64,000 bases of DNA from Rufibacter immobilis (GTDB lineage: Bacteria; Bacteroidota; Bacteroidia; Cytophagales; Hymenobacteraceae). The first letter of the stretch is position 1; each line of letters starts with the position of its first letter. The stretch spans positions 1 to 64,000 of the forward strand of contig NZ_RJJE01000001.1 of the NCBI RefSeq assembly GCF_003721565.1, read 5' to 3'. The notes under the pieces were generated by a model. It saw only the letters and a program-made list of their open reading frames with translations. It was not told the DNA's origin and did no database searches. The translations under genes were made by a program, and so were the position numbers. Shown here in pieces: positions 1-64,000 of this stretch.

Positions 1-21
1 GGGCCTCCCGACCCATAAAAG

Positions 22-82
22 GGAGGCGGGTGGCGTTTAGCGGCCGCTTTTCCGAAAACGGCCCCTAAACCCCACCCGCCTC
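22..82. repeat. Dispersed palindrome, copy 1 (extended arms)
   Basis: The core (34-70) begins CGTTTAGCGG and closes GCCCCTAAAC. Flanking arms GAGGCGGGTGG and CCACCCGCCTC also pair, so the inverted repeat spans about 60 bases. It lies just past the mlaD stop (minus strand), where a terminator is expected. Confidence 0.85.
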
Positions 83-102
83 TATGTGGTGCTCCAGCAA
101 TC

Positions 103-1215
103 TTAATTTGCTGGAGCTAATGAATCTGCTGGAGTTTGACGCTGGGTTGGCTGCATTGCTGGACCTACCGGAGACTGTTTGTTTATACCCTGCTTCTCCT
201 CTAGCTTCTGTAAGCGTTCTTGGCGCTGCAGTTCTCTTTCTTTTTGCTTGGCATCACGTTTGGCCTTTCGTCTAAAGAAGCCGTTCAGCAGAATACTGTG
301 TTGCAGGCTCTCCATATTAGCATCCAGTTTATCAGTCCCCGCCTCCAGATTTTGCATGGTAAGCTGCAAGTCGATCGCAAATTGCTCGTCGTTCAGCAGC
401 ACGCCCAAGGCATTGTTATTATTATTGAGTTTGTCTGTGGTGCTGTTGAGCTTGTTGGTCAAATTAGCGGTAGAAGCCATGACCTGCTCCAACTGCGCCA
501 TGGTTGCTCTCAGTTTATTGAACGTGACAGTGTCCGTAAGGAGATCATCGGCCAGGCCGCCTTGGGTATTGAGTTTAGTAGAGAACCTTGCGAGTTCCTG
601 GCTAACGCGGGTACTGGTGGCCGATGTCCTCTGCAGATTGGCTAAGATGGCCTGGAAGTTCTTTGCCAATTGATCATCTGTAAGCAGCGCCCCGGCCAAC
701 CCTTCGCCTTTGGCTAAACCAGAGCTGAGGTCTTTGAAGTTGTTGGTGATGGCCAGCAGGTTTTTATTGTTTTCCTGCAAGGTCTGCATCATGTCTTCTG
801 TGCTCAGCTGCGTCTCAGTGAACACTCGGTCTCCTTCCTGCACCACGGGCATCTGCGGGGTTCCGCCGTAAAGCACTATGGTTTTGTTCCCGATCAGGCT
901 TTCAGAACCTATCTTGGCCTTTACGTCTTTTCTAATGTATTTCTGAGACTCCTCCGTAATATCCATGAGAATGGCTACCTGGGAAGGTCCGTTGAAATTG
1001 ATCTGCTTCACTACGCCTACCCGTACGCCGGAGAACAGAACGTGGTTTCCCGTCTTCAGCCCGGTGACATCATCAAAAACGGCGGAGATCTGAATGGTTT
1101 TGGTGAACCGTTTCTGCTGGCCGCCCAGCACAAAGATGCCCACTACCAGAATCACCAGCGCCAGAAAGACAAAGATTCCGACAATAACAGTTCGCTTATT
1201 TTCTGCTGCACTCAT
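103..1215 (-). CDS. mlaD: MlaD/MCE-family lipid-transport protein
   Basis: This is the substrate-binding MCE component of an Mla-type ABC system, which moves phospholipids between outer and inner membranes. One membrane segment (about residues 10-30) anchors it to the inner membrane. An MCE domain (about 38-115, with VTGLKTGNHVLFSGVRVGVV) follows. Residues 145-310 are a long helical, coiled-coil-like stretch, and the tail is basic and Gln-rich (KRDAKQKERELQRQERLQK). At 370 residues it is much longer than the roughly 180-residue E. coli MlaD but normal for Bacteroidota MCE proteins. Its start directly abuts the mlaF stop, so it is the last gene of an mlaE-mlaF-mlaD operon. The family call is firm; the lipid substrate is inferred. 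Confidence 0.93.
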   Translation of the reverse strand: MSAAENKRTVIVGIFVFLALVILVVGIFVLGGQQKRFTKTIQISAVFDDVTGLKTGNHVLFSGVRVGVVKQINFNGPSQVAILMDITEESQKYIRKDVKAKIGSESLIGNKTIVLYGGTPQMPVVQEGDRVFTETQLSTEDMMQTLQENNKNLLAITNNFKDLSSGLAKGEGLAGALLTDDQLAKNFQAILANLQRTSATSTRVSQELARFSTKLNTQGGLADDLLTDTVTFNKLRATMAQLEQVMASTANLTNKLNSTTDKLNNNNNALGVLLNDEQFAIDLQLTMQNLEAGTDKLDANMESLQHSILLNGFFRRKAKRDAKQKERELQRQERLQKLEEKQGINKQSPVGPAMQPTQRQTPADSLAPAN

Positions 1216-1989
1216 TTAGTCTATGAAATTGTAATCATGAAATAGTTTCACCCGCTCGTCATCTGTGTTGAACACTTCCTCAAACGTACCCTGGCGTTGG
1301 AATTTCCCGTCCAGGAGCATTACCACGCGGTCTCCCACATCTTTAGCGCAGGTGAGGTCATGGGTGATGATGATAGAGGAGGTATGGAAGCGGCTCTGCA
1401 CTTCATTGATCAGGTTATTAATATCAATACAGGTAATAGGGTCTAGACCGGCGGTTGGCTCATCATACAGCATGATCTCGGGCTGCAGGATGAGCGTACG
1501 GGCAATCCCAATGCGTTTGCGCTGCCCACCGGACAGTTCAGAAGGCATTTGGTTAATGGTCTGTGAAAGCCCCACGGCATCCAGCACCACTGCCACCATA
1601 CGGTCTACCTCGCCGCGGGTCATGTCACGGCGGTTGCGCACCAGCGGGAACTCCAGGTTCTGCCGGATGGTCATGCTGTCATAAAGGGCGCTGTTCTGGA
1701 ACGAGAACCCAATCTTGAGGCGCAATTCATCTAAGGTACGGCCCTTCAATTTGTCTACTTCCTGCCCCAGCACATTCACCACCCCGGCATCTGGCTTGAG
1801 CAAACCGGAAATGATTTTGATCAAAACCGATTTCCCGGTTCCGGATTTCCCCAGCACCACCAGGTTCTCTCCTTTATATAGATCAAGGTCTACCCCGCGC
1901 AGCACATCCAGATCACCGAAGGATTTCTCAAGTCCTCTGATGTTGATGACGCTGTTGGAGGTATCTATGATTGGCTTGTTCTTCTTCAT
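1216..1989 (-). CDS. mlaF: Mla-type ABC transporter ATP-binding protein
   Basis: This is the cytoplasmic ATPase that powers the MCE lipid transporter together with the permease and MlaD neighbours. Walker A GKSGTGKS lies at residues 47-54, the signature LSGGQRKR near 152-159, and Walker B with the D-loop in MLYDEPTAGLD; the switch histidine is in IIITHDLTCA. The length of 257 residues is standard. It sits 15 bases after mlaE and abuts mlaD, so the three are translated from one transcript. The GKSGTGKS Walker A form is typical of the MlaF/Ttg2A group. Confidence 0.95.
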   Translation of the reverse strand: MKKNKPIIDTSNSVINIRGLEKSFGDLDVLRGVDLDLYKGENLVVLGKSGTGKSVLIKIISGLLKPDAGVVNVLGQEVDKLKGRTLDELRLKIGFSFQNSALYDSMTIRQNLEFPLVRNRRDMTRGEVDRMVAVVLDAVGLSQTINQMPSELSGGQRKRIGIARTLILQPEIMLYDEPTAGLDPITCIDINNLINEVQSRFHTSSIIITHDLTCAKDVGDRVVMLLDGKFQRQGTFEEVFNTDDERVKLFHDYNFID

Positions 1990-2004
1990 AAGGACACGAA
2001 AAGG

Positions 2005-2817
2005 TTAGCGGAGCGCGGTAATGACCTGCAAGGACAGCAGCTCCTCAATAAACACCAGAAACATAGCCGTTACTACGGAAGAGTTGGCCGCTTTGCCCAC
2101 GCCTTCGGTTCCTTTTGATGAATGATACCCTTTATAGCACCCCACCACTCCAATGGTGAACCCAAAAAGGCTGGACTTTAATACCGAGGAAAAAATATCA
2201 AGAAAGGTGATGGCGTCAAAGACCTGAGTAAAGTACGTGGTAAAGCTGGTGCCCTCATTAGCATTCACGTTGAGGTAGGCTCCTAAAAGCGCCACCAGCA
2301 TAGTATACATCATGAGCGCCGGAATCATGAACGTGGTGGCCAGCACCCGGCTTACCACCAGAAACTTGAAAGGGTTGGTGGCAGACACCTCCATGGCTTC
2401 AATCTGCTCGGTCACTTTCATGGAACCCAGCTCAGCGCCAATCATGGAACCAATACGGCCTGCCCCAATGAGCGCCGTTACCAAGGGGGCCAAGGCCCTT
2501 ACAATAGCCAAAGACACCAGCGAAGGCAACCAGGAAGTGGCACCAAACTCGGCCAGGGAGGGCCTTGACTGGTTCATGAACACAATCCCTATGATAAACC
2601 CTGTGAGCGAGATGAGCGGCAATGACTTGACACCAATCTCAAAGCACTGCCTTATGATCTCCTTGAACTCGTAAGGCGGCAAAAACACCTCCCGAAAGAA
2701 GCGCCCAATAAACGCCGCTATATTAGCCAGTTCCGTAAACACACGGTCCATGCGGCGGGAAATCACCTGCGCGCGGGGCCGTCTGGGCGGCTTTTCATCC
2801 TCATTATGAAATTTCAT
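2005..2817 (-). CDS. mlaE: MlaE-family ABC transporter permease
   Basis: This is the inner-membrane permease of the MCE lipid transporter. It has the MlaE/YrbE pattern: an N-terminal amphipathic region, then several membrane segments. The family-typical loop ALVTALIGAGRIGSMIGAELGSMKVTEQIEAM contacts the ATPase. Length is 270 residues. It is the first gene of the operon, with a TAnnTTTG -7 element 23 bases upstream of its start on the same strand. The charged N-terminus (about residues 1-30, DEKPPRRPRAQ) is an addition on the cytoplasmic side. Confidence 0.95.
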   Translation of the reverse strand: MKFHNEDEKPPRRPRAQVISRRMDRVFTELANIAAFIGRFFREVFLPPYEFKEIIRQCFEIGVKSLPLISLTGFIIGIVFMNQSRPSLAEFGATSWLPSLVSLAIVRALAPLVTALIGAGRIGSMIGAELGSMKVTEQIEAMEVSATNPFKFLVVSRVLATTFMIPALMMYTMLVALLGAYLNVNANEGTSFTTYFTQVFDAITFLDIFSSVLKSSLFGFTIGVVGCYKGYHSSKGTEGVGKAANSSVVTAMFLVFIEELLSLQVITALR

Positions 2818-2839
2818 CTACAGTCTTTGTTTTCGGCAA

Positions 2840-2847
2840 CAAACCTA
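2840..2847 (-). promoter_or_regulatory. Putative -7 element of the mla operon
   Basis: The minus strand reads TAGGTTTG, matching the Bacteroidota TAnnTTTG box, 23 bases before the mlaE start. No clear TTG -33 box is visible at the right spacing. Confidence 0.45.
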
Positions 2848-3013
2848 CTCTTATATATATAGGTTGGTCACTAACGTCTTTGGCACGTGCCCATTGGCAC
2901 CACCGGTTCTGCATAAACCTTCACTCTTGTACGGCTATTGGCCCCATAGCTGTTACTGAAACACCTGCCCCTTAGTTTCTCCAGCACCGGGACGAGGGGC
3001 GCAGACAGCATTG

Positions 3014-3050
3014 CCGTTTAGGGGCTCTTTTTCCCAAAATACGCCTAAAC
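3014..3050. repeat. Dispersed palindrome, copy 2 (degraded right arm)
   Basis: The left arm CGTTTAGGGGCTC is intact, but the right arm has decayed to TACGCCTAAAC. It lies between divergent genes, not at a gene end. Confidence 0.65.
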
Positions 3051-3327
3051 CAGAAAGCGAGGCCTCACCTGCCTCAGCGGTGGCAACCGTAACCCAAGGC
3101 CAAGGCAGGCAAAATTACATCAAAAAGCCTGATGACCTATCAAAAACATCCAGTACTTCCAAGGGCCCATATGTAAACTCTTCCGGTTTACCGGAGTACA
3201 ACCTATAGAACCGCTTTTGTGCAGGCTGCAAGAATGGCTTTAGAACGCATTTTAGCTGGGTACGCTATTTTGATCTGCCGCAGACGCATAGTATCATTGC
3301 CGCACCTTACTACCATACTATATAGCT

Positions 3328-3924
3328 ATGAAAATCTGTTTCGCGTCTAACAACGCCCATAAACTACAGGAAATTCAGCAGTTGCTGGGCCCTCCTTTTG
3401 AACTGATCAGCCTGGAGCAGCTTGGTTGCACCGAGGAATTGGCCGAAGACCAGGACACGCTGGAGGGAAACGCCTTGCAGAAAGCCACCTATGTCTGGGA
3501 GAAGTACGGAGTGCTTTGCTTCGCCGATGATACCGGACTAGAAGTGGAGGCCTTACACCATGAACCAGGCGTGTACTCTGCCCGTTACGCCGGGCCCGCC
3601 CGAGACAACCAGGCCAACATGCAGAAAGTACTGGAGAAACTACAAGGCCAGACCAACCGAAAAGCCCGTTTCAGAACCGCTATCGCGCTTATTCTGGAAG
3701 AGGGTGAGCAGCATTTATTTGATGGCATTGTGGAAGGACATATTACAGCGTCTGGGCGGGGTGAGAAAGGCTTTGGCTACGACCCAATTTTCGTTCCGGA
3801 AGGCCATGACCGCACCTTCGCTGAGATGGACAGCCAGGAGAAAAACCAGATCAGCCACCGCGGGCGGGCGGTACAGCAACTGGTTTCCTTTCTGCAACAC
3901 CGGTACATCCAGACCGGCACCTGA
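3328..3924 (+). CDS. rdgB: Non-canonical purine NTP pyrophosphatase (RdgB/HAM1)
   Basis: This cytosolic enzyme hydrolyses dITP, ITP and XTP to monophosphates, keeping deaminated purines out of DNA and RNA. The family nucleotide-binding start FASNNAHKLQEI is at residues 4-15. FADDTGLEVEAL (about 66-77), SARYAGP and the C-terminal FGYDPIFVPEG...TFAEM block follow. The 198-residue length is usual. It is monocistronic here: palindrome copy 3 lies after its stop, and a separate -7 box serves the next gene. Confidence 0.96.
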   Translation: MKICFASNNAHKLQEIQQLLGPPFELISLEQLGCTEELAEDQDTLEGNALQKATYVWEKYGVLCFADDTGLEVEALHHEPGVYSARYAGPARDNQANMQKVLEKLQGQTNRKARFRTAIALILEEGEQHLFDGIVEGHITASGRGEKGFGYDPIFVPEGHDRTFAEMDSQEKNQISHRGRAVQQLVSFLQHRYIQTGT

Positions 3925-3950
3925 GTCTTGCCTAAATCTCCAGGAGCCAT

Positions 3951-3996
3951 TATGCGTTTAGGGGCCGTTTTTGGGAAAAGAGCCCCTAAACGCATA
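3951..3996. repeat. Dispersed palindrome, copy 3
   Basis: The near-perfect core has outer arms TATGCG and CGCATA that also pair. It sits 26 bases after the rdgB stop and before the udk promoter, as a terminator would. Confidence 0.9.
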
Positions 3997-4079
3997 AACC
4001 GTTGGCGCAAAGTAAAATTAGATAAATGGTTGGGCTAAATTCTTTTGCCCGGGCGTTAGGCTGCATACCTACAAATAGC

Positions 4080-4087
4080 TAATTTTG
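4080..4087 (+). promoter_or_regulatory. Putative -7 element of udk
   Basis: TAATTTTG matches TAnnTTTG and lies 23 bases before the udk ATG. A -33 box is not obvious. Confidence 0.5.
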
Positions 4088-4110
4088 CACCCCGTAAACC
4101 ACACCTATTT

Positions 4111-4734
4111 ATGCATCAAAAGCCATTTATTGTAGGAATTACGGGAGGAAGCGCTTCGGGAAAAACCACGTTCCTGAGCAGACTACTGGCTTCGTATGCA
4201 CCGGAAGATATTTGTCTCATTTCACAGGACAACTATTACCATGACCGCGACAAACAAATCAGGGATGAGAACGGGATCCATAACTTTGACTTGCCCTCTT
4301 CCATTGACAGCGCGGCCTACGCCCATGACATCCTGCAATTAAGCAAAGGGGAAACCGTTTACCGCCAGGAGTACACCTTTAACAACCCTAACGTTGTTCC
4401 GCGCCAACTGGAGTTTAAACCGGCCCCTATTGTGGTGGTGGAAGGTATCTTTGTGTTTTACTTTGAGGAAGTAGCCAAACTGCTGGACATGAAGGTGTAC
4501 ATAGACGCCAAAGAATACATCAAGCTCCAGCGCCGCATCCTGCGTGACAAAGTGGAACGCGGCTATGACCTGGACGATGTGTTGTACCGCTACACCAACC
4601 ACGTGGCACCTACCTACGAGAAGTACATAAAGCCGTTCAAGAACGAGGCCGATGTGATCATCCCCAACAACCGCAACTTTGAAGTGGGGCTGGAGGTGCT
4701 GGTAACCTACCTGAACTCAAAGATCAAAAGATAA
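4111..4734 (+). CDS. udk: Uridine kinase
   Basis: This is a salvage kinase phosphorylating uridine (and probably cytidine) to the monophosphate in the cytosol. The P-loop GGSASGKTT is at residues 11-19. DNYYHDRDKQ follows, then NFDLPSSID, the substrate-binding block typical of the PRK/uridine kinase family. RRILRDKVERGYDLDDVLYRY is the lid region. The 207-residue length is normal. A strong hairpin terminator (4761-4800) begins 26 bases after its stop. A nucleoside importer (16.0 kb) is encoded elsewhere in the window. Confidence 0.94.
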   Translation: MHQKPFIVGITGGSASGKTTFLSRLLASYAPEDICLISQDNYYHDRDKQIRDENGIHNFDLPSSIDSAAYAHDILQLSKGETVYRQEYTFNNPNVVPRQLEFKPAPIVVVEGIFVFYFEEVAKLLDMKVYIDAKEYIKLQRRILRDKVERGYDLDDVLYRYTNHVAPTYEKYIKPFKNEADVIIPNNRNFEVGLEVLVTYLNSKIKR

Positions 4735-4760
4735 ACAATGCTGCTCCCAGGGCACTTTGT

Positions 4761-4800
4761 AAAAGCCTCTGCTGTTACCCGGCAGAGGCTTTTGTTTTAT
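4761..4800 (+). terminator. Intrinsic terminator after udk
   Basis: AAAAGCCTCTGC pairs with GCAGAGGCTTTT across a short loop, followed by a T-rich run. It separates udk from the next gene, so the in-frame extension of that gene back to 4738 is unlikely to be coding. Confidence 0.85.
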
Positions 4801-4830
4801 TTTAAGATTCCGTTATCTTTGCTTATAGAG

Positions 4831-5190
4831 ATGAAACCTGGGCACTACATACAACGTAATTGGCGGCTGCTTTGCACAAGCATTGCCTTGCTGTTGGTGC
4901 TTACTGTGAACCACAGAGCCTTACCTGCTTATGCTTCCGCCCTACCGGTAGAACGCACTGAGGTAAAGAAACAAGGCCGTGACGCAGACTCCTCTGTGGT
5001 CAAGCAAAAGGTTTCTTTTGAGGCCACCACGTCCTATGTTGACTTTCAGGCGGCGGAACCCACCCTTTTCCCGCACTTCACGCTGGTGCCGCCGGCACCA
5101 CAAGAAAACACTCCTCCGGTAGAAGCTGCCTATTGGACGTATTATCTACAGCAACTGGCTACGCTGGCTATCTCACCCAACGCTCCCTAG
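4831..5190 (+). CDS. Small envelope protein ending in PNAP (A)
   Basis: I do not recognise a family. The 119-residue product has one N-terminal hydrophobic segment (about residues 12-33, SIALLLVLTV), a signal peptide or anchor. A polar extracytoplasmic stretch follows, then Pro-rich sequence (FTLVPPAPQENTPPVEA) and a terminal ...QQLATLAISPNAP. I place the start at 4831 because the longer in-frame version starting at 4738 would run through the udk terminator. It lies directly upstream of secDF. Two other window proteins (11042-11446 and 14285-14650) share the length class, single N-terminal hydrophobic region and exact PNAP C-terminus. Confidence 0.7.
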   Translation: MKPGHYIQRNWRLLCTSIALLLVLTVNHRALPAYASALPVERTEVKKQGRDADSSVVKQKVSFEATTSYVDFQAAEPTLFPHFTLVPPAPQENTPPVEAAYWTYYLQQLATLAISPNAP

Positions 5191-5356
5191 CGTCTCTATT
5201 TTCTTCCCGGAAACCTAAGAAACACGGTCATCCCTTTAGGGAGGCTCTCTATTTTAGCAGGTAATTTTACACAGTTTTGCTTTTAAAGCATTGGCTCCTG
5301 TGCGTTACCTATCATTTTCATTCAGTAATTTCATTTATTATTCATCTTAATCACCA

Positions 5357-8344
5357 ATGCGTAACAAAGGTTTTATATTAACCCTTACGGTGATAGTATC
5401 GGCGCTATGCCTTTACTATCTATCGCTCTCTCTGGTCTCCAGAGGCGTTGAAAAAGACGCTACTCAGTTTGCCACCGCCGCTAATGGCAATGTAGACCAT
5501 TACAGAAGACAGGCTTACCTGGATTCGGTCTGGAAAACCCCGGTATTCAATTTCCTGGGTGCCGAGTACACGTACCAGGAAATCAAGGAAAGCGAGCTGG
5601 GCTTAGGTCTTGACCTGAAAGGCGGTATGCACGTAACGCTGGAAGTTTCTCCGGTGGAAATCATCCGCGCGATGGCCGGTAACCGCAAAGACGTTGCTTT
5701 TGAGCAGGCTCTTGCCCGTGCCCAGAAACTACAGGCCACCAGCCAGGAGAGCTTTGTAGACCTGTTCTACCGTTCTTACCGTGAAATTCAGCCTAACAGC
5801 AAGCTGGCTACACTTTTCGCGAACAGCACCACCCGTAACCTGAGCTACAACTCCTCTGACCAGGATGTTTTGAAAGTGATCAACAAGGAAGTTGACGATG
5901 CCGTGGCCCGCTCATTCAACATTCTGCGTACCCGTATTGATAAGTTTGGGGTAAACCAGCCTAACATCCAGCACCTGAAAGGCACCAACCGTATCCAGAT
6001 TGAGCTGCCAGGGGTAGACAATCCAGAGCGGGTTCGGAAATTGTTGCAGGGAACTGCCAACCTGGAGTTCTGGGAAGTATGGAACGTGCAGGAGTTTGGA
6101 CCTTATTTCACTCAGTTAAATGATTACCTGGTGAAGCAAGAGGCCGCTGATAAACTGAAAGGCACTGCTCCTTCTTCTACTCTAGCTTCGGCCGCAGATA
6201 CTTCTGCCAACGCTTTAACCGGTGCTGCCGGGGCAGACACCTCTGCTTTAGCGGCTCAACTGAGCAAACCAGCCGACAGCGCCGCTGCCAAGAACGACTC
6301 CATCAATCCTAATCAAAGCTCTCTTCTGGCTCGTTTGTTCACCACTCTTCCAGGTGGCTTAGGAACCAACGTACGTGACACCGCTAAGGTAAATGCCTTA
6401 TTTGCCAAATCAGAAGTAAAAGCGCTTTTCCCGCAAAACCTGAAGTTCCTGTGGGGCGTGAAGCCAATTGTAGCCAATGATGGCGCTGAGTTCCTGGAAC
6501 TGTATGCCATTAAGAAAGGCCGTGATGGCAAAGCGCCATTGAGCGGTGAATACATTGCAGACGCCCGCCAGGATTACGACCAGACCGGTCGCCCAGAGAT
6601 TACCATGAGCATGAATGCCGCCGGTTCTAAGAAGTGGCAGCGTTTAACCGGCGATAACATTGGCCGCCAGGTAGCCATTGTTCTGGATGACTACGTTTAT
6701 TCTGCCCCGGTAGTGCAGAGTGAGATTGCCGGCGGTAACTCTTCTATCTCTGGTTCATTCACCATTGAAGAAGCCCAAGACTTAGCCAATATCCTGAAAG
6801 CCGGTAAAATGCCTGCTCCTACCCGTATTGTGGAAGAAGCCATTGTAGGTCCGTCTTTGGGTCAGGAAGCCATCAACCAAGGTTTGGTTTCTTCTTTGGC
6901 CGGTATGGCCTTGGTGGTACTGTTCATGTTTGCCTACTACAGCAAAGGTGGTTTAGTGGCTAACATTGCCCTGTTCTTTAACATCTTCTTTATTATTGGT
7001 ATTCTGGCCCAGTTCGGGACAGCGCTTACCTTACCTGGTATTGCCGGTATGGTTTTGACCATGGGTATGTCTGTGGACGCGAACGTACTGATCTTTGAGC
7101 GGATCAAGGAAGAGATGGCCGCTGGCTTAGGCATAAGAGAAGCCATTCAGAGAGGATACAGCAAAGCGTTCAGCTCTATCTTTGACTCCAACGTGACCAC
7201 TTTACTGGCCGGTATTATTCTGTACTTCTTCGGTTCCGGTCCGGTGAAAGGTTTCGCCATTACCCTTATGATTGGTATTGCCACGTCTTTCTTCTCGGCG
7301 GTTTTCATTTCCCGTCTGTTGGTAGAGTGGATGACCTCTGGTAAAGATCCTAAGAAGCTGTCTTTGGAGACCCCGCTTTCCAGAAACTGGTTCAAGAACA
7401 TCAAGTTTGATGTATTGGGCAACCGCAAGAAAGCTTACATTATCTCAACTCTCTTCATCCTGTTCGGGATTGCGGCAATCTTCATCAAAGGAGAATTGCC
7501 TCTGGGCGTTGACTTCAAAGGTGGTCGTTCTTACGTGGTGAACTTCAACGCCCCGGTTCCTGCGTCTGATGTGAGATCTGCCCTGGATGATGAATTTGAA
7601 GGTGCCGGTACCGAAGTGAAAACGTACGGAGCGGCCAACCGCCTGCGCGTTACCACCAGCTACATTGCCGAAGATGAGTCAACCCAAGCCGATGAGAAAG
7701 TACAGGCAGCGCTGGTAAAAGGTCTGCAAGAATACTCAGCACAGAACCCAACTATCGTAAGCTCTGCTAAAGTAGGAGCCACCATGGCCGATGATATTCA
7801 GAAGACTGCCGTTATTGCCGTGTTGCTCTCTTTTGCGGGTATCTTCCTTTACCTGGCGTTCCGTTTCAGCCGCTGGCAGTACAGCTTGGGTGGGGTAATC
7901 GCCTTGATTCACGACGTATTGGTGGTATTCTCAGCTTTCACAATCGCTAACCTGTTTGGAGTTTCTTTTGAAATGGACCAAGTGTTCATCGCCTCCATCC
8001 TAACCATCATTGGTTACTCCATCAACGATACCGTGGTAGTGTTTGACCGTATCCGGGAGTACACGCACGAGAACCCACGCATCAAGTTCCGTGATATTGT
8101 GAACCCGGCCTTGAACAGCACGTTCAGCCGTACCATCATCACCAACTTAACGGTATTACTGGTAGTGATTGTGCTCTTCGTGTTTGGTGGCGAGACCCTG
8201 AGAGGCTTCTCCTTCGCGATGTTGGTTGGTTCTTTGACCGGTACTTACTCTACCCTGTTCATTGCGGCACCAATTGTAGTGGACACTACCTCAATTGATA
8301 AAGAGAAATTAGTGGCGGTAACTCCAACAGTTGCCTCCAGATAA
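5357..8344 (+). CDS. secDF: Fused protein translocase subunit SecDF
   Basis: This inner-membrane protein uses the proton gradient to help pull preproteins out of the SecYEG channel. The SecD part begins with one membrane segment and the LGLDLKGGMHVTLEV motif (about residue 83), then a large periplasmic domain with IRTRID-type FNILRTRIDKFGVNQPNIQ. A membrane block contains the conserved GMVLTMGMSVDANVLIFERIKEE. SecF starts near residue 690 with LGVDFKGG and ends with its own membrane block (ASILTIIGYSINDTVVVFDRIRE). The 995-residue SecD-SecF fusion is usual in Bacteroidota. Residues about 265-325 form an Ala/Ser/Thr-rich insertion of low complexity inside the SecD periplasmic region. A clear terminator follows. 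Confidence 0.98.
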   Translation: MRNKGFILTLTVIVSALCLYYLSLSLVSRGVEKDATQFATAANGNVDHYRRQAYLDSVWKTPVFNFLGAEYTYQEIKESELGLGLDLKGGMHVTLEVSPVEIIRAMAGNRKDVAFEQALARAQKLQATSQESFVDLFYRSYREIQPNSKLATLFANSTTRNLSYNSSDQDVLKVINKEVDDAVARSFNILRTRIDKFGVNQPNIQHLKGTNRIQIELPGVDNPERVRKLLQGTANLEFWEVWNVQEFGPYFTQLNDYLVKQEAADKLKGTAPSSTLASAADTSANALTGAAGADTSALAAQLSKPADSAAAKNDSINPNQSSLLARLFTTLPGGLGTNVRDTAKVNALFAKSEVKALFPQNLKFLWGVKPIVANDGAEFLELYAIKKGRDGKAPLSGEYIADARQDYDQTGRPEITMSMNAAGSKKWQRLTGDNIGRQVAIVLDDYVYSAPVVQSEIAGGNSSISGSFTIEEAQDLANILKAGKMPAPTRIVEEAIVGPSLGQEAINQGLVSSLAGMALVVLFMFAYYSKGGLVANIALFFNIFFIIGILAQFGTALTLPGIAGMVLTMGMSVDANVLIFERIKEEMAAGLGIREAIQRGYSKAFSSIFDSNVTTLLAGIILYFFGSGPVKGFAITLMIGIATSFFSAVFISRLLVEWMTSGKDPKKLSLETPLSRNWFKNIKFDVLGNRKKAYIISTLFILFGIAAIFIKGELPLGVDFKGGRSYVVNFNAPVPASDVRSALDDEFEGAGTEVKTYGAANRLRVTTSYIAEDESTQADEKVQAALVKGLQEYSAQNPTIVSSAKVGATMADDIQKTAVIAVLLSFAGIFLYLAFRFSRWQYSLGGVIALIHDVLVVFSAFTIANLFGVSFEMDQVFIASILTIIGYSINDTVVVFDRIREYTHENPRIKFRDIVNPALNSTFSRTIITNLTVLLVVIVLFVFGGETLRGFSFAMLVGSLTGTYSTLFIAAPIVVDTTSIDKEKLVAVTPTVASR

Positions 8345-8362
8345 TTTGCAATAACTTTCATC

Positions 8363-8406
8363 TAATAAAAAAGCCGGACCAAATAAATGGTCCGGCTTTT
8401 TTATTA
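8363..8406. terminator. Bidirectional terminator between secDF and the antiporter gene
   Basis: Eighteen-base perfect arms (TAATAAAAAAGCCGGACC and its complement) enclose an 8-base loop, with T-runs on both strands. It serves the convergent genes secDF and the cation:proton antiporter. Confidence 0.92.
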
Positions 8407-8422
8407 GGGTGCTTTATGAGTT

Positions 8423-10675
8423 TCAACTCTGGAGGACTTCTTCTACTGTGTTTCCTTCCAGTTGTTTAATGCGTCTGGGTACTCCCACAATCCAGACAAT
8501 GTCTCCTTCTTCAAAAACCAGTTCAGAGTCTGGGTTAAGAATTCTGTTGCCGTTCTTCTCCACACCTACAATAAGACCTTTGGTCTTTTCCCGTACCCCA
8601 GACTGTCTGATGGATTTGTGCAGCAGCGCGGAGGTAGATTTGATCTGTAGTTTCTGCAAGCGTACTTCTTCTTTTTCCCCTTCACCGTTGGCAGCCGCTG
8701 GAATGGTGGTCTGAATAAACTGCCTAAAGCCCTCCATCTGTTCATCTGAGCCAAAAACGTACAGCTTATCGTTCGGGAAAACAAGTTCGTTGCGGGTGGG
8801 GGCCATAATGGTTCTATCACCGCGCTCAATCACCGCTACATTAATGCCGTATTTTTCCCTAATCTGCAAGTCAAAGAGGCTCTTGCCCACAATGACAGAA
8901 TCTGGCAAGATGTCAAAGCTGGAAAGGTGCGCATCCCAGGGCGTGAGGGTATGGTGCATTTTGGCGGCTTCATTCAATTCACGTGCGTTCAGGTTCCGGA
9001 CGAACCGGTTCTCAATCCGGATGTAGAACCGCTGGATTCTCTTGGAGAACACAATCATCAACGCCATGATCACCAAGCCCACCAGGAACGCCAACTGCGC
9101 CGAGAAGAACTGGTTGAGCAAGAACCCAATAAACAGAATGGCAACGGCAATTCTCACAAATCCCAGCACAATGATAAGGCTGCGGTAATTGCGGTTAGCC
9201 CAGATACGCCCCTGCGCTTCTTTCTGCGGATGGTGCACCGCCAGAGCCCACAGGAACGGCGCCATGAATATTAAGGTAACGGCGGTGGTCGCTATGTCAC
9301 CTAAATTACCGTTTACCACGTTTTCTGTAATGAACGGGTTCAGGTAACGGGCCGCCAACAGCACAATCCCGATGATCACAACAGAGTACACCACCAGGTT
9401 GATGACATACGATTTCAAGACCAGTTTCCAGTCACTGGTGGTGCCAATGGTCTGGGTGCCGGAGCTGTATTCGTTCAGGGACTTTTGCCACTTCTCTGGC
9501 AGCACCCGCTCCACAGAACGATATAAGGGCTCCGCCAGCTTGATCATGTACGGAGTGGTAAAAGTGGTGATGGCAGACACCGCCACCGCTACCGGGTAGA
9601 GAAAATCGCTGGTTACTTTAAGCGTGAGCCCCAACGTGGCGATGATAAAGGAGAATTCCCCAATCTGCGAAACGCTCATCCCCGATTGGATAGAGGTTTT
9701 CAGGCCCTGGCCCGAAATCAATCCGCCGCCCGTAATACTGAGGGCTTTCCCCAGCAGCGTCACCACCGTGATAAGCGCAATAGGCCCGGCATAAGTTACA
9801 ATCATGGCCGGGTTGATTAAGATCCCCACTGACACAAAGAAAATAGCCCCGAACAAGTCTTTCACAGAGGAAATCAAATGCTCAATCTTTTCGGCTTTGG
9901 TGGTTTCAGCCAGGATAGAGCCCATGATGAATGCCCCTAAGGCCGGGGAGAAACCAGCCTGCGCCGCCAGAATGACCATGAGCAGGCAAAGCGCCAGCGA
10001 CACAATGAGCAGAGTCTCGTCATTCATGAGCTTGCTGGCCTTGCGCAGGAAGGTAGGAATAAGGAAGATGCCGCCCAGGAACCAGAGCAGCAGGAAAAAA
10101 GCCAGCTTCAGTACGGCTTCCAGCATCTCTGAACCGGCAAACTGCTGGCTTACCGCCAACGTGGAAAGCAAGACCATCAGCAAAATGGCCACCAGATCCT
10201 CCACAATGAGAACGCCAAACACCAGCCCCGCGAACCGCTGCGTTTTCACGCCCAGCTCGTCAAAAGCCCTGATGATGATGGTGGTAGAGGAGATGGAGAG
10301 AATACCGCCCAGGAAAATGCTGTCCATGGTAGACCAGCCCAATATTTTGCCCGTGAGATAGCCCAGCAGCAGCATGACTACTACTTCTATGAGAGCCATA
10401 ACCGAAGAGGCGCCTCCCACCTTCACCAGCTTCTTGAAGCTGAACTCCAGCCCCAGGCTGAACAGCAGGAAAATCACGCCAATCTCGGCCCAGATATTAA
10501 TATTTTCTATTTCAATGATGGTGGGGAAAAGCGAAAAGTGAGGGCCCACCAGTAACCCTGCAATAATGTAACCCAATACCAAGGGCTGCTTCAGTTTCTT
10601 AAAGATTAAGGTCATGAGGCCGGCAGCCCCCAGAATCAGCCCTAGATCAGTGACTAAGTGTGGTAAGTGTGTCAT
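8423..10675 (-). CDS. CPA2-family cation:proton antiporter with TrkA-C domains
   Basis: This is an inner-membrane K+ or Na+/H+ antiporter of the KefB/CPA2 type. Residues 1-390 carry about 12 membrane segments with the Na_H_exchanger signature (GLELSFKKLVKVGG, FLGGILSISSTTIIIRAFDELG). A second group of membrane segments (about 420-560) follows. The C-terminus has two consecutive RCK_C/TrkA_C ligand domains, around 590-660 and 680-740 (ILNPDSELVFEEGDIVWIVG). No Rossmann RCK_N domain is present, so nucleotide gating as in KefB is unlikely. At 750 residues it is longer than the 600-residue Kef proteins because of the middle membrane block. Ion specificity cannot be read from sequence. Confidence 0.92.
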   Translation of the reverse strand: MTHLPHLVTDLGLILGAAGLMTLIFKKLKQPLVLGYIIAGLLVGPHFSLFPTIIEIENINIWAEIGVIFLLFSLGLEFSFKKLVKVGGASSVMALIEVVVMLLLGYLTGKILGWSTMDSIFLGGILSISSTTIIIRAFDELGVKTQRFAGLVFGVLIVEDLVAILLMVLLSTLAVSQQFAGSEMLEAVLKLAFFLLLWFLGGIFLIPTFLRKASKLMNDETLLIVSLALCLLMVILAAQAGFSPALGAFIMGSILAETTKAEKIEHLISSVKDLFGAIFFVSVGILINPAMIVTYAGPIALITVVTLLGKALSITGGGLISGQGLKTSIQSGMSVSQIGEFSFIIATLGLTLKVTSDFLYPVAVAVSAITTFTTPYMIKLAEPLYRSVERVLPEKWQKSLNEYSSGTQTIGTTSDWKLVLKSYVINLVVYSVVIIGIVLLAARYLNPFITENVVNGNLGDIATTAVTLIFMAPFLWALAVHHPQKEAQGRIWANRNYRSLIIVLGFVRIAVAILFIGFLLNQFFSAQLAFLVGLVIMALMIVFSKRIQRFYIRIENRFVRNLNARELNEAAKMHHTLTPWDAHLSSFDILPDSVIVGKSLFDLQIREKYGINVAVIERGDRTIMAPTRNELVFPNDKLYVFGSDEQMEGFRQFIQTTIPAAANGEGEKEEVRLQKLQIKSTSALLHKSIRQSGVREKTKGLIVGVEKNGNRILNPDSELVFEEGDIVWIVGVPRRIKQLEGNTVEEVLQS

Positions 10676-11041
10676 GTATGTATCTGTTGAGGTTCTTGAA
10701 AAACCTGAAATGATGAATGTGAGCCCGATGAACGGAAAAGGGTCCTGAACAAGGAGACAGACCTGGTCTGTTAAATGTCACTGGTGAAGCGCCACACGCA
10801 AATGAGTTCCGTTTAGGGGCTGTTTTTCAGAAAACAGCCCCTAAACGGAAAACAAACTAGTCTGATGGTGTCTTATCTCTGCTCAGGTACGCAAGAGGCG
10901 GCGGCGAGCGCGTGATCGCCCAACAGCCCATAAGCTGCATTACCTGTTCTAGAATACGCAAAAGGTTGGTGCGCCGGTTTACTTGTCTTCTTTGGGAGAA
11001 GCCTCTCTGAAGCCAGAGAAAATAAGCGCAAAAAGTAGCCT
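10676..11041. other. Intergenic region with palindrome copy 4
   Basis: This 366-base gap between two minus-strand genes holds palindrome copy 4. A minus-strand open frame (10873-11136) overlaps the following small gene, is Arg/Leu/Pro-rich and has no recognisable features. I see no other element. Confidence 0.65.
10807..10850. repeat. Dispersed palindrome, copy 4
   Basis: TTCCGTTTAGGGGCTGTTTT pairs perfectly with AAAACAGCCCCTAAACGGAA around a tiny loop. It lies 192 bases past the 3' end of the PNAP-ending gene B. Confidence 0.92.
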
Positions 11042-11446
11042 CTAAGGGGCGTTAGGCTGCAGACAAGAGGGTAAAAGCTGGGCCAGGCGCAGCAGGGCAA
11101 CCGGAACCACGGCATAGGAAACAGACGGTTCGTCATACGCCGGGGAAAAAGCAGGGAGGATATAGTCCGCCGAAACGGATAGATTCTGTGGCAGGCTTAA
11201 GACCAGATACGAAGAGGCCTTGGCATCCTGGAAAACATGCAGCCCTTCGGCCTTGATGGATGCGCCCTTGCCTTGATGGTCTGCTGCGCCCAGGTGCAGG
11301 CGCGGCGTAGCCGATGATGTATCTCCAAATAAGAAGCGATACACCTCCACCTCCTGCCCCGGCAACGTAAGTGCCCAGAGCAACATCACCCACATAAGCG
11401 GGTACTTGAGATGGTGTTGAATCACATGAGATACTTTTTTCAGCAT
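11042..11446 (-). CDS. Small envelope protein ending in PNAP (B)
   Basis: No family is recognised. I start it at the methionine at 11446 (MLKKVSHVIQHHLKYPLMWV), giving 134 residues. The frame stays open to 11515, but the extra N-terminus is not hydrophobic-signal-like. A hydrophobic segment (about residues 13-30, PLMWVMLLWALTLP) is followed by an extracytoplasmic region containing GLHVFQDAKASSYLVLSLPQ. The tail is Leu-rich and ends LLRLAQLLPSCLQPNAP. The C-terminal four residues are identical to those of the proteins at 4831-5190 and 14285-14650. It lies between the antiporter and the divergent YitT-family gene. Confidence 0.6.
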   Translation of the reverse strand: MLKKVSHVIQHHLKYPLMWVMLLWALTLPGQEVEVYRFLFGDTSSATPRLHLGAADHQGKGASIKAEGLHVFQDAKASSYLVLSLPQNLSVSADYILPAFSPAYDEPSVSYAVVPVALLRLAQLLPSCLQPNAP

Positions 11447-11580
11447 ATCTACAAAAATATAGCTTTTCTGCCATAAATGATATATTCTCACGGCAATAGC
11501 GTCCATATTCTTCACCGGTCTAGCTCATTTTCAGAGGTTCATCTGGCAACGGTGGTTTCCTTAGTTGCACTTTTTAACAG

Positions 11581-11620
11581 CCGTTTAGGCTTGTTTTCAG
11601 AAAAACGGGCGCTAAACGGC
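11581..11620. repeat. Dispersed palindrome, copy 5 (imperfect)
   Basis: CCGTTTAGGCTTGTTTTCAG faces AAAAACGGGCGCTAAACGGC. The ends pair but the inner stem has mismatches. It lies between divergent genes. Confidence 0.75.
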
Positions 11621-11731
11621 TTCCTGCCGCGCAAAGTTTTAGGACGCCGCCGACACAGAGAAAATAGTTTTAGCTATATTGCTTCTTGTCTTGTTTTTGA
11701 AAAGTCCAACTAAACCTATTGCTCTTTGTCT

Positions 11732-12616
11732 ATGCACCCAGCCAACGACAATGCGATTGTACTCAAATCCGAAATTAGAAACATAATTTATATCCTGCTC
11801 GGCATCCTCTCGGCAGGTTTCGGGCTCAAGGGATTCCTGCTCACCAACCACTTCATTGACGGCGGAGTAACGGGCATCTCCATGCTGCTCACCCACATCT
11901 TCGGGATACCGCTTTCTTTGCTGATTGTGCTCATCAATCTGCCGTTTGTGGTGTTAGGTTACCGCTACGTAGGCCATTTGTTCGCGATCAAGAGCGCCTT
12001 GGCCATTGTGGGCTTATCGCTTTGCCTGGTGTTTGTTTCCTACCCAGACGTGACCACTGACAAAATGCTGACGGCTATCTTTGGTGGGGTTTTCATTGGC
12101 TTGGGCATAGGCCTGGCCATGCGCGGCGGCTCTGTGCTGGACGGAACTGAGGTGGCCGCCGTGTTGGTCAGTAAAAACTACCCGCTGCTCAAGGTGAGTG
12201 ACGTGATCCTGCTCCTCAACATTATCATCTTCTGCACCGCCGCCCTCTTTCTGGGCGTAGACGTGGCCCTTTACTCCATCCTTACTTATTTTTCGGCCTC
12301 CAAAATGATAGATTTCCTTCTGCACGGCATTGAACAGTACACGGGGGTAACGGTGGTTTCCACGCACAGCGAGGAGATAAGACTAGCCATTACGGAGAAA
12401 CTGGGCCGGGGCGTGACCATTTACCAGGGCAAGCGGGGCTTTGGGAAGCGGGGCGAAAAAACCGGCGAGATTGACATTATCTTCACCGTAGTTACCCGGC
12501 TGGAGATACCCGCCCTGCGCCGTGAAGTGAAACTCATTGATCCGCACGCTTTCCTCATCCAGCAGAGCATAGATGATACTGATGGCGGCATGGTGAAACG
12601 AAGATCACTGCACTAA
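11732..12616 (+). CDS. YitT family membrane protein with DUF2179 domain
   Basis: An integral membrane protein of unknown transport or sensory role. About five or six membrane segments occupy residues 15-195, including ISMLLTHIFGIPLSLLIVLI and the family motif MRGGSVLDGTEVAAV. The C-terminal DUF2179 domain (about 205-290) contains RLAITEKLGRGVTIYQGKRG. I use the ATG at 11732; a TTG two codons upstream is in frame. The 294-residue length is typical. It is convergent with the APC permease gene, and palindrome copy 6 lies between them. Confidence 0.93.
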   Translation: MHPANDNAIVLKSEIRNIIYILLGILSAGFGLKGFLLTNHFIDGGVTGISMLLTHIFGIPLSLLIVLINLPFVVLGYRYVGHLFAIKSALAIVGLSLCLVFVSYPDVTTDKMLTAIFGGVFIGLGIGLAMRGGSVLDGTEVAAVLVSKNYPLLKVSDVILLLNIIIFCTAALFLGVDVALYSILTYFSASKMIDFLLHGIEQYTGVTVVSTHSEEIRLAITEKLGRGVTIYQGKRGFGKRGEKTGEIDIIFTVVTRLEIPALRREVKLIDPHAFLIQQSIDDTDGGMVKRRSLH

Positions 12617-12640
12617 CCACCTTTTCCTCTTTTTATGCCG

Positions 12641-12698
12641 AAGGGCTTTGCGTTTAGGGGCCGTTTTTCCAAAAACAGCCCCTAAATGCAAAACCCTT
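12641..12698. repeat. Dispersed palindrome, copy 6, acting as terminator tip
   Basis: The core is flanked by outer arms AAGGGCTTTG and CAAAACCCTT that pair, and a T-rich run (CTTTTTTAT) follows on the plus strand. It lies 25 bases past the YitT-family stop and faces the 3' end of the convergent permease gene. Confidence 0.9.
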
Positions 12699-12723
12699 CT
12701 TTTTTATCTTCAACTGGTAACCG

Positions 12724-14163
12724 TCAGGAATTGACCATGGCTTTGGGTTCTGCTTCTTCCACGGGAGCATTGTCTGGTTTGTTTTTTCTGAGGAACCACC
12801 AGTACATGGGAATACCCGTGAGCATGAGCCCCATACCGATGGCTGCTTCGCGGGGACGCACCATTATGGTGTTGCAGAACAGCACGGCGCAGAACAGAAT
12901 CATGATGGCAGGCACCACCGGATAGCCCCACACTTTGTACGGCCGCGGCGCCTCTGGCATGCGCTTCCTTAAAATGAAAACGCCCAGCGTAGTAGCCCCA
13001 TAGTAAATGAACACCGCAAAGATGATCATGTCAGTGAGTTGGTCAAACGTGCCAGAAAGTACCAGCACACAGGCCCAAACGCCCTGGAAAACGAGGGAGC
13101 TGCCCGGTACCTGAGCATCGTTGAGATTGGCTGCTTTCCTGAAGAACAGCCCTTCGCGGGCCATGGCGAAATACGTGCGGCAGCTGGCCAGCACCGTGGC
13201 GTTGGTACAGCCCAGCGTGGTGATCAGGATCAGGACAGACATGAAGAAGCCGCCCCCGGCACCCCAGAAGCTTTTCACAGCCTCAATGGCGGCAATCTTG
13301 TTCCCGGCCTGGTACAGCTCCTCCAAAGCCGGCACCGACAGCACCGAGAGATACGTGGCATTGACCAACAGATAAATGCTGATCACCGTCAGAACTCCAA
13401 TGGTGATGCCCCTGGGAATGGTGCGCTTGGCATCTTTGATTTCGCCGCCCAGAAACCCAATGGCCGCCCAGCCCTGGTACGCCCAGAACGCCGACAGCAT
13501 GGCCGTGAAAATCGCGCTGAAGGTAACAGGTGTGTTGTTGGTGGTCTGTAAGCTGAAGCTCTGGCCCAGGTTGGCCTGCCCGCTGCCCAGCCCGAAGAAG
13601 ATGATCAGGAAAATACCGGCAAACACCAACAGGAGAATAGCCGTGCCCAGCCCTGCGCCCGCTTTAATGCCCCGGCTGTTGATCCAGGTCAGAAAAAGGA
13701 TGAGCAGGATGGCCGTGAGCTTCACACTGAAATCGGCGAAGGGATAGAACACCCCGCCAATGCTCACCTCGGCCCAGGAACTGAGCAAAGGAGGCACCGC
13801 CGCCAGACTGTGCAATGACTGGGCAAACACGTACGCCAAAGAAGAGATAGCCGCCGTCTGGATAACCGTGAACAGAGACCAACCATAGATAAAGGCGAAG
13901 AACCGGTTGTAAATGCGCTTGTAATAGGAATATTCTCCGCCGGTATCGGCTAAGAGACCGGCCACCTCGGCGTTGCTCAAGGCCCCAAACAAGGTGATGA
14001 TGCCGCCCAGCACCCAGCACACCAGCACCCAGCCCGGTGAGTGCAGCTCGGCGGCCATGGGCGCCACTTTCTTGTAAACCCCAGACCCAATGATGTTTCC
14101 AATCACCACCACTACCACCAGGCGCAGGCCCAGAGACCTATGAAGCTGCTTTGTATTGCTCAT
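12724..14163 (-). CDS. APC-superfamily amino acid permease
   Basis: Inner-membrane amino acid transporter with 12 predicted membrane segments over 479 residues. The APC signature lies in the first helix (VVVVIGNIIGSGVYKKVAPM, about residues 16-35), with the unwound GSG motif that binds the amino acid backbone. A second family marker is AMLSAFWAYQGWAAIGFLGGEIKDAKRTIPRG (about 220-250). The ending of charged residues (EEAEPKAMVNS) is cytoplasmic. The pattern is closest to the LAT-like branch, but the substrate is not determinable here. Confidence 0.93.
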   Translation of the reverse strand: MSNTKQLHRSLGLRLVVVVVIGNIIGSGVYKKVAPMAAELHSPGWVLVCWVLGGIITLFGALSNAEVAGLLADTGGEYSYYKRIYNRFFAFIYGWSLFTVIQTAAISSLAYVFAQSLHSLAAVPPLLSSWAEVSIGGVFYPFADFSVKLTAILLILFLTWINSRGIKAGAGLGTAILLLVFAGIFLIIFFGLGSGQANLGQSFSLQTTNNTPVTFSAIFTAMLSAFWAYQGWAAIGFLGGEIKDAKRTIPRGITIGVLTVISIYLLVNATYLSVLSVPALEELYQAGNKIAAIEAVKSFWGAGGGFFMSVLILITTLGCTNATVLASCRTYFAMAREGLFFRKAANLNDAQVPGSSLVFQGVWACVLVLSGTFDQLTDMIIFAVFIYYGATTLGVFILRKRMPEAPRPYKVWGYPVVPAIMILFCAVLFCNTIMVRPREAAIGMGLMLTGIPMYWWFLRKNKPDNAPVEEAEPKAMVNS

Positions 14164-14271
14164 GTTTACAGGAAAGTTTCTTTAAAGATAAAGGTCTCTT
14201 CCAAAAATCCTAGTGCCGGGAGCGCATATATAATATTTTATGCCCGAAGTACCTGTCAGGCAAAATATCAT

Positions 14272-14279
14272 TATTTTTG
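14272..14279 (+). promoter_or_regulatory. Putative -7 element before PNAP gene C
   Basis: TATTTTTG fits TAnnTTTG. It ends only five bases before the ATG at 14285, so either the leader is very short or translation begins at the next ATG, 14291. Confidence 0.4.
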
Positions 14280-14284
14280 TGCCT

Positions 14285-14650
14285 ATGACAATGAGCAGAT
14301 TCAACGGCCCGTCTTTCAAAGCCTCGTTCGCGGTGGCGGCCCTGCTGTATCTGTTTGCGTGCTTCTTCTCGGCCACTCCGGTCCATAAGGTGCATTATTC
14401 GCCAAAGGCGGAAAAAGTGGTGCTGACTACCGGGACAGACCAAACGCCCGCGGCTCCTTACGTGTGGAAAGCGAGCGAACCCCTGGATCCTTCGGGGATT
14501 CTGCATGAGGCGGAGCTTTCGCTGCTCCCTCTGCTTTTTGCCTTCGTAGCCCTGCTGTTTTTCCCCATCCTTCAGAACACCAGGGTAACCTATTCCAGCA
14601 GCACCTACAAAATCTTTGATTTCTTCAGGATTCTCCCCAACGCCCCCTAG
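14285..14650 (+). CDS. Small envelope protein ending in PNAP (C)
   Basis: No family is recognised. It has 121 residues from the ATG at 14285; the ATG at 14291 is equally plausible. A hydrophobic segment (about residues 12-30, FAVAALLYLFACFFSA) leads into a polar extracytoplasmic loop (residues 31-72). A second hydrophobic stretch (LLPLLFAFVALLFFPIL, about 80-97) follows, and the end is STYKIFDFFRILPNAP. It shares the exact PNAP terminus and the size class with the proteins at 4831-5190 and 11042-11446. It lies divergent from the APC permease and upstream of the exbB-like gene. Confidence 0.68.
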   Translation: MTMSRFNGPSFKASFAVAALLYLFACFFSATPVHKVHYSPKAEKVVLTTGTDQTPAAPYVWKASEPLDPSGILHEAELSLLPLLFAFVALLFFPILQNTRVTYSSSTYKIFDFFRILPNAP

Positions 14651-14724
14651 TTTCCCCCTTCCTTTTCGGCTCATCATTACGCTTTCTTTGGTTTAGCCAA
14701 GTGCTGAACAGAGGTGAGAGCCGG

Positions 14725-14765
14725 TGCGTTTTGGCTTAATTTTCAGAAAAACAGCCGCTAAACGC
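14725..14765. repeat. Dispersed palindrome, copy 7 (imperfect)
   Basis: TGCGTTTTGGCTTAATTTTC faces AAAAACAGCCGCTAAACGCCA. The left arm has diverged. It lies downstream of PNAP gene C. Confidence 0.65.
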
Positions 14766-14914
14766 CAATAAAGCCTGTGGCCCACAGAGCCACCTCCCCT
14801 GCGCATTACCTGTTGCTGGCACCTATTGGTGCCGGGCGGCAGCGTAAGGTTCTCCTATGTCATTTTATTCCGGTGGCACCCGCCACCTGTTATCTCATTA
14901 TATTCTAGTTCAAG

Positions 14915-15599
14915 ATGTTATCATTATTCGTTTTAGCCCAGGTACCGGCCACAGAACCGGGCCAGGCCGGCATGTCTTTGCTTGATCTGCTCCTGAAGGG
15001 GGGCATGGTCATGATTCCTATTTCCCTTTTGTCTTTGGCGGCGCTGTATATATTCATAGAACGCATGCTCTACCTGAAGTCGGCGGGTAAAACTGATCCT
15101 GCTTTCCTGAAGACCATAGAGCAGAAAATCCTGCAGGGCCAGCTGCGCGAGGCCTCTTCCCTCTGCGAGGTAACGCCTACCCCGGCGCCTGCTGGCCAAG
15201 GGCCTGAGCCGCGTGGGTTCCTCTACCCGTGACATTGAAAGCGCCATTGAAAACACGGCCCACGTGGAAGTGTACAGCATGGAGAAGAACATGGGCTACC
15301 TCTCAGCCATTGCGGCCATTGCGCCTATGCTGGGCTTTCTGGGCACCGTTACGGGCATGATCAAGGCCTTCTACCACATCTCCCTCGCCGATAACATCAG
15401 CATCGGCATTATTGCCGGGGGAATCTATGAGAAGATGATCACTTCGGCGGCGGGTCTGGTGGTGGGCATGCTGGCCTACGTGTTCCACACGCTGCTGCAC
15501 GCCCAGATTGACAAGACCGTGAACAAGCTGGAAGTGGTGTCTATCGGGTTCATGGATTTACTCTTCAAAGTACCGCAGTATGAACTTCAGGAAAACTAA
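14915..15599 (+). pseudogene. exbB: MotA/TolQ/ExbB family proton channel gene, interrupted by a +1 frameshift
   Basis: The intact product would be a three-helix inner-membrane proton-channel subunit working with ExbD. The first part (14915 to about 15182) encodes an N-terminal extension, the first membrane helix and SAGKTDPAFLKTIEQKILQG. It then leaves frame at a run of four C's (15180-15183) and stops at 15230-15232. Skipping one base there restores the family sequence: RLLAKGLSRVGSSTRDIESA, then AAIAPMLGFLGTVTGMIKAF and AGGIYEKMITSAAGLVVGM. The joined product would be 227 residues, the normal length. One extra C in the homopolymer (sequencing error or real mutation) is the simplest reading; programmed +1 shifting at a proline codon is possible. 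It overlaps exbD by 20 bases. Confidence 0.9.
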
Positions 15600-15978
15600 G
15601 CGGCACGCGGCCGCGGTGGAGGCGGCCTCGCTCTCAGACATTCTGTTCTTCCTCATGCTGTTCTTCCTGATCATCTCCACGCTGGCCAGCCCCACCGCCA
15701 TTAAGCTGCTGTTGCCGCAGGCCAAACACACCCAGAACATCCCTAAACAGATCCTGAACATCTCTGTGAATGCCCAGCTGGACTATTTTCTGGAGAAGGA
15801 ACCGCTTTCGTTCGCGGGGCTGGAGGAATCTCTGGAGCGGTACGCTTCCGCGCCTGCCAAACCTACCGTGGTGCTGCGGGTAGACCGCACCATCCAGGTG
15901 AACGAGCTGGTGAAAGTGGTGGACATCATCAACCGGAACAAGCTCCAGATGGTCATCGCCACGGAGAAATCGAATTAA
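15580..15978 (+). CDS. exbD: Biopolymer transport protein ExbD/TolR family
   Basis: Partner of the upstream ExbB-like channel. It has one membrane segment near the N-terminus (about residues 18-42, SLSDILFFLMLFFLIISTLA), with Asp20 as the expected proton-carrying residue. A periplasmic domain with VVLRVDRTIQVNELVKVVDI follows. The 132-residue length is typical. Translation starts inside the exbB end, which implies coupled translation and argues that both genes are, or recently were, functional. Confidence 0.93.
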   Translation: MNFRKTKRHAAAVEAASLSDILFFLMLFFLIISTLASPTAIKLLLPQAKHTQNIPKQILNISVNAQLDYFLEKEPLSFAGLEESLERYASAPAKPTVVLRVDRTIQVNELVKVVDIINRNKLQMVIATEKSN

Positions 15979-16005
15979 CACTCACCTAAACCCTTTCTTT
16001 CTTTT

Positions 16006-17280
16006 ATGACCCGATTTACCGGCCTGATTGGCATTGTACTGATCCTGGGCATTGCCTTCCTGCTCTCTAACAACCGGAAAGCCATTAATCTGAGGCTCGT
16101 GTCCGTGGGGCTGCTGCTCCAACTGGTCATGGCGGTTTTCATCCTGAAGATTCCCTTCGGGCAGATGATTTTCCAGAAGTTCGGGCACTTCATCACCCAG
16201 ATCCTGAGCTTCTCTGACCGGGGGGCGGAGTTTGTCTTTGGCGCGCTGGTGAACAAGGAGAAAATGGACCGGGCTTTTGGCGTGGGCAATGACGTGATCT
16301 TCTTCTTCAAGATTGTGCCTACCATCATTTTTGTGGCGGTACTGGTGAACATTGCCTACCACATTGGCCTCATGCAGCGCGTGGTGGCCGTAATGGCCCG
16401 CGGGGTGCATAAACTGATGGGGGTAAGCGGCAGCGAGGCAGTTTCCAATGTGGCCAGCGTGTTTGTGGGCCAGGTGGAGGCTCAGCTCATGATCAAGCCT
16501 TACCTCAAAACCATGACCAACTCAGAGCTCCTGGCTTCCATGGCCGGCAGCATGGCCTGTATTGCGGGTGGCGTGATGGCGGTGTACATTGCGTTGGGCG
16601 TACCCGCCGAGTACCTCATTGCCGCCAGCATCATGGCCGCGCCGGGTGCTTTGGTCATCTCCAAAATCGTTTTCCCGGAGACCGAGGTCTCAGAGACCAA
16701 AGGCAAGGTGGCGCTGGAGGTGAAAAAGCAGGACGCCAACCTGGTAGACGCAATTTCGCACGGCGCCTCAGACGGCCTGCGCGTGGGCCTCAACGTGGTG
16801 GCCATGCTCATTGGCTTCATCGCGCTCATTGCCCTGGTAGATTATTTCCTGGGGTATCTGGGCGGCTTTCTGGCCGGACTGGGGCTTTCCCTGGACGCCG
16901 TGGGCATTCCGCTGGAGCACCTGAGCCTGAAGAGCATTCTGGGCAGCGTCTTCTCCTTGTTCGCTTGGGCGATGGGAGTACCTGCCAAAGACATGTTCGC
17001 GGCCGGTTCCCTGATGGGCACTAAAATAGTAGTGAACGAGTTTGTGGCGTATCTGGACCTGACGGCTCTCAAAGGCACTCTGGAACCCAAAACCCTATTG
17101 ATTACCTCCTTCGCCCTGTGCGGTTTCGCGAACTTCAGCTCCATTGCCATTCAGGTGGGCGGCATCAGTCAGTTGGTGCCGGAGCGGCGACAGGATTTGG
17201 CTAAACTAGGCCTGAAAGCGTTGACCTGCGGAACCTTGGCCTCTTATCTATCGGCTACGCTGGCCGGTATTTTGATGTAG
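16006..17280 (+). CDS. nupC: Concentrative nucleoside transporter (NupC/CNT family)
   Basis: Inner-membrane symporter bringing in nucleosides with protons or sodium. The 424-residue protein has the CNT order: an N-terminal helix block and the gate region GAEFVFGALVNKE (about residues 70-82). VFVGQVEAQLMIKPYL (the first hairpin/substrate motif) is near 152-167, and the C-terminal core carries SVFSLFAWAMGVPAKDM and TKIVVNEFVAYLDL. It follows exbD by 27 bases and could be cotranscribed with it. The udk product at 4.1 kb would phosphorylate imported uridine, a functional link by pathway only. Confidence 0.95.
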   Translation: MTRFTGLIGIVLILGIAFLLSNNRKAINLRLVSVGLLLQLVMAVFILKIPFGQMIFQKFGHFITQILSFSDRGAEFVFGALVNKEKMDRAFGVGNDVIFFFKIVPTIIFVAVLVNIAYHIGLMQRVVAVMARGVHKLMGVSGSEAVSNVASVFVGQVEAQLMIKPYLKTMTNSELLASMAGSMACIAGGVMAVYIALGVPAEYLIAASIMAAPGALVISKIVFPETEVSETKGKVALEVKKQDANLVDAISHGASDGLRVGLNVVAMLIGFIALIALVDYFLGYLGGFLAGLGLSLDAVGIPLEHLSLKSILGSVFSLFAWAMGVPAKDMFAAGSLMGTKIVVNEFVAYLDLTALKGTLEPKTLLITSFALCGFANFSSIAIQVGGISQLVPERRQDLAKLGLKALTCGTLASYLSATLAGILM

Positions 17281-17298
17281 CAGCACCGCTTCTATGCA

Positions 17299-17364
17299 AG
17301 AGTGCCCGTTTCCGTTTAGGGGCTGCTTTTTCAAAAACAGCCCCTAAACGGAAACGGGCACTCT
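17299..17364. repeat. Dispersed palindrome, copy 8 (longest perfect arms)
   Basis: The core CGTTTAGGGGCTG...CAGCCCCTAAACG is extended by outer arms AGAGTGCCCGTTTC and GAAACGGGCACTCT, giving almost 30 paired bases per side. It is located 19 bases past the nupC stop, between convergent genes. Confidence 0.95.
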
Positions 17365-17415
17365 ATTTATTTCTAAGTTAGTTGTCTAAGGCATCGTTCA
17401 TTTCTCTTTGATGCA

Positions 17416-17461
17416 AGTGCGTTTAGCGGCTCTTTTTCCAGAAACAGGCGCTAAACGCACT
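17416..17461. repeat. Dispersed palindrome, copy 9
   Basis: AGTGCGTTTAGCGGC faces CAGGCGCTAAACGCACT. It is the second copy between convergent nupC and the peptide transporter gene. Confidence 0.88.
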
Positions 17462-17487
17462 CTACAGCAAGAAGAAACTATTGGCCG

Positions 17488-19134
17488 CTAGACAACCGGT
17501 TTCTCCATGATTCGGCGGAGCCACTTGAGCATGAGCACCAGCACCAGAGCCGCCGAAACCGTCACCGCGAAGTTAACCCAGAAGAAGAACTGCTTGTCAT
17601 CATAGGTATCCCAGAGGCTGGCCAGAATCCCGGACAGTTTGTTCCCGATGGAAGTGGCGATAAACCAGCCGCCCATGAGCAAAGCCGTTAACCGCGGCGG
17701 ACTCACCTTAGACACCAGGGAAAGTCCCATAGGGCTGAGGCACAGCTCGCCAATGGTCACCACAAAGTAAGTACCCACTAGCCACAGGCTGGAAACTTTA
17801 TCCTGACCGTTATCGCCGGCCCACACGGCACCTACCATCACCAACGTGGACAAACCCGTGATGAACAGCCCCCAGGCCATCTTAGCCGGCGTGCTGGGCT
17901 CCTTGCCCTTGCGCCGCAACAGGCTAAAGGCACCCACCACCAGCGGGGTAAGGATAATCACGAAGAATGGGTTAATAGACTGGAAGAGCTCCGTGGAGAT
18001 AAGAGACAGTGAATTGCCTTCCTGCGGCCATTCTTCCTGCGGCAGGTTGTTGAAGTAAGGGTCAACGCCTTCTTTGGTCACCACTTTCCCCTCGGCGTCG
18101 GTGCGGGTACGGAAGGCGGCGTCAAAATCGGCTACGGTTTTAGGCGTGGTGTCTATGCTCTGCACCATTCCCAAAGAGGCAGCGGGTTTCTCCAGAGATT
18201 CGGGCAGGCCGCGGTCTGTATAATACTCGGCCCAGGTGGTGAGGGCAGTACCGTTCTGCTTGAACACGCCCCAGAATACAATTACTACCGCAAAAATGGA
18301 CAGCAGGGCGGCAATGGGTTTTTTATCTTCCGTAGAGGCTTTGGCCCAAAGGCTCACGTAGAACAGAATGATGGGAATGGAGCCGAAGATGAACGCGTCT
18401 GTAGAGTCTGACCCGAACACATCGCCGGGGATAAGCACCCAGCTCAGGATACCTACCAGAACGGCCGGTACAATCACCAACCCGAAAACTTTCCAGAGAG
18501 GCATGTCGTGCGGCTGCGCGGGCTTCCGGATGTCATAGTCGCGGTGGGTTTTGTTGCCGGCCCAGAAAATGATTAGGCCAATGAACATCCCAATGCCCGC
18601 GGCCAGAAACGCGAAGCCCCAGCCGTAGGTATTGCGCAGGTACGCCGCCACAAAGTTGCAGATGAACGCCCCCACGTTAATGCCCATGTAGAAGATGTTG
18701 TAGCCCGCGTCTTTCTGGGGCAGGTATTGCGGCTCTGAGTACAGGTTGCCCAGCAGCGTAGAGATATTGGCTTTGAAGAAACCGTTCCCAATGATGATGA
18801 GCGCCAGTGAAATGAAGAAGAAAGTATTGCCGGGCAGCGCCAAGCCACAGTACCCCAGCCCCATGAGCAATCCGCCAATGGTGATGGACAGCCGGTAACC
18901 CAATAATCTATCGGCCAAAAGGCCGCCAATGAAAGGCGTTAAAAACACCAGCGCGATGAAGGTGCCATAAATATCAGAGCCTTGGTCTTTGGGCAAGCCC
19001 ATGCCGCCGCTCTGGGTATCTGTCATGTACAGGAAGAAAATCCCGATCATGAGGTAATAGCCGAAACGCTCCCACATTTCTGCCAGAAAAAGGAAATACA
19101 AGCCCTTAGGGTGCTTGGAAGTTGATGTAGACAT
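17488..19134 (-). CDS. POT/PTR2-family proton-coupled peptide transporter
   Basis: Inner-membrane importer of di- and tripeptides driven by protons. The proton-coupling ExxER motif EMWERFGYY lies at residues 15-23. The PTR2 signature NIFYMGINVGAFICNFVAAY (about 145-165) and a typical C-terminal half with SPMGLSLVSKVSPPRL are present. At 548 residues it has extra sequence in the periplasmic loop between helices (about 290-370, Asp/Glu/Thr-rich), common in Bacteroidota members. The dipeptide epimerase at 37.4 kb could act on imported peptides; this is inference only. Confidence 0.95.
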   Translation of the reverse strand: MSTSTSKHPKGLYFLFLAEMWERFGYYLMIGIFFLYMTDTQSGGMGLPKDQGSDIYGTFIALVFLTPFIGGLLADRLLGYRLSITIGGLLMGLGYCGLALPGNTFFFISLALIIIGNGFFKANISTLLGNLYSEPQYLPQKDAGYNIFYMGINVGAFICNFVAAYLRNTYGWGFAFLAAGIGMFIGLIIFWAGNKTHRDYDIRKPAQPHDMPLWKVFGLVIVPAVLVGILSWVLIPGDVFGSDSTDAFIFGSIPIILFYVSLWAKASTEDKKPIAALLSIFAVVIVFWGVFKQNGTALTTWAEYYTDRGLPESLEKPAASLGMVQSIDTTPKTVADFDAAFRTRTDAEGKVVTKEGVDPYFNNLPQEEWPQEGNSLSLISTELFQSINPFFVIILTPLVVGAFSLLRRKGKEPSTPAKMAWGLFITGLSTLVMVGAVWAGDNGQDKVSSLWLVGTYFVVTIGELCLSPMGLSLVSKVSPPRLTALLMGGWFIATSIGNKLSGILASLWDTYDDKQFFFWVNFAVTVSAALVLVLMLKWLRRIMEKPVV

Positions 19135-19255
19135 TCAGGTATTCTTGTTTAGTCAGCTTTGAAAGTAGCAAAAAATATTGGAACTGCTATATCTGAACTG
19201 CCCTGACTCTGCCTCTCCCGAATGGATTTCCCACCTCCATCCATGCCGTAGGGGC

Positions 19256-19295
19256 ATAAAAAAAGGCTTCGGCGCAAAGCCAAAGCCTTTTTTTA
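19256..19295. terminator. Terminator after the NifU-domain gene
   Basis: ATAAAAAAAGGCTT pairs with AAGCCTTTTTTTAT around a GC-rich loop, with T-runs on both strands. On the minus strand it follows the stop of the NifU-domain gene by about 18 bases. Confidence 0.8.
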
Positions 19296-19312
19296 TCTAG
19301 ATATGGGATCAA

Positions 19313-19930
19313 TTACAGAGTCACGCCTTCAGCAACGACTTCCTGTACTTCCGGTACCATGCGCTTGAGCAGGTTCTCAATACCGGCTTTGAGGGTAACG
19401 GTGGCAGAGGGGCAACCGCTGCAGGAACCTTGCAGGTTCACAGTCACAATGCCTTCTTTATAAGATTTAAAGGTAATGTTACCGCCGTCCTGCTCCACCG
19501 CCGGGCGCACGTAGTTCTCCAGCAGGTCAATTACTTTCTGGGAGATCTCAGTGTCTTCGGCCGAAAGGTCTGCGGGCACTTCGGCGGCCGCCGATGCTGC
19601 CGTTGACGTGGTAGGGGTTCCCAGGAAAATAGGACCGCCTGCCTCAATATAGGATTTGATGAACGTTCTGAGTTCTGGGATGAGCTGCGCCCACTGTACC
19701 GGGCTGTTTTTGGTCACGGTCACAAAGTTGCTCGCGATGAACACTCTGGACACATAGTCAAAATTAAACAACTCCTGCGCAAACGGAGACTCCACCGCGC
19801 TCTCCAGAGTTGGGTAGTCCACGCTGCCGCCTTCGCCCAACAAGGTGGTGTTGAGCACGAATTTCATAGATTCCGGATTGGGGTTCGCCTCTGCGTACAC
19901 CGACACGGCTTTAGTTGTATTTTCAGTCAT
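19313..19930 (-). CDS. NifU-domain Fe-S carrier protein (Nfu type)
   Basis: Cytosolic scaffold or carrier delivering iron-sulfur clusters to target enzymes. An N-terminal Nfu_N-like domain (about residues 8-95, with NPNPESMKFVLN) is joined by an Ala/Thr-rich linker to a C-terminal NifU domain (about 120-200). The cluster-binding CSGCPSATVTLK with its CxxC pair is in the latter. The length of 205 residues is usual for Nfu proteins of this domain order. It is transcribed alone, from a TAnnTTTG -7 box at 19980-19987 to the hairpin after its stop. Confidence 0.95.
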   Translation of the reverse strand: MTENTTKAVSVYAEANPNPESMKFVLNTTLLGEGGSVDYPTLESAVESPFAQELFNFDYVSRVFIASNFVTVTKNSPVQWAQLIPELRTFIKSYIEAGGPIFLGTPTTSTAASAAAEVPADLSAEDTEISQKVIDLLENYVRPAVEQDGGNITFKSYKEGIVTVNLQGSCSGCPSATVTLKAGIENLLKRMVPEVQEVVAEGVTL

Positions 19931-19979
19931 GGCTATTCTTGATTTATAGTAAAAACCTACTGCCTAGGGTTTAAGTTTC

Positions 19980-19987
19980 CAAAATTA
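19980..19987 (-). promoter_or_regulatory. Putative -7 element of the NifU-domain gene
   Basis: The minus strand reads TAATTTTG about 50 bases before the start codon. No well-spaced -33 box is seen. Confidence 0.5.
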
Positions 19988-20037
19988 GGTAAAAATCCAA
20001 TACGTTCTAGTTCCCTTGGGGGAACCGTTGCGCCTCT

Positions 20038-20079
20038 TGCGTTTAGCGGCCGTTTTTCTGAAACCGGGGCCAAAACGCC
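20038..20079. repeat. Dispersed palindrome, copy 10 (imperfect)
   Basis: TGCGTTTAGCGGCCGTTTTT faces AAACCGGGGCCAAAACGCC, with mismatched stem. It lies between divergent genes. Confidence 0.75.
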
Positions 20080-20140
20080 CGTGCTTTAAAACAGAAAACG
20101 TAACTTTACCCTGCTTGATTTTTTCACCAACCATGCCTCT

Positions 20141-21517
20141 ATGCTACAAGCCACTGTCTTATTAGCCTCTACGCCCCATAGCGTACCGGGCTATTTGATT
20201 GCCCCTTTCGCGTTGCTGATTGGCCTTATTGCCACCGGCCCCATCTTTTTCCCCCACTTCTGGCACAAATACTTCAAGACCATTTCGGTGGGGTTGGGCC
20301 TGCTGGTGCTGGCTTATTACCTGTTTGTCTTGCAGGACACCCACCTGCCCGCCGAGACCCTGGCCGAGTACGCCTCTTTCGCCATTTTGCTCAGTTCGCT
20401 CTACATCGCCGCGGGCGGCATCTATATTAACGCCAACGCCAATGCCACCCCGCTCATCAACGTGGGAATTCTGATCTTCGGGGCTATTATTGCCAACGTG
20501 ATTGGTACCACCGGGGCTTCGCTCCTGCTCATCAGGCCGTTCATTAGGCTCAACAACCACCGCATTAAGCCTTACCAGATCGTGTTCTTCATCTTCATTG
20601 TGAGCAACGCGGGCGGCATGCTGACTCCCTTGGGCGATCCTCCGCTGTTCATCGGCTTCCTGAAGGGCGTGCCGTTCTTCTGGACCCTCCAGCACCTGTT
20701 CACGCCCTGGGCAATTGCCGTGGGAACACTCTGCCTTATCTTCTTTGTGCTGGACAGCCGCAACAAGGAAGGATTTACGCCTAAAGCCGAAGTGAAGGCC
20801 AAAATTGAGGCTAAGACGGAGTTCTTCTTTACCGGAAAACGCAACCTGCTGTGGCTGTCTGTGATCATTGGGGCCACGTTCCTGAACCCTGCTTCTTTTG
20901 ACTGGCTGCCGTACATTCCCCTGGAAGGTGGCATCAAGGTATCATTTGTGCGCGAGTTAGTGCAGCTGACGGCCGCGCTGCTGTGCTTCAAATTTGCCAG
21001 CCGCACCGCCCTCAACGGTAATCACTTCTCGTTTGACCCTATCATGGAGGTGGTGTTCCTGTTCTTCGGGATTTTCTTCACCATGATGCCCGCCCTGCAA
21101 CTTTCAGCGGAGCTGGCTTCCTCGCCGGAATTTGCGGCCAAACTCACGCCCACCGTATTTTACTGGGTAACTGGTTCGCTCTCCGGAGTGCTGGACAACG
21201 CGCCCACTTACGCCAACTTCCTGTCTTTGGGCATGGCTAAATACCACCTCAACTACGCAGACACCGCCCAGGTGCACGATTTCGCCTATGGATTGGCTCA
21301 ATCTCCCGAAACGCTGTTGGTGCTGGAAGCCATCTCGGTGGGAGCTGTTCTGTTTGGCGCCATGACCTACATTGGCAACGGCCCTAACTTCATGGTGAAA
21401 GCCATTGCCGAGCAAGCGGGCGTTAAAATGCCGCCGTTCTTCCAGTACATGTTCAAATACTCTGTGGTGTACCTGCTCCCGGTACTTGCCTTGATTTGGC
21501 TGATCGTGATCCGGTAG
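20141..21517 (+). CDS. Sodium:proton antiporter, NhaD/ArsB-like ion-transporter superfamily
   Basis: Inner-membrane transporter with about 11-12 membrane segments over 458 residues. The NhaD-type motif region is IFIVSNAGGMLTPLGDPPLFIGFLKG (about residues 152-177). A pseudo-symmetric C-terminal counterpart is VTGSLSGVLDNAPTYANFLSLGMAK (about 347-371). Both half-motifs with Asn/Asp pairs are typical of NhaD and related ion transporters. The Na+/H+ assignment follows family naming; citrate or arsenite transport relatives share this fold. It has its own transcript, with palindrome copy 11 right after the stop. Confidence 0.88.
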   Translation: MLQATVLLASTPHSVPGYLIAPFALLIGLIATGPIFFPHFWHKYFKTISVGLGLLVLAYYLFVLQDTHLPAETLAEYASFAILLSSLYIAAGGIYINANANATPLINVGILIFGAIIANVIGTTGASLLLIRPFIRLNNHRIKPYQIVFFIFIVSNAGGMLTPLGDPPLFIGFLKGVPFFWTLQHLFTPWAIAVGTLCLIFFVLDSRNKEGFTPKAEVKAKIEAKTEFFFTGKRNLLWLSVIIGATFLNPASFDWLPYIPLEGGIKVSFVRELVQLTAALLCFKFASRTALNGNHFSFDPIMEVVFLFFGIFFTMMPALQLSAELASSPEFAAKLTPTVFYWVTGSLSGVLDNAPTYANFLSLGMAKYHLNYADTAQVHDFAYGLAQSPETLLVLEAISVGAVLFGAMTYIGNGPNFMVKAIAEQAGVKMPPFFQYMFKYSVVYLLPVLALIWLIVIR

Positions 21518-21537
21518 CTTCCCCACTTTGTCCCAAC

Positions 21538-21589
21538 GAAAAGCCGTTTAGGGGCTCTTTTTTCAAAAAGAGCCCCTAAACGGCTTTTC
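21538..21589. repeat. Dispersed palindrome, copy 11 (perfect, extended)
   Basis: Arms of about 25 bases are perfectly paired, including outer arms GAAAAGC and GCTTTTC. It sits 20 bases after the antiporter stop, between convergent genes. Confidence 0.95.
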
Positions 21590-21949
21590 TATTTCTGATA
21601 GTAACGCATTGCTCCTAGATTCTCCACAGGTGCTCATCCCCCTACCCCCTTCAAAGGGGGACGAAATGCGTGCTAGATACCGTTGATTCTCATCGGCCTT
21701 GATTTACTAAGTTCACTGAGACACGACAACGGCCTTACTACCCGCACCTATTCCAGTCTTTCGTTCGAGCGCCTCGCTTGTGGCCAAGCAAGCAAGAAAC
21801 TAAGAGAGAATTACACTGGCTTGGCCGCAAGGGCAGTGCGAGAGGGGAAGACGGGGCCTCGCGGCCGTGAGCGCTTACCGGATAAGATGGAACAAAGAGG
21901 CTCATGAAGTCATAGACAACCGCAAAGCCCAGGCAACAGCCAATTAAAA

Positions 21950-21990
21950 AACGTTTAGGGCCTGTTTTTGGAAAAACAGGCCCTAAACGC
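21950..21990. repeat. Dispersed palindrome, copy 12
   Basis: ACGTTTAGGGCCTGTTTTT faces AAAAACAGGCCCTAAACGC with perfect core pairing, including a compensated GCC/GGC variant. It ends 7 bases from the aroC stop. Confidence 0.92.
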
Positions 21991-21997
21991 AAAAGCA

Positions 21998-23080
21998 CTA
22001 GTCAATTCTATTAGCCCGTTGCCGAAGCACAAAATCAGCGAGTACCAGTGCCGCCATGGCATCTACAATAGGCACAGCGCGCGGCAACACGCAGGGGTCA
22101 TGCCGTCCTTTGCCTTGCAAGGTAACCTCCTCGCCGGTCTGGTCAATGGTGGTCTGGGGCTGCAAAATGGTAGCCACGGGCTTGAAGGCAACCTTAAAAT
22201 AAATGTCCTGCCCGTTGGAAATGCCGCCCTGGATGCCGCCCGAGTGATTGGTGCGGGTTCTCACGTGGCCGTCTTCATCGGTGTAGAAGACATCATTGTG
22301 CTGGGAGCCGTACATGCTCACGCCGGTAAAGCCGCTGCCGTACTCAAAGCCTTTCACGGCGTTGATGCTGAGCATGGCTTTGCCCAGCTCGGCGTGGAGT
22401 TTGTCAAAAACCGGCTCGCCCAAGCCCGCCGGCACGCCTTTCACCACGCAGGAAACCACCCCGCCAATGGTATCCAGTCGGTCGCGGGTTTCCTCAATGA
22501 GCTTGATCATGGCCTCGGCAGTTTCTGGGTGCGGACACCGCACAATGGTGCTGTCTACCTGGCTCAGATCTAATTGACTATAATCTGCCGGGGCATAGAT
22601 GTTACCCACCTGCGACACATAGGACGTGATCTGAACACCCTGCAAGGCCAGAAATTTCTGGGCCAAAACGCCGGCCGCTACCCGGGCAAGCGTCTCGCGG
22701 GCCGAGCTTCTTCCGCCGCCGCGGTGGTCGCGGGAGCCGTACTTGGCGGTATAGGTATAATCTGCGTGCGAGGGCCGATACGCCTTTTCTATGTGTGAAT
22801 AGTCATGGCTTGCCTGGTCTTTGTTGAACACCGAGAGCGCAATGGGCGTGCCCTGCGTGTGGCCGTTGAAGATACCCGAAAGAATCTGCACCTGGTCTTT
22901 TTCATCACGGGGCGTGGTGATCTTTGATTGCCCGGGGCGGCGTCGGTCTAGCGCGGCCTGAATTTCCTCAACGGTGATAGGGAGTCCGGCGGGGCAGCCA
23001 TCTATAATAACGCCTACGGCCGTACCGTGCGATTCCCCAAAGGTGGTGATCCGGAAGATGGACCCGTACGAATTGCTCAT
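21998..23080 (-). CDS. aroC: Chorismate synthase
   Basis: Last step of the shikimate pathway: converts 5-enolpyruvylshikimate-3-phosphate to chorismate using reduced FMN. Family signatures are present in order: [19 protein letters not shown] (residues 14-32), [17 protein letters not shown] (about 46-62), and [20 protein letters not shown] (about 118-137). [13 protein letters not shown] is near 283. The 360-residue length is normal. It overlaps the batD stop by four bases (ATGA type), so the two are cotranscribed despite unrelated roles. Confidence 0.98.
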
Positions 23081-24507
23081 TTCCTGTTTACTATGAAAAT
23101 AACTAAAGCAACCCCCAGCATCACGGCCAGAACCACATTTATGTAGAGGCGCACCTCCTTGAATTGGTCCAAGCCCACTAGCTGGTTGCTTTCTGTGTCG
23201 GCAATATTGTAAAATTCGCCCACATCTTGGGCCCTTATGAAGGTATTTTGATCTTCCTGCCCCCGCACCCGCACCGTAAAGGCAGGCCGAAGGGTGTCAT
23301 AGCGGGCGGTAACGGTATTGAAATATACCCATTGAAACAGCTCGCGCAGCGGATATCCCCCGGCCTGGTGCCCCACCATAAAGTACCGGAAGGTTTTCTG
23401 CCCGGTCATTCTTCCCTGCTGCACCTGCACGTTCTGCCGTATCTCTGGGGTATAGATTTCCAGCTCACTGGAAACCGCAATGTGCTGCGGGGTGGGCAGC
23501 GTCCTGATGTTTCCTTCGCCCACAATCTTGAGCAGATAGACCAGGTTCTGGTTCAGGGAAATGGTGTTGCGTGACACCTGCTCCTCCAGCCGGAATGCGC
23601 CTACCGCCACCTGATCGCGGAGCGGATGCGGGGGCAGCGGCCTCACGGTTACCTCGCTGCCTTTGGCAGTATAAGTTTTGTACTCCGGCAAACGGTTCTG
23701 GGTGAGCAAAGAAGGATTTTTGGCGATCTTGTATTTGATCATCCGGAGGCCAACGGTAGGGAAACGGAGCGGCTGCGGCGTAATTGGGAAAAGAACCGCC
23801 TCGTGTAACTTGTACCGGGTAAAATCTTTGCCGCCAATTTTCAGCTTCTCAGGGGTAATCTCGTCCTGCTGCACCACCTCCTCCAAGGTACTCCGCTGTT
23901 TCAGCTGCCCAATAATGCCGCTGATCTGGGTATTGAACTCATAGAAATCCAGCAAGCCCAAATCAGAGTCTGCCACATAGAACCACAGTGAAACCGGTAC
24001 TGCCTCCCCCACATACACGCGTTGTTTGGGTACGTGCAGCGTTAAGAAGGCATTTTCCTTCACCTCCACAAATTCTGGGGCGCCCGCTCCTCCGGGGACC
24101 ACTGGTAAACTGTCTCCGGGGGTTGCGCCGGCTGGCGGTGTAGCCCCCACGCGTCCTTTTATGCCCGGCGACAGGATGCTTTTCCCGTCAACGGTCAAGG
24201 TGAAGGGCTTCACCGTGAACTCGCCTTCGCGCAGGGGCGCATACTGTTGGGTGAGCGTGTACACCACAGACTTCTTCGTTCCCCGGGTGTAGGTGGTGGT
24301 GAATGATTTCTGGGTGCTTTTCTGCATTCCCTCAATCTCTGGGAAACCTTCCACCTTAGTAGGTTTAGTCCCCCCTGATTTCAGGGAGATGGTGAAGTAT
24401 TGTTCTATGGGAATAGTGGTGGGGCCGTATTCTATGGTGTGCTCCTGCGCGCGTGCACCTACCGCCCAGCACAGAAAGCACAAAAAGAGAACCACCGTGT
24501 TTTTCAT
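23077..24507 (-). CDS. BatD-family envelope protein
   Basis: A BatD-like protein named for the Bacteroides aerotolerance operon. It has an N-terminal signal peptide (residues 1-20, ending ARAQ), then beta-rich Ig-like repeats (about 20-430, for example [15 protein letters not shown]). One C-terminal membrane segment (about 452-473, [17 protein letters not shown]) holds the mostly periplasmic body to the inner membrane. At 476 residues it is shorter than the usual roughly 600-residue BatD proteins. No batA, batB, batC or MoxR-like gene lies beside it, so it is an orphan member. It forms a two-gene transcript with aroC. Confidence 0.85.
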
Positions 24508-24510
24508 CTG

Positions 24511-24540
24511 ATTTCAGAAAAACGGGCGCTAAACGGCCCG
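24511..24540. repeat. Dispersed palindrome, half copy 13
   Basis: Only the centre and right arm (TTTCAGAAAAACGGGCGCTA and following AACGG) remain, immediately upstream of the batD start in a divergent gap. Confidence 0.6.
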
Positions 24541-24550
24541 CATGATTTTT

Positions 24551-24558
24551 CAAAAGTA
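24551..24558 (-). promoter_or_regulatory. Putative -7 element of batD-aroC
   Basis: The minus strand reads TACTTTTG, matching TAnnTTTG, 43 bases before the batD start. The half palindrome lies between it and the gene. Confidence 0.45.
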
Positions 24559-24764
24559 CAAAGAAGCAGCCAAGCGCCCTCCATCTTCTTTCAAGTAACG
24601 CCCACAGAGCTCCTAACCACAGAATATTTGCACTTTTTTCTCACCGCCAAAATCCGGTTGCCCAGTGCCCGTCGTAGGTCTCGCTGATTGCGCCGCTTTG
24701 GGAGACTTTATCAGGAACTGGTGGCTTACGGCGGCGAAGAATGTTCACCCTCAATTTTAAAACT

Positions 24765-25523
24765 ATGGCAAAAAACTTAAATTCTGATTCTGAGCAGCAG
24801 GTACTGCAAGCTTGGAAGAATCCCCTGAACCGCCGCTCTTTTCTGAGATACACCGGGGCAGGAGTTGCGGCATCAGCTATTCTGCTCACCGGCTGCGATG
24901 ACGACGATGACAGCACCGTGACAGACAACATGCCCGGGGCCGTGAACTTGGGCTCTGGCGATGTAGGCGTACTTAACTATGCGTATGCGCTGGAACAATT
25001 GGAAGCCGCTTTCTACACCGCCGTTGTGGCGCTCCCTAATTTCTCCACGCTTTTCACCAGCGCGACTGAAAGACAAGTACTCACCGACATCCGGAACCAC
25101 GAGATTGCGCACCGTGAGTTCTTCAAGGCCGCCATTACCGGCGCCGCCGCCAGCCAGATTATTCCCAGCCTCACCCCTAACCTGCCAGCCAACGCCCTGT
25201 CCAGCCGTGCCTCTATCCTGAACCTGGCTAAAACATTTGAAGACTTAGGCGTAGCGGCGTACAACGGAGCGGGCAAACTCATCACCAATCCTACTTATCT
25301 GGGCATAGCCGGTAAAATTGTGTCTGTGGAGGCCCGCCATGCGGCCGAGATCAGAGACATGATTGAGAACGGAACCTTCGCCAGCGGGGCCGCCGGCATC
25401 ACGGCTGGTAACATTGTAGACGCCAACGGTTTGGATGTAGCCTTAACGCCAACCCAAGTACTTGCCGCCGCCCAGCCTTTCATCAGGGAAACCATTAACG
25501 GCAACAACTTACCAACTAACTAA
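24765..25523 (+). CDS. Ferritin-like domain Tat lipoprotein
   Basis: An envelope protein with a ferritin-like four-helix domain. I start at the ATG at 24765 (MAKNLNSDSEQQ, 252 residues). A twin-arginine motif NRRSFLRY precedes a hydrophobic stretch ending in the lipobox LLTGC and an Asp run (CDDDDD). This predicts folded export by Tat and lipid anchoring. The ferritin-like core has YALEQLEAAFY (helix 1 Glu), EIAHREFF (ExxH), FEDLGVAAY and SVEARHAAEI (ExxH). These are the expected carboxylate/histidine ligands of a di-metal site. It is followed 13 bases later by a second ferritin-like gene. Its substrate is unknown. Confidence 0.88.
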   Translation: MAKNLNSDSEQQVLQAWKNPLNRRSFLRYTGAGVAASAILLTGCDDDDDSTVTDNMPGAVNLGSGDVGVLNYAYALEQLEAAFYTAVVALPNFSTLFTSATERQVLTDIRNHEIAHREFFKAAITGAAASQIIPSLTPNLPANALSSRASILNLAKTFEDLGVAAYNGAGKLITNPTYLGIAGKIVSVEARHAAEIRDMIENGTFASGAAGITAGNIVDANGLDVALTPTQVLAAAQPFIRETINGNNLPTN

Positions 25524-25536
25524 CCTCCAGAAAGCC

Positions 25537-26385
25537 ATGAATATTTTTCACATACTCAAAGAAATAGAAAAAGTAGATGAAAACGTATTTGACCGTCTAG
25601 ACCCGCGCCGGGCTGTTTTCAAGCATTTTGGGGGCTTCGGCAAAAAGTTGGTAGCAGCAGCGGTTCCGCTGGCGTTTGGCTCCATGCTGAACAAAGCTTA
25701 CGGCCAAAGCGGCACTACCCCTTCGGTGCGCGAGGTGCTGGAATTTGCCCTTAAGCTGGAAAACCTGGAATACTACTTCTATAAACGCGCCGCCGATACC
25801 AATATTTTCCCTACCCCGGCGGGCAAAACTGCTTTTGGGGTCATCAGGGACCATGAGGAAGACCACGTCAACTTCCTGCGTACGGCCATTACCGGTTTGG
25901 GTGGGGCAGCCCCTACTTCATATACAGACGCTAACTTTGACTGGACCGCCGACGGCCTCCTGGGCAACAACACCTTCACTGACTACCCCACCATGCTGGC
26001 CGTGGCCCAGGCTTTTGAAGACACCGGCGTACGCGCGTACAAAGGTGCAGCCCCGGCCCTCATCAGCAACAATGACGTATTGCAGGCAGCTCTGCAGATT
26101 CACTCTGTGGAAGCACGCCACGCCGCCCACCTGCGCCGCATGCGCCGAGACATGCCCAGCGGCGTAGCCAACCTGAAACCGTGGATCACCATGAAAGACC
26201 GGGGCGGCATTCCTCCCGAATTTCAGGGGATCTATGACGGGGAAGAGGCGGTTTCACAGGCGAGCGTCACTATTACGGGTACATTTGGCGGGGTGGCCAT
26301 AGATGCCAATGCCGCTTCTGAGGCCTTTGATGAGCCGCTCACCGTGGCTCAGGTGAACGCCATTGTAGCTCCGTTCCTGGCGTAA
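25537..26385 (+). CDS. Ferritin-like domain envelope protein
   Basis: Second member of the pair, 282 residues from the ATG at 25537. The longer in-frame version would overlap the preceding gene. The N-terminus carries DPRRAVFKHFGG and a hydrophobic segment ending KAYGQ, a weak Tat-like signal without a lipobox cysteine. Ferritin-like helices show EFALKLENLEYYFYKRA, DHEEDHVNFL, AFEDTGVRAY and SVEARHAAHLRRM, again with Glu and ExxH ligands. It ends with a region containing FDEPLTVAQVNAIVAPFL that parallels the end of the first protein, so the two are paralogues. Probably one operon. Confidence 0.88.
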   Translation: MNIFHILKEIEKVDENVFDRLDPRRAVFKHFGGFGKKLVAAAVPLAFGSMLNKAYGQSGTTPSVREVLEFALKLENLEYYFYKRAADTNIFPTPAGKTAFGVIRDHEEDHVNFLRTAITGLGGAAPTSYTDANFDWTADGLLGNNTFTDYPTMLAVAQAFEDTGVRAYKGAAPALISNNDVLQAALQIHSVEARHAAHLRRMRRDMPSGVANLKPWITMKDRGGIPPEFQGIYDGEEAVSQASVTITGTFGGVAIDANAASEAFDEPLTVAQVNAIVAPFLA

Positions 26386-26541
26386 CTCACTCATATAGAA
26401 CAGAAAAGGACAATCTTTAACAGATTGCCTTTTTTCGTGCAATTATTTTATAAAATCAGTATAAAAACAGGCATCAAAAATAGGTCCGTTGCGTATATGT
26501 TAATCCTTACAGAAACACATACACTTATTCCTATTACAACC

Positions 26542-26736
26542 ATGTTAGAGTACGTTAAACTGATTTTAGATAAAGTAAGCTTTGACTCAAACTTATTTGA
26601 GAAAGAACTGAGAAAAAGCCTGCGCATGTTGGTACGGAAGGAGTTAGTAACGCTGCGTGAGTGGTGCTACAAGCGCTTCTCCGGTTCATACAACAACATT
26701 CTAGACAAGGTCTTCGGGAACGTGATGGCCGCCTAA
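26542..26736 (+). CDS. Conserved-looking 64-residue cytosolic protein
   Basis: No function recognised. I start at the ATG at 26542 ([20 protein letters not shown]); the frame is open upstream but that part is low-quality. The product is helical and charged, with no signal or membrane segment: [26 protein letters not shown] is an amphipathic helix pair. From memory, similar short proteins beginning MLxYVKLIL are common in Cytophagales; this is unverified. Its last 36 bases overlap the 3' end of convergent queG. Confidence 0.6.
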
Positions 26737-27672
26737 GGCCGCTGGTTCCTCTGCCACAAACTGCAGGTTGCGGGTTAAGCCCGCGAAGCCTGTCCGTTTC
26801 ACGGCCGACTTTTTGAAAATATGCCCAAAAACTTCCTGAGTTAGCTCCAGCCAATCTGAAGAGGAAAGGTGGAGCAACTCCGGATGGGGCGCGAACGCCG
26901 GCTCCCGGTGCGGTTTGCTGAACCGGTTCCAGGGGCACACATCCTGGCAGATATCGCAGCCAAACACCCAGTTCCCAAACTTCCCCTCTACCTCCTGCGG
27001 AATCTGGTCTTTCAACTCAATGGTGAAGTAAGAAATACATTTACTGCCGTCTACCACGTAGGGCTCTGAAATAGCGTCTGTGGGACAGGCATCCATGCAT
27101 TTGGTGCAGGTGCCGCAGTAGTCTTTGATAGGTCCGTCCGGCTCCAGTTCCAGGTCCAGAATAAGCTCCGCGATGAAAAAGAAACTGCCCACCCCCGGCC
27201 TGATGAGGTTGCTGTTCTTGCCTACCCAGCCCAAGCCGCTTTTCTTGGCCCACACCTTGTCCATGACCGGCGCCGAGTCCACGAACACACGTCCACCCAC
27301 TTCGCCAATCTCCTCCTGAATGTACTGGAACAGCGTCTTGAGCTTGTCTTTGATCACGAAGTGGTAGTCCTGCCCATAAGCGTACTTAGAGATTTTGAAG
27401 GTATCCTCAGGCTGGGTTTCCTCCGGATAATAATTCAGCAGTAAACTCACCACTGACTTTGCCCCGTCTACCAGCAGCCGCGGGTCCAGGCGTTTGTCAA
27501 AGTGATTGGCCATGTAGTGCATCTGGCCGTGCATGTTCTGATTGAGCCAGTTCTCCAGCCGCGGGGCCTCCTCCTCCAGAAAATCGGCCTTGGATACCCC
27601 GCAGTACATAAACCCCAGCTCCTGGGCTTTCTGCTTGATGAGTTGTGTATGCTTTGGGGCGAGGTTGAACAT
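26701..27672 (-). CDS. queG: Epoxyqueuosine reductase
   Basis: Final step of queuosine tRNA modification, reducing epoxyqueuosine to queuosine with a cobalamin and two [4Fe-4S] clusters. The DUF1730 cobalamin region occupies about residues 1-170 ([39 protein letters not shown]). The first cluster motif is [16 protein letters not shown] and the second is [11 protein letters not shown]. The length of 323 residues is normal. The C-terminus ([16 protein letters not shown]) is divergent and overlaps the convergent small gene by 36 bases. Confidence 0.96.
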
Positions 27673-27734
27673 GGGTTTGCGTGAGGCTGTAGCCAGAGAA
27701 CAAAATTGGGGGAAAAGAATTTCACATAAAGCAT

Positions 27735-27784
27735 TTTTTCCGTTTAGGGGCTGTTTTTCCCAAAAGAGCCCCTAAACGGAAAAA
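27735..27784. repeat. Dispersed palindrome, copy 14
   Basis: TTTTTCCGTTTAGGGGCT pairs with AGCCCCTAAACGGAAAAA. It lies upstream of queG and downstream of the ruvB repeat cluster. Confidence 0.92.
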
Positions 27785-27840
27785 CATGTGCAAAGCAGGA
27801 AGGAGTTTTGAGCTGGCTATCTGAATCTACTAATAAAGGA

Positions 27841-27980
27841 AACTGGCGCGAGACTTCCGTCTCGTGACAAAGGATGCTGCGAGTCTCCAGACTCGCCGGA
27901 AACCAAGAGCAAATTCTTAATCTCTGGAGTTTGGAGACTCCATCCATCCAGCGGCACGAGTCTGGAGACTCGCGCCAGTT
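27841..27980. repeat. Composite inverted-repeat element, about 140 bases
   Basis: The ends AACTGGCGCGAG and CTCGCGCCAGTT are perfect 12-base terminal inverted repeats. Inside are several short palindromes built on the theme GAGTCTCCAGACTC (around 27,880 and 27,957). The layout resembles a miniature element without a coding sequence, but there is no visible target-site duplication. Confidence 0.75.
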
Positions 27981-27994
27981 TTTAGAGAAACAAA

Positions 27995-28027
27995 AAACCT
28001 CACAGGTTTCTAAAACCTGTGAGGTTT
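27995..28027. repeat. Hairpin AAACCTCACAGGTTT / AAACCTGTGAGGTTT
   Basis: Fifteen-base arms pair around a three-base loop. From memory, similar short hairpins recur in many Bacteroidota genomes; only one copy is seen in this window. Confidence 0.85.
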
Positions 28028-28081
28028 ACTTCTATGACCTCGCAGTGTGCGCAGCTTCTGCAAATGCCTACCGCTTTTTAC

Positions 28082-28110
28082 CTGTTTTCAGAAAAACGGC
28101 TCCTAAACGC
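28082..28110. repeat. Dispersed palindrome, half copy 15
   Basis: Centre and right arm only (TGTTTTCAGAAAAACGGCTC, then CTAAACG), directly after the ruvB stop. Confidence 0.6.
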
Positions 28111-28112
28111 AA

Positions 28113-29156
28113 TTACTCGGCTTGGTCAAACAAGGTGCCGCTGCGCACGTGGTTAGGGGCAATTCTGCCTAAGTGGCGGTAGGCGGCTTCGGTGGCTTCG
28201 CGGCCGCGGCTGGTGCGCTTGATGTATCCCTCCTGAATCAGGAACGGTTCATAGACTTCTTCAATGGTTTCGGCCTCTTCGCCGCAGGCGGTGGCAATGG
28301 TGGAAAGACCAACCGGACCTCCTTTGAACTTGTCAATGATGGTGCTCAGGATACGTTTGTCCATCTCGTCCAGACCACTTTGGTCCACGTCCAGAGCATT
28401 GAGCGCAAACTTGGCAATTTCTACGGTAATGGTACCGTCGCCTTTAATCTGAGCGAAATCACGGGTACGGCGCAGCAGGTTGTTGGCAATACGAGGCGTT
28501 CCGCGGCTACGGCGGGCAATCTCAAAGGCGGCATCCTCATGGATGGGCGCCCCCAGAATCTCCGATGACCGCTGCACAATGGTAGTGAGCAGTTTGGAGT
28601 CATAGTACTCCAGCCGCGAGTTGATGCCAAAGCGGGCGCGCAACGGCGAGGTCAGCAAGCCAGACCGTGTGGTAGCCCCGATGAGCGTGAACGGATTGAG
28701 TGAAATCTGCACGGAGCGGGCATTAGGCCCAGAATCCAGCATGATGTCAATCTTGTAATCTTCCATGGCCGAGTACAGGTACTCCTCCACAATAGGGTTC
28801 AGCCGGTGGATCTCGTCAATGAACAGCACGTCGTTGCGCTCCAGATTGGTGAGCAGGCCCGCCAGGTCGCTGGGCTTGTCCAGCACCGGACCGGAGGTAA
28901 TCTTGATATTAGAACCCAGCGCATTGGCGATGATGTGGCTCAGCGTGGTTTTGCCCAGACCGGGAGGCCCGTGCAGCAGCACGTGGTCCAGCGCCTCGCC
29001 GCGCATAATGGCCGCGCCCACAAATACTTTCAGGTTCTCCACCACCTTCTCCTGCCCGGTGAAGTCACCGAAATCCAGCGGCCTGAGGGCACGGTCTATC
29101 TCACGCTCTGTGGGCGACAGATGGTCGGCGGAACCGTTTAAATAGTCTTCTCTCAT
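28113..29156 (-). CDS. ruvB: Holliday junction branch migration ATPase RuvB
   Basis: AAA+ motor that drives branch migration of Holliday junctions with RuvA. Walker A GPPGLGKT is at residues 63-70 and Walker [10 protein letters not shown] near 116-124. Sensor regions [18 protein letters not shown] and the C-terminal winged-helix DNA-binding domain ([21 protein letters not shown]) are intact. The 347-residue length is normal. No ruvA or ruvC is adjacent, which is common in this phylum. Confidence 0.98.
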
Positions 29157-29341
29157 GTGTAAACTCTCTTGGCGTGAAGCAAAGATTCAATCGTAAAGAT
29201 AACACATGCGGGGCTAAAAACGGTCCTTGAACAGCTGTAAAAAGCTCCCTTTTTGCTATTATTTTTACCAGCAGCCTCACAGATAACCAATTCTTTTAGC
29301 AATAACATACTAGGCGTATTTCTCGAAAATCGACATTAAAC

Positions 29342-29367
29342 AAAAAACAGTTACGTTTCCGCAACTG
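29342..29367 (-). terminator. Likely terminator of the 157-residue membrane protein gene
   Basis: On the minus strand CAGTTGCG pairs with CGTAACTG (one mismatch) and is followed by a run of six T's, about 60 bases past the stop. Confidence 0.6.
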
Positions 29368-29427
29368 CTTTTCTTGATATTGTTTGACTGTCTTTTAAGT
29401 AGAACTATGGCATACTTTATTCAGCCG

Positions 29428-29901
29428 TTAAAGCGCCTCCCAAGTAGGTTTTATTTTTTGCAGCTTCAACAGATACAGAATTAGAAGTATAGGCTCTAAT
29501 CTGAAGTTAAGCACGAACCCCTCGGACCTATCCACCAGCGGAAGTACAAACATAGCAACCCCACAAGCCACAAGACCAATAATGGCATCAATAATTCCTA
29601 GTCTGACGGCCCAATCTTTTTCGGTCCATAAGCCATAGGCAGTTACTCCTTTAAATAAGATCAGCAACGTTAGGGCAATACCTGTGGGCGAGATGGGGTT
29701 GGTGGTCTCAAAACCATATAAAGACATAGTAAAGCTTAGACCCATCAAGCCCATGACCACTCCTATAGGCACTACCGCCGCCATCAACATGAAAAGCCAG
29801 GTAAAGGTCTTTATCCACCAGGGCAACAGATCACGTCTTCTACTTTTTGTCTCCTGTAATGCTTCAAAAGGTGAGGAAACATGGGTTTGACTTTCTTCCA
29901 T
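29428..29901 (-). CDS. Hypothetical four-helix membrane protein
   Basis: Family not recognised. The 157 residues contain four hydrophobic segments: about 25-52 (WIKTFTWLFMLMAAVVPIGV), 70-92 (PTGIALTLLILFKGVTAYGL), 97-118 (AVRLGIIDAIIGLVACGVAM), and 132-146 (LEPILLILYLLKL). The N-terminal 20 residues are polar and basic (SRRRDLL). Its base composition is more AT-rich than the flanking ruvB and acyl-CoA dehydrogenase genes. It lies 17 bases downstream of the dehydrogenase stop on the same strand and may share its transcript. Confidence 0.75.
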   Translation of the reverse strand: MEESQTHVSSPFEALQETKSRRRDLLPWWIKTFTWLFMLMAAVVPIGVVMGLMGLSFTMSLYGFETTNPISPTGIALTLLILFKGVTAYGLWTEKDWAVRLGIIDAIIGLVACGVAMFVLPLVDRSEGFVLNFRLEPILLILYLLKLQKIKPTWEAL

Positions 29902-29918
29902 CTGATGATGACTGATCT

Positions 29919-31097
29919 CTATTTAAACGCCTGAATACCGGTAATATCTGCCCCGGTGATGAGCAGGTGAATATCATGGGTACCTTCATAAGTGATCACG
30001 CTCTCCAGGTTCATCATGTGGCGCATGATGGGGTACTCACCGGTGATGCCCATACCGCCGTGAATCTGACGGGCCTCGCGGGCCACGTGCAGGGCCATGT
30101 CTACGCTGTTGCGCTTGGCCATGGAAATCTGCTGGGTGGTGGCTTTGCCTTCGTTTTTGAGTACGCCTAAACGCCACACCATCAGTTGAGCCTTGGTAAT
30201 CTCAGTGACCATTTCGGCCAGTTTCTTCTGGATGAGCTGGAAACCGGCAATGGGCTTGTCAAACTGGATGCGCTGTTTGGCATAGTTCAGCGCGCTCTCA
30301 TAGCAGTCAATGGCTGCGCCGATGGCTCCCCATGCGATGCCGTAACGGGCCGAGTCCAGACAACCCAGCGGACCGCGCAGGCCGTCTACGTTAGGCAGCA
30401 GGTTTTCTTTGGGCACTTTCACGTTGTCAAAGACTAACTCGCCGGTGCAAGACGCGCGCAGGCTCCATTTGTTGTGTATCTCGGGGGTGGTGAAACCTTC
30501 CATGCCGCGCTCCACAATAAGCCCTTTGATGCGGCCTTGCTCGTTCTTGGCCCAGACCACGGCCACCTGGCACTCCGGCGAATTGGAGATCCAGAGTTTG
30601 GCGCCGTTGAGCAAATAATGGTCGCCCATGTCTTTGATGTTGGTGACCATACCGCCGGGATTAGACCCGAAATCTGGCTCCGTAAGCCCGAAGCAGCCCA
30701 GCCACTCGCCGCTGGCCAGTTTGGGCAGGTACTTCTTGCGCTGCTCCTCTGAGCCGTAGGCGTAAATGGGGTACATGACCAGAGAACCCTGCACCGAAGC
30801 CGTAGACCGCATACCAGAGTCGCCGCGCTCAATTTCCTGCATGATAATGCCGTAGCTGATGTAATCCAGGCCGCCGCCGCCGTACTCGGTGGGAATGGTT
30901 GGCCCGAAGGCTCCTACGTCGCCGAACTTGGGAACAATCTCAGACGGAAAGTGCGCGTCCTGCGCCCATTTCTCAATGTTGGGGGAAATCTCACGCTTCA
31001 CAAAGTCCCGCATGGTCTGCCTGATGAGCTTGTGCTCGTCGGTGAGAAGGTCATCTACGTTGAAATAATCTGGTGCGCCGGAGTTATCTACAGCCAT
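29919..31097 (-). CDS. Acyl-CoA dehydrogenase, glutaryl-CoA dehydrogenase type
   Basis: FAD-dependent oxidation of an acyl-CoA in the cytosol; the closest group appears to be glutaryl-CoA dehydrogenase, which also decarboxylates to crotonyl-CoA. I start at 31097 (MAVDNSGAPDYFNVDD, 392 residues). The frame extends to 31178, but a well-formed promoter at 31123-31153 lies inside that extension. Acyl-CoA dehydrogenase blocks are present: GCFGLTEPDFGSNPGGM, WISNSPECQVAVVWAKN and RQIHGGMGITGEYP. The catalytic base is expected to be the Glu of TYEGTHDIH, a glutaryl-CoA dehydrogenase form. Substrate by family resemblance only. Confidence 0.92.
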   Translation of the reverse strand: MAVDNSGAPDYFNVDDLLTDEHKLIRQTMRDFVKREISPNIEKWAQDAHFPSEIVPKFGDVGAFGPTIPTEYGGGGLDYISYGIIMQEIERGDSGMRSTASVQGSLVMYPIYAYGSEEQRKKYLPKLASGEWLGCFGLTEPDFGSNPGGMVTNIKDMGDHYLLNGAKLWISNSPECQVAVVWAKNEQGRIKGLIVERGMEGFTTPEIHNKWSLRASCTGELVFDNVKVPKENLLPNVDGLRGPLGCLDSARYGIAWGAIGAAIDCYESALNYAKQRIQFDKPIAGFQLIQKKLAEMVTEITKAQLMVWRLGVLKNEGKATTQQISMAKRNSVDMALHVAREARQIHGGMGITGEYPIMRHMMNLESVITYEGTHDIHLLITGADITGIQAFK

Positions 31098-31122
31098 AGT
31101 TTGTAGGTTAGATGTCTTTAGC

Positions 31123-31153
31123 CAAACATAACAAGAAACCCGGCATGCGCCAA
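31123..31153 (-). promoter_or_regulatory. Promoter of the acyl-CoA dehydrogenase gene
   Basis: The minus strand has TTG (31151-31153), 20 bases of spacing, then TATGTTTG (31123-31130), a good match to the Bacteroidota -33/-7 pair. It fixes the start codon downstream, at 31097. Confidence 0.65.
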
Positions 31154-31192
31154 GCACATCTCCCAAAACCTTATGCATTCCCAGCGGCCATT

Positions 31193-31236
31193 TTTCTATT
31201 TTGGCGTCGTTTTAGGAAAAAGAGCCCCTAAACGGC
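31193..31236. repeat. Dispersed palindrome, copy 16 (left arm degraded)
   Basis: The right arm GAAAAAGAGCCCCTAAACGG is intact; the left arm has decayed to GCGGCCATTTTTC with extra bases. Confidence 0.6.
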
Positions 31237-31424
31237 AGCCGTCACCGCCCATGCACTAATTAGCTTTATTTGCGATCTGCCGACTTGAGCTGTCTGTAAC
31301 CCACCCCTACCCCTCCCAGGAGGGGAATCATCTGCAACAGGAGCAGGGGAACTTCTCTTTGGGGAAAGGCAGGGTGGCCCAGCTCAGATGGTATAATTAA
31401 ACACTGCTATTTAAGTTACTTCCT

Positions 31425-31466
31425 GAAAAAACAGAAGCCAACAGCGTACAACTGTTGGCTTCTGTT
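31425..31466 (-). terminator. Terminator of the TonB-dependent receptor gene
   Basis: AACAGAAGCCAACAG and its perfect complement form a 15-base stem with a 7-base loop. On the minus strand a T-run follows. It begins 26 bases past the receptor stop. Confidence 0.85.
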
Positions 31467-31501
31467 TAGCGGCCGTTTTTCTCAAAAAAGCTTAAAAACG
31501 C
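31464..31501. repeat. Dispersed palindrome, copy 17 (imperfect, overlaps a stop codon)
   Basis: TGTTTAGCGGCCGTTTTTCTC faces CAAAAAAGCTTAAAAACGCA. The right arm includes the stop codon and last codons of the TonB receptor. Confidence 0.6.
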
Positions 31502-33933
31502 AGGCTGATTTGGGCCATATAATTGCGGGGTGCCTGCGGGAAGTAATAGTTGTAGTGGTAGCGGGTGTCATCACCTACGTAGTATTCAGAGAAAGTGAAG
31601 CCGTTGGCCTCGTATACTTCATTGAACACGTTGTTCACCAGCAAGCCTAATTCCACTTCCTTCATCCAGTTCACGGGTCTGAAGCGGTAAAACACCCTAA
31701 CATCGCCTACTTCATAGGGTTTAATGCGGCGCTCCTGGCTGGCCGTGTTGTCCAGGAACTGCTCACTCACTGTCTTGTACTGGAACTGGAACCGAAGACC
31801 ATTCACCGGCTGCACCTCTATTTGGTTAGACGTGACCACACTGGGCGAGTAAGAGATGGTGGTCTCCTGATAGGTAGTGCGCAGTTCTTCCACCGGATTG
31901 TAGTCCTCATCAAAGCGGTAAAGCGTCTCCCCGAAGTTCTCGATGCGGTTCCGGCTCAAAGATAGGTTGCTGGTGAAACGGGCCAATTGACCTAAGCCAA
32001 TGCCGGCCGACAGTTCCACCCCGGTTCTATAGCTGTCGGGGATATTCGTTCTCAGGGCGGTGCCTACGTCATTAACCTGCCCGGTAAGTACCAGTTGGTC
32101 TTTGTAATCCATGTAGAAGTAGGTGAGATCGGCGGTGAGGCGCAATGGCAGGCCGTTCCATTCGCCCAAAGGCTGATTTAACCGGTAACCGGCTTCATAA
32201 TCTACCATGCGCTCGGCTTTGGCCTGGTCGTTCAACGGGCGGTCGGTGAAGTCGGAGCGGGTGGGTTCGCGGTGCCCTACCGCCACTGATCCGTACAACT
32301 GATGCACCTCTGAGAGCGCCAGCGTTACCCCGGCCTTTGGGTTGAAGAACCCATAGTCGGCGCGGGTGGTCACATCACGCTGGTCATCGTCGGTGCCGTC
32401 CAGTCTGTAGTCCACGGTACGGTACTGCACATCCCCGAAGAAGCTCAACTTCTCCGTGGCCTGCCAGGTGGCTTTACCGTACACGTTGAAATCGGTTTTG
32501 CGGGCATCGCCGTCATAGTAACGGTGCCCCGGCCGAATAGTGGCTGCATATTGCGCCCAGATCACCTCCCCAAAATGCGCGCCGGTGTACCGGTTCCACC
32601 CTCCGCCCAGTACGGCCGAAAGTTTGCCCGCGCCACGGTACTGCAACGCGAACGTAGTTCCGTAGAAATGATTGTCCAGCCATTTCTGACGCACCAGATC
32701 CGTTTCCTCCACGGCAGTTCCTGCAATGGTTACAGGCGGAATAAGGTAATCTGAGAGATCCTCGCCCGCTTTATAATTCTCGTAGAACCCGAAACCGCGG
32801 GTGTAGTGCAGGGCCGCGCTCAGAGACAGCAGCGGGCTGAACTCGTGGCCGTAGTGCAATTGGTAGTGGTACTGCTGGTAATCATCTACCTCATTTCCGT
32901 AGGGAGTGTCATCGCCCATCTCAGTCCCCGCTGAGTTATAGCGGCGGTTGGTTTTCAGGGTCTCCTCGTCCACGCCGTTCCAGGCCTGGTAGGTTTTCTC
33001 ATGTCCCCCAAACACCACCGCTTTCAGGAAATTTTTGGTTCCATAGTATCCGCCAGACAGGTAGAAGGACTTTAAGTTGGAGCTGGCGCGGTCTACGTAC
33101 CCGTCTGAAGTGATGCGGGAAAGGCGTCCGTCAACGGCAAATTTGCCGCCCAACAGACCGGTGCCAAACTGCACGTTGTTTTTCCAGGTGTTGTAAGAGC
33201 CGTAGGCGTTGTCTGTGCGGGCATAGGCTTCGGGGCTGGCATCCTGGGTCTGCAGGTTCAGGCTCGCGCCGAAGGCACCCGGCCCATTGGAGGAAGTACC
33301 CACCCCGCGCTGGATCTGCACATCCTGCAAGGAGGAAGCAAAGTCTGGCATGTTCACGAAGAACACCCCGTGACTCTCGGCGTCATTCACCGGAATCCCG
33401 TTCACGGTGACATTGATGCGGGTGATGTCTGAGCCTCTTATGCGCATGTTGGTATAGCCTACCCCGGCCCCGGCATCTGAATTGGTCACTAATGAAGGCG
33501 TGTTTTCCAGCAGATACGGCAGGTCCTGCCCAAAATTGCGGCTCTCCAGTTCTTCCTTGCCCACGTTGGTGAACGCGGTCCCGGTTTTCTCATTGGCGCG
33601 GGTGGCGGTCACCAACACTTCTTTGGTAGCCACACTGGTGCGGGTAAGGGCAAAGTCTAAGGTTTGCGAGGCTTCCAAGGCAATGGTTTGCGTAGCATTG
33701 GCGTAGCCCAGGTAACTCACTTGCACGGTGTACTCGCCGGCAGATAGGTTAGGGAAAGTGAAACGGCCGGCGGCATCAGTGAGGGTGGCGCGGTTGCCCG
33801 CGGTAAGCGTAACGGTACTTCCGGTAAGCGGTGATTGAGTGGCGGCGTCTATGACACGGCCAGACAAAGTGATCTGTGCCATGGCATACCACGGCAGCAG
33901 GCAGCCCAGCAAGAGGGCCAGAACTTTTTTCAT
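31492..33933 (-). CDS. TonB-dependent receptor under TPP riboswitch control (probable thiamine compound uptake)
   Basis: Outer-membrane active transporter. I start at 33933 (MKKVLALLLGCLLPWYAMAQ), giving 813 residues with a clean signal peptide; the frame continues upstream into the riboswitch leader. After cleavage comes a CarboxypepD_reg-like domain (about 22-100, GRVIDAATQSPLTGSTVTL). Next is a plug with VTVNGIPVNDAESHGVFFVN and GVGTSSNGPGAFGASLNLQT, and then a 22-strand-type barrel ending in aromatic ISLRF. A TPP riboswitch and promoter precede it, so its substrate is probably thiamine, TPP or a precursor. The riboswitch is direct sequence evidence; the substrate is inference. Confidence 0.95.
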   Translation of the reverse strand: MKKVLALLLGCLLPWYAMAQITLSGRVIDAATQSPLTGSTVTLTAGNRATLTDAAGRFTFPNLSAGEYTVQVSYLGYANATQTIALEASQTLDFALTRTSVATKEVLVTATRANEKTGTAFTNVGKEELESRNFGQDLPYLLENTPSLVTNSDAGAGVGYTNMRIRGSDITRINVTVNGIPVNDAESHGVFFVNMPDFASSLQDVQIQRGVGTSSNGPGAFGASLNLQTQDASPEAYARTDNAYGSYNTWKNNVQFGTGLLGGKFAVDGRLSRITSDGYVDRASSNLKSFYLSGGYYGTKNFLKAVVFGGHEKTYQAWNGVDEETLKTNRRYNSAGTEMGDDTPYGNEVDDYQQYHYQLHYGHEFSPLLSLSAALHYTRGFGFYENYKAGEDLSDYLIPPVTIAGTAVEETDLVRQKWLDNHFYGTTFALQYRGAGKLSAVLGGGWNRYTGAHFGEVIWAQYAATIRPGHRYYDGDARKTDFNVYGKATWQATEKLSFFGDVQYRTVDYRLDGTDDDQRDVTTRADYGFFNPKAGVTLALSEVHQLYGSVAVGHREPTRSDFTDRPLNDQAKAERMVDYEAGYRLNQPLGEWNGLPLRLTADLTYFYMDYKDQLVLTGQVNDVGTALRTNIPDSYRTGVELSAGIGLGQLARFTSNLSLSRNRIENFGETLYRFDEDYNPVEELRTTYQETTISYSPSVVTSNQIEVQPVNGLRFQFQYKTVSEQFLDNTASQERRIKPYEVGDVRVFYRFRPVNWMKEVELGLLVNNVFNEVYEANGFTFSEYYVGDDTRYHYNYYFPQAPRNYMAQISLRF

Positions 33934-34012
33934 GTGAAAAAAAGACGAAAATGGTAAAACATACAGAAGCCACCCGGGGCCGGTGCTCCCACTCTGTTTT
34001 GTTTCCCTTGTT

Positions 34013-34087
34013 TTTCCCTTCGCCGGCATTACCCGGATCAGGTTCAATGGGTATGATCTCAGCCCGTTATCTTAAGGCACCCCTAAA
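34013..34087 (-). ncRNA. TPP (thi-box) riboswitch
   Basis: The minus strand contains the conserved TPP aptamer parts in order: AGGGGTGCC, GGGCTGAGA, ATACCCATTGAACCTGATC and GGGTAATGCCGGCGAAGGGA. The aptamer starts where transcription from the promoter at 34094-34124 should begin. About 80 bases separate it from the receptor start. A GC-rich hairpin within that spacer (near 33,965-33,990) could be part of the expression platform. Ligand-bound RNA is expected to lower receptor expression. Confidence 0.96.
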
Positions 34088-34093
34088 CTGAGG

Positions 34094-34124
34094 CAAAGCT
34101 ACACCCCCCAATGTTCTTAACCAA
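34094..34124 (-). promoter_or_regulatory. Promoter of the TPP riboswitch/TonB receptor unit
   Basis: The minus strand shows TTG (34122-34124), a 20-base spacer and TAGCTTTG (34094-34101), about 7 bases ahead of the riboswitch. Confidence 0.7.
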
Positions 34125-34252
34125 CCGGTTCTCAAGAACCTGCTTATTTTTTTCAGAATAGGGCTAACATCGAAAGGCTGCTATACGTTGAACAAGAAGA
34201 GACGCCCGCGTGGCTGTGGATGTGATGTGAGACTTCTAATGCATCTGTTCTT

Positions 34253-34480
34253 ATGATGATTGTATACGCTTTGGCCATGTTTGCCTTGATCGCTTTTCTA
34301 GCGCTGGCCCCGCGGAAAAAACTAAGTGTGCCCCCGCATGACGACAATGACGACGACGGCGGCGAGCCACTGAACGATGGTTTGCCCGACCTTGACCTCC
34401 CACCAGGCATTTGCCTGCCCATTAATGACTGGGAACCTGACTACAGCTCGCCACGGGTAAAGACTACTCCCCTGGTCTAG
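34253..34480 (+). CDS. Small acidic membrane-anchored protein
   Basis: No family recognised. The 75 residues consist of one N-terminal membrane helix (about 3-19, VYALAMFALIAFLALAP) and a basic stop-transfer (RKK). The acidic, Pro-rich tail (HDDNDDDGGEPLNDGLPDLD) could bind cations. ATGs at 34253 and 34256 are both possible. The strong terminator 17 bases after the stop supports a real transcription unit. Divergent from the riboswitch-controlled receptor. Confidence 0.6.
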   Translation: MMIVYALAMFALIAFLALAPRKKLSVPPHDDNDDDGGEPLNDGLPDLDLPPGICLPINDWEPDYSSPRVKTTPLV

Positions 34481-34496
34481 TAGCTCCCATTTCCGT

Positions 34497-34546
34497 AAAC
34501 AAGAAGCCCGGAAAGCAGCACCACGCTGTTTCCGGGCTTCTTGTTT
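34497..34546. terminator. Terminator after the small acidic protein gene
   Basis: AAACAAGAAGCCCGGAAA pairs with TTTCCGGGCTTCTTGTTT and the loop-proximal GCAGC/GCTG extends it. Confidence 0.85.
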
Positions 34547-34563
34547 AGAAACTATACAGGCAT

Positions 34564-34598
34564 AAAAAAACAGGTTGATGTTTGGCACCAACCTGTTT
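34564..34598 (-). terminator. Terminator of the YceI-family gene
   Basis: On the minus strand AACAGGTTG pairs with CAACCTGTT and a run of T's follows, 24 bases past the stop. Confidence 0.8.
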
Positions 34599-34621
34599 CT
34601 GCAGGAGCGTTTATCCTGAAA

Positions 34622-35287
34622 CTATTTTTTAGCCACGGCCTCTTCCCTAGCCACCAACTCCAGATTCAGTTCTACATCATCTTGAATGGCTTTGTCGCCT
34701 AAGTTCTCAAAGAAGTTACCAGAACGGAATTTGATGTCCCACTTGGTACGGTCAAACTTGAGGTTGGCCTTAGCGGTTACCACGCCTTTTTTCAGGTTCA
34801 CCATGGCCGGGAAAGAAATCTCGTGCTTAATGCCTTTGATGGTGAGGTCACCGGTAATGGTGTAATTGGCGGCCCCGGATTTGGCGTTCTGCTTCGGGGT
34901 CAGGTTCGTGATGGCAAACACCGCCGTAGGGTTTTTCTCCACAGAGAAGAAATCATCTGATTTGAGGTGATTCACCAGGTTCTTGTTGGAGTTGCCTTGC
35001 AGATCATTGCAGGTAATGGAGGTCATGTCCATGAGAAAAGTACCGCCGCGCAGGCTATTCTTCTCCATGAGGATGGTACCGCTGGCTAGCTTGATGTTGC
35101 CATTGTGTTCGCCGGTTACTTTACGGCCAATCCAGGTGATTTTGCTTTCCTCCGTGTTCACCTTGAATGTCTGAACCGCATACGCCACCGCGGCAGGCGC
35201 AGTATGCTCTGGCGTGGAAGTAACGGTTTTAAAGGCAGAAGCTCCTAAAGCGGCTGCTACCACAACAGAAAGAAACAATTTTTTCAT
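34622..35287 (-). CDS. YceI family protein
   Basis: A secreted lipocalin-like beta-barrel of the YceI family, which binds isoprenoid-like hydrophobic ligands in characterised members. An N-terminal signal (residues 1-19, LFLSVVVAAALGASAF) leads into the YceI domain (about 38-215). Typical strands include ESKITWIGRKVTGEHNG, LVNHLKSDDFFSVEKNPTAV and ANLKFDRTKWDIKFRSG. The length of 221 residues is normal. It lies 58 bases downstream of a MarR-family gene on the same strand, so it may be regulated by or cotranscribed with it; the pairing is common in this phylum by my recollection. Confidence 0.94.
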   Translation of the reverse strand: MKKLFLSVVVAAALGASAFKTVTSTPEHTAPAAVAYAVQTFKVNTEESKITWIGRKVTGEHNGNIKLASGTILMEKNSLRGGTFLMDMTSITCNDLQGNSNKNLVNHLKSDDFFSVEKNPTAVFAITNLTPKQNAKSGAANYTITGDLTIKGIKHEISFPAMVNLKKGVVTAKANLKFDRTKWDIKFRSGNFFENLGDKAIQDDVELNLELVAREEAVAKK

Positions 35288-35345
35288 GGGTATATTCTGG
35301 TTAAAGATGTAGGAGTTACAGCGGTAAAAATAGAGAATGAAAAGG

Positions 35346-35795
35346 TTAACTTCTGATCTTATCCAGGAGGTTGTTGAGCTGCTCGGCCTCCTGGGGACTT
35401 AGGTTCTGGATACCGGTCTGGTTACCGCCTCCCAGGGCATCCATCTCCTGGAGCAGGTGCAGCCCCTTCTCCGTGATCAGGATGTCAACGGTGCGGCGGT
35501 CGGTGGGGCATTGCTTACGGGTAACCAGTTCTTTGGCCTCCAGTTTGTCCACGATGCGGGAAGCGTTGGAGGTCTTGTCCAGCATGCGGTCAATGAGCAG
35601 GTTCACCGTGGCCGGCTTGGGATACTGCCCGCGCAGAATACGCAGGATGTTGTACTGGGGCAAAGTGACCCCGTAGGGCTTAAACAAGGCAGACTGCTTC
35701 TGCTGCACCCAGTTAGCCGTGAACACCACATTGATAAACGCTTTCTGGAAAGGATCTTTAAAGGCACTCTGTTTTATTTCTTCTTCAATCTTCAT
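35346..35795 (-). CDS. MarR-family transcriptional regulator
   Basis: Dimeric winged-helix DNA-binding repressor, 149 residues. The recognition region is NLLIDRMLDKTSNASRIVDKLEAKELVTR (about 64-92), followed by the wing QCPTDRRTVDILITEKG. It precedes the YceI gene on the same strand, which is its likeliest target. A promoter with TTG-20-TATCTTTG lies just upstream (35824-35854). Confidence 0.95.
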   Translation of the reverse strand: MKIEEEIKQSAFKDPFQKAFINVVFTANWVQQKQSALFKPYGVTLPQYNILRILRGQYPKPATVNLLIDRMLDKTSNASRIVDKLEAKELVTRKQCPTDRRTVDILITEKGLHLLQEMDALGGGNQTGIQNLSPQEAEQLNNLLDKIRS

Positions 35796-35823
35796 GTTTC
35801 AACTAAAAAACGTGGGGGATACT

Positions 35824-35854
35824 CAAAGATATGTACCTACCGTAAAATCAGCAA
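35824..35854 (-). promoter_or_regulatory. Promoter of the marR-yceI unit
   Basis: The minus strand has TTG (35852-35854), 20 bases, then TATCTTTG (35824-35831), 29 bases before the MarR start. Confidence 0.65.
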
Positions 35855-35948
35855 CATACAAACGGTTTTTAGACAACCTGCTACAAAGATACAACCAACA
35901 TACAAGTTCTTTTGTGCGTATCCACCCTGAAACGAGCTTCTATACACA

Positions 35949-36593
35949 ATGACAGATATTTTTCTGGTTTCCTGGTCAGAGCTGTTTGCCAGCCCAGAGA
36001 ACATGATCCGGTACGGCGGCCTGACCCTTATTCTGGCGGTGGTTTTTGTGGAAACCGGCCTTCTCATTGGCCTGGTGATCCCGGGCGGCGACTCCCTCTT
36101 GCTCACCACTGGACTATTGGCTGGCGCCGATGTCTTCACCGTTCCGCTGCCCGTACTGCTGCCCAGCATGGTGGCCGCCGGTATTGCCGGTGACTTATTG
36201 GGCTACAGCATTGGCAAGAAAATGGGGAAAAGGCTGTACCACAAAAAAGACACCTGGTATTTTAAACGCAAGAACCTGGAACGCGCCGAGAAGTTCTACC
36301 GCGAGAAAGGGAAACTGGCCGTAGTACTGGGCAAATTTGTGCCGGTGGTGCGCACGTTCAACCCGCTGCTGGCGGGTGTGACCGGTATGGAGCTGGGAAG
36401 ATTCTTCCTGCTGAGCGTGATAGGGACCACTCTCTGGATCTGCTCGCTGGTTTTGGCCAGCTATTTCCTGGGGCAGCAATTCCCGCAGATGAAAGACTAC
36501 CTGCACTACGCCATTCCTGCCATAATTTTCCTGTCGGTGCTGCCGGGTATCATCCAGTACCTGAAAGAGCGGAAAAAAGAAGCGCATGCCTAG
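35949..36593 (+). CDS. DedA family membrane protein
   Basis: Inner-membrane protein of the DedA/VTT family; characterised members move lipids or lipid-linked carriers between membrane leaflets. The family core is visible: VETGLLIGLVIPGGDSLLLTTG (about residues 34-55), then GDLLGYSIGKKMGKRLY, and GKFVPVVRTFNPLLAGVTGM (about 133-152). That last stretch contains the conserved Arg and Gly-x-x-x-Met loop. The length of 214 residues is normal. Confidence 0.95.
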   Translation: MTDIFLVSWSELFASPENMIRYGGLTLILAVVFVETGLLIGLVIPGGDSLLLTTGLLAGADVFTVPLPVLLPSMVAAGIAGDLLGYSIGKKMGKRLYHKKDTWYFKRKNLERAEKFYREKGKLAVVLGKFVPVVRTFNPLLAGVTGMELGRFFLLSVIGTTLWICSLVLASYFLGQQFPQMKDYLHYAIPAIIFLSVLPGIIQYLKERKKEAHA

Positions 36594-36597
36594 GCAG

Positions 36598-36637
36598 TTT
36601 CCCTTTAGGGGCTCTTTTTCTGAAAATAACGTAAAAC
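36598..36637. repeat. Dispersed palindrome, copy 18 (right arm degraded)
   Basis: The left arm CTTTAGGGGCTCTTTTTC is intact; the right arm has decayed to GAAAATAACGTAAAAC. It lies just after the dedA-family stop. Confidence 0.65.
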
Positions 36638-36663
36638 CAGCAATTACCTTAACCCTATAAAAG

Positions 36664-37233
36664 ATGCGCCAGCGTTTTCACCTTATCGGTCTTTTGATTT
36701 TTGCCGCCATGCTGCTGCCGGCGGTGAGCCAAGCCCAAAGCGGGTCTGTTGAGAAAAGAGAAAGTGGCCGTACCACCACTACCAGCGTCACCCCGGTCAG
36801 GCAGGGCGTGCTCATGCGCAACGGGAAAATGATGGAAATACAGGGCAAAGGCTATGCGCCCCTCACCAAGGCCAGAACGTTTCCCAACGGCTCTACGCTG
36901 CAACCAAACGGCACCCTTACGGTTACGGGCGGCGAGGTCCTCCAGCTCAACGAAGGTGACCGTATGGACCTGCAGGGCAACCTGACCCGTTCTCCCGTGG
37001 TGGTCCAGCGCAGCAGCACCGTGACCGGAGACACCACCGGCATTGGCAAACAGCTGTTGCAGGCCCAACAGATGAACGAGCGGCTCAAGCTTCTGCAAGA
37101 GAAACAACGCGTGCTGCAACTCAAAAGCGAACTGCTGCAACAAACCGTTCAAAGCAAACCAGACGCAGCTTCTCTCAAGAAACTAGACGCAGACATCTCC
37201 GCTGTGCAAAAACAGATAGCTGCCCAGGAGTAG
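36664..37233 (+). CDS. DUF6799-domain exported protein
   Basis: Function unknown. A signal peptide (residues 1-24, ending SQAQ) precedes a repeated-Gly beta region (about 48-105: GVLMRNGKMMEIQGKGYAPL, FPNGSTLQPNGTLTVTGG) that matches my memory of DUF6799. The C-terminal half (about 120-185) is a Gln/Leu-rich coiled coil (MNERLKLLQEKQRVLQLKSE). Length is 189 residues. Probably periplasmic. It is convergent with the dipeptide epimerase gene, with a perfect palindrome between them. Confidence 0.8.
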   Translation: MRQRFHLIGLLIFAAMLLPAVSQAQSGSVEKRESGRTTTTSVTPVRQGVLMRNGKMMEIQGKGYAPLTKARTFPNGSTLQPNGTLTVTGGEVLQLNEGDRMDLQGNLTRSPVVVQRSSTVTGDTTGIGKQLLQAQQMNERLKLLQEKQRVLQLKSELLQQTVQSKPDAASLKKLDADISAVQKQIAAQE

Positions 37234-37350
37234 AAAAAACAGTAATCACAGGCGCCGAAGTCTGGGGAGCAGGATATTCGCTCCGCTTGCTCAGTGGCAG
37301 TAGGATTTAGGGCTTCGCGCCGAAAATAGGCGAGGCGTGTTCTACAAAAT

Positions 37351-37400
37351 AAAAAGCGTTTAGGGGCTCTTTTTCCAAAAAGAGCCCCTAAACGCTTTTT
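37351..37400. repeat. Dispersed palindrome, copy 19 (perfect, extended)
   Basis: AAAAAGCGTTTAGGGGCTC and its perfect complement, closing in CTTTTT. It lies 5 bases from the stop of the epimerase gene, between convergent genes. Confidence 0.95.
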
Positions 37401-37404
37401 GACA

Positions 37405-38406
37405 TTACGGCTGCTCCACCGGATATAACCTGCCGGCTTCTTCCCTTACCAACTTAAACGGCTCGTCTTTCACCACCAGCATTCCGTCCAGGTCCAGGAG
37501 GTCTACGTTATGCGCCAGTTGCAGCGCCGACCAGATACCCATGGATGTTTCCATCATACAGCCAATCATGGTCTTGAGGCCCATGGCGCGGGTCTTCTGT
37601 AAAATGGACAGCCCGTTGAGGTAGCCACCGGCTTTCATCAGTTTCATGTTCACCCCGTGGAACTGCTGTTGCAGCAACTCCCAGTCGGCGTGGTCGGTGA
37701 CAGATTCATCGGCGTACAAATCATAGGGCGTGCGCTTCTTCAGGTACAGGTACTCGTCTTGCAGGGCTGAGGGAAGCGGCTGCTCAATCATGATGATGGG
37801 GAGCTTCTTCAGGCTCTCAAAGAACCGCATGAGGGCGTCTGGGTCTTGCCAGGCTTCGTTGGCGTCTACCATAAGCGGCTGCTGCGGGGCGGCTTTGGCT
37901 ACCTGGGTCATCATATCCAGGCCACTCTCCTGGTTTACCTTCACTTTGAGGTACTCAAAGCGGTGCAGACCGTGCTCCTGGGTAAAGGCGGCAATCTTGC
38001 CCGGTTCCATAATAGGGTAAGAATAGGCCGTGGGAGCTGAAGATACGGGTTGAACTCCCAGAAACTCGGTCACGGTCTGGTTGTTCTTGCGGCAGAGATA
38101 ATGCACAAACGCAGACTCAATGGCAAACCGAAGGGCCGGCAGTACCCGGTGCTGCCCCATCAGGTGCTGTAGCTCATCTACAGACGCCACCTGGTCTATT
38201 CCGTTGGCTTGCAGCGCGGCAAACTGCTCCTGCAGCAGCACGGGGGTTTCACCGTAGCGCACGTTGGGAGCGGCCTCGCCCCTGCCTTGCACCCGGCCAT
38301 CGCCTACGGTCACAAACAGGTTGGTTTTAAGATCAGAGGCGTTGCGGGAGATTTTCCAGGTATAGCGCAGGGTGAGGTCCAGCGCCTCCAGATTCCATTG
38401 TAGCAT
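37405..38406 (-). CDS. Dipeptide epimerase (enolase superfamily)
   Basis: Likely interconverts L-Ala-D/L-Glu or related dipeptides, helping recycle cell-wall peptides. Muconate-lactonizing-type (beta/alpha)7-beta barrel residues are present. The base pair KVKV gives the first lysine pair (about 162-164), the metal ligands are MVDANEAW, IEQPL and YADESV, and the opposite base is in MKLMKAGG. The 333-residue length is typical. The enolase superfamily call is secure. The dipeptide epimerase subgroup is by overall resemblance, and o-succinylbenzoate synthase is a less likely alternative. Confidence 0.88.
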   Translation of the reverse strand: MLQWNLEALDLTLRYTWKISRNASDLKTNLFVTVGDGRVQGRGEAAPNVRYGETPVLLQEQFAALQANGIDQVASVDELQHLMGQHRVLPALRFAIESAFVHYLCRKNNQTVTEFLGVQPVSSAPTAYSYPIMEPGKIAAFTQEHGLHRFEYLKVKVNQESGLDMMTQVAKAAPQQPLMVDANEAWQDPDALMRFFESLKKLPIIMIEQPLPSALQDEYLYLKKRTPYDLYADESVTDHADWELLQQQFHGVNMKLMKAGGYLNGLSILQKTRAMGLKTMIGCMMETSMGIWSALQLAHNVDLLDLDGMLVVKDEPFKLVREEAGRLYPVEQP

Positions 38407-38538
38407 AGTAAAATGTGGGGTTTGGGAACCCCAAGTGTACTAAAAAAGACGCAAAGGCCAATAAAAAACCGAGTTTGCAGTTATTCTTTCGCTCCAAAGC
38501 CCAGGGAGAGGGCGCTTTCAGGAACCGGAAGAAAACCC

Positions 38539-38546
38539 TATATTTG
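38539..38546 (+). promoter_or_regulatory. Putative -7 element of the dicarboxylate symporter gene
   Basis: TATATTTG matches TAnnTTTG, about 100 bases before the start. The -33 box is not clear. Confidence 0.45.
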
Positions 38547-38645
38547 TTCTTTCCAATGCGTTAACCAGCCCAAGCGGCATTCTACCCAACCAAACTAAAC
38601 CCTTGCGTTTCCCTTTCCCTCACCGGGAGGGAAGTTGATTCTTTT

Positions 38646-40025
38646 ATGAAAAAATCCACGCTCGCTATTCTGGCTTTTGTGATTCTCACGGTGGCTATTG
38701 TGCTCACGCTTGCCCAAAACTACGGCCTGTTCACTCTTCCGGAAATACTGCTCACGGCTACCCGCTGGGCAGGCATCGCCGCCTTAGTACTCTTTGCCAC
38801 CCAGAAAAAATCCCTCACCACCTGGATTCTGGTGAGCATGGTCATTGGCGCCGAAATTGGCTACAGCTTCCCAGATTTCGCCCAGCACCTGAACGTGTTG
38901 AGCAAGGTGTTCCTAAAACTGGTGAAAACCATCATTGCGCCGCTCATTTTTGCCACGCTGGTGGTGGGCATTGCCGGACACTCAAACCTGAAACAGGTGG
39001 GCAAAATGGGGATAAAAGCCCTCATCTACTTTGAGATAGTAACCACTATTGCCCTGTTCATTGGTCTGGCGGCCATTAACCTGAGCCGCGCCGGCGACGG
39101 CATTGTGCTCAAAGGACAGGCCAGCAACGAGATTACCGCCCCACCGGCGCAAACTTTTGAAGACATCATCCTGCATATTTTCCCAGAGAACATTGCCAAA
39201 TCAGTGGCCGAAGGACAGGTATTGCAGATTGTGGTCTTCAGTGTGCTCTTCGGGATTGCCCTGGCCATGCTGAACGAGCGCAAGCGCCGCCCGCTGCTGG
39301 AAGTAACCGAGAGCCTGGCCGAAACCATGTTCAAGTTCACCAACATCATCATGTTCTTCGCGCCTATAGCCGTGGGGGCCGCCATTGCCTACACCGTGGG
39401 GCACATGGGCTTCGGGATTCTGGTGAACCTGTTCAAGCTGTTGGCTACCCTGTATGTGGCGCTTCTCGCCTTCCTGGTATTGGTGTTGTTGCCGGTGGCG
39501 CTCATGTTCCGGATTCCCATCAAAATGTTTATTAATGCCATTGCGGGTCCGGTTTCTATTGCCTTTGCCACCACCAGCTCAGAAGCCGCCCTGCCACGGG
39601 CCATGGAAGCACTGGAATCCATTGGGGTACCGCGTAAGATTGTGGCCTTCGTGATGCCCATGGGCTACAGCTTCAACCTGGACGGTTCTACCCTTTACCT
39701 GTCGCTGGCCTCCATCTTTGTGGCGCAGGCCGCTGGAATTGAAATGCCCTGGGAACAGCAGTTGCTGATGGTGTTCACGCTCATGCTCACCAGCAAAGGA
39801 ATTGCCGGGGTACCGCGCGCCTCTTTGGTGATTCTAATGGGAACGGCCGCCTCTTTTAACCTTCCGGTAGAACCTATTTTCATTATTTTAGGTATTGACG
39901 AACTAATGGACATGGCCCGCACCTCCGTAAACGTGATAGGAAACTGTCTGGCTACCGCCGTTATTGCGCGCTGGGAAGGTGAATTCGTTGATCTGGACGC
40001 GCCTCGGCCTATAGAGTCTATCTAA
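38646..40025 (+). CDS. Dicarboxylate/amino acid:cation symporter (DAACS family)
   Basis: Inner-membrane symporter for glutamate/aspartate or C4-dicarboxylates with H+ or Na+. The re-entrant loop serine-rich motif AFATTSSEAALPRAMEALE (about residues 301-319) and YSFNLDGSTLY (about 341-351) are the substrate- and ion-binding signatures. The second loop has TSKGIAGVPRASLVIL. The length of 459 residues includes an additional N-terminal hydrophobic hairpin before the usual first helix. Substrate unresolved. Confidence 0.95.
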   Translation: MKKSTLAILAFVILTVAIVLTLAQNYGLFTLPEILLTATRWAGIAALVLFATQKKSLTTWILVSMVIGAEIGYSFPDFAQHLNVLSKVFLKLVKTIIAPLIFATLVVGIAGHSNLKQVGKMGIKALIYFEIVTTIALFIGLAAINLSRAGDGIVLKGQASNEITAPPAQTFEDIILHIFPENIAKSVAEGQVLQIVVFSVLFGIALAMLNERKRRPLLEVTESLAETMFKFTNIIMFFAPIAVGAAIAYTVGHMGFGILVNLFKLLATLYVALLAFLVLVLLPVALMFRIPIKMFINAIAGPVSIAFATTSSEAALPRAMEALESIGVPRKIVAFVMPMGYSFNLDGSTLYLSLASIFVAQAAGIEMPWEQQLLMVFTLMLTSKGIAGVPRASLVILMGTAASFNLPVEPIFIILGIDELMDMARTSVNVIGNCLATAVIARWEGEFVDLDAPRPIESI

Positions 40026-40124
40026 AGGCAGCGGTTTGGGGCGGCACATATACCTGTTGCCCCTATTTTACGTTTCTCCTGCATGGACCCTGCCTAGTTA
40101 CCCATTGTTAAAATACTGTAGAAG

Positions 40125-40685
40125 ATGCTTTTCCGATTATTGATCATCGCGATGCTGGCGTTTGCGGCCATTTCCTGCACCCGCCGGGCTACATATTCCG
40201 CTTCTGAACAGTCTGGGCTTGACCCCAGCGAGAACCGCGAGGAGAAAAACGCCGCCGGCACAGAGAATATCCTCATTGGCCCCACCACCCGGGTAGCCTT
40301 TGAAAACGCCCCGTACAACACATGGTTCCACCCGGCGTACCTGCGCTACCAGCCTAACCAGAAGATCATGGATGAGCTGCAACCCTTGTTGGAAAACGTG
40401 ACCGTGAAAGGCTATATAGGCAGCTGGTGCCTAGACTCACAGCGAGATCTGCCCCGTCTCTTCAAGGTCATTGACCAGGCCCGCTTCCCGCACTCCCGCT
40501 TGCAGCTGATCAGCTTGCGGGAAGACAAATCCAGCCTGAAGGGAGAGGAAAAAGGGGATAGCATTACCGCAGTGCCCACGTTTATCCTGTACCGCGATGG
40601 CAAAGAGGTGGGCCGCATAGTAGAAACCGCCTATCCTACCCTGGAAATGAACATGCTCACCATCCTCAAAGGAGACACCAAGTAA
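40125..40685 (+). CDS. Thioredoxin-like lipoprotein with single active-site cysteine
   Basis: A 186-residue envelope protein. The lipobox AISC (residues 15-18) predicts a lipid-anchored product after a short signal. The thioredoxin fold spans about 75-180: VKGYIGSWCLDSQRDLPRLF, then the cis-proline TAVPTFILYRDGKEVGRI. The usual CxxC is replaced by WCLDS, leaving one cysteine. The protein therefore cannot cycle as a classic disulfide oxidoreductase by itself and may act through a mixed disulfide. Palindrome copy 20 follows immediately. Confidence 0.88.
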   Translation: MLFRLLIIAMLAFAAISCTRRATYSASEQSGLDPSENREEKNAAGTENILIGPTTRVAFENAPYNTWFHPAYLRYQPNQKIMDELQPLLENVTVKGYIGSWCLDSQRDLPRLFKVIDQARFPHSRLQLISLREDKSSLKGEEKGDSITAVPTFILYRDGKEVGRIVETAYPTLEMNMLTILKGDTK

Positions 40686-40690
40686 CACAG

Positions 40691-40737
40691 CTTTCTGTTT
40701 AGGGGCCGTTTTTAGAAAAAGAGCCCCTAAACGGAAA
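40691..40737. repeat. Dispersed palindrome, copy 20
   Basis: CTGTTTAGGGGCCGTTTTT faces AAAAAGAGCCCCTAAACGG, starting 6 bases after a stop codon, between convergent genes. Confidence 0.9.
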
Positions 40738-40748
40738 TTGAGAAACAG

Positions 40749-40795
40749 ATCGGCGCTGGCGAACGCTCAAGAAGAATGCGTTCGCCAGCGCCGAT
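40749..40795. terminator. Long hairpin between convergent genes
   Basis: ATCGGCGCTGGCGAACGC and its perfect complement form an 18-base stem with an 11-base loop, followed by a T-rich run. It stands directly after palindrome copy 20, giving two hairpins in tandem. Confidence 0.88.
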
Positions 40796-40822
40796 ACTTT
40801 TATTTCCAGAGGTTATTCCTCT

Positions 40823-41269
40823 TTATTTCTGATGCTTTCTCAGCCACTCCTCAGCGGCGGCCTGGTCATCAAAGAGCTGTATCTCAAACCGTCCCTTCAC
40901 GCGTTCGCGGAGTTGATCAGCGGAACTGGCAGAGAAAGTGGCTAAGTTGTCTAAGTGCGCCCAGTGTTTGAGGCCGGTTTTCAAGGCGTGGGGAATCCAT
41001 TGCTTCTCCAGCCAGTCCAGCGACTGATCCCAGCGGCCTACCAGTTGGCGGTTGTCGTTCAAGACGGCAGTGCACCCTTTGGCCTGCATCCAGTCCAGGT
41101 ACGCGAACGCTCCCTTGGCCACGTTATCTGGCGTGGGGTACCCAATCCAGTTAGCGTAGATCCACTGTTGCCCGGGCTCCAGTTCTATTTGTAGAAATAC
41201 CTTGCCAGTGGTGGAGCTCATTTCCTCTAACCGCGTAGAGTGTGTCTGTGCAGGGAACTGCTTGTTCAT
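40823..41269 (-). CDS. Hypothetical cytosolic protein, STAS/SpoIIAA-like by shape
   Basis: Not firmly recognised. The 148 residues have no signal or membrane segment. The alternation of strands and helices (VFLQIELEPGQQWIYANWIG, AYLDWMQAKGCTAVLNDNRQ, ALKTGLKHWAHLDNLATFSA, FDDQAAAEEWLRK) resembles the SpoIIAA/STAS-like small alpha/beta proteins of Bacteroidota. This is a guess from pattern. A later ATG at residue 17 (MSSTTGKVFLQ) is also a possible start. It has its own promoter (41302-41331). Confidence 0.7.
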   Translation of the reverse strand: MNKQFPAQTHSTRLEEMSSTTGKVFLQIELEPGQQWIYANWIGYPTPDNVAKGAFAYLDWMQAKGCTAVLNDNRQLVGRWDQSLDWLEKQWIPHALKTGLKHWAHLDNLATFSASSADQLRERVKGRFEIQLFDDQAAAEEWLRKHQK

Positions 41270-41301
41270 TCAGTACTTAAAAATCCTAGGTAGGTGGCAA
41301 T

Positions 41302-41331
41302 CAAATATACGCAAATTCTTCAGCTAGCCAA
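41302..41331 (-). promoter_or_regulatory. Promoter of the SpoIIAA-like gene
   Basis: The minus strand has TTG (41329-41331), 19 bases, then TATATTTG (41302-41309). Confidence 0.6.
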
Positions 41332-41417
41332 TGCTCCAAAAGAGTCTGGTGGCAGACAGAAATGCTCACTGGCGTGACAGATACCGTTCCACAATAGTTC
41401 CTTCCATCTGAATGGTT

Positions 41418-41425
41418 TATTTTTG
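41418..41425 (+). promoter_or_regulatory. Putative -7 element of the MFS gene
   Basis: TATTTTTG lies 19 bases before the MFS ATG, leaving a very short leader. Confidence 0.5.
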
Positions 41426-41444
41426 TCTGATTTACAATTAATAC

Positions 41445-42605
41445 ATGACTTTTTCCATTACTTCCCCCCTTTCCAGAACTACCCACAGAATAGCGGTAGG
41501 TGCTCTGTTTTTTTTGCAGGGCCTCTGCTTTTCCAGTTGGGGTTCCCGAATTCCTTCTATTCAGCAACAATTACACCTGTCTGAGGCCCAATTGGGCGCA
41601 GTCCTTTTCTCTTTGCCGGTGGGCCTCATGCTTTCACTTCCGTTTACCGGCTGGCTTACCTCTAAAATTGGCAGCCGAAAAGTAGTGACCATCGCGCTAT
41701 TTCTGTACAGCACCACTTTAGTACTGATAGGCTTGTGCCAAACTACTGCGCAGTTGGTGGGTACCTTGTTCCTGTTCGGTTTTGCGAGCAACATGGCCAA
41801 CATATCGGTCAACACCCAGGCGGTGGGCGTAGAGAATCTCTACAAGAAATCCATCATGGCTTCCTTCCATGGGCTCTGGAGTTTGGCCGGCTTTGCGGGC
41901 GCCGCCGTTGGCACCCTCATGATTGGCCTGGAGGTACAACCCTTGCAGCACTTCCTGGTCATGGCGGCCGTGGTTATGGCGGGCGTGGCCGTGGCCTATC
42001 AGTTCGCTGTCCCAAAAGACGCTCCGACCCCGGCCAACCAGCCTATATTCGTGAAACCAGACAAAGCCCTCATGGGGCTGGGGCTCATTGCTTTCTGCTC
42101 CCTTATTTGCGAAGGGGCCATGTTTGACTGGAGCGGCGTGTACTTCCAGAAAGTGGTGCAGGCCGAGAAAGCCTGGATTGCCGCCGGTTATACCGCCTTC
42201 ATGAGCACCATGGCCTTCACCCGCTTCATCGCCGACTGGCTCACCACCAAACTGGGCCTGAAACGTGTCTTGCAGTTCAGCGGGCTTGTAACGGCGGTTG
42301 GACTAACAATTGCAGTTTTGTTCCCTCACATGGTGACTGCCATCCTTGGGTTTCTGCTGGTGGGTGCCGGTGTGTCTGCGGTGGTACCGCTGGTGTATGG
42401 CGTGGCCGGCAAAACCAAAACCATGGCTCCCAGCATGGCGCTGGCGGCTGTATCTACCATTGGGTTTGCCGGGTTCCTGGTGGGGCCACCGTTGATTGGC
42501 TTGCTGGCCGGTATCAGTAGCTTGCGTCTGTCTTTTGCCGTGATCGCCTTGATGGGCATAAGTGTAGCCTTGCTCTCCAGCCGGATTAAAACAGAGGAAG
42601 TTTAA
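41445..42605 (+). CDS. MFS transporter (YbjJ-like)
   Basis: Major facilitator superfamily inner-membrane transporter with 12 predicted helices over 386 residues. Features include the N-terminal SSWGSRIPSIQQQLHLSEAQLG (about residues 29-50), the loop-2/3 motif GWLTSKIGSRKVV, and the mirror motif ADWLTTKLGLKRVLQ after helix 7. The first block resembles the YbjJ/FucP-like group, which handles sugars or metabolites. The substrate is unknown. Confidence 0.92.
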   Translation: MTFSITSPLSRTTHRIAVGALFFLQGLCFSSWGSRIPSIQQQLHLSEAQLGAVLFSLPVGLMLSLPFTGWLTSKIGSRKVVTIALFLYSTTLVLIGLCQTTAQLVGTLFLFGFASNMANISVNTQAVGVENLYKKSIMASFHGLWSLAGFAGAAVGTLMIGLEVQPLQHFLVMAAVVMAGVAVAYQFAVPKDAPTPANQPIFVKPDKALMGLGLIAFCSLICEGAMFDWSGVYFQKVVQAEKAWIAAGYTAFMSTMAFTRFIADWLTTKLGLKRVLQFSGLVTAVGLTIAVLFPHMVTAILGFLLVGAGVSAVVPLVYGVAGKTKTMAPSMALAAVSTIGFAGFLVGPPLIGLLAGISSLRLSFAVIALMGISVALLSSRIKTEEV

Positions 42606-42671
42606 CTTCTTAGCTGAAAACCACTTTCTTAAGAATTCACCTTGGGTTCTCATCCCCCTTTACCAATTGCC

Positions 42672-44666
42672 ATGAAACGCCGTAAGACCTTCTCTGTGTA
42701 TCTTATCCTTCTGTACCTGATGAGTTCTACCACCCTTTGGGCCATGCCCGTTCAGAAATTTGACCAGTACCCTACCCCGGTAGAGGCTAATCTTTGGGTA
42801 GAGTACAGCCCCGCTGCCACCACGTTCAGGATTTGGTCGCCGGTGGCGGAGGAAGTGGTGCTCAAGCTGTATGAGAAAGGGAACGGCGGTACCGCCCGGG
42901 AAAAGCTGTCGCTGCTCAAAGGTGAGAAAGGACTCTGGCAACTTACCGTAAAGAGAGATCTTCAAGGCGTTTATTACACCTACCAAGTCAAGATTGGGAC
43001 GAAATGGCAGGAAGAGACACCCGGCATCTACGCCACCGCCGTAGGAGTAAACGGGCAACGGGCCATGGTACTGGATTTATCCTCTACCAACCCCACCGGC
43101 TGGGCACAGGACAAAGGTCCAACCGTGAAAACGCCTAATGAGGTGGTACTCTGGGAAGCCCACGTCCGCGACATTACCTCCCACCTCAGTTCAGGTAGTT
43201 CTGCCCCCGGCAAATTCTTAGGCTTGGTGGAGCCCGGCACCAAAACTACCAAAGGTGTGACCACAGGCCTTGACCACATGAAAGAACTGGGCGTAACGCA
43301 CATCCACCTGCTGCCTGCGTTTGACCACCGCTCCATTGACGAGACCGCTCTGGATAAACCGCAATTCAATTGGGGCTATGATCCGCAGAACTATAACGTG
43401 CCTGAGGGCTCTTACTCCTCAGATCCTTACCGCGCCGAGGTACGCATCAGGGAGTTTAAGCAGATGGTGAAGGGTTTCCATGACAAAGGTCTGGGCGTGG
43501 TGCTGGACGTGGTGTATAACCATACGGGCCTCACCAAAGGCTCCAACTTTAACCTGGAGTTTCCGGATTACTACTACCGGCAGAAGCCAGATGGTACCTA
43601 TTCAGACGCCTCGGCCTGCGGAAACGAAACAGCCAGCGAGCGGGCCATGGCCCGGAAATTCATTATTGAGTCCTGCAAGTTCTGGGCTAAGGAATACCAC
43701 ATAGACGGGTTCCGGTTCGATCTCATGGCCATCCATGACCTGGAAACCATGAACCTTCTCACCGCCGAGCTGAAGAAAATCAACCCCAACATCATCATTT
43801 ACGGCGAGGGTTGGACCGCCGGCACCAGTCCGCTGCCCGACAACGCCAAGGCGCTCAAAGCCAATACCCGCTTGCTTACCCATACGGCTGCCTTCTCAGA
43901 TGACCTTCGGGATGCCATCAAAGGCTCTGTTTTTGACGAAAAAGCCAAAGGTTTTGTGAGCGGCGCCGCAGACACCGAAGAGTCCATCAAGTTTGGAGTG
44001 GTGGGCAGCGTGCAGCACCCGCAGGTAAACATAGGCAAGGTCAATTACTCTAAAGACTTCTGGGCTCGGGAGCCGTGGCAGGCGGTCTCCTATGTCTCCT
44101 GCCATGACAACCTCACCCTGTATGACAAACTGAAAGCCTCTGCCCCAGACGCCTCCCCTGATCAGTTGAAGAAGATGCACCTGCTCTCCAACGCCATTGT
44201 GCTCACCAGCCAGGGAACTGCCTTTCTGCACGCGGGCGTGGAGATGATGCGCACCAAAAACGGCGAGCACAACAGCTACAACAAACCAGACGCCATCAAC
44301 CAGATCAACTGGGGCTGGAAAGAGACGCACCAAGACGTATTTAGCTACTACCAAAGCCTCATTTCCCTCCGTAAAGCCCACCCCGCCTTCCGGATGCCCA
44401 CCACCCAACTGGTGAACCAACACCTCCAGTTCCTGATCACAGAACCCGGTTTGGTGGGCTACCTGCTGAAAGACCATGCCAACGGCGATTCCTGGAAAAA
44501 CATTCTGGTGTACTACAACGGTCGCCCATCCGCCACACAAGTGTCCCTGCAAGGCACCTGGACGGTAGCCGCCGAGGGCGAACACATTCACCTGAAGGGT
44601 AGCCGCAACGTGAGCGGTTCCGTGCACATTCCGCCGGTGTCAATGCTGATTCTTTTTCAGGAATAG
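42672..44666 (+). CDS. pulA: Type I pullulanase
   Basis: Debranching enzyme hydrolysing alpha-1,6 bonds in pullulan and branched glucans. I start at 42672 (MKRRKTFSVYLILLYLM, 664 residues) because it gives a proper signal peptide ending LWAM. A CBM48-like N-terminal domain (about 35-130, FRIWSPVAEEVVLKLYEKG) precedes the GH13 barrel. The pullulanase marker FNWGYDPQNYNVPEGSYSSD lies near 235. GH13 regions are VVYNHT, FRFDLMAIHD (nucleophile Asp), IIYGEGW (acid Glu) and SCHDN (third Asp). With no susC/susD neighbours, this is an isolated starch or glycogen enzyme. Location is probably periplasmic. Confidence 0.95.
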   Translation: MKRRKTFSVYLILLYLMSSTTLWAMPVQKFDQYPTPVEANLWVEYSPAATTFRIWSPVAEEVVLKLYEKGNGGTAREKLSLLKGEKGLWQLTVKRDLQGVYYTYQVKIGTKWQEETPGIYATAVGVNGQRAMVLDLSSTNPTGWAQDKGPTVKTPNEVVLWEAHVRDITSHLSSGSSAPGKFLGLVEPGTKTTKGVTTGLDHMKELGVTHIHLLPAFDHRSIDETALDKPQFNWGYDPQNYNVPEGSYSSDPYRAEVRIREFKQMVKGFHDKGLGVVLDVVYNHTGLTKGSNFNLEFPDYYYRQKPDGTYSDASACGNETASERAMARKFIIESCKFWAKEYHIDGFRFDLMAIHDLETMNLLTAELKKINPNIIIYGEGWTAGTSPLPDNAKALKANTRLLTHTAAFSDDLRDAIKGSVFDEKAKGFVSGAADTEESIKFGVVGSVQHPQVNIGKVNYSKDFWAREPWQAVSYVSCHDNLTLYDKLKASAPDASPDQLKKMHLLSNAIVLTSQGTAFLHAGVEMMRTKNGEHNSYNKPDAINQINWGWKETHQDVFSYYQSLISLRKAHPAFRMPTTQLVNQHLQFLITEPGLVGYLLKDHANGDSWKNILVYYNGRPSATQVSLQGTWTVAAEGEHIHLKGSRNVSGSVHIPPVSMLILFQE

Positions 44667-44687
44667 ATTTGAAACGCGTTAGGCGTC

Positions 44688-44730
44688 TTCCGTTTAGCGG
44701 CTCTTTTTCTGAAAACAGGCCCAAAACAGC
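44688..44730. repeat. Dispersed palindrome, copy 21 (imperfect)
   Basis: TTCCGTTTAGCGGCTCTTTTT faces AAAACAGGCCCAAAACAG. It lies 21 bases after the pulA stop. Confidence 0.75.
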
Positions 44731-44868
44731 GGGAGCTGGTCCTGAAAAATTTACCGTAAAGGCTTCCTAGTAGGCCGCTCCGCTCAGCGGAGAAATAACT
44801 GGTTTCCCGTGGTGCGTTTCCTGCCGTTTTTTGTATCTGCCAGAGGCTTTTTGCGTTAAAAGCCGTGT

Positions 44869-47196
44869 ATGCATTCCCAAGAACATCTGATCAGCGTTAC
44901 CTCGTTTCCCTTTAAAGCCCATTTGAGTTTTGCCCCCATTATCCGCTATTGGCAACAACAGCAAGATGGCTGCAGAACCAGTGCGCTTTTGTGCGCAAAG
45001 GAAATTAACAAGCAGTTAAAGCAGGCCCCTGAACTCCTGGAGCCCATCATTGATTTTAGTGTTCTGCAACAGCACGAATGCATTCTTGACTTGCTCATGA
45101 CGGCCGTTTTTCCGGCGGCTACCCGTGAAGTGGAAGCCATTGGCACCGTTGGGCCCAATTATGACGTGAGCTTCTACCACACAGACCTGTTCAAGCAGAT
45201 CATCCTCAATGACCATAACCATCTCAAGCGCCCGCTCAACATAGATGAGCAACGTATGCTCTTCAACCGGGTGCGCATGGTATACTTCCTCATTCTAGAG
45301 AAATTCTACGGGGTGCAGGTACCGCATGAGGAATTCCTGATCTACACTGTTCCAGATTACCAGTTGGGCCTTTACCGGCACTACAACGTGGAGATCAACA
45401 CGCATTTCCTGGAGATCACCAACACCCAGCCGCTGCCCGAACTGAGCGAGGCAGACCTCCAGCACCTACTGGACAACATCCGGAACATGGATGTCTGGAT
45501 GGAGGCCCTGCCGCCCGAGCTGTTTGAGATCAACGGGTTTTACACGCTGCACCTGGTAGACGTGACCGTGCAGGAAGTCTTGTCTTCGCTCAAGAACGAC
45601 CTGCTGGAGCGTGACGTGATGCTGGCGCCCGACCGCTTTGAGCAGTTGCAGGAGAAAGTGCGCATCTTCTTTAAGCGGCCGCATTTGCAGTTGGGCGTGG
45701 CCGCCTTCCATAAGAACCGGAGCACGTTCGTGAACTTCGGGAACAAGATCAACCACAGCTTTCTGTTGCAGAGCGAGCCGGGCAGCAGCAGCTACGTGGG
45801 CTTCAAATCCATTTATGACACCCTGGTGCGCGACGGTCAGCCGCTGGTGGTGAAAGACGTGGCCAAAACAAACCAGTTACCAGACGGCGTGCGCGAGGAG
45901 ATGCTGGGCATGGGCATCCGGAACATCATTCTGGCCCTGCTCCGCTACGGCGACGAACCCATTGGCATCCTAGAACTGGGCTCCCCCAACCCCGGCGATT
46001 TGGATAACTTCTCGCTGGCCAAGATGGAGCAGTTCCTGCCGCTTTTCTCGGTGGCGGTAAACCGAAACTCAGAGGAGATTGAGGCGCGGGTGCAGGCCGT
46101 GATCAGGGAGAAATTCACCGCCATTCACCCGGTGCTGGAGTGGCGGTTCAGGGAGGCGGCCCTCAACATGCTGGACAAAATCAACAACAACACCGGCCCC
46201 GTGGAGATGGAGCCCATCGTTTTCCCAGATGTGTACCCACTCTACGCCGCCGCCGATGTGCGCGGCTCCAGCACTGAGCGGAATACCGCCATTCTGGGCG
46301 ACCTGGTGGAGCACCTCCACCTGGCCGAACGCATTCTCAAAAAAGCCATTGAGGTTCATTCGCTGCCCATTCTGGATGAACTGCGCTTTTCGGTGTCCAA
46401 ACATCTGCGACAACTGAAGAAAGGGCTGCTGTCTCAGGACGGTATCCTCATTTTTGAGATGCTGCGCACGCAGGTAGAGCCCATGTTTGAGTTTCTGGAA
46501 GCCACCCACCCAGACCTGCTGCCCTACATCCAGAACTACCGTGACGCCATGGACCCTGAGCTGGGCATCCTGTACAAACGCCGCAAGGCCTTTGAGGAAA
46601 GCCTCACGCTCATCAATGAGACCATTTCTGAGTACATAGAGCAGGAAGAGCAGAACGCGCAGGAAATGTACCCGCACTACTTTGAGAAGTTCAAGACCGA
46701 TGGCGTGGAGTTCAACATCTACGTGGGCGCGTCTCTGGAAGAGCGGCAACCCTTTGACATCATGTTCCTGCGCAACCTGCGCCTGTGGCAACTCATGGTC
46801 ATGTGCGAGGTGACCCGCCGTGCCGCCGCCCTCAAACCGCAGCTCAAAGTGCCCCTGGAAACCACGCAACTCATCTTAATCCACAGCCAGCCGCTGGCCA
46901 TCCGGTTCCGGCAAGACGAGCGCAAGTTTGACGTAGACGGGGCCTACAACATCCGGTATGAGATTGTGAAGAAGCGGGTAGACAAAGCCCTGGTGCGCGG
47001 CACCGAGGAACGCCTCACCCAGCCCGGCAAAATCGCCATTGTCTACTCCCAGGCCCGTGAGGCCAATGAGTACCTGGAATACATAGAATACCTCCAGAAC
47101 AAGAATATTTTAACCGATGGCGTGGAACAGCTGGAGATTGAGGATCTTCAGGGAGTGAGCGGACTCAAAGCCCTGCGCGTGAAAGTGAAGTGTTAG
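44869..47196 (+). CDS. Large GAF-domain cytosolic protein
   Basis: Role unknown. The 775-residue product has no signal or membrane segment. An N-terminal helical region (1-260) is followed by a GAF-like sensor domain (about 270-405, with SIYDTLVRDGQPLVVKDVAK and RNIILALLRYGDEPIGILEL). Two uncharacterised regions follow, including helical HLRQLKKGLLSQDGILIFEML and the acidic EYIEQEEQNAQEMYPHYFEKF. No histidine kinase, cyclase or phosphatase catalytic motif is visible, so signal output would have to be through protein contact. I recall similar-length GAF proteins in other Cytophagales. It stands alone between palindromes. Confidence 0.82.
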   Translation: MHSQEHLISVTSFPFKAHLSFAPIIRYWQQQQDGCRTSALLCAKEINKQLKQAPELLEPIIDFSVLQQHECILDLLMTAVFPAATREVEAIGTVGPNYDVSFYHTDLFKQIILNDHNHLKRPLNIDEQRMLFNRVRMVYFLILEKFYGVQVPHEEFLIYTVPDYQLGLYRHYNVEINTHFLEITNTQPLPELSEADLQHLLDNIRNMDVWMEALPPELFEINGFYTLHLVDVTVQEVLSSLKNDLLERDVMLAPDRFEQLQEKVRIFFKRPHLQLGVAAFHKNRSTFVNFGNKINHSFLLQSEPGSSSYVGFKSIYDTLVRDGQPLVVKDVAKTNQLPDGVREEMLGMGIRNIILALLRYGDEPIGILELGSPNPGDLDNFSLAKMEQFLPLFSVAVNRNSEEIEARVQAVIREKFTAIHPVLEWRFREAALNMLDKINNNTGPVEMEPIVFPDVYPLYAAADVRGSSTERNTAILGDLVEHLHLAERILKKAIEVHSLPILDELRFSVSKHLRQLKKGLLSQDGILIFEMLRTQVEPMFEFLEATHPDLLPYIQNYRDAMDPELGILYKRRKAFEESLTLINETISEYIEQEEQNAQEMYPHYFEKFKTDGVEFNIYVGASLEERQPFDIMFLRNLRLWQLMVMCEVTRRAAALKPQLKVPLETTQLILIHSQPLAIRFRQDERKFDVDGAYNIRYEIVKKRVDKALVRGTEERLTQPGKIAIVYSQAREANEYLEYIEYLQNKNILTDGVEQLEIEDLQGVSGLKALRVKVKC

Positions 47197-47236
47197 CTGT
47201 TTAGGGGCTCTTTTTCCAGAAACAGTCCCTAAACAG
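47197..47236. repeat. Dispersed palindrome, copy 22
   Basis: CTGTTTAGGGGCTCTTTTTC faces AGAAACAGTCCCTAAACAG, beginning at the base after the GAF gene stop, between convergent genes. Confidence 0.85.
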
Positions 47237-47272
47237 GTTAGCACCCTGAGCTGCTTAGATCTTTGTGCCTCT

Positions 47273-47313
47273 TCCGTTTAGCGCCTGTTTTGGGAAAAAG
47301 AGGCGCTAAACGC
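47273..47313. repeat. Dispersed palindrome, copy 23
   Basis: TCCGTTTAGCGCCTGTTTT faces AAAAAGAGGCGCTAAACGC. It is the second copy in the same convergent gap. Confidence 0.85.
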
Positions 47314-47335
47314 ACTTTGGATATCTAATAAAAAA

Positions 47336-47385
47336 AGCATCTCGCCGGTAACCGGAATCGCTTTTCCGGTCGCAGGCGAGATGCT
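47336..47385 (-). terminator. Branched terminator of fabV
   Basis: AGCATCTCGCC pairs with GGCGAGATGCT, and an inner stem ACCGGAA/TTCCGGT adds a second hairpin. The minus strand continues into a run of T's. It follows the fabV stop by about 70 bases. Confidence 0.8.
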
Positions 47386-47454
47386 CTGTAATAGTAATGT
47401 GTCTAGAATAGAGAGCCAGGTGAATGCACCGTCATCTCTAGAAACAAAAGCAGT

Positions 47455-48645
47455 TTATACCAGACCCGGTACCTCTACCACTTCGTTCACGTCTTTCTCG
47501 TAGTCCACGCCTTCCACCTCAAACCCGAAGAGGTTGAAGAAATCGGTGCGGTAACCGGCCAGGTCGCCAATCTCAGAGAGGTTCTCAGTGTTGGCTTGCT
47601 CCCACAGGGTGGCCACCTGGGCCTGCACGTCATCGCGCATTTCCCAATCGTCTACTCTAATGCGGCCTTTCTCGTCTACCGCTACTTCGCCACCGGTGTA
47701 CAGACGCTCTCTGAACAGGCGGTCCATCTGCTCAATGGTACCTTCGTGCAGGCCTTGCTCCTTCATCACTTTGTAGAGCAGCGAAATGTACAGCGGAATC
47801 ACCGGAATGGCCGAACTGGCTTGGGTTACCAAAGCTTTGTTCACAGAGACGTACGCCTTGCCGCCCAGATCCTTCAAGGAGTCTGAGATGGTGAAAGCGG
47901 TGGCCTCCAGGTGGTCTTTGGCGCGGCCGATGGTGCCTTTGCGGTAAACGGCTTCGGTGAGTGACGGCCCAATATAGGAATAGGCCACAGTCACCGCGCC
48001 CGGCGCCAGCAGGTTCTCGGCTTTAAGAGCATCAATCCACATGGCCCAGTCCTCGCCGCCCATCACGGCTACGGTGTTGGCAATGTCGTCCTCGTTGGCC
48101 GGTGAAATGGACACCTCAGACACTTTGCCGGTATGGAAATCAACGGTTTTGTTGGAGAAGGTCTGGCCAATGGGCTTCAGGACCGAATTGTGAATCACCC
48201 CGGTTTTAGGGTGCACCCGGCGCGGCGAGGCAAGGCTGTATACCACCAGGTCTACCTGCCCCAGATCAGCTTTGATCAGGTCCAGCGTTTTCTGTTTCAC
48301 TTCATCAGAGAACGCATCGCCGTTGATGCTTTTGGCGTAGAGGCCGGCCTCCTGGGCTTTTTTCTCAAAGGCGGCGGTGTTGTACCAGCCCGGTGAACCC
48401 GGTTTGCCTTCGGCCGAAGGCTTCTCAAAGTAAACCCCAATGGTGGCGGCGTTGGCTCCAAAGGCGCTGGTGATTCTGGAGGCCAACCCGAAACCGGTGG
48501 AAGCCCCAAGCACCAAAACCTTCTTAGGCCCGTCTATAGAACCTTTGAATTTCACATAGTTAATCTGGTTTTCTACGTTTTTAGCGCTGCCTTCTGGGTG
48601 GGCGGTTAAGCAGATAAACCCGCGTACTTTTGGTGTAATGATCAT
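47455..48645 (-). CDS. fabV: Trans-2-enoyl-ACP/CoA reductase FabV
   Basis: NADH-dependent reduction of enoyl thioesters in fatty acid elongation; FabV-type enzymes are typically insensitive to triclosan. The N-terminal block MIITPKVRGFICLTAHPEGS is diagnostic. The nucleotide-binding motif GASTGFGLASR lies near residues 48-58. The active-site Y-x8-K is read as YRKGTIGRAK after SYIGPSLTEAV. The length of 396 residues is standard. Transcribed alone. Confidence 0.97.
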   Translation of the reverse strand: MIITPKVRGFICLTAHPEGSAKNVENQINYVKFKGSIDGPKKVLVLGASTGFGLASRITSAFGANAATIGVYFEKPSAEGKPGSPGWYNTAAFEKKAQEAGLYAKSINGDAFSDEVKQKTLDLIKADLGQVDLVVYSLASPRRVHPKTGVIHNSVLKPIGQTFSNKTVDFHTGKVSEVSISPANEDDIANTVAVMGGEDWAMWIDALKAENLLAPGAVTVAYSYIGPSLTEAVYRKGTIGRAKDHLEATAFTISDSLKDLGGKAYVSVNKALVTQASSAIPVIPLYISLLYKVMKEQGLHEGTIEQMDRLFRERLYTGGEVAVDEKGRIRVDDWEMRDDVQAQVATLWEQANTENLSEIGDLAGYRTDFFNLFGFEVEGVDYEKDVNEVVEVPGLV

Positions 48646-48737
48646 GTCAAATGGTTTTCACAGAATACCTCTGTATGGCTATCGTAAGATTTGCAGTCGT
48701 AAATTGGGTATTTTTCTTAACAAAACATACCTGCCGC

Positions 48738-48780
48738 CGCTGTTTAGGCGCCTGTAGGCGGTAAAGCCGCTATTTTCAGG
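48738..48780. repeat. Dispersed palindrome, degraded copy 24
   Basis: Only TGTTTAGGCGCC and TATTTTCAGGGGC resemble the core, with unrelated sequence between. It lies upstream of fabV. Confidence 0.4.
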
Positions 48781-48811
48781 GGCAAAAATAAGAGCTTAGC
48801 GCAGTAGCTTT

Positions 48812-49522
48812 CTACTCTTCCAGAACTTGCCCGGCTTTTCGGCCTTTGCGCTGCCGCAGCCGGTTCAGCAGGAAAATGGAGAGCATGAGCCAGAAGAAAC
48901 CCGCTCCCCAACCGGCCAGCACATCTGAGGCGTAGTGCACGTTCAGGTATACGCGGCTAAAGCCGATGAGCAGAATCCAAGCCCCCAGAAGCCCGCACAG
49001 AAGCCACCGGGCCCAGCGCTGCGGCACGTTGGTCCAGACCAGGTACACCAGAAGTCCCCAGAAAGCGCCCCCAATCATGGCGTGCCCGCTGGGGAAACTG
49101 TTGCCGCCCTGCTCCAGAAAGGCGGTTTCGGGCCGGGGCCTCCCAAACAGCCACTTCATGGTCTGGTTGAACAGCGTGGTAGTGGCCGAGATGGCAATGA
49201 CCTTGAGCGAGTAGAACCGCCACTTCTTGAAAAGCAGGAAAAAAGCCGCCAGCGCCAAAGACCCGTAGATGAGAAAATTCTTGGACCCGAAGAAGGTGAT
49301 GAAGTACATGACCTGGGTAGTCTCTGGGTTGGCGAATTGGTCAGCCCAGGCAAACGCCGCTTGGTCCAGTTCTTTCTCCTGTTCCACAAACACCACCCGG
49401 GTCATCCAGAAAAACAGCAGCGCCGAGCCCACAAACACCAGCCAGGCCACCACCATCTGCCCTGACACCACCGTGAGCGCCATTCCCGCCTTTTTACCCG
49501 CCTGCTTCACTTCTTGCTGCAT
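48812..49522 (-). CDS. PAP2-family membrane phosphatase (copy 1)
   Basis: Membrane phosphatase of the PAP2/BacA-independent undecaprenyl or lipid phosphatase type. I start at 49522 (MQQEVKQAGKKAGMALTV, 236 residues); the open frame extends to 49618. Motifs: KWLFGRPRP (KxxxxxxRP), PSGH in GGNSFPSGHAMIGGAFWG, and SRVYLNVHYASDVLAGWG (SRxxxxxHxxxD). Five to six helices surround them. It is a clear paralogue of 50115-50834, with the same strand, order and motif spacing. Confidence 0.93.
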   Translation of the reverse strand: MQQEVKQAGKKAGMALTVVSGQMVVAWLVFVGSALLFFWMTRVVFVEQEKELDQAAFAWADQFANPETTQVMYFITFFGSKNFLIYGSLALAAFFLLFKKWRFYSLKVIAISATTTLFNQTMKWLFGRPRPETAFLEQGGNSFPSGHAMIGGAFWGLLVYLVWTNVPQRWARWLLCGLLGAWILLIGFSRVYLNVHYASDVLAGWGAGFFWLMLSIFLLNRLRQRKGRKAGQVLEE

Positions 49523-49642
49523 ACGCCTTTCTGTATTCTGGGAAGTGTACGCAAAAAAGTAGCCCCAAAGATTCACCGCCGGCACCCGGCAGCGGCTAAC
49601 CTCCTCAAAATCCGACACTAAGGCTAAAAACGTACCTTGACT

Positions 49643-49906
49643 ATGCTGTACCTGCTGGGCTTTCTGTACCTTGACTTCGCGGGCCGCGCCCAGTTTTTAC
49701 AGGCGCACGGCCGCCGGCTGGTTTCCAGAAACGAAGGAGAGTATGAAGTGCAGTTGTATTGGACCCAGAATTTCTTTGCCGAAGTGTACTTCTCGCAGAC
49801 CAGGAACCGGATGGAGAAAATTAGCGCCGTTACCCGGCAACCGGACTTTGAGGCGTACCTCACCCCGTTGAATCTGAACCCGCTGCTGCGCTCCAGACCG
49901 GAGTAA
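49643..49906 (+). CDS. Conserved-looking 87-residue hypothetical protein
   Basis: Family not recognised. Starting at the ATG at 49643, the product is soluble and aromatic-rich: MLYLLGFLYLDFAGRAQFLQ, then NEGEYEVQLYWTQNFFAEVYF and a C-terminal RQPDFEAYLTPLNLNPLL. A short terminator follows 7 bases after its stop. It sits between two PAP2 genes on the opposite strand and next to tRNA-Leu. From memory, similar short proteins occur in other Bacteroidota. Confidence 0.65.
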   Translation: MLYLLGFLYLDFAGRAQFLQAHGRRLVSRNEGEYEVQLYWTQNFFAEVYFSQTRNRMEKISAVTRQPDFEAYLTPLNLNPLLRSRPE

Positions 49907-49912
49907 AACAAG

Positions 49913-49940
49913 AAGGCCAGCCTCATATGAAGCTGGCCTT
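49913..49940. terminator. Bidirectional terminator between the 87-residue gene and tRNA-Leu
   Basis: AAGGCCAGC pairs with GCTGGCCTT around a 10-base loop. It ends 4 bases from the 3' end of the tRNA. Confidence 0.8.
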
Positions 49941-49943
49941 TTG

Positions 49944-50025
49944 TGCGCAGGGGGAGATTCGAACTCCCACACCCGAAGGCGCTGCCGCCTGAAGACAGTG
50001 CGTCTACCAATTTCGCCACCTGCGC
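49944..50025 (-). tRNA. tRNA-Leu (CAG)
   Basis: The minus strand folds as a class II tRNA: acceptor GCGCAGG/CCTGCGC, discriminator A, D-loop with GAAATTGGTAGACGC, and anticodon loop TTCAGGC giving CAG. A variable arm GCGCCTTCGGGTGT and T-arm GTTCGAATC complete it. CCA is not encoded. Confidence 0.97.
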
Positions 50026-50114
50026 ATTATTTATCCCCTTCTTGCGTTAGGGTGCACAAAGATACTACTTTTTATTTTTATGCAATACCTGGGGCAAATT
50101 TTTGCAAAAAAATT

Positions 50115-50834
50115 TCAGGAGGTGGGCGGCTGCTCCCCTTTCACCACCGGGTGCAGGTTGCGTTTGGAGAACTTCTCCATGCGGTTGAGCAGGAAAATAG
50201 CCAGAATGACCCAACCCAGACCGGCGGCCAGACCGGCCAGCACATCGGTGGCGTAGTGCACGTGCAGGTACACCCGGCTAAAGCCGATGAACAGAATCAG
50301 GAGCGAGAGCAGCGTAATGAGCAGAAAACGCCAGGCGGGCACCTCCACGTTCTTCCAGACCAGGTAAATGAGCAACCCATAAAAAGAAGCGCTGATCATG
50401 GCGTGCCCGCTGGGGAAACTGAGCCCGTAGGAGTCTACCAGGTGCGGCACCAGCGGCCGGGGCCGGTTGAACAGGTACTTGAGCAGCAGGTTCAGGGAGA
50501 TACTGCCCACCGCAATCACCGGCACTTTGAGCGAGTACCACTTGTGCTTTTTCACGAACAGGAAATACCCAATGAGCATAAAGCCCGCCCCGGTAATAAA
50601 ATTGCGCGAAGCCAGGAACGTGATTCCCTTGATGAATTCTGTAAGCGCTGGGTTGGCCCGCTCATCGGCCCAGGCGAAGGCCAGGCTGTCAAAGCGCAGC
50701 TCGCGGCCGGGCAGCACCTCGCGGGCCAGCCAGAAAAACAGGACCAGGCACAGCAGGAACACCGCCCATATCACCACCAGCTCCACCGTAAACAGCGCAG
50801 AGGCCGCCACAAATTTCCGAATTGCTTTTTTCAT
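50115..50834 (-). CDS. PAP2-family membrane phosphatase (copy 2)
   Basis: A 239-residue membrane phosphatase of the PAP2 family acting on lipid phosphates at the membrane surface. Motifs are KYLFNRPRP, SFPSGHAMISASFYG and SRVYLHVHYATDVLAG, in standard order within about six helices. It is paralogous to the gene at 48812-49522. Both share the acidic-aromatic segment FAWADERANP/FAWADQFANP after helix 1, so they probably arose by duplication. The tRNA-Leu and the 87-residue gene now lie between them. Confidence 0.93.
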   Translation of the reverse strand: MKKAIRKFVAASALFTVELVVIWAVFLLCLVLFFWLAREVLPGRELRFDSLAFAWADERANPALTEFIKGITFLASRNFITGAGFMLIGYFLFVKKHKWYSLKVPVIAVGSISLNLLLKYLFNRPRPLVPHLVDSYGLSFPSGHAMISASFYGLLIYLVWKNVEVPAWRFLLITLLSLLILFIGFSRVYLHVHYATDVLAGLAAGLGWVILAIFLLNRMEKFSKRNLHPVVKGEQPPTS

Positions 50835-50852
50835 AGTGTCTTGTCTACAGCT

Positions 50853-50894
50853 TTCCGTTTAGCGGCCCTTTTTCAGGAATCAGGCCCAAAACGG
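50853..50894. repeat. Dispersed palindrome, copy 25 (imperfect)
   Basis: TTCCGTTTAGCGGCCCTTTTT faces AGGAATCAGGCCCAAAACGGC with several mismatches. It lies between divergent genes. Confidence 0.75.
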
Positions 50895-51002
50895 CAAGAT
50901 GCTTAAAATACGTAGCCCCCGCGCCTGGCGTTGGAAATGCCGCCCCATACAACTTAGCGCCCCCAAAACCAGTAAGACCTCTCAGAGCCAGAACAGAATG
51001 CT

Positions 51003-51497
51003 ATGAAACCAGAAGAGTTGACCCAACTGATGATGAAGTTGAAAGACAAAAGCCTCTCGCTTGCCTTCGCCGAAAGCTGCACCGGCGGAAGCCTGGCCGC
51101 CGCCCTGAGCGAAGCCACCGGTACCGCCGACGTCTTTCTGGGCAGCATGGTCACCTATAACGCCGTGGCCAAAAACAAGGTGCTGGGCGTGAAGAACGAA
51201 ACCCTCAAACTCTACACCGCCGAGAGCCAGCAGGTGACCAATGAAATGGTGCAGGGCCTCCAGAAGCTCCTCAAAGCCGATGTCTGCGTGGCCGTGACCG
51301 GCTTGTTTGGCGAAGGCGGCTCAGAGACCGCCGAAAAACCCGTGGGCACCACCTTCGTCTCCATCCTCTTCAAAGACAAAGTGGAGGAGTACCGCCAGGT
51401 CTTCAAAGGCGATGCCCAAAAGATGCGCGACCAAGCTAAGGACTTCATCTTCCAGAAGCTGCAGGAAACCGTGGAGCGGCACTTCCAGCACGAGTAA
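51003..51497 (+). CDS. pncC: CinA-family nicotinamide-nucleotide amidohydrolase
   Basis: Deamidates nicotinamide mononucleotide to nicotinic acid mononucleotide in NAD recycling, if it follows the stand-alone CinA C-terminal domain family. The signature LAFAESCTGGSLAAALSEA is at residues 20-38 and contains the catalytic Ser. GSMVTYNAVAKNKVLGV and VAVTGLFGEGGSETAEKPVGTT follow. The 164-residue length matches the single-domain form, without the N-terminal MoaB-like domain of full CinA. Confidence 0.93.
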   Translation: MKPEELTQLMMKLKDKSLSLAFAESCTGGSLAAALSEATGTADVFLGSMVTYNAVAKNKVLGVKNETLKLYTAESQQVTNEMVQGLQKLLKADVCVAVTGLFGEGGSETAEKPVGTTFVSILFKDKVEEYRQVFKGDAQKMRDQAKDFIFQKLQETVERHFQHE

Positions 51498-51516
51498 GAG
51501 AAGAACCCTTCACCCT

Positions 51517-51555
51517 CCCGTTTAGCGGCCGTTTTTCCTAAAACGGGCTTAAACC
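51517..51555. repeat. Dispersed palindrome, copy 26 (imperfect)
   Basis: CCGTTTAGCGGCCGTTTTTC faces AAAACGGGCTTAAAC, 20 bases past the pncC stop. Confidence 0.75.
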
Positions 51556-51601
51556 AGCCATTTGTCATCATTTACCGGTAGCGAGTTGGCGTGTACAGGC
51601 C

Positions 51602-51644
51602 TAGCGTTTTTTGCCTTAATTTGGAAAAACAGCCGCTAAACGCT
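51602..51644. repeat. Dispersed palindrome, copy 27 (imperfect)
   Basis: TAGCGTTTTTTGCCTTAATTT faces AAAAACAGCCGCTAAACGCT. The left arm has diverged; it lies 18 bases before the methyltransferase start. Confidence 0.65.
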
Positions 51645-51661
51645 CAACTCCCTGCCTGCCC

Positions 51662-52324
51662 ATGTCCACTGCTCCCGCCCCAGACTTTGACTTCATTGCC
51701 CCCGTGTATGACGCCCTGGCCCAACTGGTGTTTGGCAAGGCGCAGCAAAAAGCGCAGGCGCAGTTTTTGGAGCTAATCCCGCTGGGAGCGCGCGTGCTGG
51801 TGCTGGGGGGCGGCAGCGGCTGGCTTCTGGCCCGGCTCCTCCAAAAAAGTAACCCGGCTTATGTGCTGTACCTGGAAGCCTCTTCCCAGATGCTGCGCCA
51901 AGCCCGCACCAGATATCAAAACTTTTCTTCGGCCGGGGCCGAGGTGGAGTTCCGGCACGGTACCCAGGACCAACTGCTGCCAGAAGAGAAGTTCCACGTG
52001 GTGCTCACGCCCTTCGTGCTGGATCTGTTCACCGCCCCCCAGGCTCTGCACATGATGCAACGGCTAACCCAGGCCCTGCTCCCCGGCGGCCTCTGGCTCC
52101 ACACCGATTTTTACCTGGCTCCGGAAAAACGGCGACAGATTTGGCAGAAACCGCTGCTGTGGGCCATGTACCGTTTCTTCAGGCAGGTGAGCGGCATTTC
52201 GGGCACCGGCTTGCCTCCATTTGAGGCTCTGTTCTCCCAGTTGGGGTTTGTTACCAAGCAGGAAGCCTTTTTCTTCCATTTCTTCATCAGGGCGCAGGTG
52301 CTGCAGAAGCCGCTTGGTTCCTAA
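51662..52324 (+). CDS. Class I SAM-dependent methyltransferase
   Basis: Cytosolic methyltransferase with the Rossmann-like SAM fold. Motif I is VLVLGGGSGWLLARLL (about residues 40-55), a glycine-rich SAM loop. An acidic residue in YLEASSQML (about 66) should bind the ribose. HVVLTPFVLDLF is motif IV-like and LLPGGLWLHTDFYL a motif VI-like strand. The 220-residue length and UbiE/COQ5-like order give no substrate. Confidence 0.9.
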   Translation: MSTAPAPDFDFIAPVYDALAQLVFGKAQQKAQAQFLELIPLGARVLVLGGGSGWLLARLLQKSNPAYVLYLEASSQMLRQARTRYQNFSSAGAEVEFRHGTQDQLLPEEKFHVVLTPFVLDLFTAPQALHMMQRLTQALLPGGLWLHTDFYLAPEKRRQIWQKPLLWAMYRFFRQVSGISGTGLPPFEALFSQLGFVTKQEAFFFHFFIRAQVLQKPLGS

Positions 52325-52399
52325 GCCAGAAGTATTTATCTGGCCAGTAGCTGTTTTTGGCTTTCCTGTGTATCTTGGGCGGCCAAACTCTCCCTTTAC

Positions 52400-54220
52400 A
52401 TGAAGAAAACCCTCTTCGCAGCTTTCGCCCTTGGGGCGATGGCGTTCATTTCTCCCGCTATGGCGCAGCAGAGCGTCAATTACCAAGTTTCTTTTGAAAA
52501 CGCAGCCCACCATGAGGCCTCTGTCACGGCTACCTTCAAAGGCGTGCAGGCCCCGGTGCTGGAAGTGCGCATGGCCCGCTCCTCGCCGGGCCGCTACGCG
52601 CTGCATGAGTTCGCCAAGAACGTGTACAACATCCAGGTCACCGACGGCCAGGGCCGACCGCTGACGCCTAACCGGCCTAACCTGCACCAGTGGAACGTGG
52701 CGGGCCATGACGGAACGGTCACCGTGAAATATACGCTCTTCGCTGACCACCCTGACGGTACCTACGCCGGCGTAAGCCCTACCCATGCCCACCTCAACGC
52801 GCCCGCTACGTTTATGTACGCCAACGGCATGGAGCAGGCCCCGGTGCAAATCAGCTTTCGGCCTCCGGCGGGACAGAACTGGACCGCTGCCACCCAGCTG
52901 AAGCCAGAGACGGCGCCGTTCACTTTTTCGGCCCCGCATTTCCAGTACCTCATGGATAGCCCCATTGAACTGGCTAATTTGCAGTGGCGCGAGTGGACGG
53001 TACAGGACAAAGGCCGAAGCCAGAAAATCAGGATTGGCATGCACCACGGCGGCACCGCCCAGGAACTGGACGAGTACACCCAGAAAGCCAAGCGCATTGT
53101 GCAGGAAGCCCAGGCCGTTTTCGGGGAACTTCCCACCTTTGACTTTGGCGAGTACACCTTTATTGCCTGCTACCTTCCCGGCACGCCCGGCGACGGCATG
53201 GAGCACCGCAACTCCACCGTGATCACCAGTTCGCGCCCGCTCAAGAATGGCATGAACTCTAACCTAGGTACACTTTCCCACGAATTCTTCCACGCCTGGA
53301 ATGTGGAGCGCATCAGGCCGCAGAGCCTGGAGCCGTTTAACTTCGCAGACGCCAACATGAGCGGCGAGCTGTGGCTGGCCGAAGGCTTCACCAGTTATTA
53401 CGGCACCTTGTTGATGGCCCGGGCCGGCGTTACCTCCCAACCCGATTATTTGAAAAGCGCCGGTTACCCAATTCTGGCCGTAACGGTTTCTCCGGGGAAA
53501 GACTATTTCTCGCCGGTGGAGATGAGCATGCAGGCCCCGTTCGTGGATGCCTCCCGCTCCGTAGACCCAACTAACCGCACCAATACCTACATCTCCTATT
53601 ACACCTACGGCAACGCCATCGCCATTGGCCTGGACTTCACCCTACGCACCAAGTTCAAAAACCTGAGCCTAGACGATTACATGCGCCTGCTCTGGCAGCG
53701 CCACGGCAAGCCGGAGAAACCGTACACGCTCCCAGACCTGGAGAAAGCCCTCGCTGACCTTACCAAAGACCCCGGTTTCGCGCAGGACTTCTTTAAGCGG
53801 CACATTTATGGCAAGGAGATGATTCCGTACGCCGCGTTGGCCAACCAAATGGGGCTGGCGTTACAGTCCTCTAAAAATGCCGTGCTGGGTTGGGAGGGAC
53901 TTAGATTCCAGAACGACCAGGCTACTATTGCCCAGGGCACCTTCGCCAACAGTCCGTTGTATAAAGCTGGCCTGGACCGGGACGATGCACTCCTCACCCT
54001 GAACGGCCAGAAACTCACCTCACAGAAAACCCTGGATAGCCTCTTGACCCACCACAAACCCGGAGACCAGGTGCAACTGGAGGTTCTGCAGCAGGGCACT
54101 AAGAAAACGGTGCCCCTTACCTTAGCCCAAGACCCTGACCTAAAACTGGTGCCGTTAGAAAAAGCTTCCAAAACAGAAAAAGCCCGCCGGGAAGCTTGGT
54201 TAAGCGGTAAATCAAAGTAA
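52400..54220 (+). CDS. M61-family metallopeptidase with PDZ domain
   Basis: Secreted or periplasmic zinc aminopeptidase of the M61 glycyl-aminopeptidase family. Signal peptide residues 1-22 end AMAQ. The N-terminal beta domain (about 23-175) is followed by a thermolysin-like catalytic domain with the zinc motif HEFFH (about 293-297) in LSHEFFHAWNVERIRP. The downstream ELWLAEGFTSYYG supplies the third ligand glutamate. A PDZ domain (about 490-580, SPLYKAGLDRDDALLTLNGQ) lies near the C-terminus. The 606-residue length is typical. Confidence 0.95.
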   Translation: MKKTLFAAFALGAMAFISPAMAQQSVNYQVSFENAAHHEASVTATFKGVQAPVLEVRMARSSPGRYALHEFAKNVYNIQVTDGQGRPLTPNRPNLHQWNVAGHDGTVTVKYTLFADHPDGTYAGVSPTHAHLNAPATFMYANGMEQAPVQISFRPPAGQNWTAATQLKPETAPFTFSAPHFQYLMDSPIELANLQWREWTVQDKGRSQKIRIGMHHGGTAQELDEYTQKAKRIVQEAQAVFGELPTFDFGEYTFIACYLPGTPGDGMEHRNSTVITSSRPLKNGMNSNLGTLSHEFFHAWNVERIRPQSLEPFNFADANMSGELWLAEGFTSYYGTLLMARAGVTSQPDYLKSAGYPILAVTVSPGKDYFSPVEMSMQAPFVDASRSVDPTNRTNTYISYYTYGNAIAIGLDFTLRTKFKNLSLDDYMRLLWQRHGKPEKPYTLPDLEKALADLTKDPGFAQDFFKRHIYGKEMIPYAALANQMGLALQSSKNAVLGWEGLRFQNDQATIAQGTFANSPLYKAGLDRDDALLTLNGQKLTSQKTLDSLLTHHKPGDQVQLEVLQQGTKKTVPLTLAQDPDLKLVPLEKASKTEKARREAWLSGKSK

Positions 54221-54281
54221 ATTTTCAGGTTCCTATTCTGCCGGACGCTCTAAAAGCAATGGACTTTATACAAGGCAGGAT

Positions 54282-54324
54282 TTCCGTTTAGGGGCTGTTT
54301 TGGAAAAACAGCCCCTAAACGGAA
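54282..54324. repeat. Dispersed palindrome, copy 28 (perfect)
   Basis: TTCCGTTTAGGGGCTGTTTT pairs with AAAACAGCCCCTAAACGGAA. It lies 61 bases past the M61 peptidase stop. Confidence 0.95.
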
Positions 54325-54432
54325 TGGAACCAAGAGACTAAGCGGCCGGTTGTTTCGTTAGAGGTAGAAATACACTATCTTAGTAGTGCCGCCACCTGTG
54401 TTTCTCAGGCACGGCATTTCAAAGTAAGACAA

Positions 54433-55050
54433 ATGGCAAAACGATTTTATAGATATACGTTTCTTTTTCTCCTGATCTGGGCAACTACTCTGCTAACGAG
54501 TCAGGCGCAGGAACTGGAAACTGGTTTACCATCCGGGGCTGATTCTCTGCACCACACCGCACCCTTTGTTCCACGTGTGAGCTACGGCCTTAACGCGGGC
54601 GCGGCATTCAGCAACTTGGGCTCGTTTTCCTATCTGGAACCACGGGTACAGTACCGGGTAAGCCCTCGGTTTCAGGTGTTCAGCAGTTTAACGGTGCTCC
54701 AGACCTGGGGCGGTCCTACGTTCAGAACCACTACTCCAGAGGGAACGGCCACTACCTTATCGGGGGCACCAGACCGGCAGTACCTGTTGCACGTGGGCGG
54801 CACTTACGCCATGAGCGAACGGCTGCAGTTGAGCGGCAGTGTCTGGAAAGACTTAACCCCTTCCGCCACCAACAGATGGAATGCCAACCCGTTTCTGTAC
54901 GGTAGGTTTCCTAACCAAGGGTTCCAGTTCCAGGCGCAGTACCAGGTGGCTCCCAACGTGACCATCTCCGGTGGGGTGCGGTACGGCAACGGCGGCCACT
55001 ACGGGTACGGGTACCCGGGCAGCGGCTTTAACTCTATGTGGGGCTATTAA
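54433..55050 (+). CDS. Exported beta-rich envelope protein
   Basis: No named family. The 205 residues start with a signal peptide (1-29, FLFLLIWATTLLTSQAQ). Alternating hydrophobic strands follow (VSYGLNAGAAFSNLGSFSYL, RFQVFSSLTVLQTWGGP, RLQLSGSVWKDLTPS, NVTISGGVRYGNGGHYGYGY), suggesting an 8- to 10-strand outer-membrane barrel. The C-terminus is Gly/Tyr-rich (GYPGSGFNSMWGY). A terminator follows after about 30 bases. Confidence 0.8.
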   Translation: MAKRFYRYTFLFLLIWATTLLTSQAQELETGLPSGADSLHHTAPFVPRVSYGLNAGAAFSNLGSFSYLEPRVQYRVSPRFQVFSSLTVLQTWGGPTFRTTTPEGTATTLSGAPDRQYLLHVGGTYAMSERLQLSGSVWKDLTPSATNRWNANPFLYGRFPNQGFQFQAQYQVAPNVTISGGVRYGNGGHYGYGYPGSGFNSMWGY

Positions 55051-55080
55051 TAAAAAGAGACTTTCTTTATCTGTTTCATA

Positions 55081-55118
55081 AAAAAGCCTTTCCGCTTGTG
55101 GGCGGAAAGGCTTTTTTA
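55081..55118 (+). terminator. Terminator after the exported beta-rich protein gene
   Basis: AAAAAAGCCTTTCCGC pairs with GCGGAAAGGCTTTTTT around a short loop. Confidence 0.9.
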
Positions 55119-55155
55119 CGCCCATTGCCGCCGCTCATGCTGCTAATTTTATAAA

Positions 55156-55184
55156 TTGGGCATATCGTTTTTTGGTTATATTTG
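55156..55184 (+). promoter_or_regulatory. Promoter of the first sodium:solute symporter gene
   Basis: TTG (55156-55158), 18 bases, then TATATTTG (55177-55184) matches the Bacteroidota -33/-7 pair and lies 45 bases before the ATG at 55229. Confidence 0.65.
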
Positions 55185-55228
55185 CCCCATCACCTAACCA
55201 AGACAAAACTTATCTTCCCAGCTCACCC

Positions 55229-56701
55229 ATGTCTTCAACCCTAATTCTGGGCATCATTGCCGCTTATTTCTGCATTCTCATCCTGATTTCTTTTATAACG
55301 AGTAAAAAAGGCGAATCTACGGACAGTTTCTTTTTGGCAAACCGGTCTTCGCCGTGGTATGTGGTGGCCTTCGGGATGATTGGGACTTCCCTGTCTGGGG
55401 TAACCTTTATCTCTATTCCGGGCATGGTGGAAAAAGCGCAGTTTTCTTACCTGCAGCTCATCTTGGGGAACATGCTGGGGTATTTTGTGGTGGCCATGGT
55501 ACTCATGCCGCTTTATTACCGCCTGAACCTGGTTTCCATCTACACCTATCTGGAGCAGCGGTACGGTTTCTGGTCCTACAAAACTGGGGCGGCATTCTTC
55601 CTGCTATCGCGCACGCTGGGAGCTTCCCTGCGTATGTTCCTGGTGGCAGGCGTACTGCAGCTGGCCGTGTTTGACGAACTGGGCGTGCCGTTTGAGGTTT
55701 CTGTGGCCATTACCATCGCGCTTATCTGGGTGTATACGTTTAGAGGCGGTATGAAAACCATCATCTGGACCGATACCTTCCAAACCTTGGCCATGCTCAT
55801 CTGCGTGGGCATCAGTATCTCTATGATCTCCAGCGAGCTGAACCTTTCCTTCCAAGGCATGGTAGACACCATCAGCGAAAGTAAATATTCACAGGTATTC
55901 TTCTGGGATGTAAAGGACCCGCGTTACTTCTTCAAGCAGTTTCTTTCCGGTGCTTTCATCTCCATTGTGATGGTGGGTCTTGACCAGGACATGATGCAGA
56001 AAAACCTGAGCTGCAAAAACCTGAAGGAGGCCCAGAAAAACATGTTCTCGTTCACCGTAATTGTGATGATTGTGAACATCCTGTTCCTGAGCCTGGGCGC
56101 TTTGCTGTACCTCTTCGCTGAAGCCAAGGGCATTGGCCTGCCGGAGAAAGGCGATAACGTGTTCCCGTTCCTGGCCCTGAACCACTTCTCCTCGTTTGCG
56201 GCCATCGCCTTTATTCTGGGCATTACCGCTATCACCTATGCCTCGGCAGACTCCGCTTTGACGGCGCTTACCACTTCTTTCTGCGTAGACTTCCTGGATT
56301 TCAAGAACCGGCCCGAGACGCAGCGCATCCGATACAAAAACTGGGTGCACCTGGGCTTCTCTCTTTTGATGGGGATTGTGATCATCATCTTCCGGATTGT
56401 GAACGACGAAAGCGTGGTGCAGGCAGTGTTCAAAGTGGCCGGTTACACGTACGGCCCGCTGCTGGGGCTTTACTCCTTCGGGGTATTCTCTAACCGTCCG
56501 GTGCGCGACAACCTCGTGCCGTTCATCTGTGTGCTGGCCCCGGTGCTCACCTACATCATCAGCCTTAATTCCGTAGACTGGTTCTGGGGGTATGAGTTCG
56601 GGTTTGAGGTCCTGATCCTGAACGGATTCCTGACCTTTATGGGCTTATACTCCATCTCCCGCAAGAAAACCGATCTGCTTGACGCCACCACGCCTGTTTA
56701 A
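55229..56701 (+). CDS. Sodium:solute symporter (SSS family), copy 1
   Basis: Inner-membrane Na+-coupled solute importer. I start at 55229 (MSSTLILGIIAAYFCIL, 490 residues), downstream of the promoter; the frame opens at 55172. The LeuT-fold family landmarks are FGMIGTSLSGVTFISIPGMV (about residues 48-67), SIYTYLEQRYGFWSYKTGAAF (about 95-117), and ITAITYASADSALTALTTSFCVDF (about 333-356). The last of these carries the Na+-site Ser/Thr pair. Thirteen helices expected. The substrate is not evident. The following gene is a close paralogue. Confidence 0.94.
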   Translation: MSSTLILGIIAAYFCILILISFITSKKGESTDSFFLANRSSPWYVVAFGMIGTSLSGVTFISIPGMVEKAQFSYLQLILGNMLGYFVVAMVLMPLYYRLNLVSIYTYLEQRYGFWSYKTGAAFFLLSRTLGASLRMFLVAGVLQLAVFDELGVPFEVSVAITIALIWVYTFRGGMKTIIWTDTFQTLAMLICVGISISMISSELNLSFQGMVDTISESKYSQVFFWDVKDPRYFFKQFLSGAFISIVMVGLDQDMMQKNLSCKNLKEAQKNMFSFTVIVMIVNILFLSLGALLYLFAEAKGIGLPEKGDNVFPFLALNHFSSFAAIAFILGITAITYASADSALTALTTSFCVDFLDFKNRPETQRIRYKNWVHLGFSLLMGIVIIIFRIVNDESVVQAVFKVAGYTYGPLLGLYSFGVFSNRPVRDNLVPFICVLAPVLTYIISLNSVDWFWGYEFGFEVLILNGFLTFMGLYSISRKKTDLLDATTPV

Positions 56702-56720
56702 TCAGGTATAAAGAACATGT

Positions 56721-56776
56721 AAAGGCTTGCGTTTAGGGGCTCTTTTTCCAAAAAGAGCCCCTAAACGCAAGCCTTT
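56721..56776. repeat. Dispersed palindrome, copy 29 (perfect, extended)
   Basis: The core is extended by outer arms AAAGGCTTG and CAAGCCTTT, then a short T-run. It lies 20 bases after the first symporter stop and before the second symporter's promoter. Confidence 0.95.
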
Positions 56777-56805
56777 TTAAATAAGCCAAATTCGGTTTTG
56801 GGCCG

Positions 56806-56813
56806 TACCTTTG
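56806..56813 (+). promoter_or_regulatory. Putative -7 element of the second symporter gene
   Basis: TACCTTTG matches TAnnTTTG and lies 52 bases before the ATG at 56865, so the paralogue has its own promoter. Confidence 0.5.
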
Positions 56814-56864
56814 CAGCGCGTTGGTCACACTTTTCCAGACCAGCTTTGTTTGAGGTTATTACGC

Positions 56865-58313
56865 ATGTCTCCACTTCTCACGCTGGGCATCATCATCGCC
56901 TATTTCTGCCTGCTGCTGCTGGTTTCTTTTCTCACGAGCAAGAAAGGCGAATCTACTTCGGGTTTCTTCTTGGCTAACCGCAACTCTCCCTGGTACGTGG
57001 TGGCCTTTGGCATGATTGGGACCACGCTCTCGGGCATCACCTTTGTGTCTATTCCGGGCATGGTGGAGAAAACCGGCTTCACGTACCTACAAATTGTGTT
57101 GGGCTACGTGCTGGGCTACGTAGTGATTGCGCTGGTGCTCTTGCCGCTATACTACCGTCTGAGGCTGGTTTCCATCTACACCTATCTGGAGCAGCGGCTG
57201 GGTTTCTGGTCCTACAAAACCGGCAGTGCGTTTTTCCTGCTTTCCCGCACGCTCAGCGCCGCCCTCAGGCTGTATCTGGTGGCGGGGGTACTGCAACTGG
57301 CGGTATTCGGGCCGCTGGGCATTCCGTTTGCGGGTACCGTGGCACTCACCATCGCTTTCATCTGGTTTTACACGTTCAGGGGCGGCATGAAAACCATTGT
57401 CTGGACCGATACCCTCCAGACGCTGGCCATGCTTCTCTGTCTGGGCACCAGCATCTGGCTCATCTCTGAGGAACTGCACCTTTCGTTCAGCACACTGGTA
57501 AGCACCATCACGGACAGCTCCCATGCCACCCTTTTCGTTTGGGATGCCAAAGCGCCTAATTTCTTCGTGAAACAGATTCTGGCCGGCGCGTTCATCACCA
57601 TTGCCATGACGGGCCTTGACCAAGACATGATGCAGAAAAACCTGAGTTGCCGTAACCTGCCCGAGGCCCAGAAGAACATGTTCTGGTTCACCGTCATTCT
57701 GGTGGTGGTGAACGTGCTCTTTCTCTGCCTGGGCGTGCTTTTGTACACCTTTGCGGCGGCCAAAGGAATAGGAGTACCCGCCAAAGGCGATGACGTATTC
57801 CCGTTCCTGGCCCTGAACCATCTTTCCTCGGTGGTAGGCTTGGCCTTTATCCTGGGAATCACGGCCATCACCTACGCTTCGGCAGACTCTGCCCTCACCT
57901 CTCTGACCACCGCCTTCTGCGTCGATTTCCTGGATTTCCAGCATCGGCCGGAGGCCCAGCGGGTACGTTACAAAAATTGGGTCCACCTGGCGTTCTCCCT
58001 GCTGCTGGCACTGGTCATTCTCCTGTTCAAACTCTACAATGACGAGAGCATCATTGCCACGCTCTTCACGCTGGTGGGCTATACCTATGGTCCGTTGCTG
58101 GGCATGTACACCTTTGGTCTGCTCACCACAAGAACCGTTCGGGACGGTGCCGTTCCGGTACTGGGCGTTCTATCTCCGGTGTTCACGTACGTCATCAGTT
58201 CCCATTCCGCCCAGTGGTTCTGGGGCTATCAGTTTGGGTTTGAGGTGCTGCTGCTGAACGGATTTCTCATGTTTTTAGGGCTCTGGTTCGTTTCAGCCCG
58301 TAAAAGTCTGTAG
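56865..58313 (+). CDS. Sodium:solute symporter (SSS family), copy 2
   Basis: A tandem paralogue of the preceding symporter, 482 residues from the ATG at 56865 (MSPLLTLGIIIAYFCLL). The same landmarks occur: FGMIGTTLSGITFVSIPGMV, SIYTYLEQRLGFWSYKTGSA, GLDQDMMQKNLSCRNLPEAQ and ITAITYASADSALTSLTTAF. The two proteins align end to end without large gaps and most positions agree by eye. Divergence is concentrated in the loop after LICVGISISMIS/LLCLGTSIWLIS and at the C-terminus, where substrate or regulation may differ. Confidence 0.94.
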   Translation: MSPLLTLGIIIAYFCLLLLVSFLTSKKGESTSGFFLANRNSPWYVVAFGMIGTTLSGITFVSIPGMVEKTGFTYLQIVLGYVLGYVVIALVLLPLYYRLRLVSIYTYLEQRLGFWSYKTGSAFFLLSRTLSAALRLYLVAGVLQLAVFGPLGIPFAGTVALTIAFIWFYTFRGGMKTIVWTDTLQTLAMLLCLGTSIWLISEELHLSFSTLVSTITDSSHATLFVWDAKAPNFFVKQILAGAFITIAMTGLDQDMMQKNLSCRNLPEAQKNMFWFTVILVVVNVLFLCLGVLLYTFAAAKGIGVPAKGDDVFPFLALNHLSSVVGLAFILGITAITYASADSALTSLTTAFCVDFLDFQHRPEAQRVRYKNWVHLAFSLLLALVILLFKLYNDESIIATLFTLVGYTYGPLLGMYTFGLLTTRTVRDGAVPVLGVLSPVFTYVISSHSAQWFWGYQFGFEVLLLNGFLMFLGLWFVSARKSL

Positions 58314-58363
58314 CATTCTGGTTTTACGACCTTCTATGGGCTGCGGAAATCAATGGATATGCC

Positions 58364-58371
58364 TACCTTTG
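58364..58371 (+). promoter_or_regulatory. Putative -7 element of the ABC exporter gene
   Basis: TACCTTTG matches TAnnTTTG, 134 bases before the exporter ATG. Palindrome copy 30 would then lie in the leader. Confidence 0.4.
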
Positions 58372-58401
58372 CGGGTTGCGTTCGCTGTTCAGGCAGAGGA
58401 A

Positions 58402-58444
58402 TGCGTTTAGAGCCTCTTTTCTGAAAAACAGCCCCTAAACGTAA
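58402..58444. repeat. Dispersed palindrome, copy 30 (imperfect)
   Basis: ATGCGTTTAGAGCCTCTTTT faces AAAAACAGCCCCTAAACGTAA with stem mismatches. It is the last copy in the window. Confidence 0.8.
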
Positions 58445-58505
58445 ACCTGAAAGAACAAGCTTACTATAAACGCACCTCAATCTATACAAACAGGAACTAC
58501 ACTAC

Positions 58506-60326
58506 ATGGCAAAAAGAGGATTCGGACCAGGGGCGGCGGCCGGAGGCGAAACAGAAGGTAAAGCCAAATTAAGCAAAGAGAATTTACGGCGCGGTCTTCA
58601 GATCTTCAGGTTCCTTCTGCCTTACAGAGGTAAATTTTACATTGGTCTGGTATTTCTGCTTTTTTCCAGCCTCACGTTCATGGCTTTTCCGGCGGTTACG
58701 GGCATGCTCATAGACGCCGCCGTGGGCAAACCGGATCTCTGGATACAGGACATTGATTACATTGCCGTACTGCTCTTTGCGGTGATTGCGCTCCAGGGGA
58801 TTTTCTCTTTTTTCAGGGTCTATTTCTTCGCCCAAGTAAGCGAAAACGCCATCGCCGACATCCGGAAGAGCCTCTACACCCAGTTCATGGGCTTGCCACT
58901 CACGTTTTTCGAGCAACGCCGGGTAGGCGAGATCACCAGCCGCATCACCTCAGATGTAAGCTATATTCAGGATGGTTTCTCCATTACCCTGGCCGAGCTT
59001 TTCAGGCAGATCACTACCCTACTGGTGGGCATTGGGTTTATCATGTTCATCTCGGTGAAGCTTTCCCTGTTCATGCTGGCCACCTTCCCGGTTCTGGTGA
59101 TTCTGGCCATGGTGTTTGGCAAAAAGCTGAAGAAACTGTCGCGCAAGACCCAGGATGAACTGGCCGTAACCAACGTGATTGTGGAGGAAACCCTGCAAGC
59201 TATTCAGGTAGTGAAGGCGTTCACCAACGAGCTCTTTGAGATTAACCGGTACAAGCAGGCCTTGGGAAGATCTGTAAAAACCGCCATCTCCACCTCTTTC
59301 TATCGCGGGGCGTTCATCTCCTTTATCATCATCGGGTTGTTTGGCGGCATTATTCTCGTGATCTGGTACGGGGCCACCTTAGTGCAGCGCGGCGACCTTA
59401 CATTTGGCCAACTTACTTCGTTCATCCTCTACACCTCTTTTATTGGGGCCTCTGTAGCAGGCCTGGGCGACCTATACGCCAAAATTCAGGTGTCCGTAGG
59501 AGCATCTGAGCGTATCCTGGAGATACTAGACCTTCCGCTGGAGCAGCCTGATCTAACGCTGCCTACCCCGGCAGCGGTCCGCTTCAACGGCAACGTACGC
59601 TATGAGCATGTGGGCTTCTCCTACCCTACCCGCCCCGACCTCCAGGTGCTACAGAATATCCATTTTGAGATTCGGGCCGGAGAGAAAATCGCTTTGGTAG
59701 GCTCCAGCGGCGCCGGCAAGTCGACCATTGCGCAGTTGCTCATGAAGTTCTACAAAGTAGACCAAGGGGCAATCTACGTAGACGGACAGAACATTAACCA
59801 ACTGCACCTGCACGAGCTGCGCGGCAACATGGCCATTGTGCCGCAGGAGGTACTGCTTTTTGGAGGCACCATCAAGGAGAACATCGCTTATGGCCGCCCA
59901 GACGCCACGGAGGAAGAAGTTCTCCTGGCTGCTCAGAAAGCGAACGCGCTGCAGTTCATTCAATCCTTCCCGGAAGCTTTTAATACCGTAGTGGGCGAAC
60001 GCGGCATTAAACTTTCTGGCGGACAGCGCCAACGCATCGCCATCGCCCGCGCCATCCTGAAAGACCCCGCCATCCTGATCCTGGACGAGGCTACCAGTTC
60101 CCTAGACTCTGAGTCTGAGATGCTGGTGCAGCAGGCCATGGATGAGCTGATGAAGAACCGAACCACCATCATCATTGCTCACCGCCTGGCCACCATCAGG
60201 AAAGTAGATAAGATCTTAGTAATAGACAAAGGGCAGATTGTGGAACAGGGATCGCATGATGAGCTGGCTCATAATCCAGAAGGGATTTATGCTAATCTAC
60301 TGAGGCTACAGTTTGAGGCGAAATAA
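58506..60326 (+). CDS. ABC exporter (permease-ATPase fusion, MsbA-like)
   Basis: Homodimeric inner-membrane exporter of lipids or drugs. Six membrane helices fill residues about 40-330. The nucleotide-binding domain begins near 360: Walker A GSSGAGKST (about 399-407), Q-loop in AIVPQEVLLFGGTIKENIAY, signature LSGGQRQR (about 502-509), Walker B with AILILDEATSSLD, and switch His in IIIAHRLATI. The 606-residue length is standard. MsbA-type lipid flipping and multidrug export cannot be told apart from sequence. Confidence 0.95.
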   Translation: MAKRGFGPGAAAGGETEGKAKLSKENLRRGLQIFRFLLPYRGKFYIGLVFLLFSSLTFMAFPAVTGMLIDAAVGKPDLWIQDIDYIAVLLFAVIALQGIFSFFRVYFFAQVSENAIADIRKSLYTQFMGLPLTFFEQRRVGEITSRITSDVSYIQDGFSITLAELFRQITTLLVGIGFIMFISVKLSLFMLATFPVLVILAMVFGKKLKKLSRKTQDELAVTNVIVEETLQAIQVVKAFTNELFEINRYKQALGRSVKTAISTSFYRGAFISFIIIGLFGGIILVIWYGATLVQRGDLTFGQLTSFILYTSFIGASVAGLGDLYAKIQVSVGASERILEILDLPLEQPDLTLPTPAAVRFNGNVRYEHVGFSYPTRPDLQVLQNIHFEIRAGEKIALVGSSGAGKSTIAQLLMKFYKVDQGAIYVDGQNINQLHLHELRGNMAIVPQEVLLFGGTIKENIAYGRPDATEEEVLLAAQKANALQFIQSFPEAFNTVVGERGIKLSGGQRQRIAIARAILKDPAILILDEATSSLDSESEMLVQQAMDELMKNRTTIIIAHRLATIRKVDKILVIDKGQIVEQGSHDELAHNPEGIYANLLRLQFEAK

Positions 60327-60360
60327 AAGAAAGAGGCATCTAAAGGTGCCTCTTTCTTTT
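60325..60360 (+). terminator. Terminator after the ABC exporter gene
   Basis: AAAAGAAAGAGGCA pairs with TGCCTCTTTCTTTT. The stem begins within the stop codon. Confidence 0.9.
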
Positions 60361-61041
60361 GATGCTGAGCTACTCCATCAACCCTGTTGACGCTTCGAGC
60401 AAAGCCTCTCAAAAACATTAAATTCCCCGCCTCATACCTTTACGGACAGTTCATAGTAGATCAATTTCTAGCTACTCTTCAAAAAATTAATTAGAATATA
60501 AAGTATCAAGCAAAACAAATTAATCCAAATCTACAAACTAGCAAAGTTGTATATATAAATAAACTACGTAAACACACTTTACACTTTAACACTAAACTCG
60601 ACGCAATAGAAGCCTGCGATACTAGTCTAGTAAGCAAAGAGTTGTTTGCGATTAGACATTAGCCTTTAGAACATTAGATTTAAATCCATAGCACTCGATT
60701 AGTTAGTTCTATCTTACAGAATCAATCCAATGAGTTATGCTCTTGTGTAGCATAAGTATAGTCTAACAAAACATTTCATCACAACTTATACCTCTAATCA
60801 AATAGAGAAATAGGTAAAACTCAATATCCCTTAACTGTTGCACCTTTCTGATTATCCATAAATATTCAAAACAAATCCTTTGATTATAGTCATTAGAACT
60901 TTAACAAGAAAATTAAAAGCAACAGAAACAAAGTGACTTAAAGAAGATCGACCTATCAGAAGCTGCTAACGTTTTTTATTTCATTTCTCAACAAAAAGCT
61001 GTATTATTATGGCTTCATTTACAAACAAAACCTAAACCAAC
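60327..61041. other. AT-rich gene-free region before the SusC-type gene
   Basis: After the terminator, about 680 bases are strongly AT-rich compared with the rest of the window. They contain no open frame of note, no palindrome copy and no recognised RNA. The start of the SusC-type gene lies directly beyond it. It may be a long leader or the edge of a transferred segment. Confidence 0.7.
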
Positions 61042-64000
61042 ATGAAGAAAATCTTACTATTGAGTCTTCTTTTGTTGTCTGTGTTTCTCAACGAAGCCAT
61101 GGCACAGACGAAGACCATCACAGGAAGAGTGACTGATGCAACTACAGGAGAAGGCATGCCTGGGGTTACAGTTCAGCTCAAAGGAACCAGCACAGCTGCC
61201 CCTACAGATGTGAATGGTGGTTACTCAATTGCTGTTCCTACCACAGGAGGAACACTAGTGTTTTCCTTTATAGGCTACACCAATCAAGAAATAGCCATTG
61301 GAAATCAAACCACTATCAATGCCCGTTTAGCCACTGATGCAAGAGCATTAGGTGAAGTTGTAGTAACTGCCTTGGGTATTGAAAGACAGAAGAAGGAAGT
61401 AGGTTATGCTGCCACTACTGTAACTGAGGAAGTAATCACACGTGCTGCGCCTGTGAACGTCGCTACTGGTTTACAAGGTAAAGTTTCAGGTTTAAATATC
61501 ACTACAACTAACAGTGGTGTATTTGAAAATGTAAAGATAAACCTACGTGGTATCCGTTCATTAACAGGTAACAACAACCCTCTTCTATTATTAGATGGTG
61601 TTCCTTCTGATATTAACTACTTATCGTCCCTCAACCCGAACGATATTGACAATGTAACTGTACTGAAGGGCTCCTCTGGCGCAGCACTTTATGGTCCAGA
61701 TGCAAGAAACGGGGTGATTGTAGTGACTACAAAAAAAGGATCACTTGATGAAAAGCCAGTAATTACACTTAGCCATTCTACTCAATTAACCCAAATATCA
61801 TTTTTCCCTAAGTTCCAAGAAAAGTTTGGTAGCGGGGGCGGAGGAGAATATATTCCTTACGAAAACTGGTCTTGGGGCCCTGAATTTGATGGATCTGAAG
61901 TACTGCTTGGAGATCCTCTAGCAAATGGTAATGAGCAAAGAGTAGCTTATAGTGCAAGGAATGACAGAAAGAAGTTTTTTGATACAGGTGTGACTACTCA
62001 AAACAATGTCTCTCTAGCCATTAAGGACTTCTATATAAGTTTACAAGATGCGGTTGTAAAAGGGATTGTTCCTGATGACAAAAACCGTAGAACAGGAATC
62101 AGATTAAATACTGGCCGTGAGTATGGCAGAGTCAAAGTTGGTTTAAACACTAACTATATCCAGCAAAACTACAATGTGTTTGATGACGCCTCTATGGCTT
62201 CCTGGAATAGCTCTAATAACGTAGGATTGAACCAAGGTTTGATGAACCTGATCTTCAACACTCCAGCGCATGCTCCGTTGTTAAATTACAAGGATTTTGA
62301 AAACAATGAGTTTGCAACCTACAATAACTACTTTAACCATTATGGAATTAATCCATATTTTGCGTTAGACAACTGGCGTAGAGATGGTAAAAGAGAAGAC
62401 TTGATTACTAACTTGGACTTAAGCTTTAAAGCAACTGACTGGTTGTCATTAAACTATAGAGCCGCTCTTACTTCTCAAAATATATCTGAAAGAACTACAT
62501 CTAAAGGTGAAAACCCAAATTCATTTGGATCTCCAAGAGGAGTAAAAACCATTCCTGGAACTGTTTCAGAAAGATCTTTCCGTAATATCCGCCTATCTTC
62601 AGAGGCCTTTGCTAATATCAACAAAGAGATTAATGAAGACTTTAAAATAAATGCAGTAGTTGGTACATACGTTCGTCAGGATCAAGCCCGTGACACTAGA
62701 GTTGGTGCAACCCAATTAGTAGTTCCAGAATTATTCAACATTTCTAATCGTGTTGGCCAGCTAACAGGTTCTTCTCCTGAGCGAACTTCAAGATTATTCT
62801 CTTTATACGGAAGCGTTGGATTAAGCTATAGAGGCTGGGCTAACTTAGAAGTAACAGGTAGAAATGATCAAACTTCTGTATTAGCCATTGGAAACAACTC
62901 TTTCTTCTATCCAGGTGTAAGCGGTTCATTAGTGTTAACAGACGCTATTGGTGCTTTACAAGACAACAATATCCTCTCATACTTGAAGCTTAGAGGTTCT
63001 TGGAATCAAACAGGTAACGCTGATATTGCACCTTACTTGCTAGCTGCTACCTTTGGTCAGCCTGCCGGTTTCCCTTTTGGTAGCTTACCAGGATTTACAG
63101 CCAATAACACTACTTATGACGCTAACTTAAAACCAGAGTTTATTGAGAGCCGTGAGATTGGTATTGAGACTGGTTTCCTTGATGGCAGAATTAACATAGA
63201 AGCTACTTATTACAACCAAGACATGGATGACCAGATCATCGATGTGGATGTATCATCGGCTACTGGTTACACAAAAGCATACGTGAATGCAGCATCATTC
63301 ATCAACAAAGGGGTAGAATTAGATCTGAGAATCACTCCCCTTGTTGAATTAGGTGATGTAAAAATTGATTTCAGAGCAAACGCAACCTATAACACTACTG
63401 AGGTTACAAAAATATTTGAAGGACTAGACCAACTGCCAATTGGTGGTTACACAACTGCTGCCAACTATGCTATCAAAGGATATCCAGCATTTGTGTTTAG
63501 AGCAACAGACTATAACAGAGATCCAGAAGGAAGAGTGATTGTAGATGCTTCTACAGGAATGCCAACTCAGAATCCAGCTACACAGATCTTTGGACGCACC
63601 ATGCCAACATGGATAATGGGCTTTAATCCATCTGTTTCATGGAAAGGTATTAATCTCTCAGTATTGGCTGAATACAAAACAGGGCACTATGCCTATCATG
63701 ATATAGGAAATGCCATGGCTTGGACAGGTGTATCTGAAGCTACAGCAAGTAATAGCCGTCAAAACTTCGTGTTCCCTAATTCAGTGATCTTAGGTGCAGA
63801 TGGTAATTATGTTCCTAACACAAACGTTACTATCAACGGAGCGGAAAACTTTTACACAGGTATTTACAGAACTGTTGCTAGCAACTTCATCACTAGCGCA
63901 GCTTCATGGAGATTACGCGAAGTTGCATTAAGTTATGAATTGCCTTCTAGCCTTATCAGCAGACAGAAGGTAGTGAAGGGAGTATCTGTAGCACTTACTG
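61042..64000 (+). CDS. SusC/RagA family TonB-linked outer membrane protein (3' end outside window)
   Basis: Outer-membrane TonB-dependent receptor of the SusC type, which usually imports oligosaccharides or peptides together with a SusD lipoprotein. The frame is open from the ATG at 61042 to the window end, 986 codons. A signal peptide (MKKILLLSLLLLSVFLNEAM, then AQ) precedes the CarboxypepD_reg-like domain (about 25-105, GRVTDATTGEGMPGVTVQLK). The family hinge ALGEVVVTALGIERQKKEVG and a plug with GIRSLTGNNNPLLLLDGVPS and ALYGPDARNGVIVVTTKKG follow. Barrel strands come next. Codon choice is much more AT-rich than in the upstream genes. A susD partner would be expected just beyond 64,000. Confidence 0.95.
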   Translation, partial: MKKILLLSLLLLSVFLNEAMAQTKTITGRVTDATTGEGMPGVTVQLKGTSTAAPTDVNGGYSIAVPTTGGTLVFSFIGYTNQEIAIGNQTTINARLATDARALGEVVVTALGIERQKKEVGYAATTVTEEVITRAAPVNVATGLQGKVSGLNITTTNSGVFENVKINLRGIRSLTGNNNPLLLLDGVPSDINYLSSLNPNDIDNVTVLKGSSGAALYGPDARNGVIVVTTKKGSLDEKPVITLSHSTQLTQISFFPKFQEKFGSGGGGEYIPYENWSWGPEFDGSEVLLGDPLANGNEQRVAYSARNDRKKFFDTGVTTQNNVSLAIKDFYISLQDAVVKGIVPDDKNRRTGIRLNTGREYGRVKVGLNTNYIQQNYNVFDDASMASWNSSNNVGLNQGLMNLIFNTPAHAPLLNYKDFENNEFATYNNYFNHYGINPYFALDNWRRDGKREDLITNLDLSFKATDWLSLNYRAALTSQNISERTTSKGENPNSFGSPRGVKTIPGTVSERSFRNIRLSSEAFANINKEINEDFKINAVVGTYVRQDQARDTRVGATQLVVPELFNISNRVGQLTGSSPERTSRLFSLYGSVGLSYRGWANLEVTGRNDQTSVLAIGNNSFFYPGVSGSLVLTDAIGALQDNNILSYLKLRGSWNQTGNADIAPYLLAATFGQPAGFPFGSLPGFTANNTTYDANLKPEFIESREIGIETGFLDGRINIEATYYNQDMDDQIIDVDVSSATGYTKAYVNAASFINKGVELDLRITPLVELGDVKIDFRANATYNTTEVTKIFEGLDQLPIGGYTTAANYAIKGYPAFVFRATDYNRDPEGRVIVDASTGMPTQNPATQIFGRTMPTWIMGFNPSVSWKGINLSVLAEYKTGHYAYHDIGNAMAWTGVSEATASNSRQNFVFPNSVILGADGNYVPNTNVTINGAENFYTGIYRTVASNFITSAASWRLREVALSYELPSSLISRQKVVKGVSVALT

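What the first reader, a model, noticed from the sequence alone, without database searches (positions are those of the whole stretch)
22..58444. About thirty copies of one palindromic core in intergenic DNA
A core of about 38 bases (CGTTTAGGGGCT or CGTTTAGCGGCC, a T-run, a 2-4 base turn, an A-run, and the complementary arm ending CTAAACG) recurs roughly once per 2 kb. Every copy is intergenic; only copy 17 touches a coding end. It is not a standard terminator shape, because the T-run lies inside the stem next to the loop instead of after it. I know of no named repeat family with this sequence.
Basis: seen in the sequence. Interest (0 to 1): 0.82.

Follow-up and report, generated by a model that had tools for sequence, protein, structure and literature searches.

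The report
Conserved 38-base palindrome between Rufibacter genes
Bacteria of the genus Rufibacter carry a 38-base symmetrical DNA element between their genes, about once every 2,000 bases in this genome, which is largely kept in place over evolution, changes its spelling from species to species, and is not the partner of the transposase first suspected; what reads it is unknown.

Summary
The window holds 29 strong copies (plus one weak hit inside a called gene) of a 38-bp element: 17-bp arm, 4-base loop, 17-bp arm. The genome (Rufibacter sp., inferred from a gene's relatives) has 2,025 arm matches and none to the reversed control. A full-palindrome pattern finds 15-963 copies in each of 14 Rufibacter genomes and one in 46 other genomes of the family. 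It is not in Rfam.
It is not the partner of the genome's full-length REP-associated transposase, whose family has other hairpins beside it; a Rufibacter genome without any such transposase has 671 palindromes. Orthologous intergenic regions are occupied in 104 of 117 comparisons where this genome has a copy, 28 of 99 where not. Eight TT/AA positions change far less than the rest of the arms, which change at the flank rate (three further species pairs). Species have their own dialects. Copies are densest at gene 3' ends and more palindromic there.
Best reading: a DNA-level binding or bending site for an unknown two-fold symmetric protein, REP-like in placement. One site shows what look like three independent gains, so slow mobility is not excluded.

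The parts
34..71 (.). copy, both arms in dialect form, 14 of 17 pairs; flanks add 11 complementary bases
3015..3052 (+). copy, one dialect arm (left), divergent intergenic region; region occupied in 11 of 11 relatives
3955..3992 (.). copy, both arms; empty site in 9 of 11 relatives, different palindromes in the other 2
10810..10847 (.). copy, perfect 17-bp palindrome
11581..11618 (-). copy, one dialect arm
12651..12688 (.). copy, both arms, convergent genes; region occupied in 10 of 10 relatives scored
14727..14764 (-). copy, one dialect arm
17313..17350 (.). copy, both arms; flanks add 14 complementary bases
17420..17457 (.). copy, both arms
20040..20077 (+). copy, one dialect arm, divergent genes; region occupied in 11 of 11 relatives; RNA fold like shuffles (z -0.3)
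21545..21582 (.). copy, perfect palindrome
21952..21989 (.). copy, perfect palindrome; just beyond a separate dispersed repeat of about 215 bp
24498..24535 (-). copy, one dialect arm
26795..26833 (.). weak hit inside a called gene, probably not a member
27741..27778 (.). copy, both arms
28072..28109 (-). copy, one dialect arm
31197..31234 (-). copy, one dialect arm
31463..31500 (+). copy, one dialect arm
36602..36639 (+). copy, one dialect arm, lowest score of the 29
37357..37394 (.). copy, perfect palindrome, RNA fold -27 kcal/mol (z -8.8)
40696..40733 (.). copy, both arms; a separate long inverted repeat with a T-run lies in the same intergenic region (read from the sequence)
44691..44728 (.). 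copy, both arms (right arm at distance 3)
47198..47235 (.). copy, both arms (right arm at distance 3)
47275..47312 (.). copy, both arms
50856..50893 (+). copy, one dialect arm, divergent genes; region occupied in 11 of 11 relatives, 98-115 bp from the next gene in 12 genomes
51519..51556 (+). copy, one dialect arm
51605..51642 (-). copy, one dialect arm; region occupied in 11 of 11 relatives; the other arm resembles several relatives
54285..54321 (.). copy (37 bp), perfect palindrome; region occupied in 11 of 11 relatives
56730..56767 (.). copy, perfect palindrome in the tip of a terminator-like stem with a T-run
58404..58441 (.). copy, both arms

Best explanation
It is a genus-wide, fixed-length, two-fold symmetric intergenic DNA element that marks mainly gene 3' ends. 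Shown: it is mostly inherited in place, its length hardly changes, four TT/AA dinucleotide steps (positions 4-5, 15-16, 23-24, 34-35) are strongly conserved, and species differ in arm spelling. Inferred: it is read as double-stranded DNA by a two-fold symmetric protein that touches these AT steps (centres 11, 8 and 11 bp apart), as an architectural or topology-related factor would, and the dialects follow changes of that protein. At gene 3' ends a second, RNA-level role is added: copies there are more palindromic and, in this genome, often extend into longer hairpins. The protein is not known and was not searched for.
For: Selection: in the closest pair (G014/G004, 90% identical in seven genes), 80 gapless orthologous copies differ at the eight TT/AA positions in 30 of 640 cells (4.7%), at other arm positions in 509 of 2,080 (24.5%), and flanks in 25.4% of columns; the middle base of TTT/AAA differs in 13 of 439 key cells against 20.9% of 1,304 flank cells, p 3e-23. 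These positions were picked from the same alignment, so I tested them unchanged in three other pairs: key 29 of 288 (10.1%), other arm 342 of 936 (36.5%), flank 35.4%; TTT/AAA 20 of 236 against 159 of 619, p 6e-9. Length: gaps 0.1-1.0% in the core against 3-7% in flanks within 100 bases; 4.9% against 16.5% in the other pairs. In place: 104 of 117 orthologous regions occupied where this genome has a copy, 28 of 99 where it has none. Motif-like variation: linkage between variable arm positions is weak (8 of 28 position pairs exceed 200 shuffles, highest 0.155 bits). Strand symmetry: one-arm copies between tandem genes point 40 with and 32 against the genes. Lopsided copies at 50856 and 20040 fold little better than shuffles, yet their regions are occupied in 11 of 11 relatives each. 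Context: regions of 60 bp or more occupied: convergent 68 of 78, tandem 170 of 299, divergent 41 of 87; similar order in G014 (19 of 25, 51 of 83, 15 of 27) and G004 (22 of 26, 49 of 82, 16 of 28).
Against: No binding protein was identified or searched for. A concerted spelling change at some 2,000 sites is hard to reach by selection alone. Signs of an RNA hairpin role: outer-stem extension at gene ends, a modest excess of G-U over A-C mismatches (179 to 136), and compensatory changes 22 against 12.0 +- 3.3 in shuffles, of which the largest reached 27. One of five stretches (G009/G010, first region) shows no TT/AA effect in the triplet test (12 of 46 against 40 of 150), and 2 of its 11 aligned cores were mostly gapped. 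Occupancy contrast is weaker in the second region (43 of 56 against 14 of 29). What looks like three independent gains at the 3955 site.
Confidence: 0.42

Rival explanations
1. RNA hairpin at gene 3' ends: a transcribed stem-loop that helps end transcripts or protects or processes their 3' ends, with the sequence conserved through a protein or enzyme that reads the RNA.
For: Placement close to stop codons (median 53 nt from the nearest 3' end, 154 from a 5' end); a perfect copy folds at -27 kcal/mol, z -8.8; outer stems of 4 bp or more in 58 of 212 tandem and 33 of 90 convergent copies but 3 of 47 divergent ones, shuffles 2.8-4.0%; 11 of 32 tandem copies with an outer stem of 6 bp or more carry TTTT at the foot against 11.6% of control windows; both arms in dialect form in 199 of 302 non-divergent and 13 of 47 divergent copies, p 1.4e-6; compensatory changes 22 against 12.0 +- 3.3.
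Against: 41 of 87 divergent regions carry it; about 40% of copies have a poorly matching arm; only 58-60% of stem positions pair in G014 and G004, where outer stems are rarer too (0-15% by context); the G-U excess is small; the conserved positions are A-T, not the strong G-C pairs.
Confidence: 0.25
2. REP-like non-autonomous mobile element: an old family spread by an unidentified enzyme, now mostly fixed, with occasional new insertions in the current dialect.
For: Very high copy number and a REP-like distribution; an empty site in 9 of 11 relatives with different palindromes in G000, G010 and G012; RAYTs are common in the genus (15 of 16 genomes), and eight RAYT loci of more distant kind (L228-L235) carry none of the mini-hairpins, so their partners are unknown; weak linkage between arm positions exists.
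Against: The RAYT family most like this genome's has other hairpins: 156 in 149 kb next to RAYT genes, 12 in 1,056 kb further off, 0 in 800 kb of this genome away from it; palindromes near RAYT genes in the genus (28 in 15 loci of about 3.5 kb) are at background density; G006 has no RAYT found but 671 palindromes; in G014 versus G004, 108 of 114 and 109 of 117 copies have a counterpart in an aligned block or the same gap, and the rest lie in unaligned stretches of 265 bases or more or at the edge; selection on fixed positions; the DNA gained at 3955 has no second copy reaching more than about 20 bases beyond the core.
Confidence: 0.22
3. Uptake-signal-like drive: a sequence favoured during DNA uptake, spread by transformation and recombination, which would explain whole-genome dialects.
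For: About 2,000 arm copies, species dialects, and differences at sites held in common; uptake sequences are known to have dialects (PMC3630211, search listing only).
Against: 353 of 366 copies are intergenic, whereas uptake sequences are recalled to occur widely inside genes; the 38-bp build with two arms is unlike them; competence genes were not examined.
Confidence: 0.05

Closest known systems
REP elements and BIMEs (repetitive extragenic palindromes)
   Same: Short palindromic repeats in hundreds to thousands of copies, intergenic, densest at gene 3' ends and between convergent genes, species-specific spelling.
   Different: No GTAG-type foot seen, 17-4-17 build, cognate hairpins of the local full-length RAYT are different, largely kept in place across a genus, TT/AA positions under selection.
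CGTC-tagged REPs (PMC3733652, passages read)
   Same: Extragenic palindromes without an associated transposase, reported also from Bacteroidetes.
   Different: Those have 8-9 bp stems, 4-5 bp loops and a CGTC tag at one end; here arms are 17 bp and both begin YGTTT.
RAYT subclass 2.6 (Bertels group 5) with its atypical hairpins (PMC6006769, passages read)
   Same: The RAYT of this genome has the signature NHLH, WQ, YIHQNP listed for this subclass (read from the sequence).
   Different: Its likely cognate structures are CGGATTTGCAATCCG-type mini-hairpins beside the gene, not the 38-bp palindrome.
REPINs (PMC3116915, passages read)
   Same: Two inverted arms of about 17-19 bases could be seen as a doublet without spacer.
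   Different: No RAYT link found and conserved positions; doublet enrichment was not tested against a null.
Intrinsic terminators
   Same: Some copies form the tip of a stem followed by a T-run.
   Different: The T-run lies inside the stem, most tandem copies with an outer stem lack a T-run after it (21 of 32), and almost half of divergent regions carry one.

Membership tests
REP (GTAG superfamily) | About 20-60 bp palindromic repeats, high copy, mostly intergenic | tested here: met
   2,025 arm matches genome-wide; 353 of 366 copies intergenic
REP (GTAG superfamily) | GT[AG]G tetranucleotide at the foot of the hairpin | tested here: not met
   By eye on the aligned window copies and their flanks: the element begins YGTTT and no such foot stands before it
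REP (GTAG superfamily) | Cognate RAYT gene flanked by the same element | tested here: not met
   RAYTs close to this genome's stand beside other mini-hairpins (53 of 80 loci); palindrome 0 hits in 1.19 Mb around 77 RAYT genes outside Rufibacter; background density in 15 RAYT loci inside the genus. The distant RAYT at G000:C1:1097575 was not examined.
REP mobilised by RAYT | A RAYT present in genomes that keep the repeat | tested here: not met
   G006 has no RAYT by family or protein search but 671 full palindromes; past mobilisation is not excluded by this
REPIN | Inverted doublets of REPs as the replicating unit | tested here: inconclusive
   41 neighbouring gaps under 150 bp among 363; not compared with a null model
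Intrinsic terminator | GC-rich stem directly followed by a T-run | tested here: not met
   True for a minority only: TTTT at the foot in 11 of 32 tandem copies with an outer stem of at least 6 bp
MITE or insertion sequence derivative | Target-site duplication and clean insertion of the element alone | tested here: inconclusive
   Empty site at 3955, but each occupied genome also has unrelated flanking DNA and no duplication is evident by eye; no second copy of the flanks
DNA uptake sequence | Frequent copies inside genes | tested here: not met
   13 of 366 copies in called genes; the defining feature itself is recalled
DNA uptake sequence | Preferential uptake of DNA carrying it | not testable with these tools
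   needs an experiment
Rfam families | Match to a curated RNA family | tested here: not met
   Only a TPP riboswitch and a tRNA reach the gathering score in the window

The most novel reading that the evidence does not exclude
A bacterial genus has a genome-wide set of some 2,000 or more protein-binding, DNA-bending boundary elements between its transcription units, with a 38-bp symmetric AT-step code, two forms (symmetric at gene ends, lopsided between divergent genes), and a spelling that shifts across the whole genome when the reading protein changes.
Probability: 0.27. Interest if true: 0.86.

Novelty: new variant of a known kind. Interest (0 to 1): 0.66.

Why it matters
REP-like repeats are usually explained by a transposase. 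This family looks like one by eye, but its places and a few bases are kept across a genus, it is not the partner of the local full-length RAYT, and its spelling differs genome-wide between species. It gives a tractable case for asking what extragenic palindromes do for their host and how thousands of sites can change together. It also shows a simple check (which hairpins stand next to the RAYT in many genomes) that keeps a repeat from being assigned to the wrong transposase.

Tried and rejected
RAYT as mobiliser: rejected for the full-length RAYT of this genome; not settled for more distant RAYTs. 'This genome is uniquely homogenised': rejected; within-genome arm identity of about 0.755 here is exceeded in G005, G012, G006 and G013. 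'The core evolves faster than its flanks', suggested by one site: rejected on 96 sites. 'Arms co-vary strongly as an RNA stem': only weakly supported; within-genome pairing is close to that of shuffled arms, with an excess at some positions. Covariance model: R1 came out with no base pairs and its genome search scored at most 150 candidates a genome, so it gives presence, not counts. My early note that the genome has exactly one RAYT: a protein search shows one full-length relative, a distant one (33%) and pieces of a broken one. Spread as part of a longer unit: the insert at 3955 has no second copy reaching more than about 20 bases beyond the core. Plasmid search with one copy: no match. Viral contigs: 4 stretches with an exact match to one arm pattern, none scoring as a palindrome with the 38-bp matrix, which is symmetric and was run on one strand. 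Literature: no description found in the listings (0 papers); the library is open-access only and I read passages of three papers.

Occupancy comparisons: 61 of 88 and 70 of 88 region-genome cells were scored, 56 of 77 and 29 of 44; the others lacked a flanking gene hit, were rearranged, too long or too short. Counts are per region, so an independent gain in the same region counts as occupied. Of 114 copies in 228 kb of G014, 96 had both flanks anchored; 86 were 38 bp and unique in the alignment and 80 of them gapless. In one search, 43 of 67 copies were anchored and 36 gapless. The eight key positions were chosen on the G014/G004 data and then tested elsewhere. Dialects of relatives rest on 9-21 copies each.
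Full report
WHAT IS THERE. The window holds 30 matrix hits, 29 of them strong, of a 38-bp element: a 17-bp arm, a 4-base loop and a second 17-bp arm in reverse. The arm in this genome reads CGTTTAGSGGCYNTTTT. The arm with its next two bases, allowing one mismatch, has 1,018 forward and 1,007 reverse matches in the 4.77-Mb genome and none to the reversed control. In 864 kb (window, 400 kb of contig C10, 400 kb of contig C1) the matrix finds 366 copies, which extrapolates to about 2,000 per genome. Of these, 217 have both arms in the dialect form (at most 3 differences), 136 one arm, 13 none.

HOST AND RANGE. The closest relatives of the genome's RAYT are in Rufibacter. A full-palindrome pattern with up to 3 mismatches gives 15 to 963 matches in each of 14 genomes of the genus and one match in total in 46 other genomes of the family (60 drawn evenly from a larger group); the reversed control gives none. 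The two genus genomes not in that draw, G001 and G010, have 68 and 99 matches to the arm pattern, and all 16 match the sequence model. The weight matrix finds 4.4-7.9 copies per 10 kb in stretches of 14 relatives and 0 in shuffled sequence, and 0 in 1.19 Mb around 77 RAYT genes outside the genus. Species have dialects: CGTTTAGGGGCTGTTTT here, CGTTTTCGGGCTCATTT in G012, CGTTTTTGGCCTGTTTT in G006 and G013, and forms near C/TGTTTTAGGCCTGTTTT in most others, from 9-21 copies each.

PLACEMENT. 353 of 366 copies are intergenic. Regions of at least 60 bp are occupied in 68 of 78 convergent, 170 of 299 tandem and 41 of 87 divergent cases; G014 and G004 show a similar order. The median distance is 53 nt to the nearest gene 3' end and 154 nt to a 5' end. 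Non-divergent copies have both dialect arms in 199 of 302 cases, divergent ones in 13 of 47. Flanks that lengthen the stem by 4 bp or more occur in 58 of 212 tandem and 33 of 90 convergent copies but 3 of 47 divergent ones; shuffles give 2.8-4.0%. In G014 and G004 such extensions are rarer (0-15% by context). So in this genome gene-end copies often become longer hairpins, some with a T-run, while copies between divergent genes are lopsided.

LARGELY INHERITED IN PLACE. In two 20-kb stretches, each compared with 11 relatives, the orthologous intergenic region is occupied in 61 of 61 and 43 of 56 scored cases where this genome has a copy, and in 14 of 70 and 14 of 29 where it has none. At one site the element stands 98-115 bp from the next gene in 12 of 12 genomes; at two others the distance is 6-27 bp with one exception (103), and 69-146 bp. 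In the second stretch 1 of 96 arms of the relatives' copies is within one base of this genome's dialect, so at shared sites the spelling, not the place, differs. In the closest pair, G014 and G004, 83 of 114 copies of G014 lie inside aligned blocks and 25 more have a copy in the same unaligned gap of G004; 5 have none and lie in gaps of 437 bases or more, and 1 is at the edge.

WHAT IS CONSERVED. In 80 gapless orthologous pairs of G014 and G004 the positions T4, T5, T15, T16, A23, A24, A34, A35 differ in 30 of 640 cells, the other arm positions in 509 of 2,080, and the flanks in 25.4% of columns; the middle base of TTT or AAA differs in 13 of 439 such key cells and in 20.9% of 1,304 flank cells (p 3e-23). 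I had picked the eight positions from this same alignment, so I tested them unchanged in three other pairs (G009/G010, G006/G013, G002/G011): 29 of 288 key cells, 342 of 936 other arm cells and 35.4% of flank columns differ, and 20 of 236 key triplet centres against 159 of 619 in flanks (p 6e-9); one of the five stretches shows no effect in the triplet test. The core has few gaps: 0.1-1.0% against 3-7% in flanks within 100 bases, 4.9% against 16.5% in the other pairs. Only 58-60% of stem positions pair in G014 and G004, and compensatory double changes are 22 against 12.0 +- 3.3 in shuffles, with a maximum of 27. The strongest constraint is therefore on symmetric AT steps 11, 8 and 11 bp apart, not on pairing as such. 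Within this genome linkage between variable arm positions is weak, though present in 8 of 28 position pairs, which fits a recognition motif better than recent copying.

THE TRANSPOSASE QUESTION. The genome has a 181-aa protein above the cut-off of NCBIfam's REP-associated tyrosine transposase (98.7 bits, cut-off 80), with the NHLH, WQ and YIHQNP motifs that PMC6006769 lists for subclass 2.6 (passages read). Mini-hairpins of the type CGGATTTGCAATCCG occur 156 times in 149 kb within 1 kb of related genes, in 53 of 80 loci, 12 times in 1,056 kb further away, and not at all in 800 kb of this genome away from the RAYT. That paper says subclass 2.6 genes are flanked by atypical structures; these are probably those (inference). 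So the 38-bp palindrome is not the partner of this RAYT. Eight loci of more distant RAYTs in the genus have none of these mini-hairpins, so their partners stay unknown; palindromes beside 15 RAYT genes of the genus (28 in about 53 kb) are at background density. G006, with no RAYT by two searches, has 671 full palindromes.

GAINS. At window 3955 nine of 11 relatives have an empty site: the stop codon is followed after one or two bases by the conserved AAATTC-like stretch before the next gene. G000, G010 and G012 each have a palindrome there, in different spelling and with different surrounding DNA. The shared junction in the nine others makes three independent gains more likely than repeated identical losses (inference). 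The DNA gained in this genome has no second copy reaching more than about 20 bases beyond the core. So new elements do arise, by an unknown route, and a slow mobile component is not excluded.

READING. The best-supported account is a DNA-level recognition or bending site for an unknown two-fold symmetric protein, placed like REPs at the ends of transcription units, with an added hairpin role at gene ends. Shown: abundance, genus range, placement, mostly in-place inheritance, low gap rate, constraint on AT steps, dialects, and no link to the full-length RAYT. Inferred: the protein, the bending, and the cause of the dialect shifts.

Noticed in passing
G000:C1:452655-453197 (L031:1432-1977) and L061-L140: RAYT with subclass 2.6 motifs; CGGATTTGCAATCCG-type mini-hairpins within 1 kb in 53 of 80 loci of such genes; one further distant RAYT and pieces of a broken one in the genome.
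   Followed up: yes
Pontibacter loci L064, L066, L069, L072, L073, L079, L080, L089, L097: Pontibacter seems to have its own family of palindromes with the core AAAGTATA: 150 occurrences in 180 kb against 8 in one shuffle.
   Followed up: partly
window about 21727-21945: A separate dispersed repeat of about 215 bp, about 80-87% identical, 12 copies of 120 bp or more including this one in 864 kb of this genome, and further copies in relatives.
   Followed up: partly
window 51605-51642 and orthologous sites: One arm at this site reads TACTTTTG in several relatives, like the Bacteroidetes promoter box TAnnTTTG (recalled), so some lopsided copies may overlap promoters.
   Followed up: no
one-arm copies in 864 kb of G000: The dialect arm lies on the lower-coordinate side in 78 of 126 intergenic one-arm copies (p 0.0095), in stretches of either GC skew; unexplained.
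   Followed up: partly
window 33997-34094 and 49943-50025: TPP riboswitch aptamer and tRNA-Leu.
   Followed up: no
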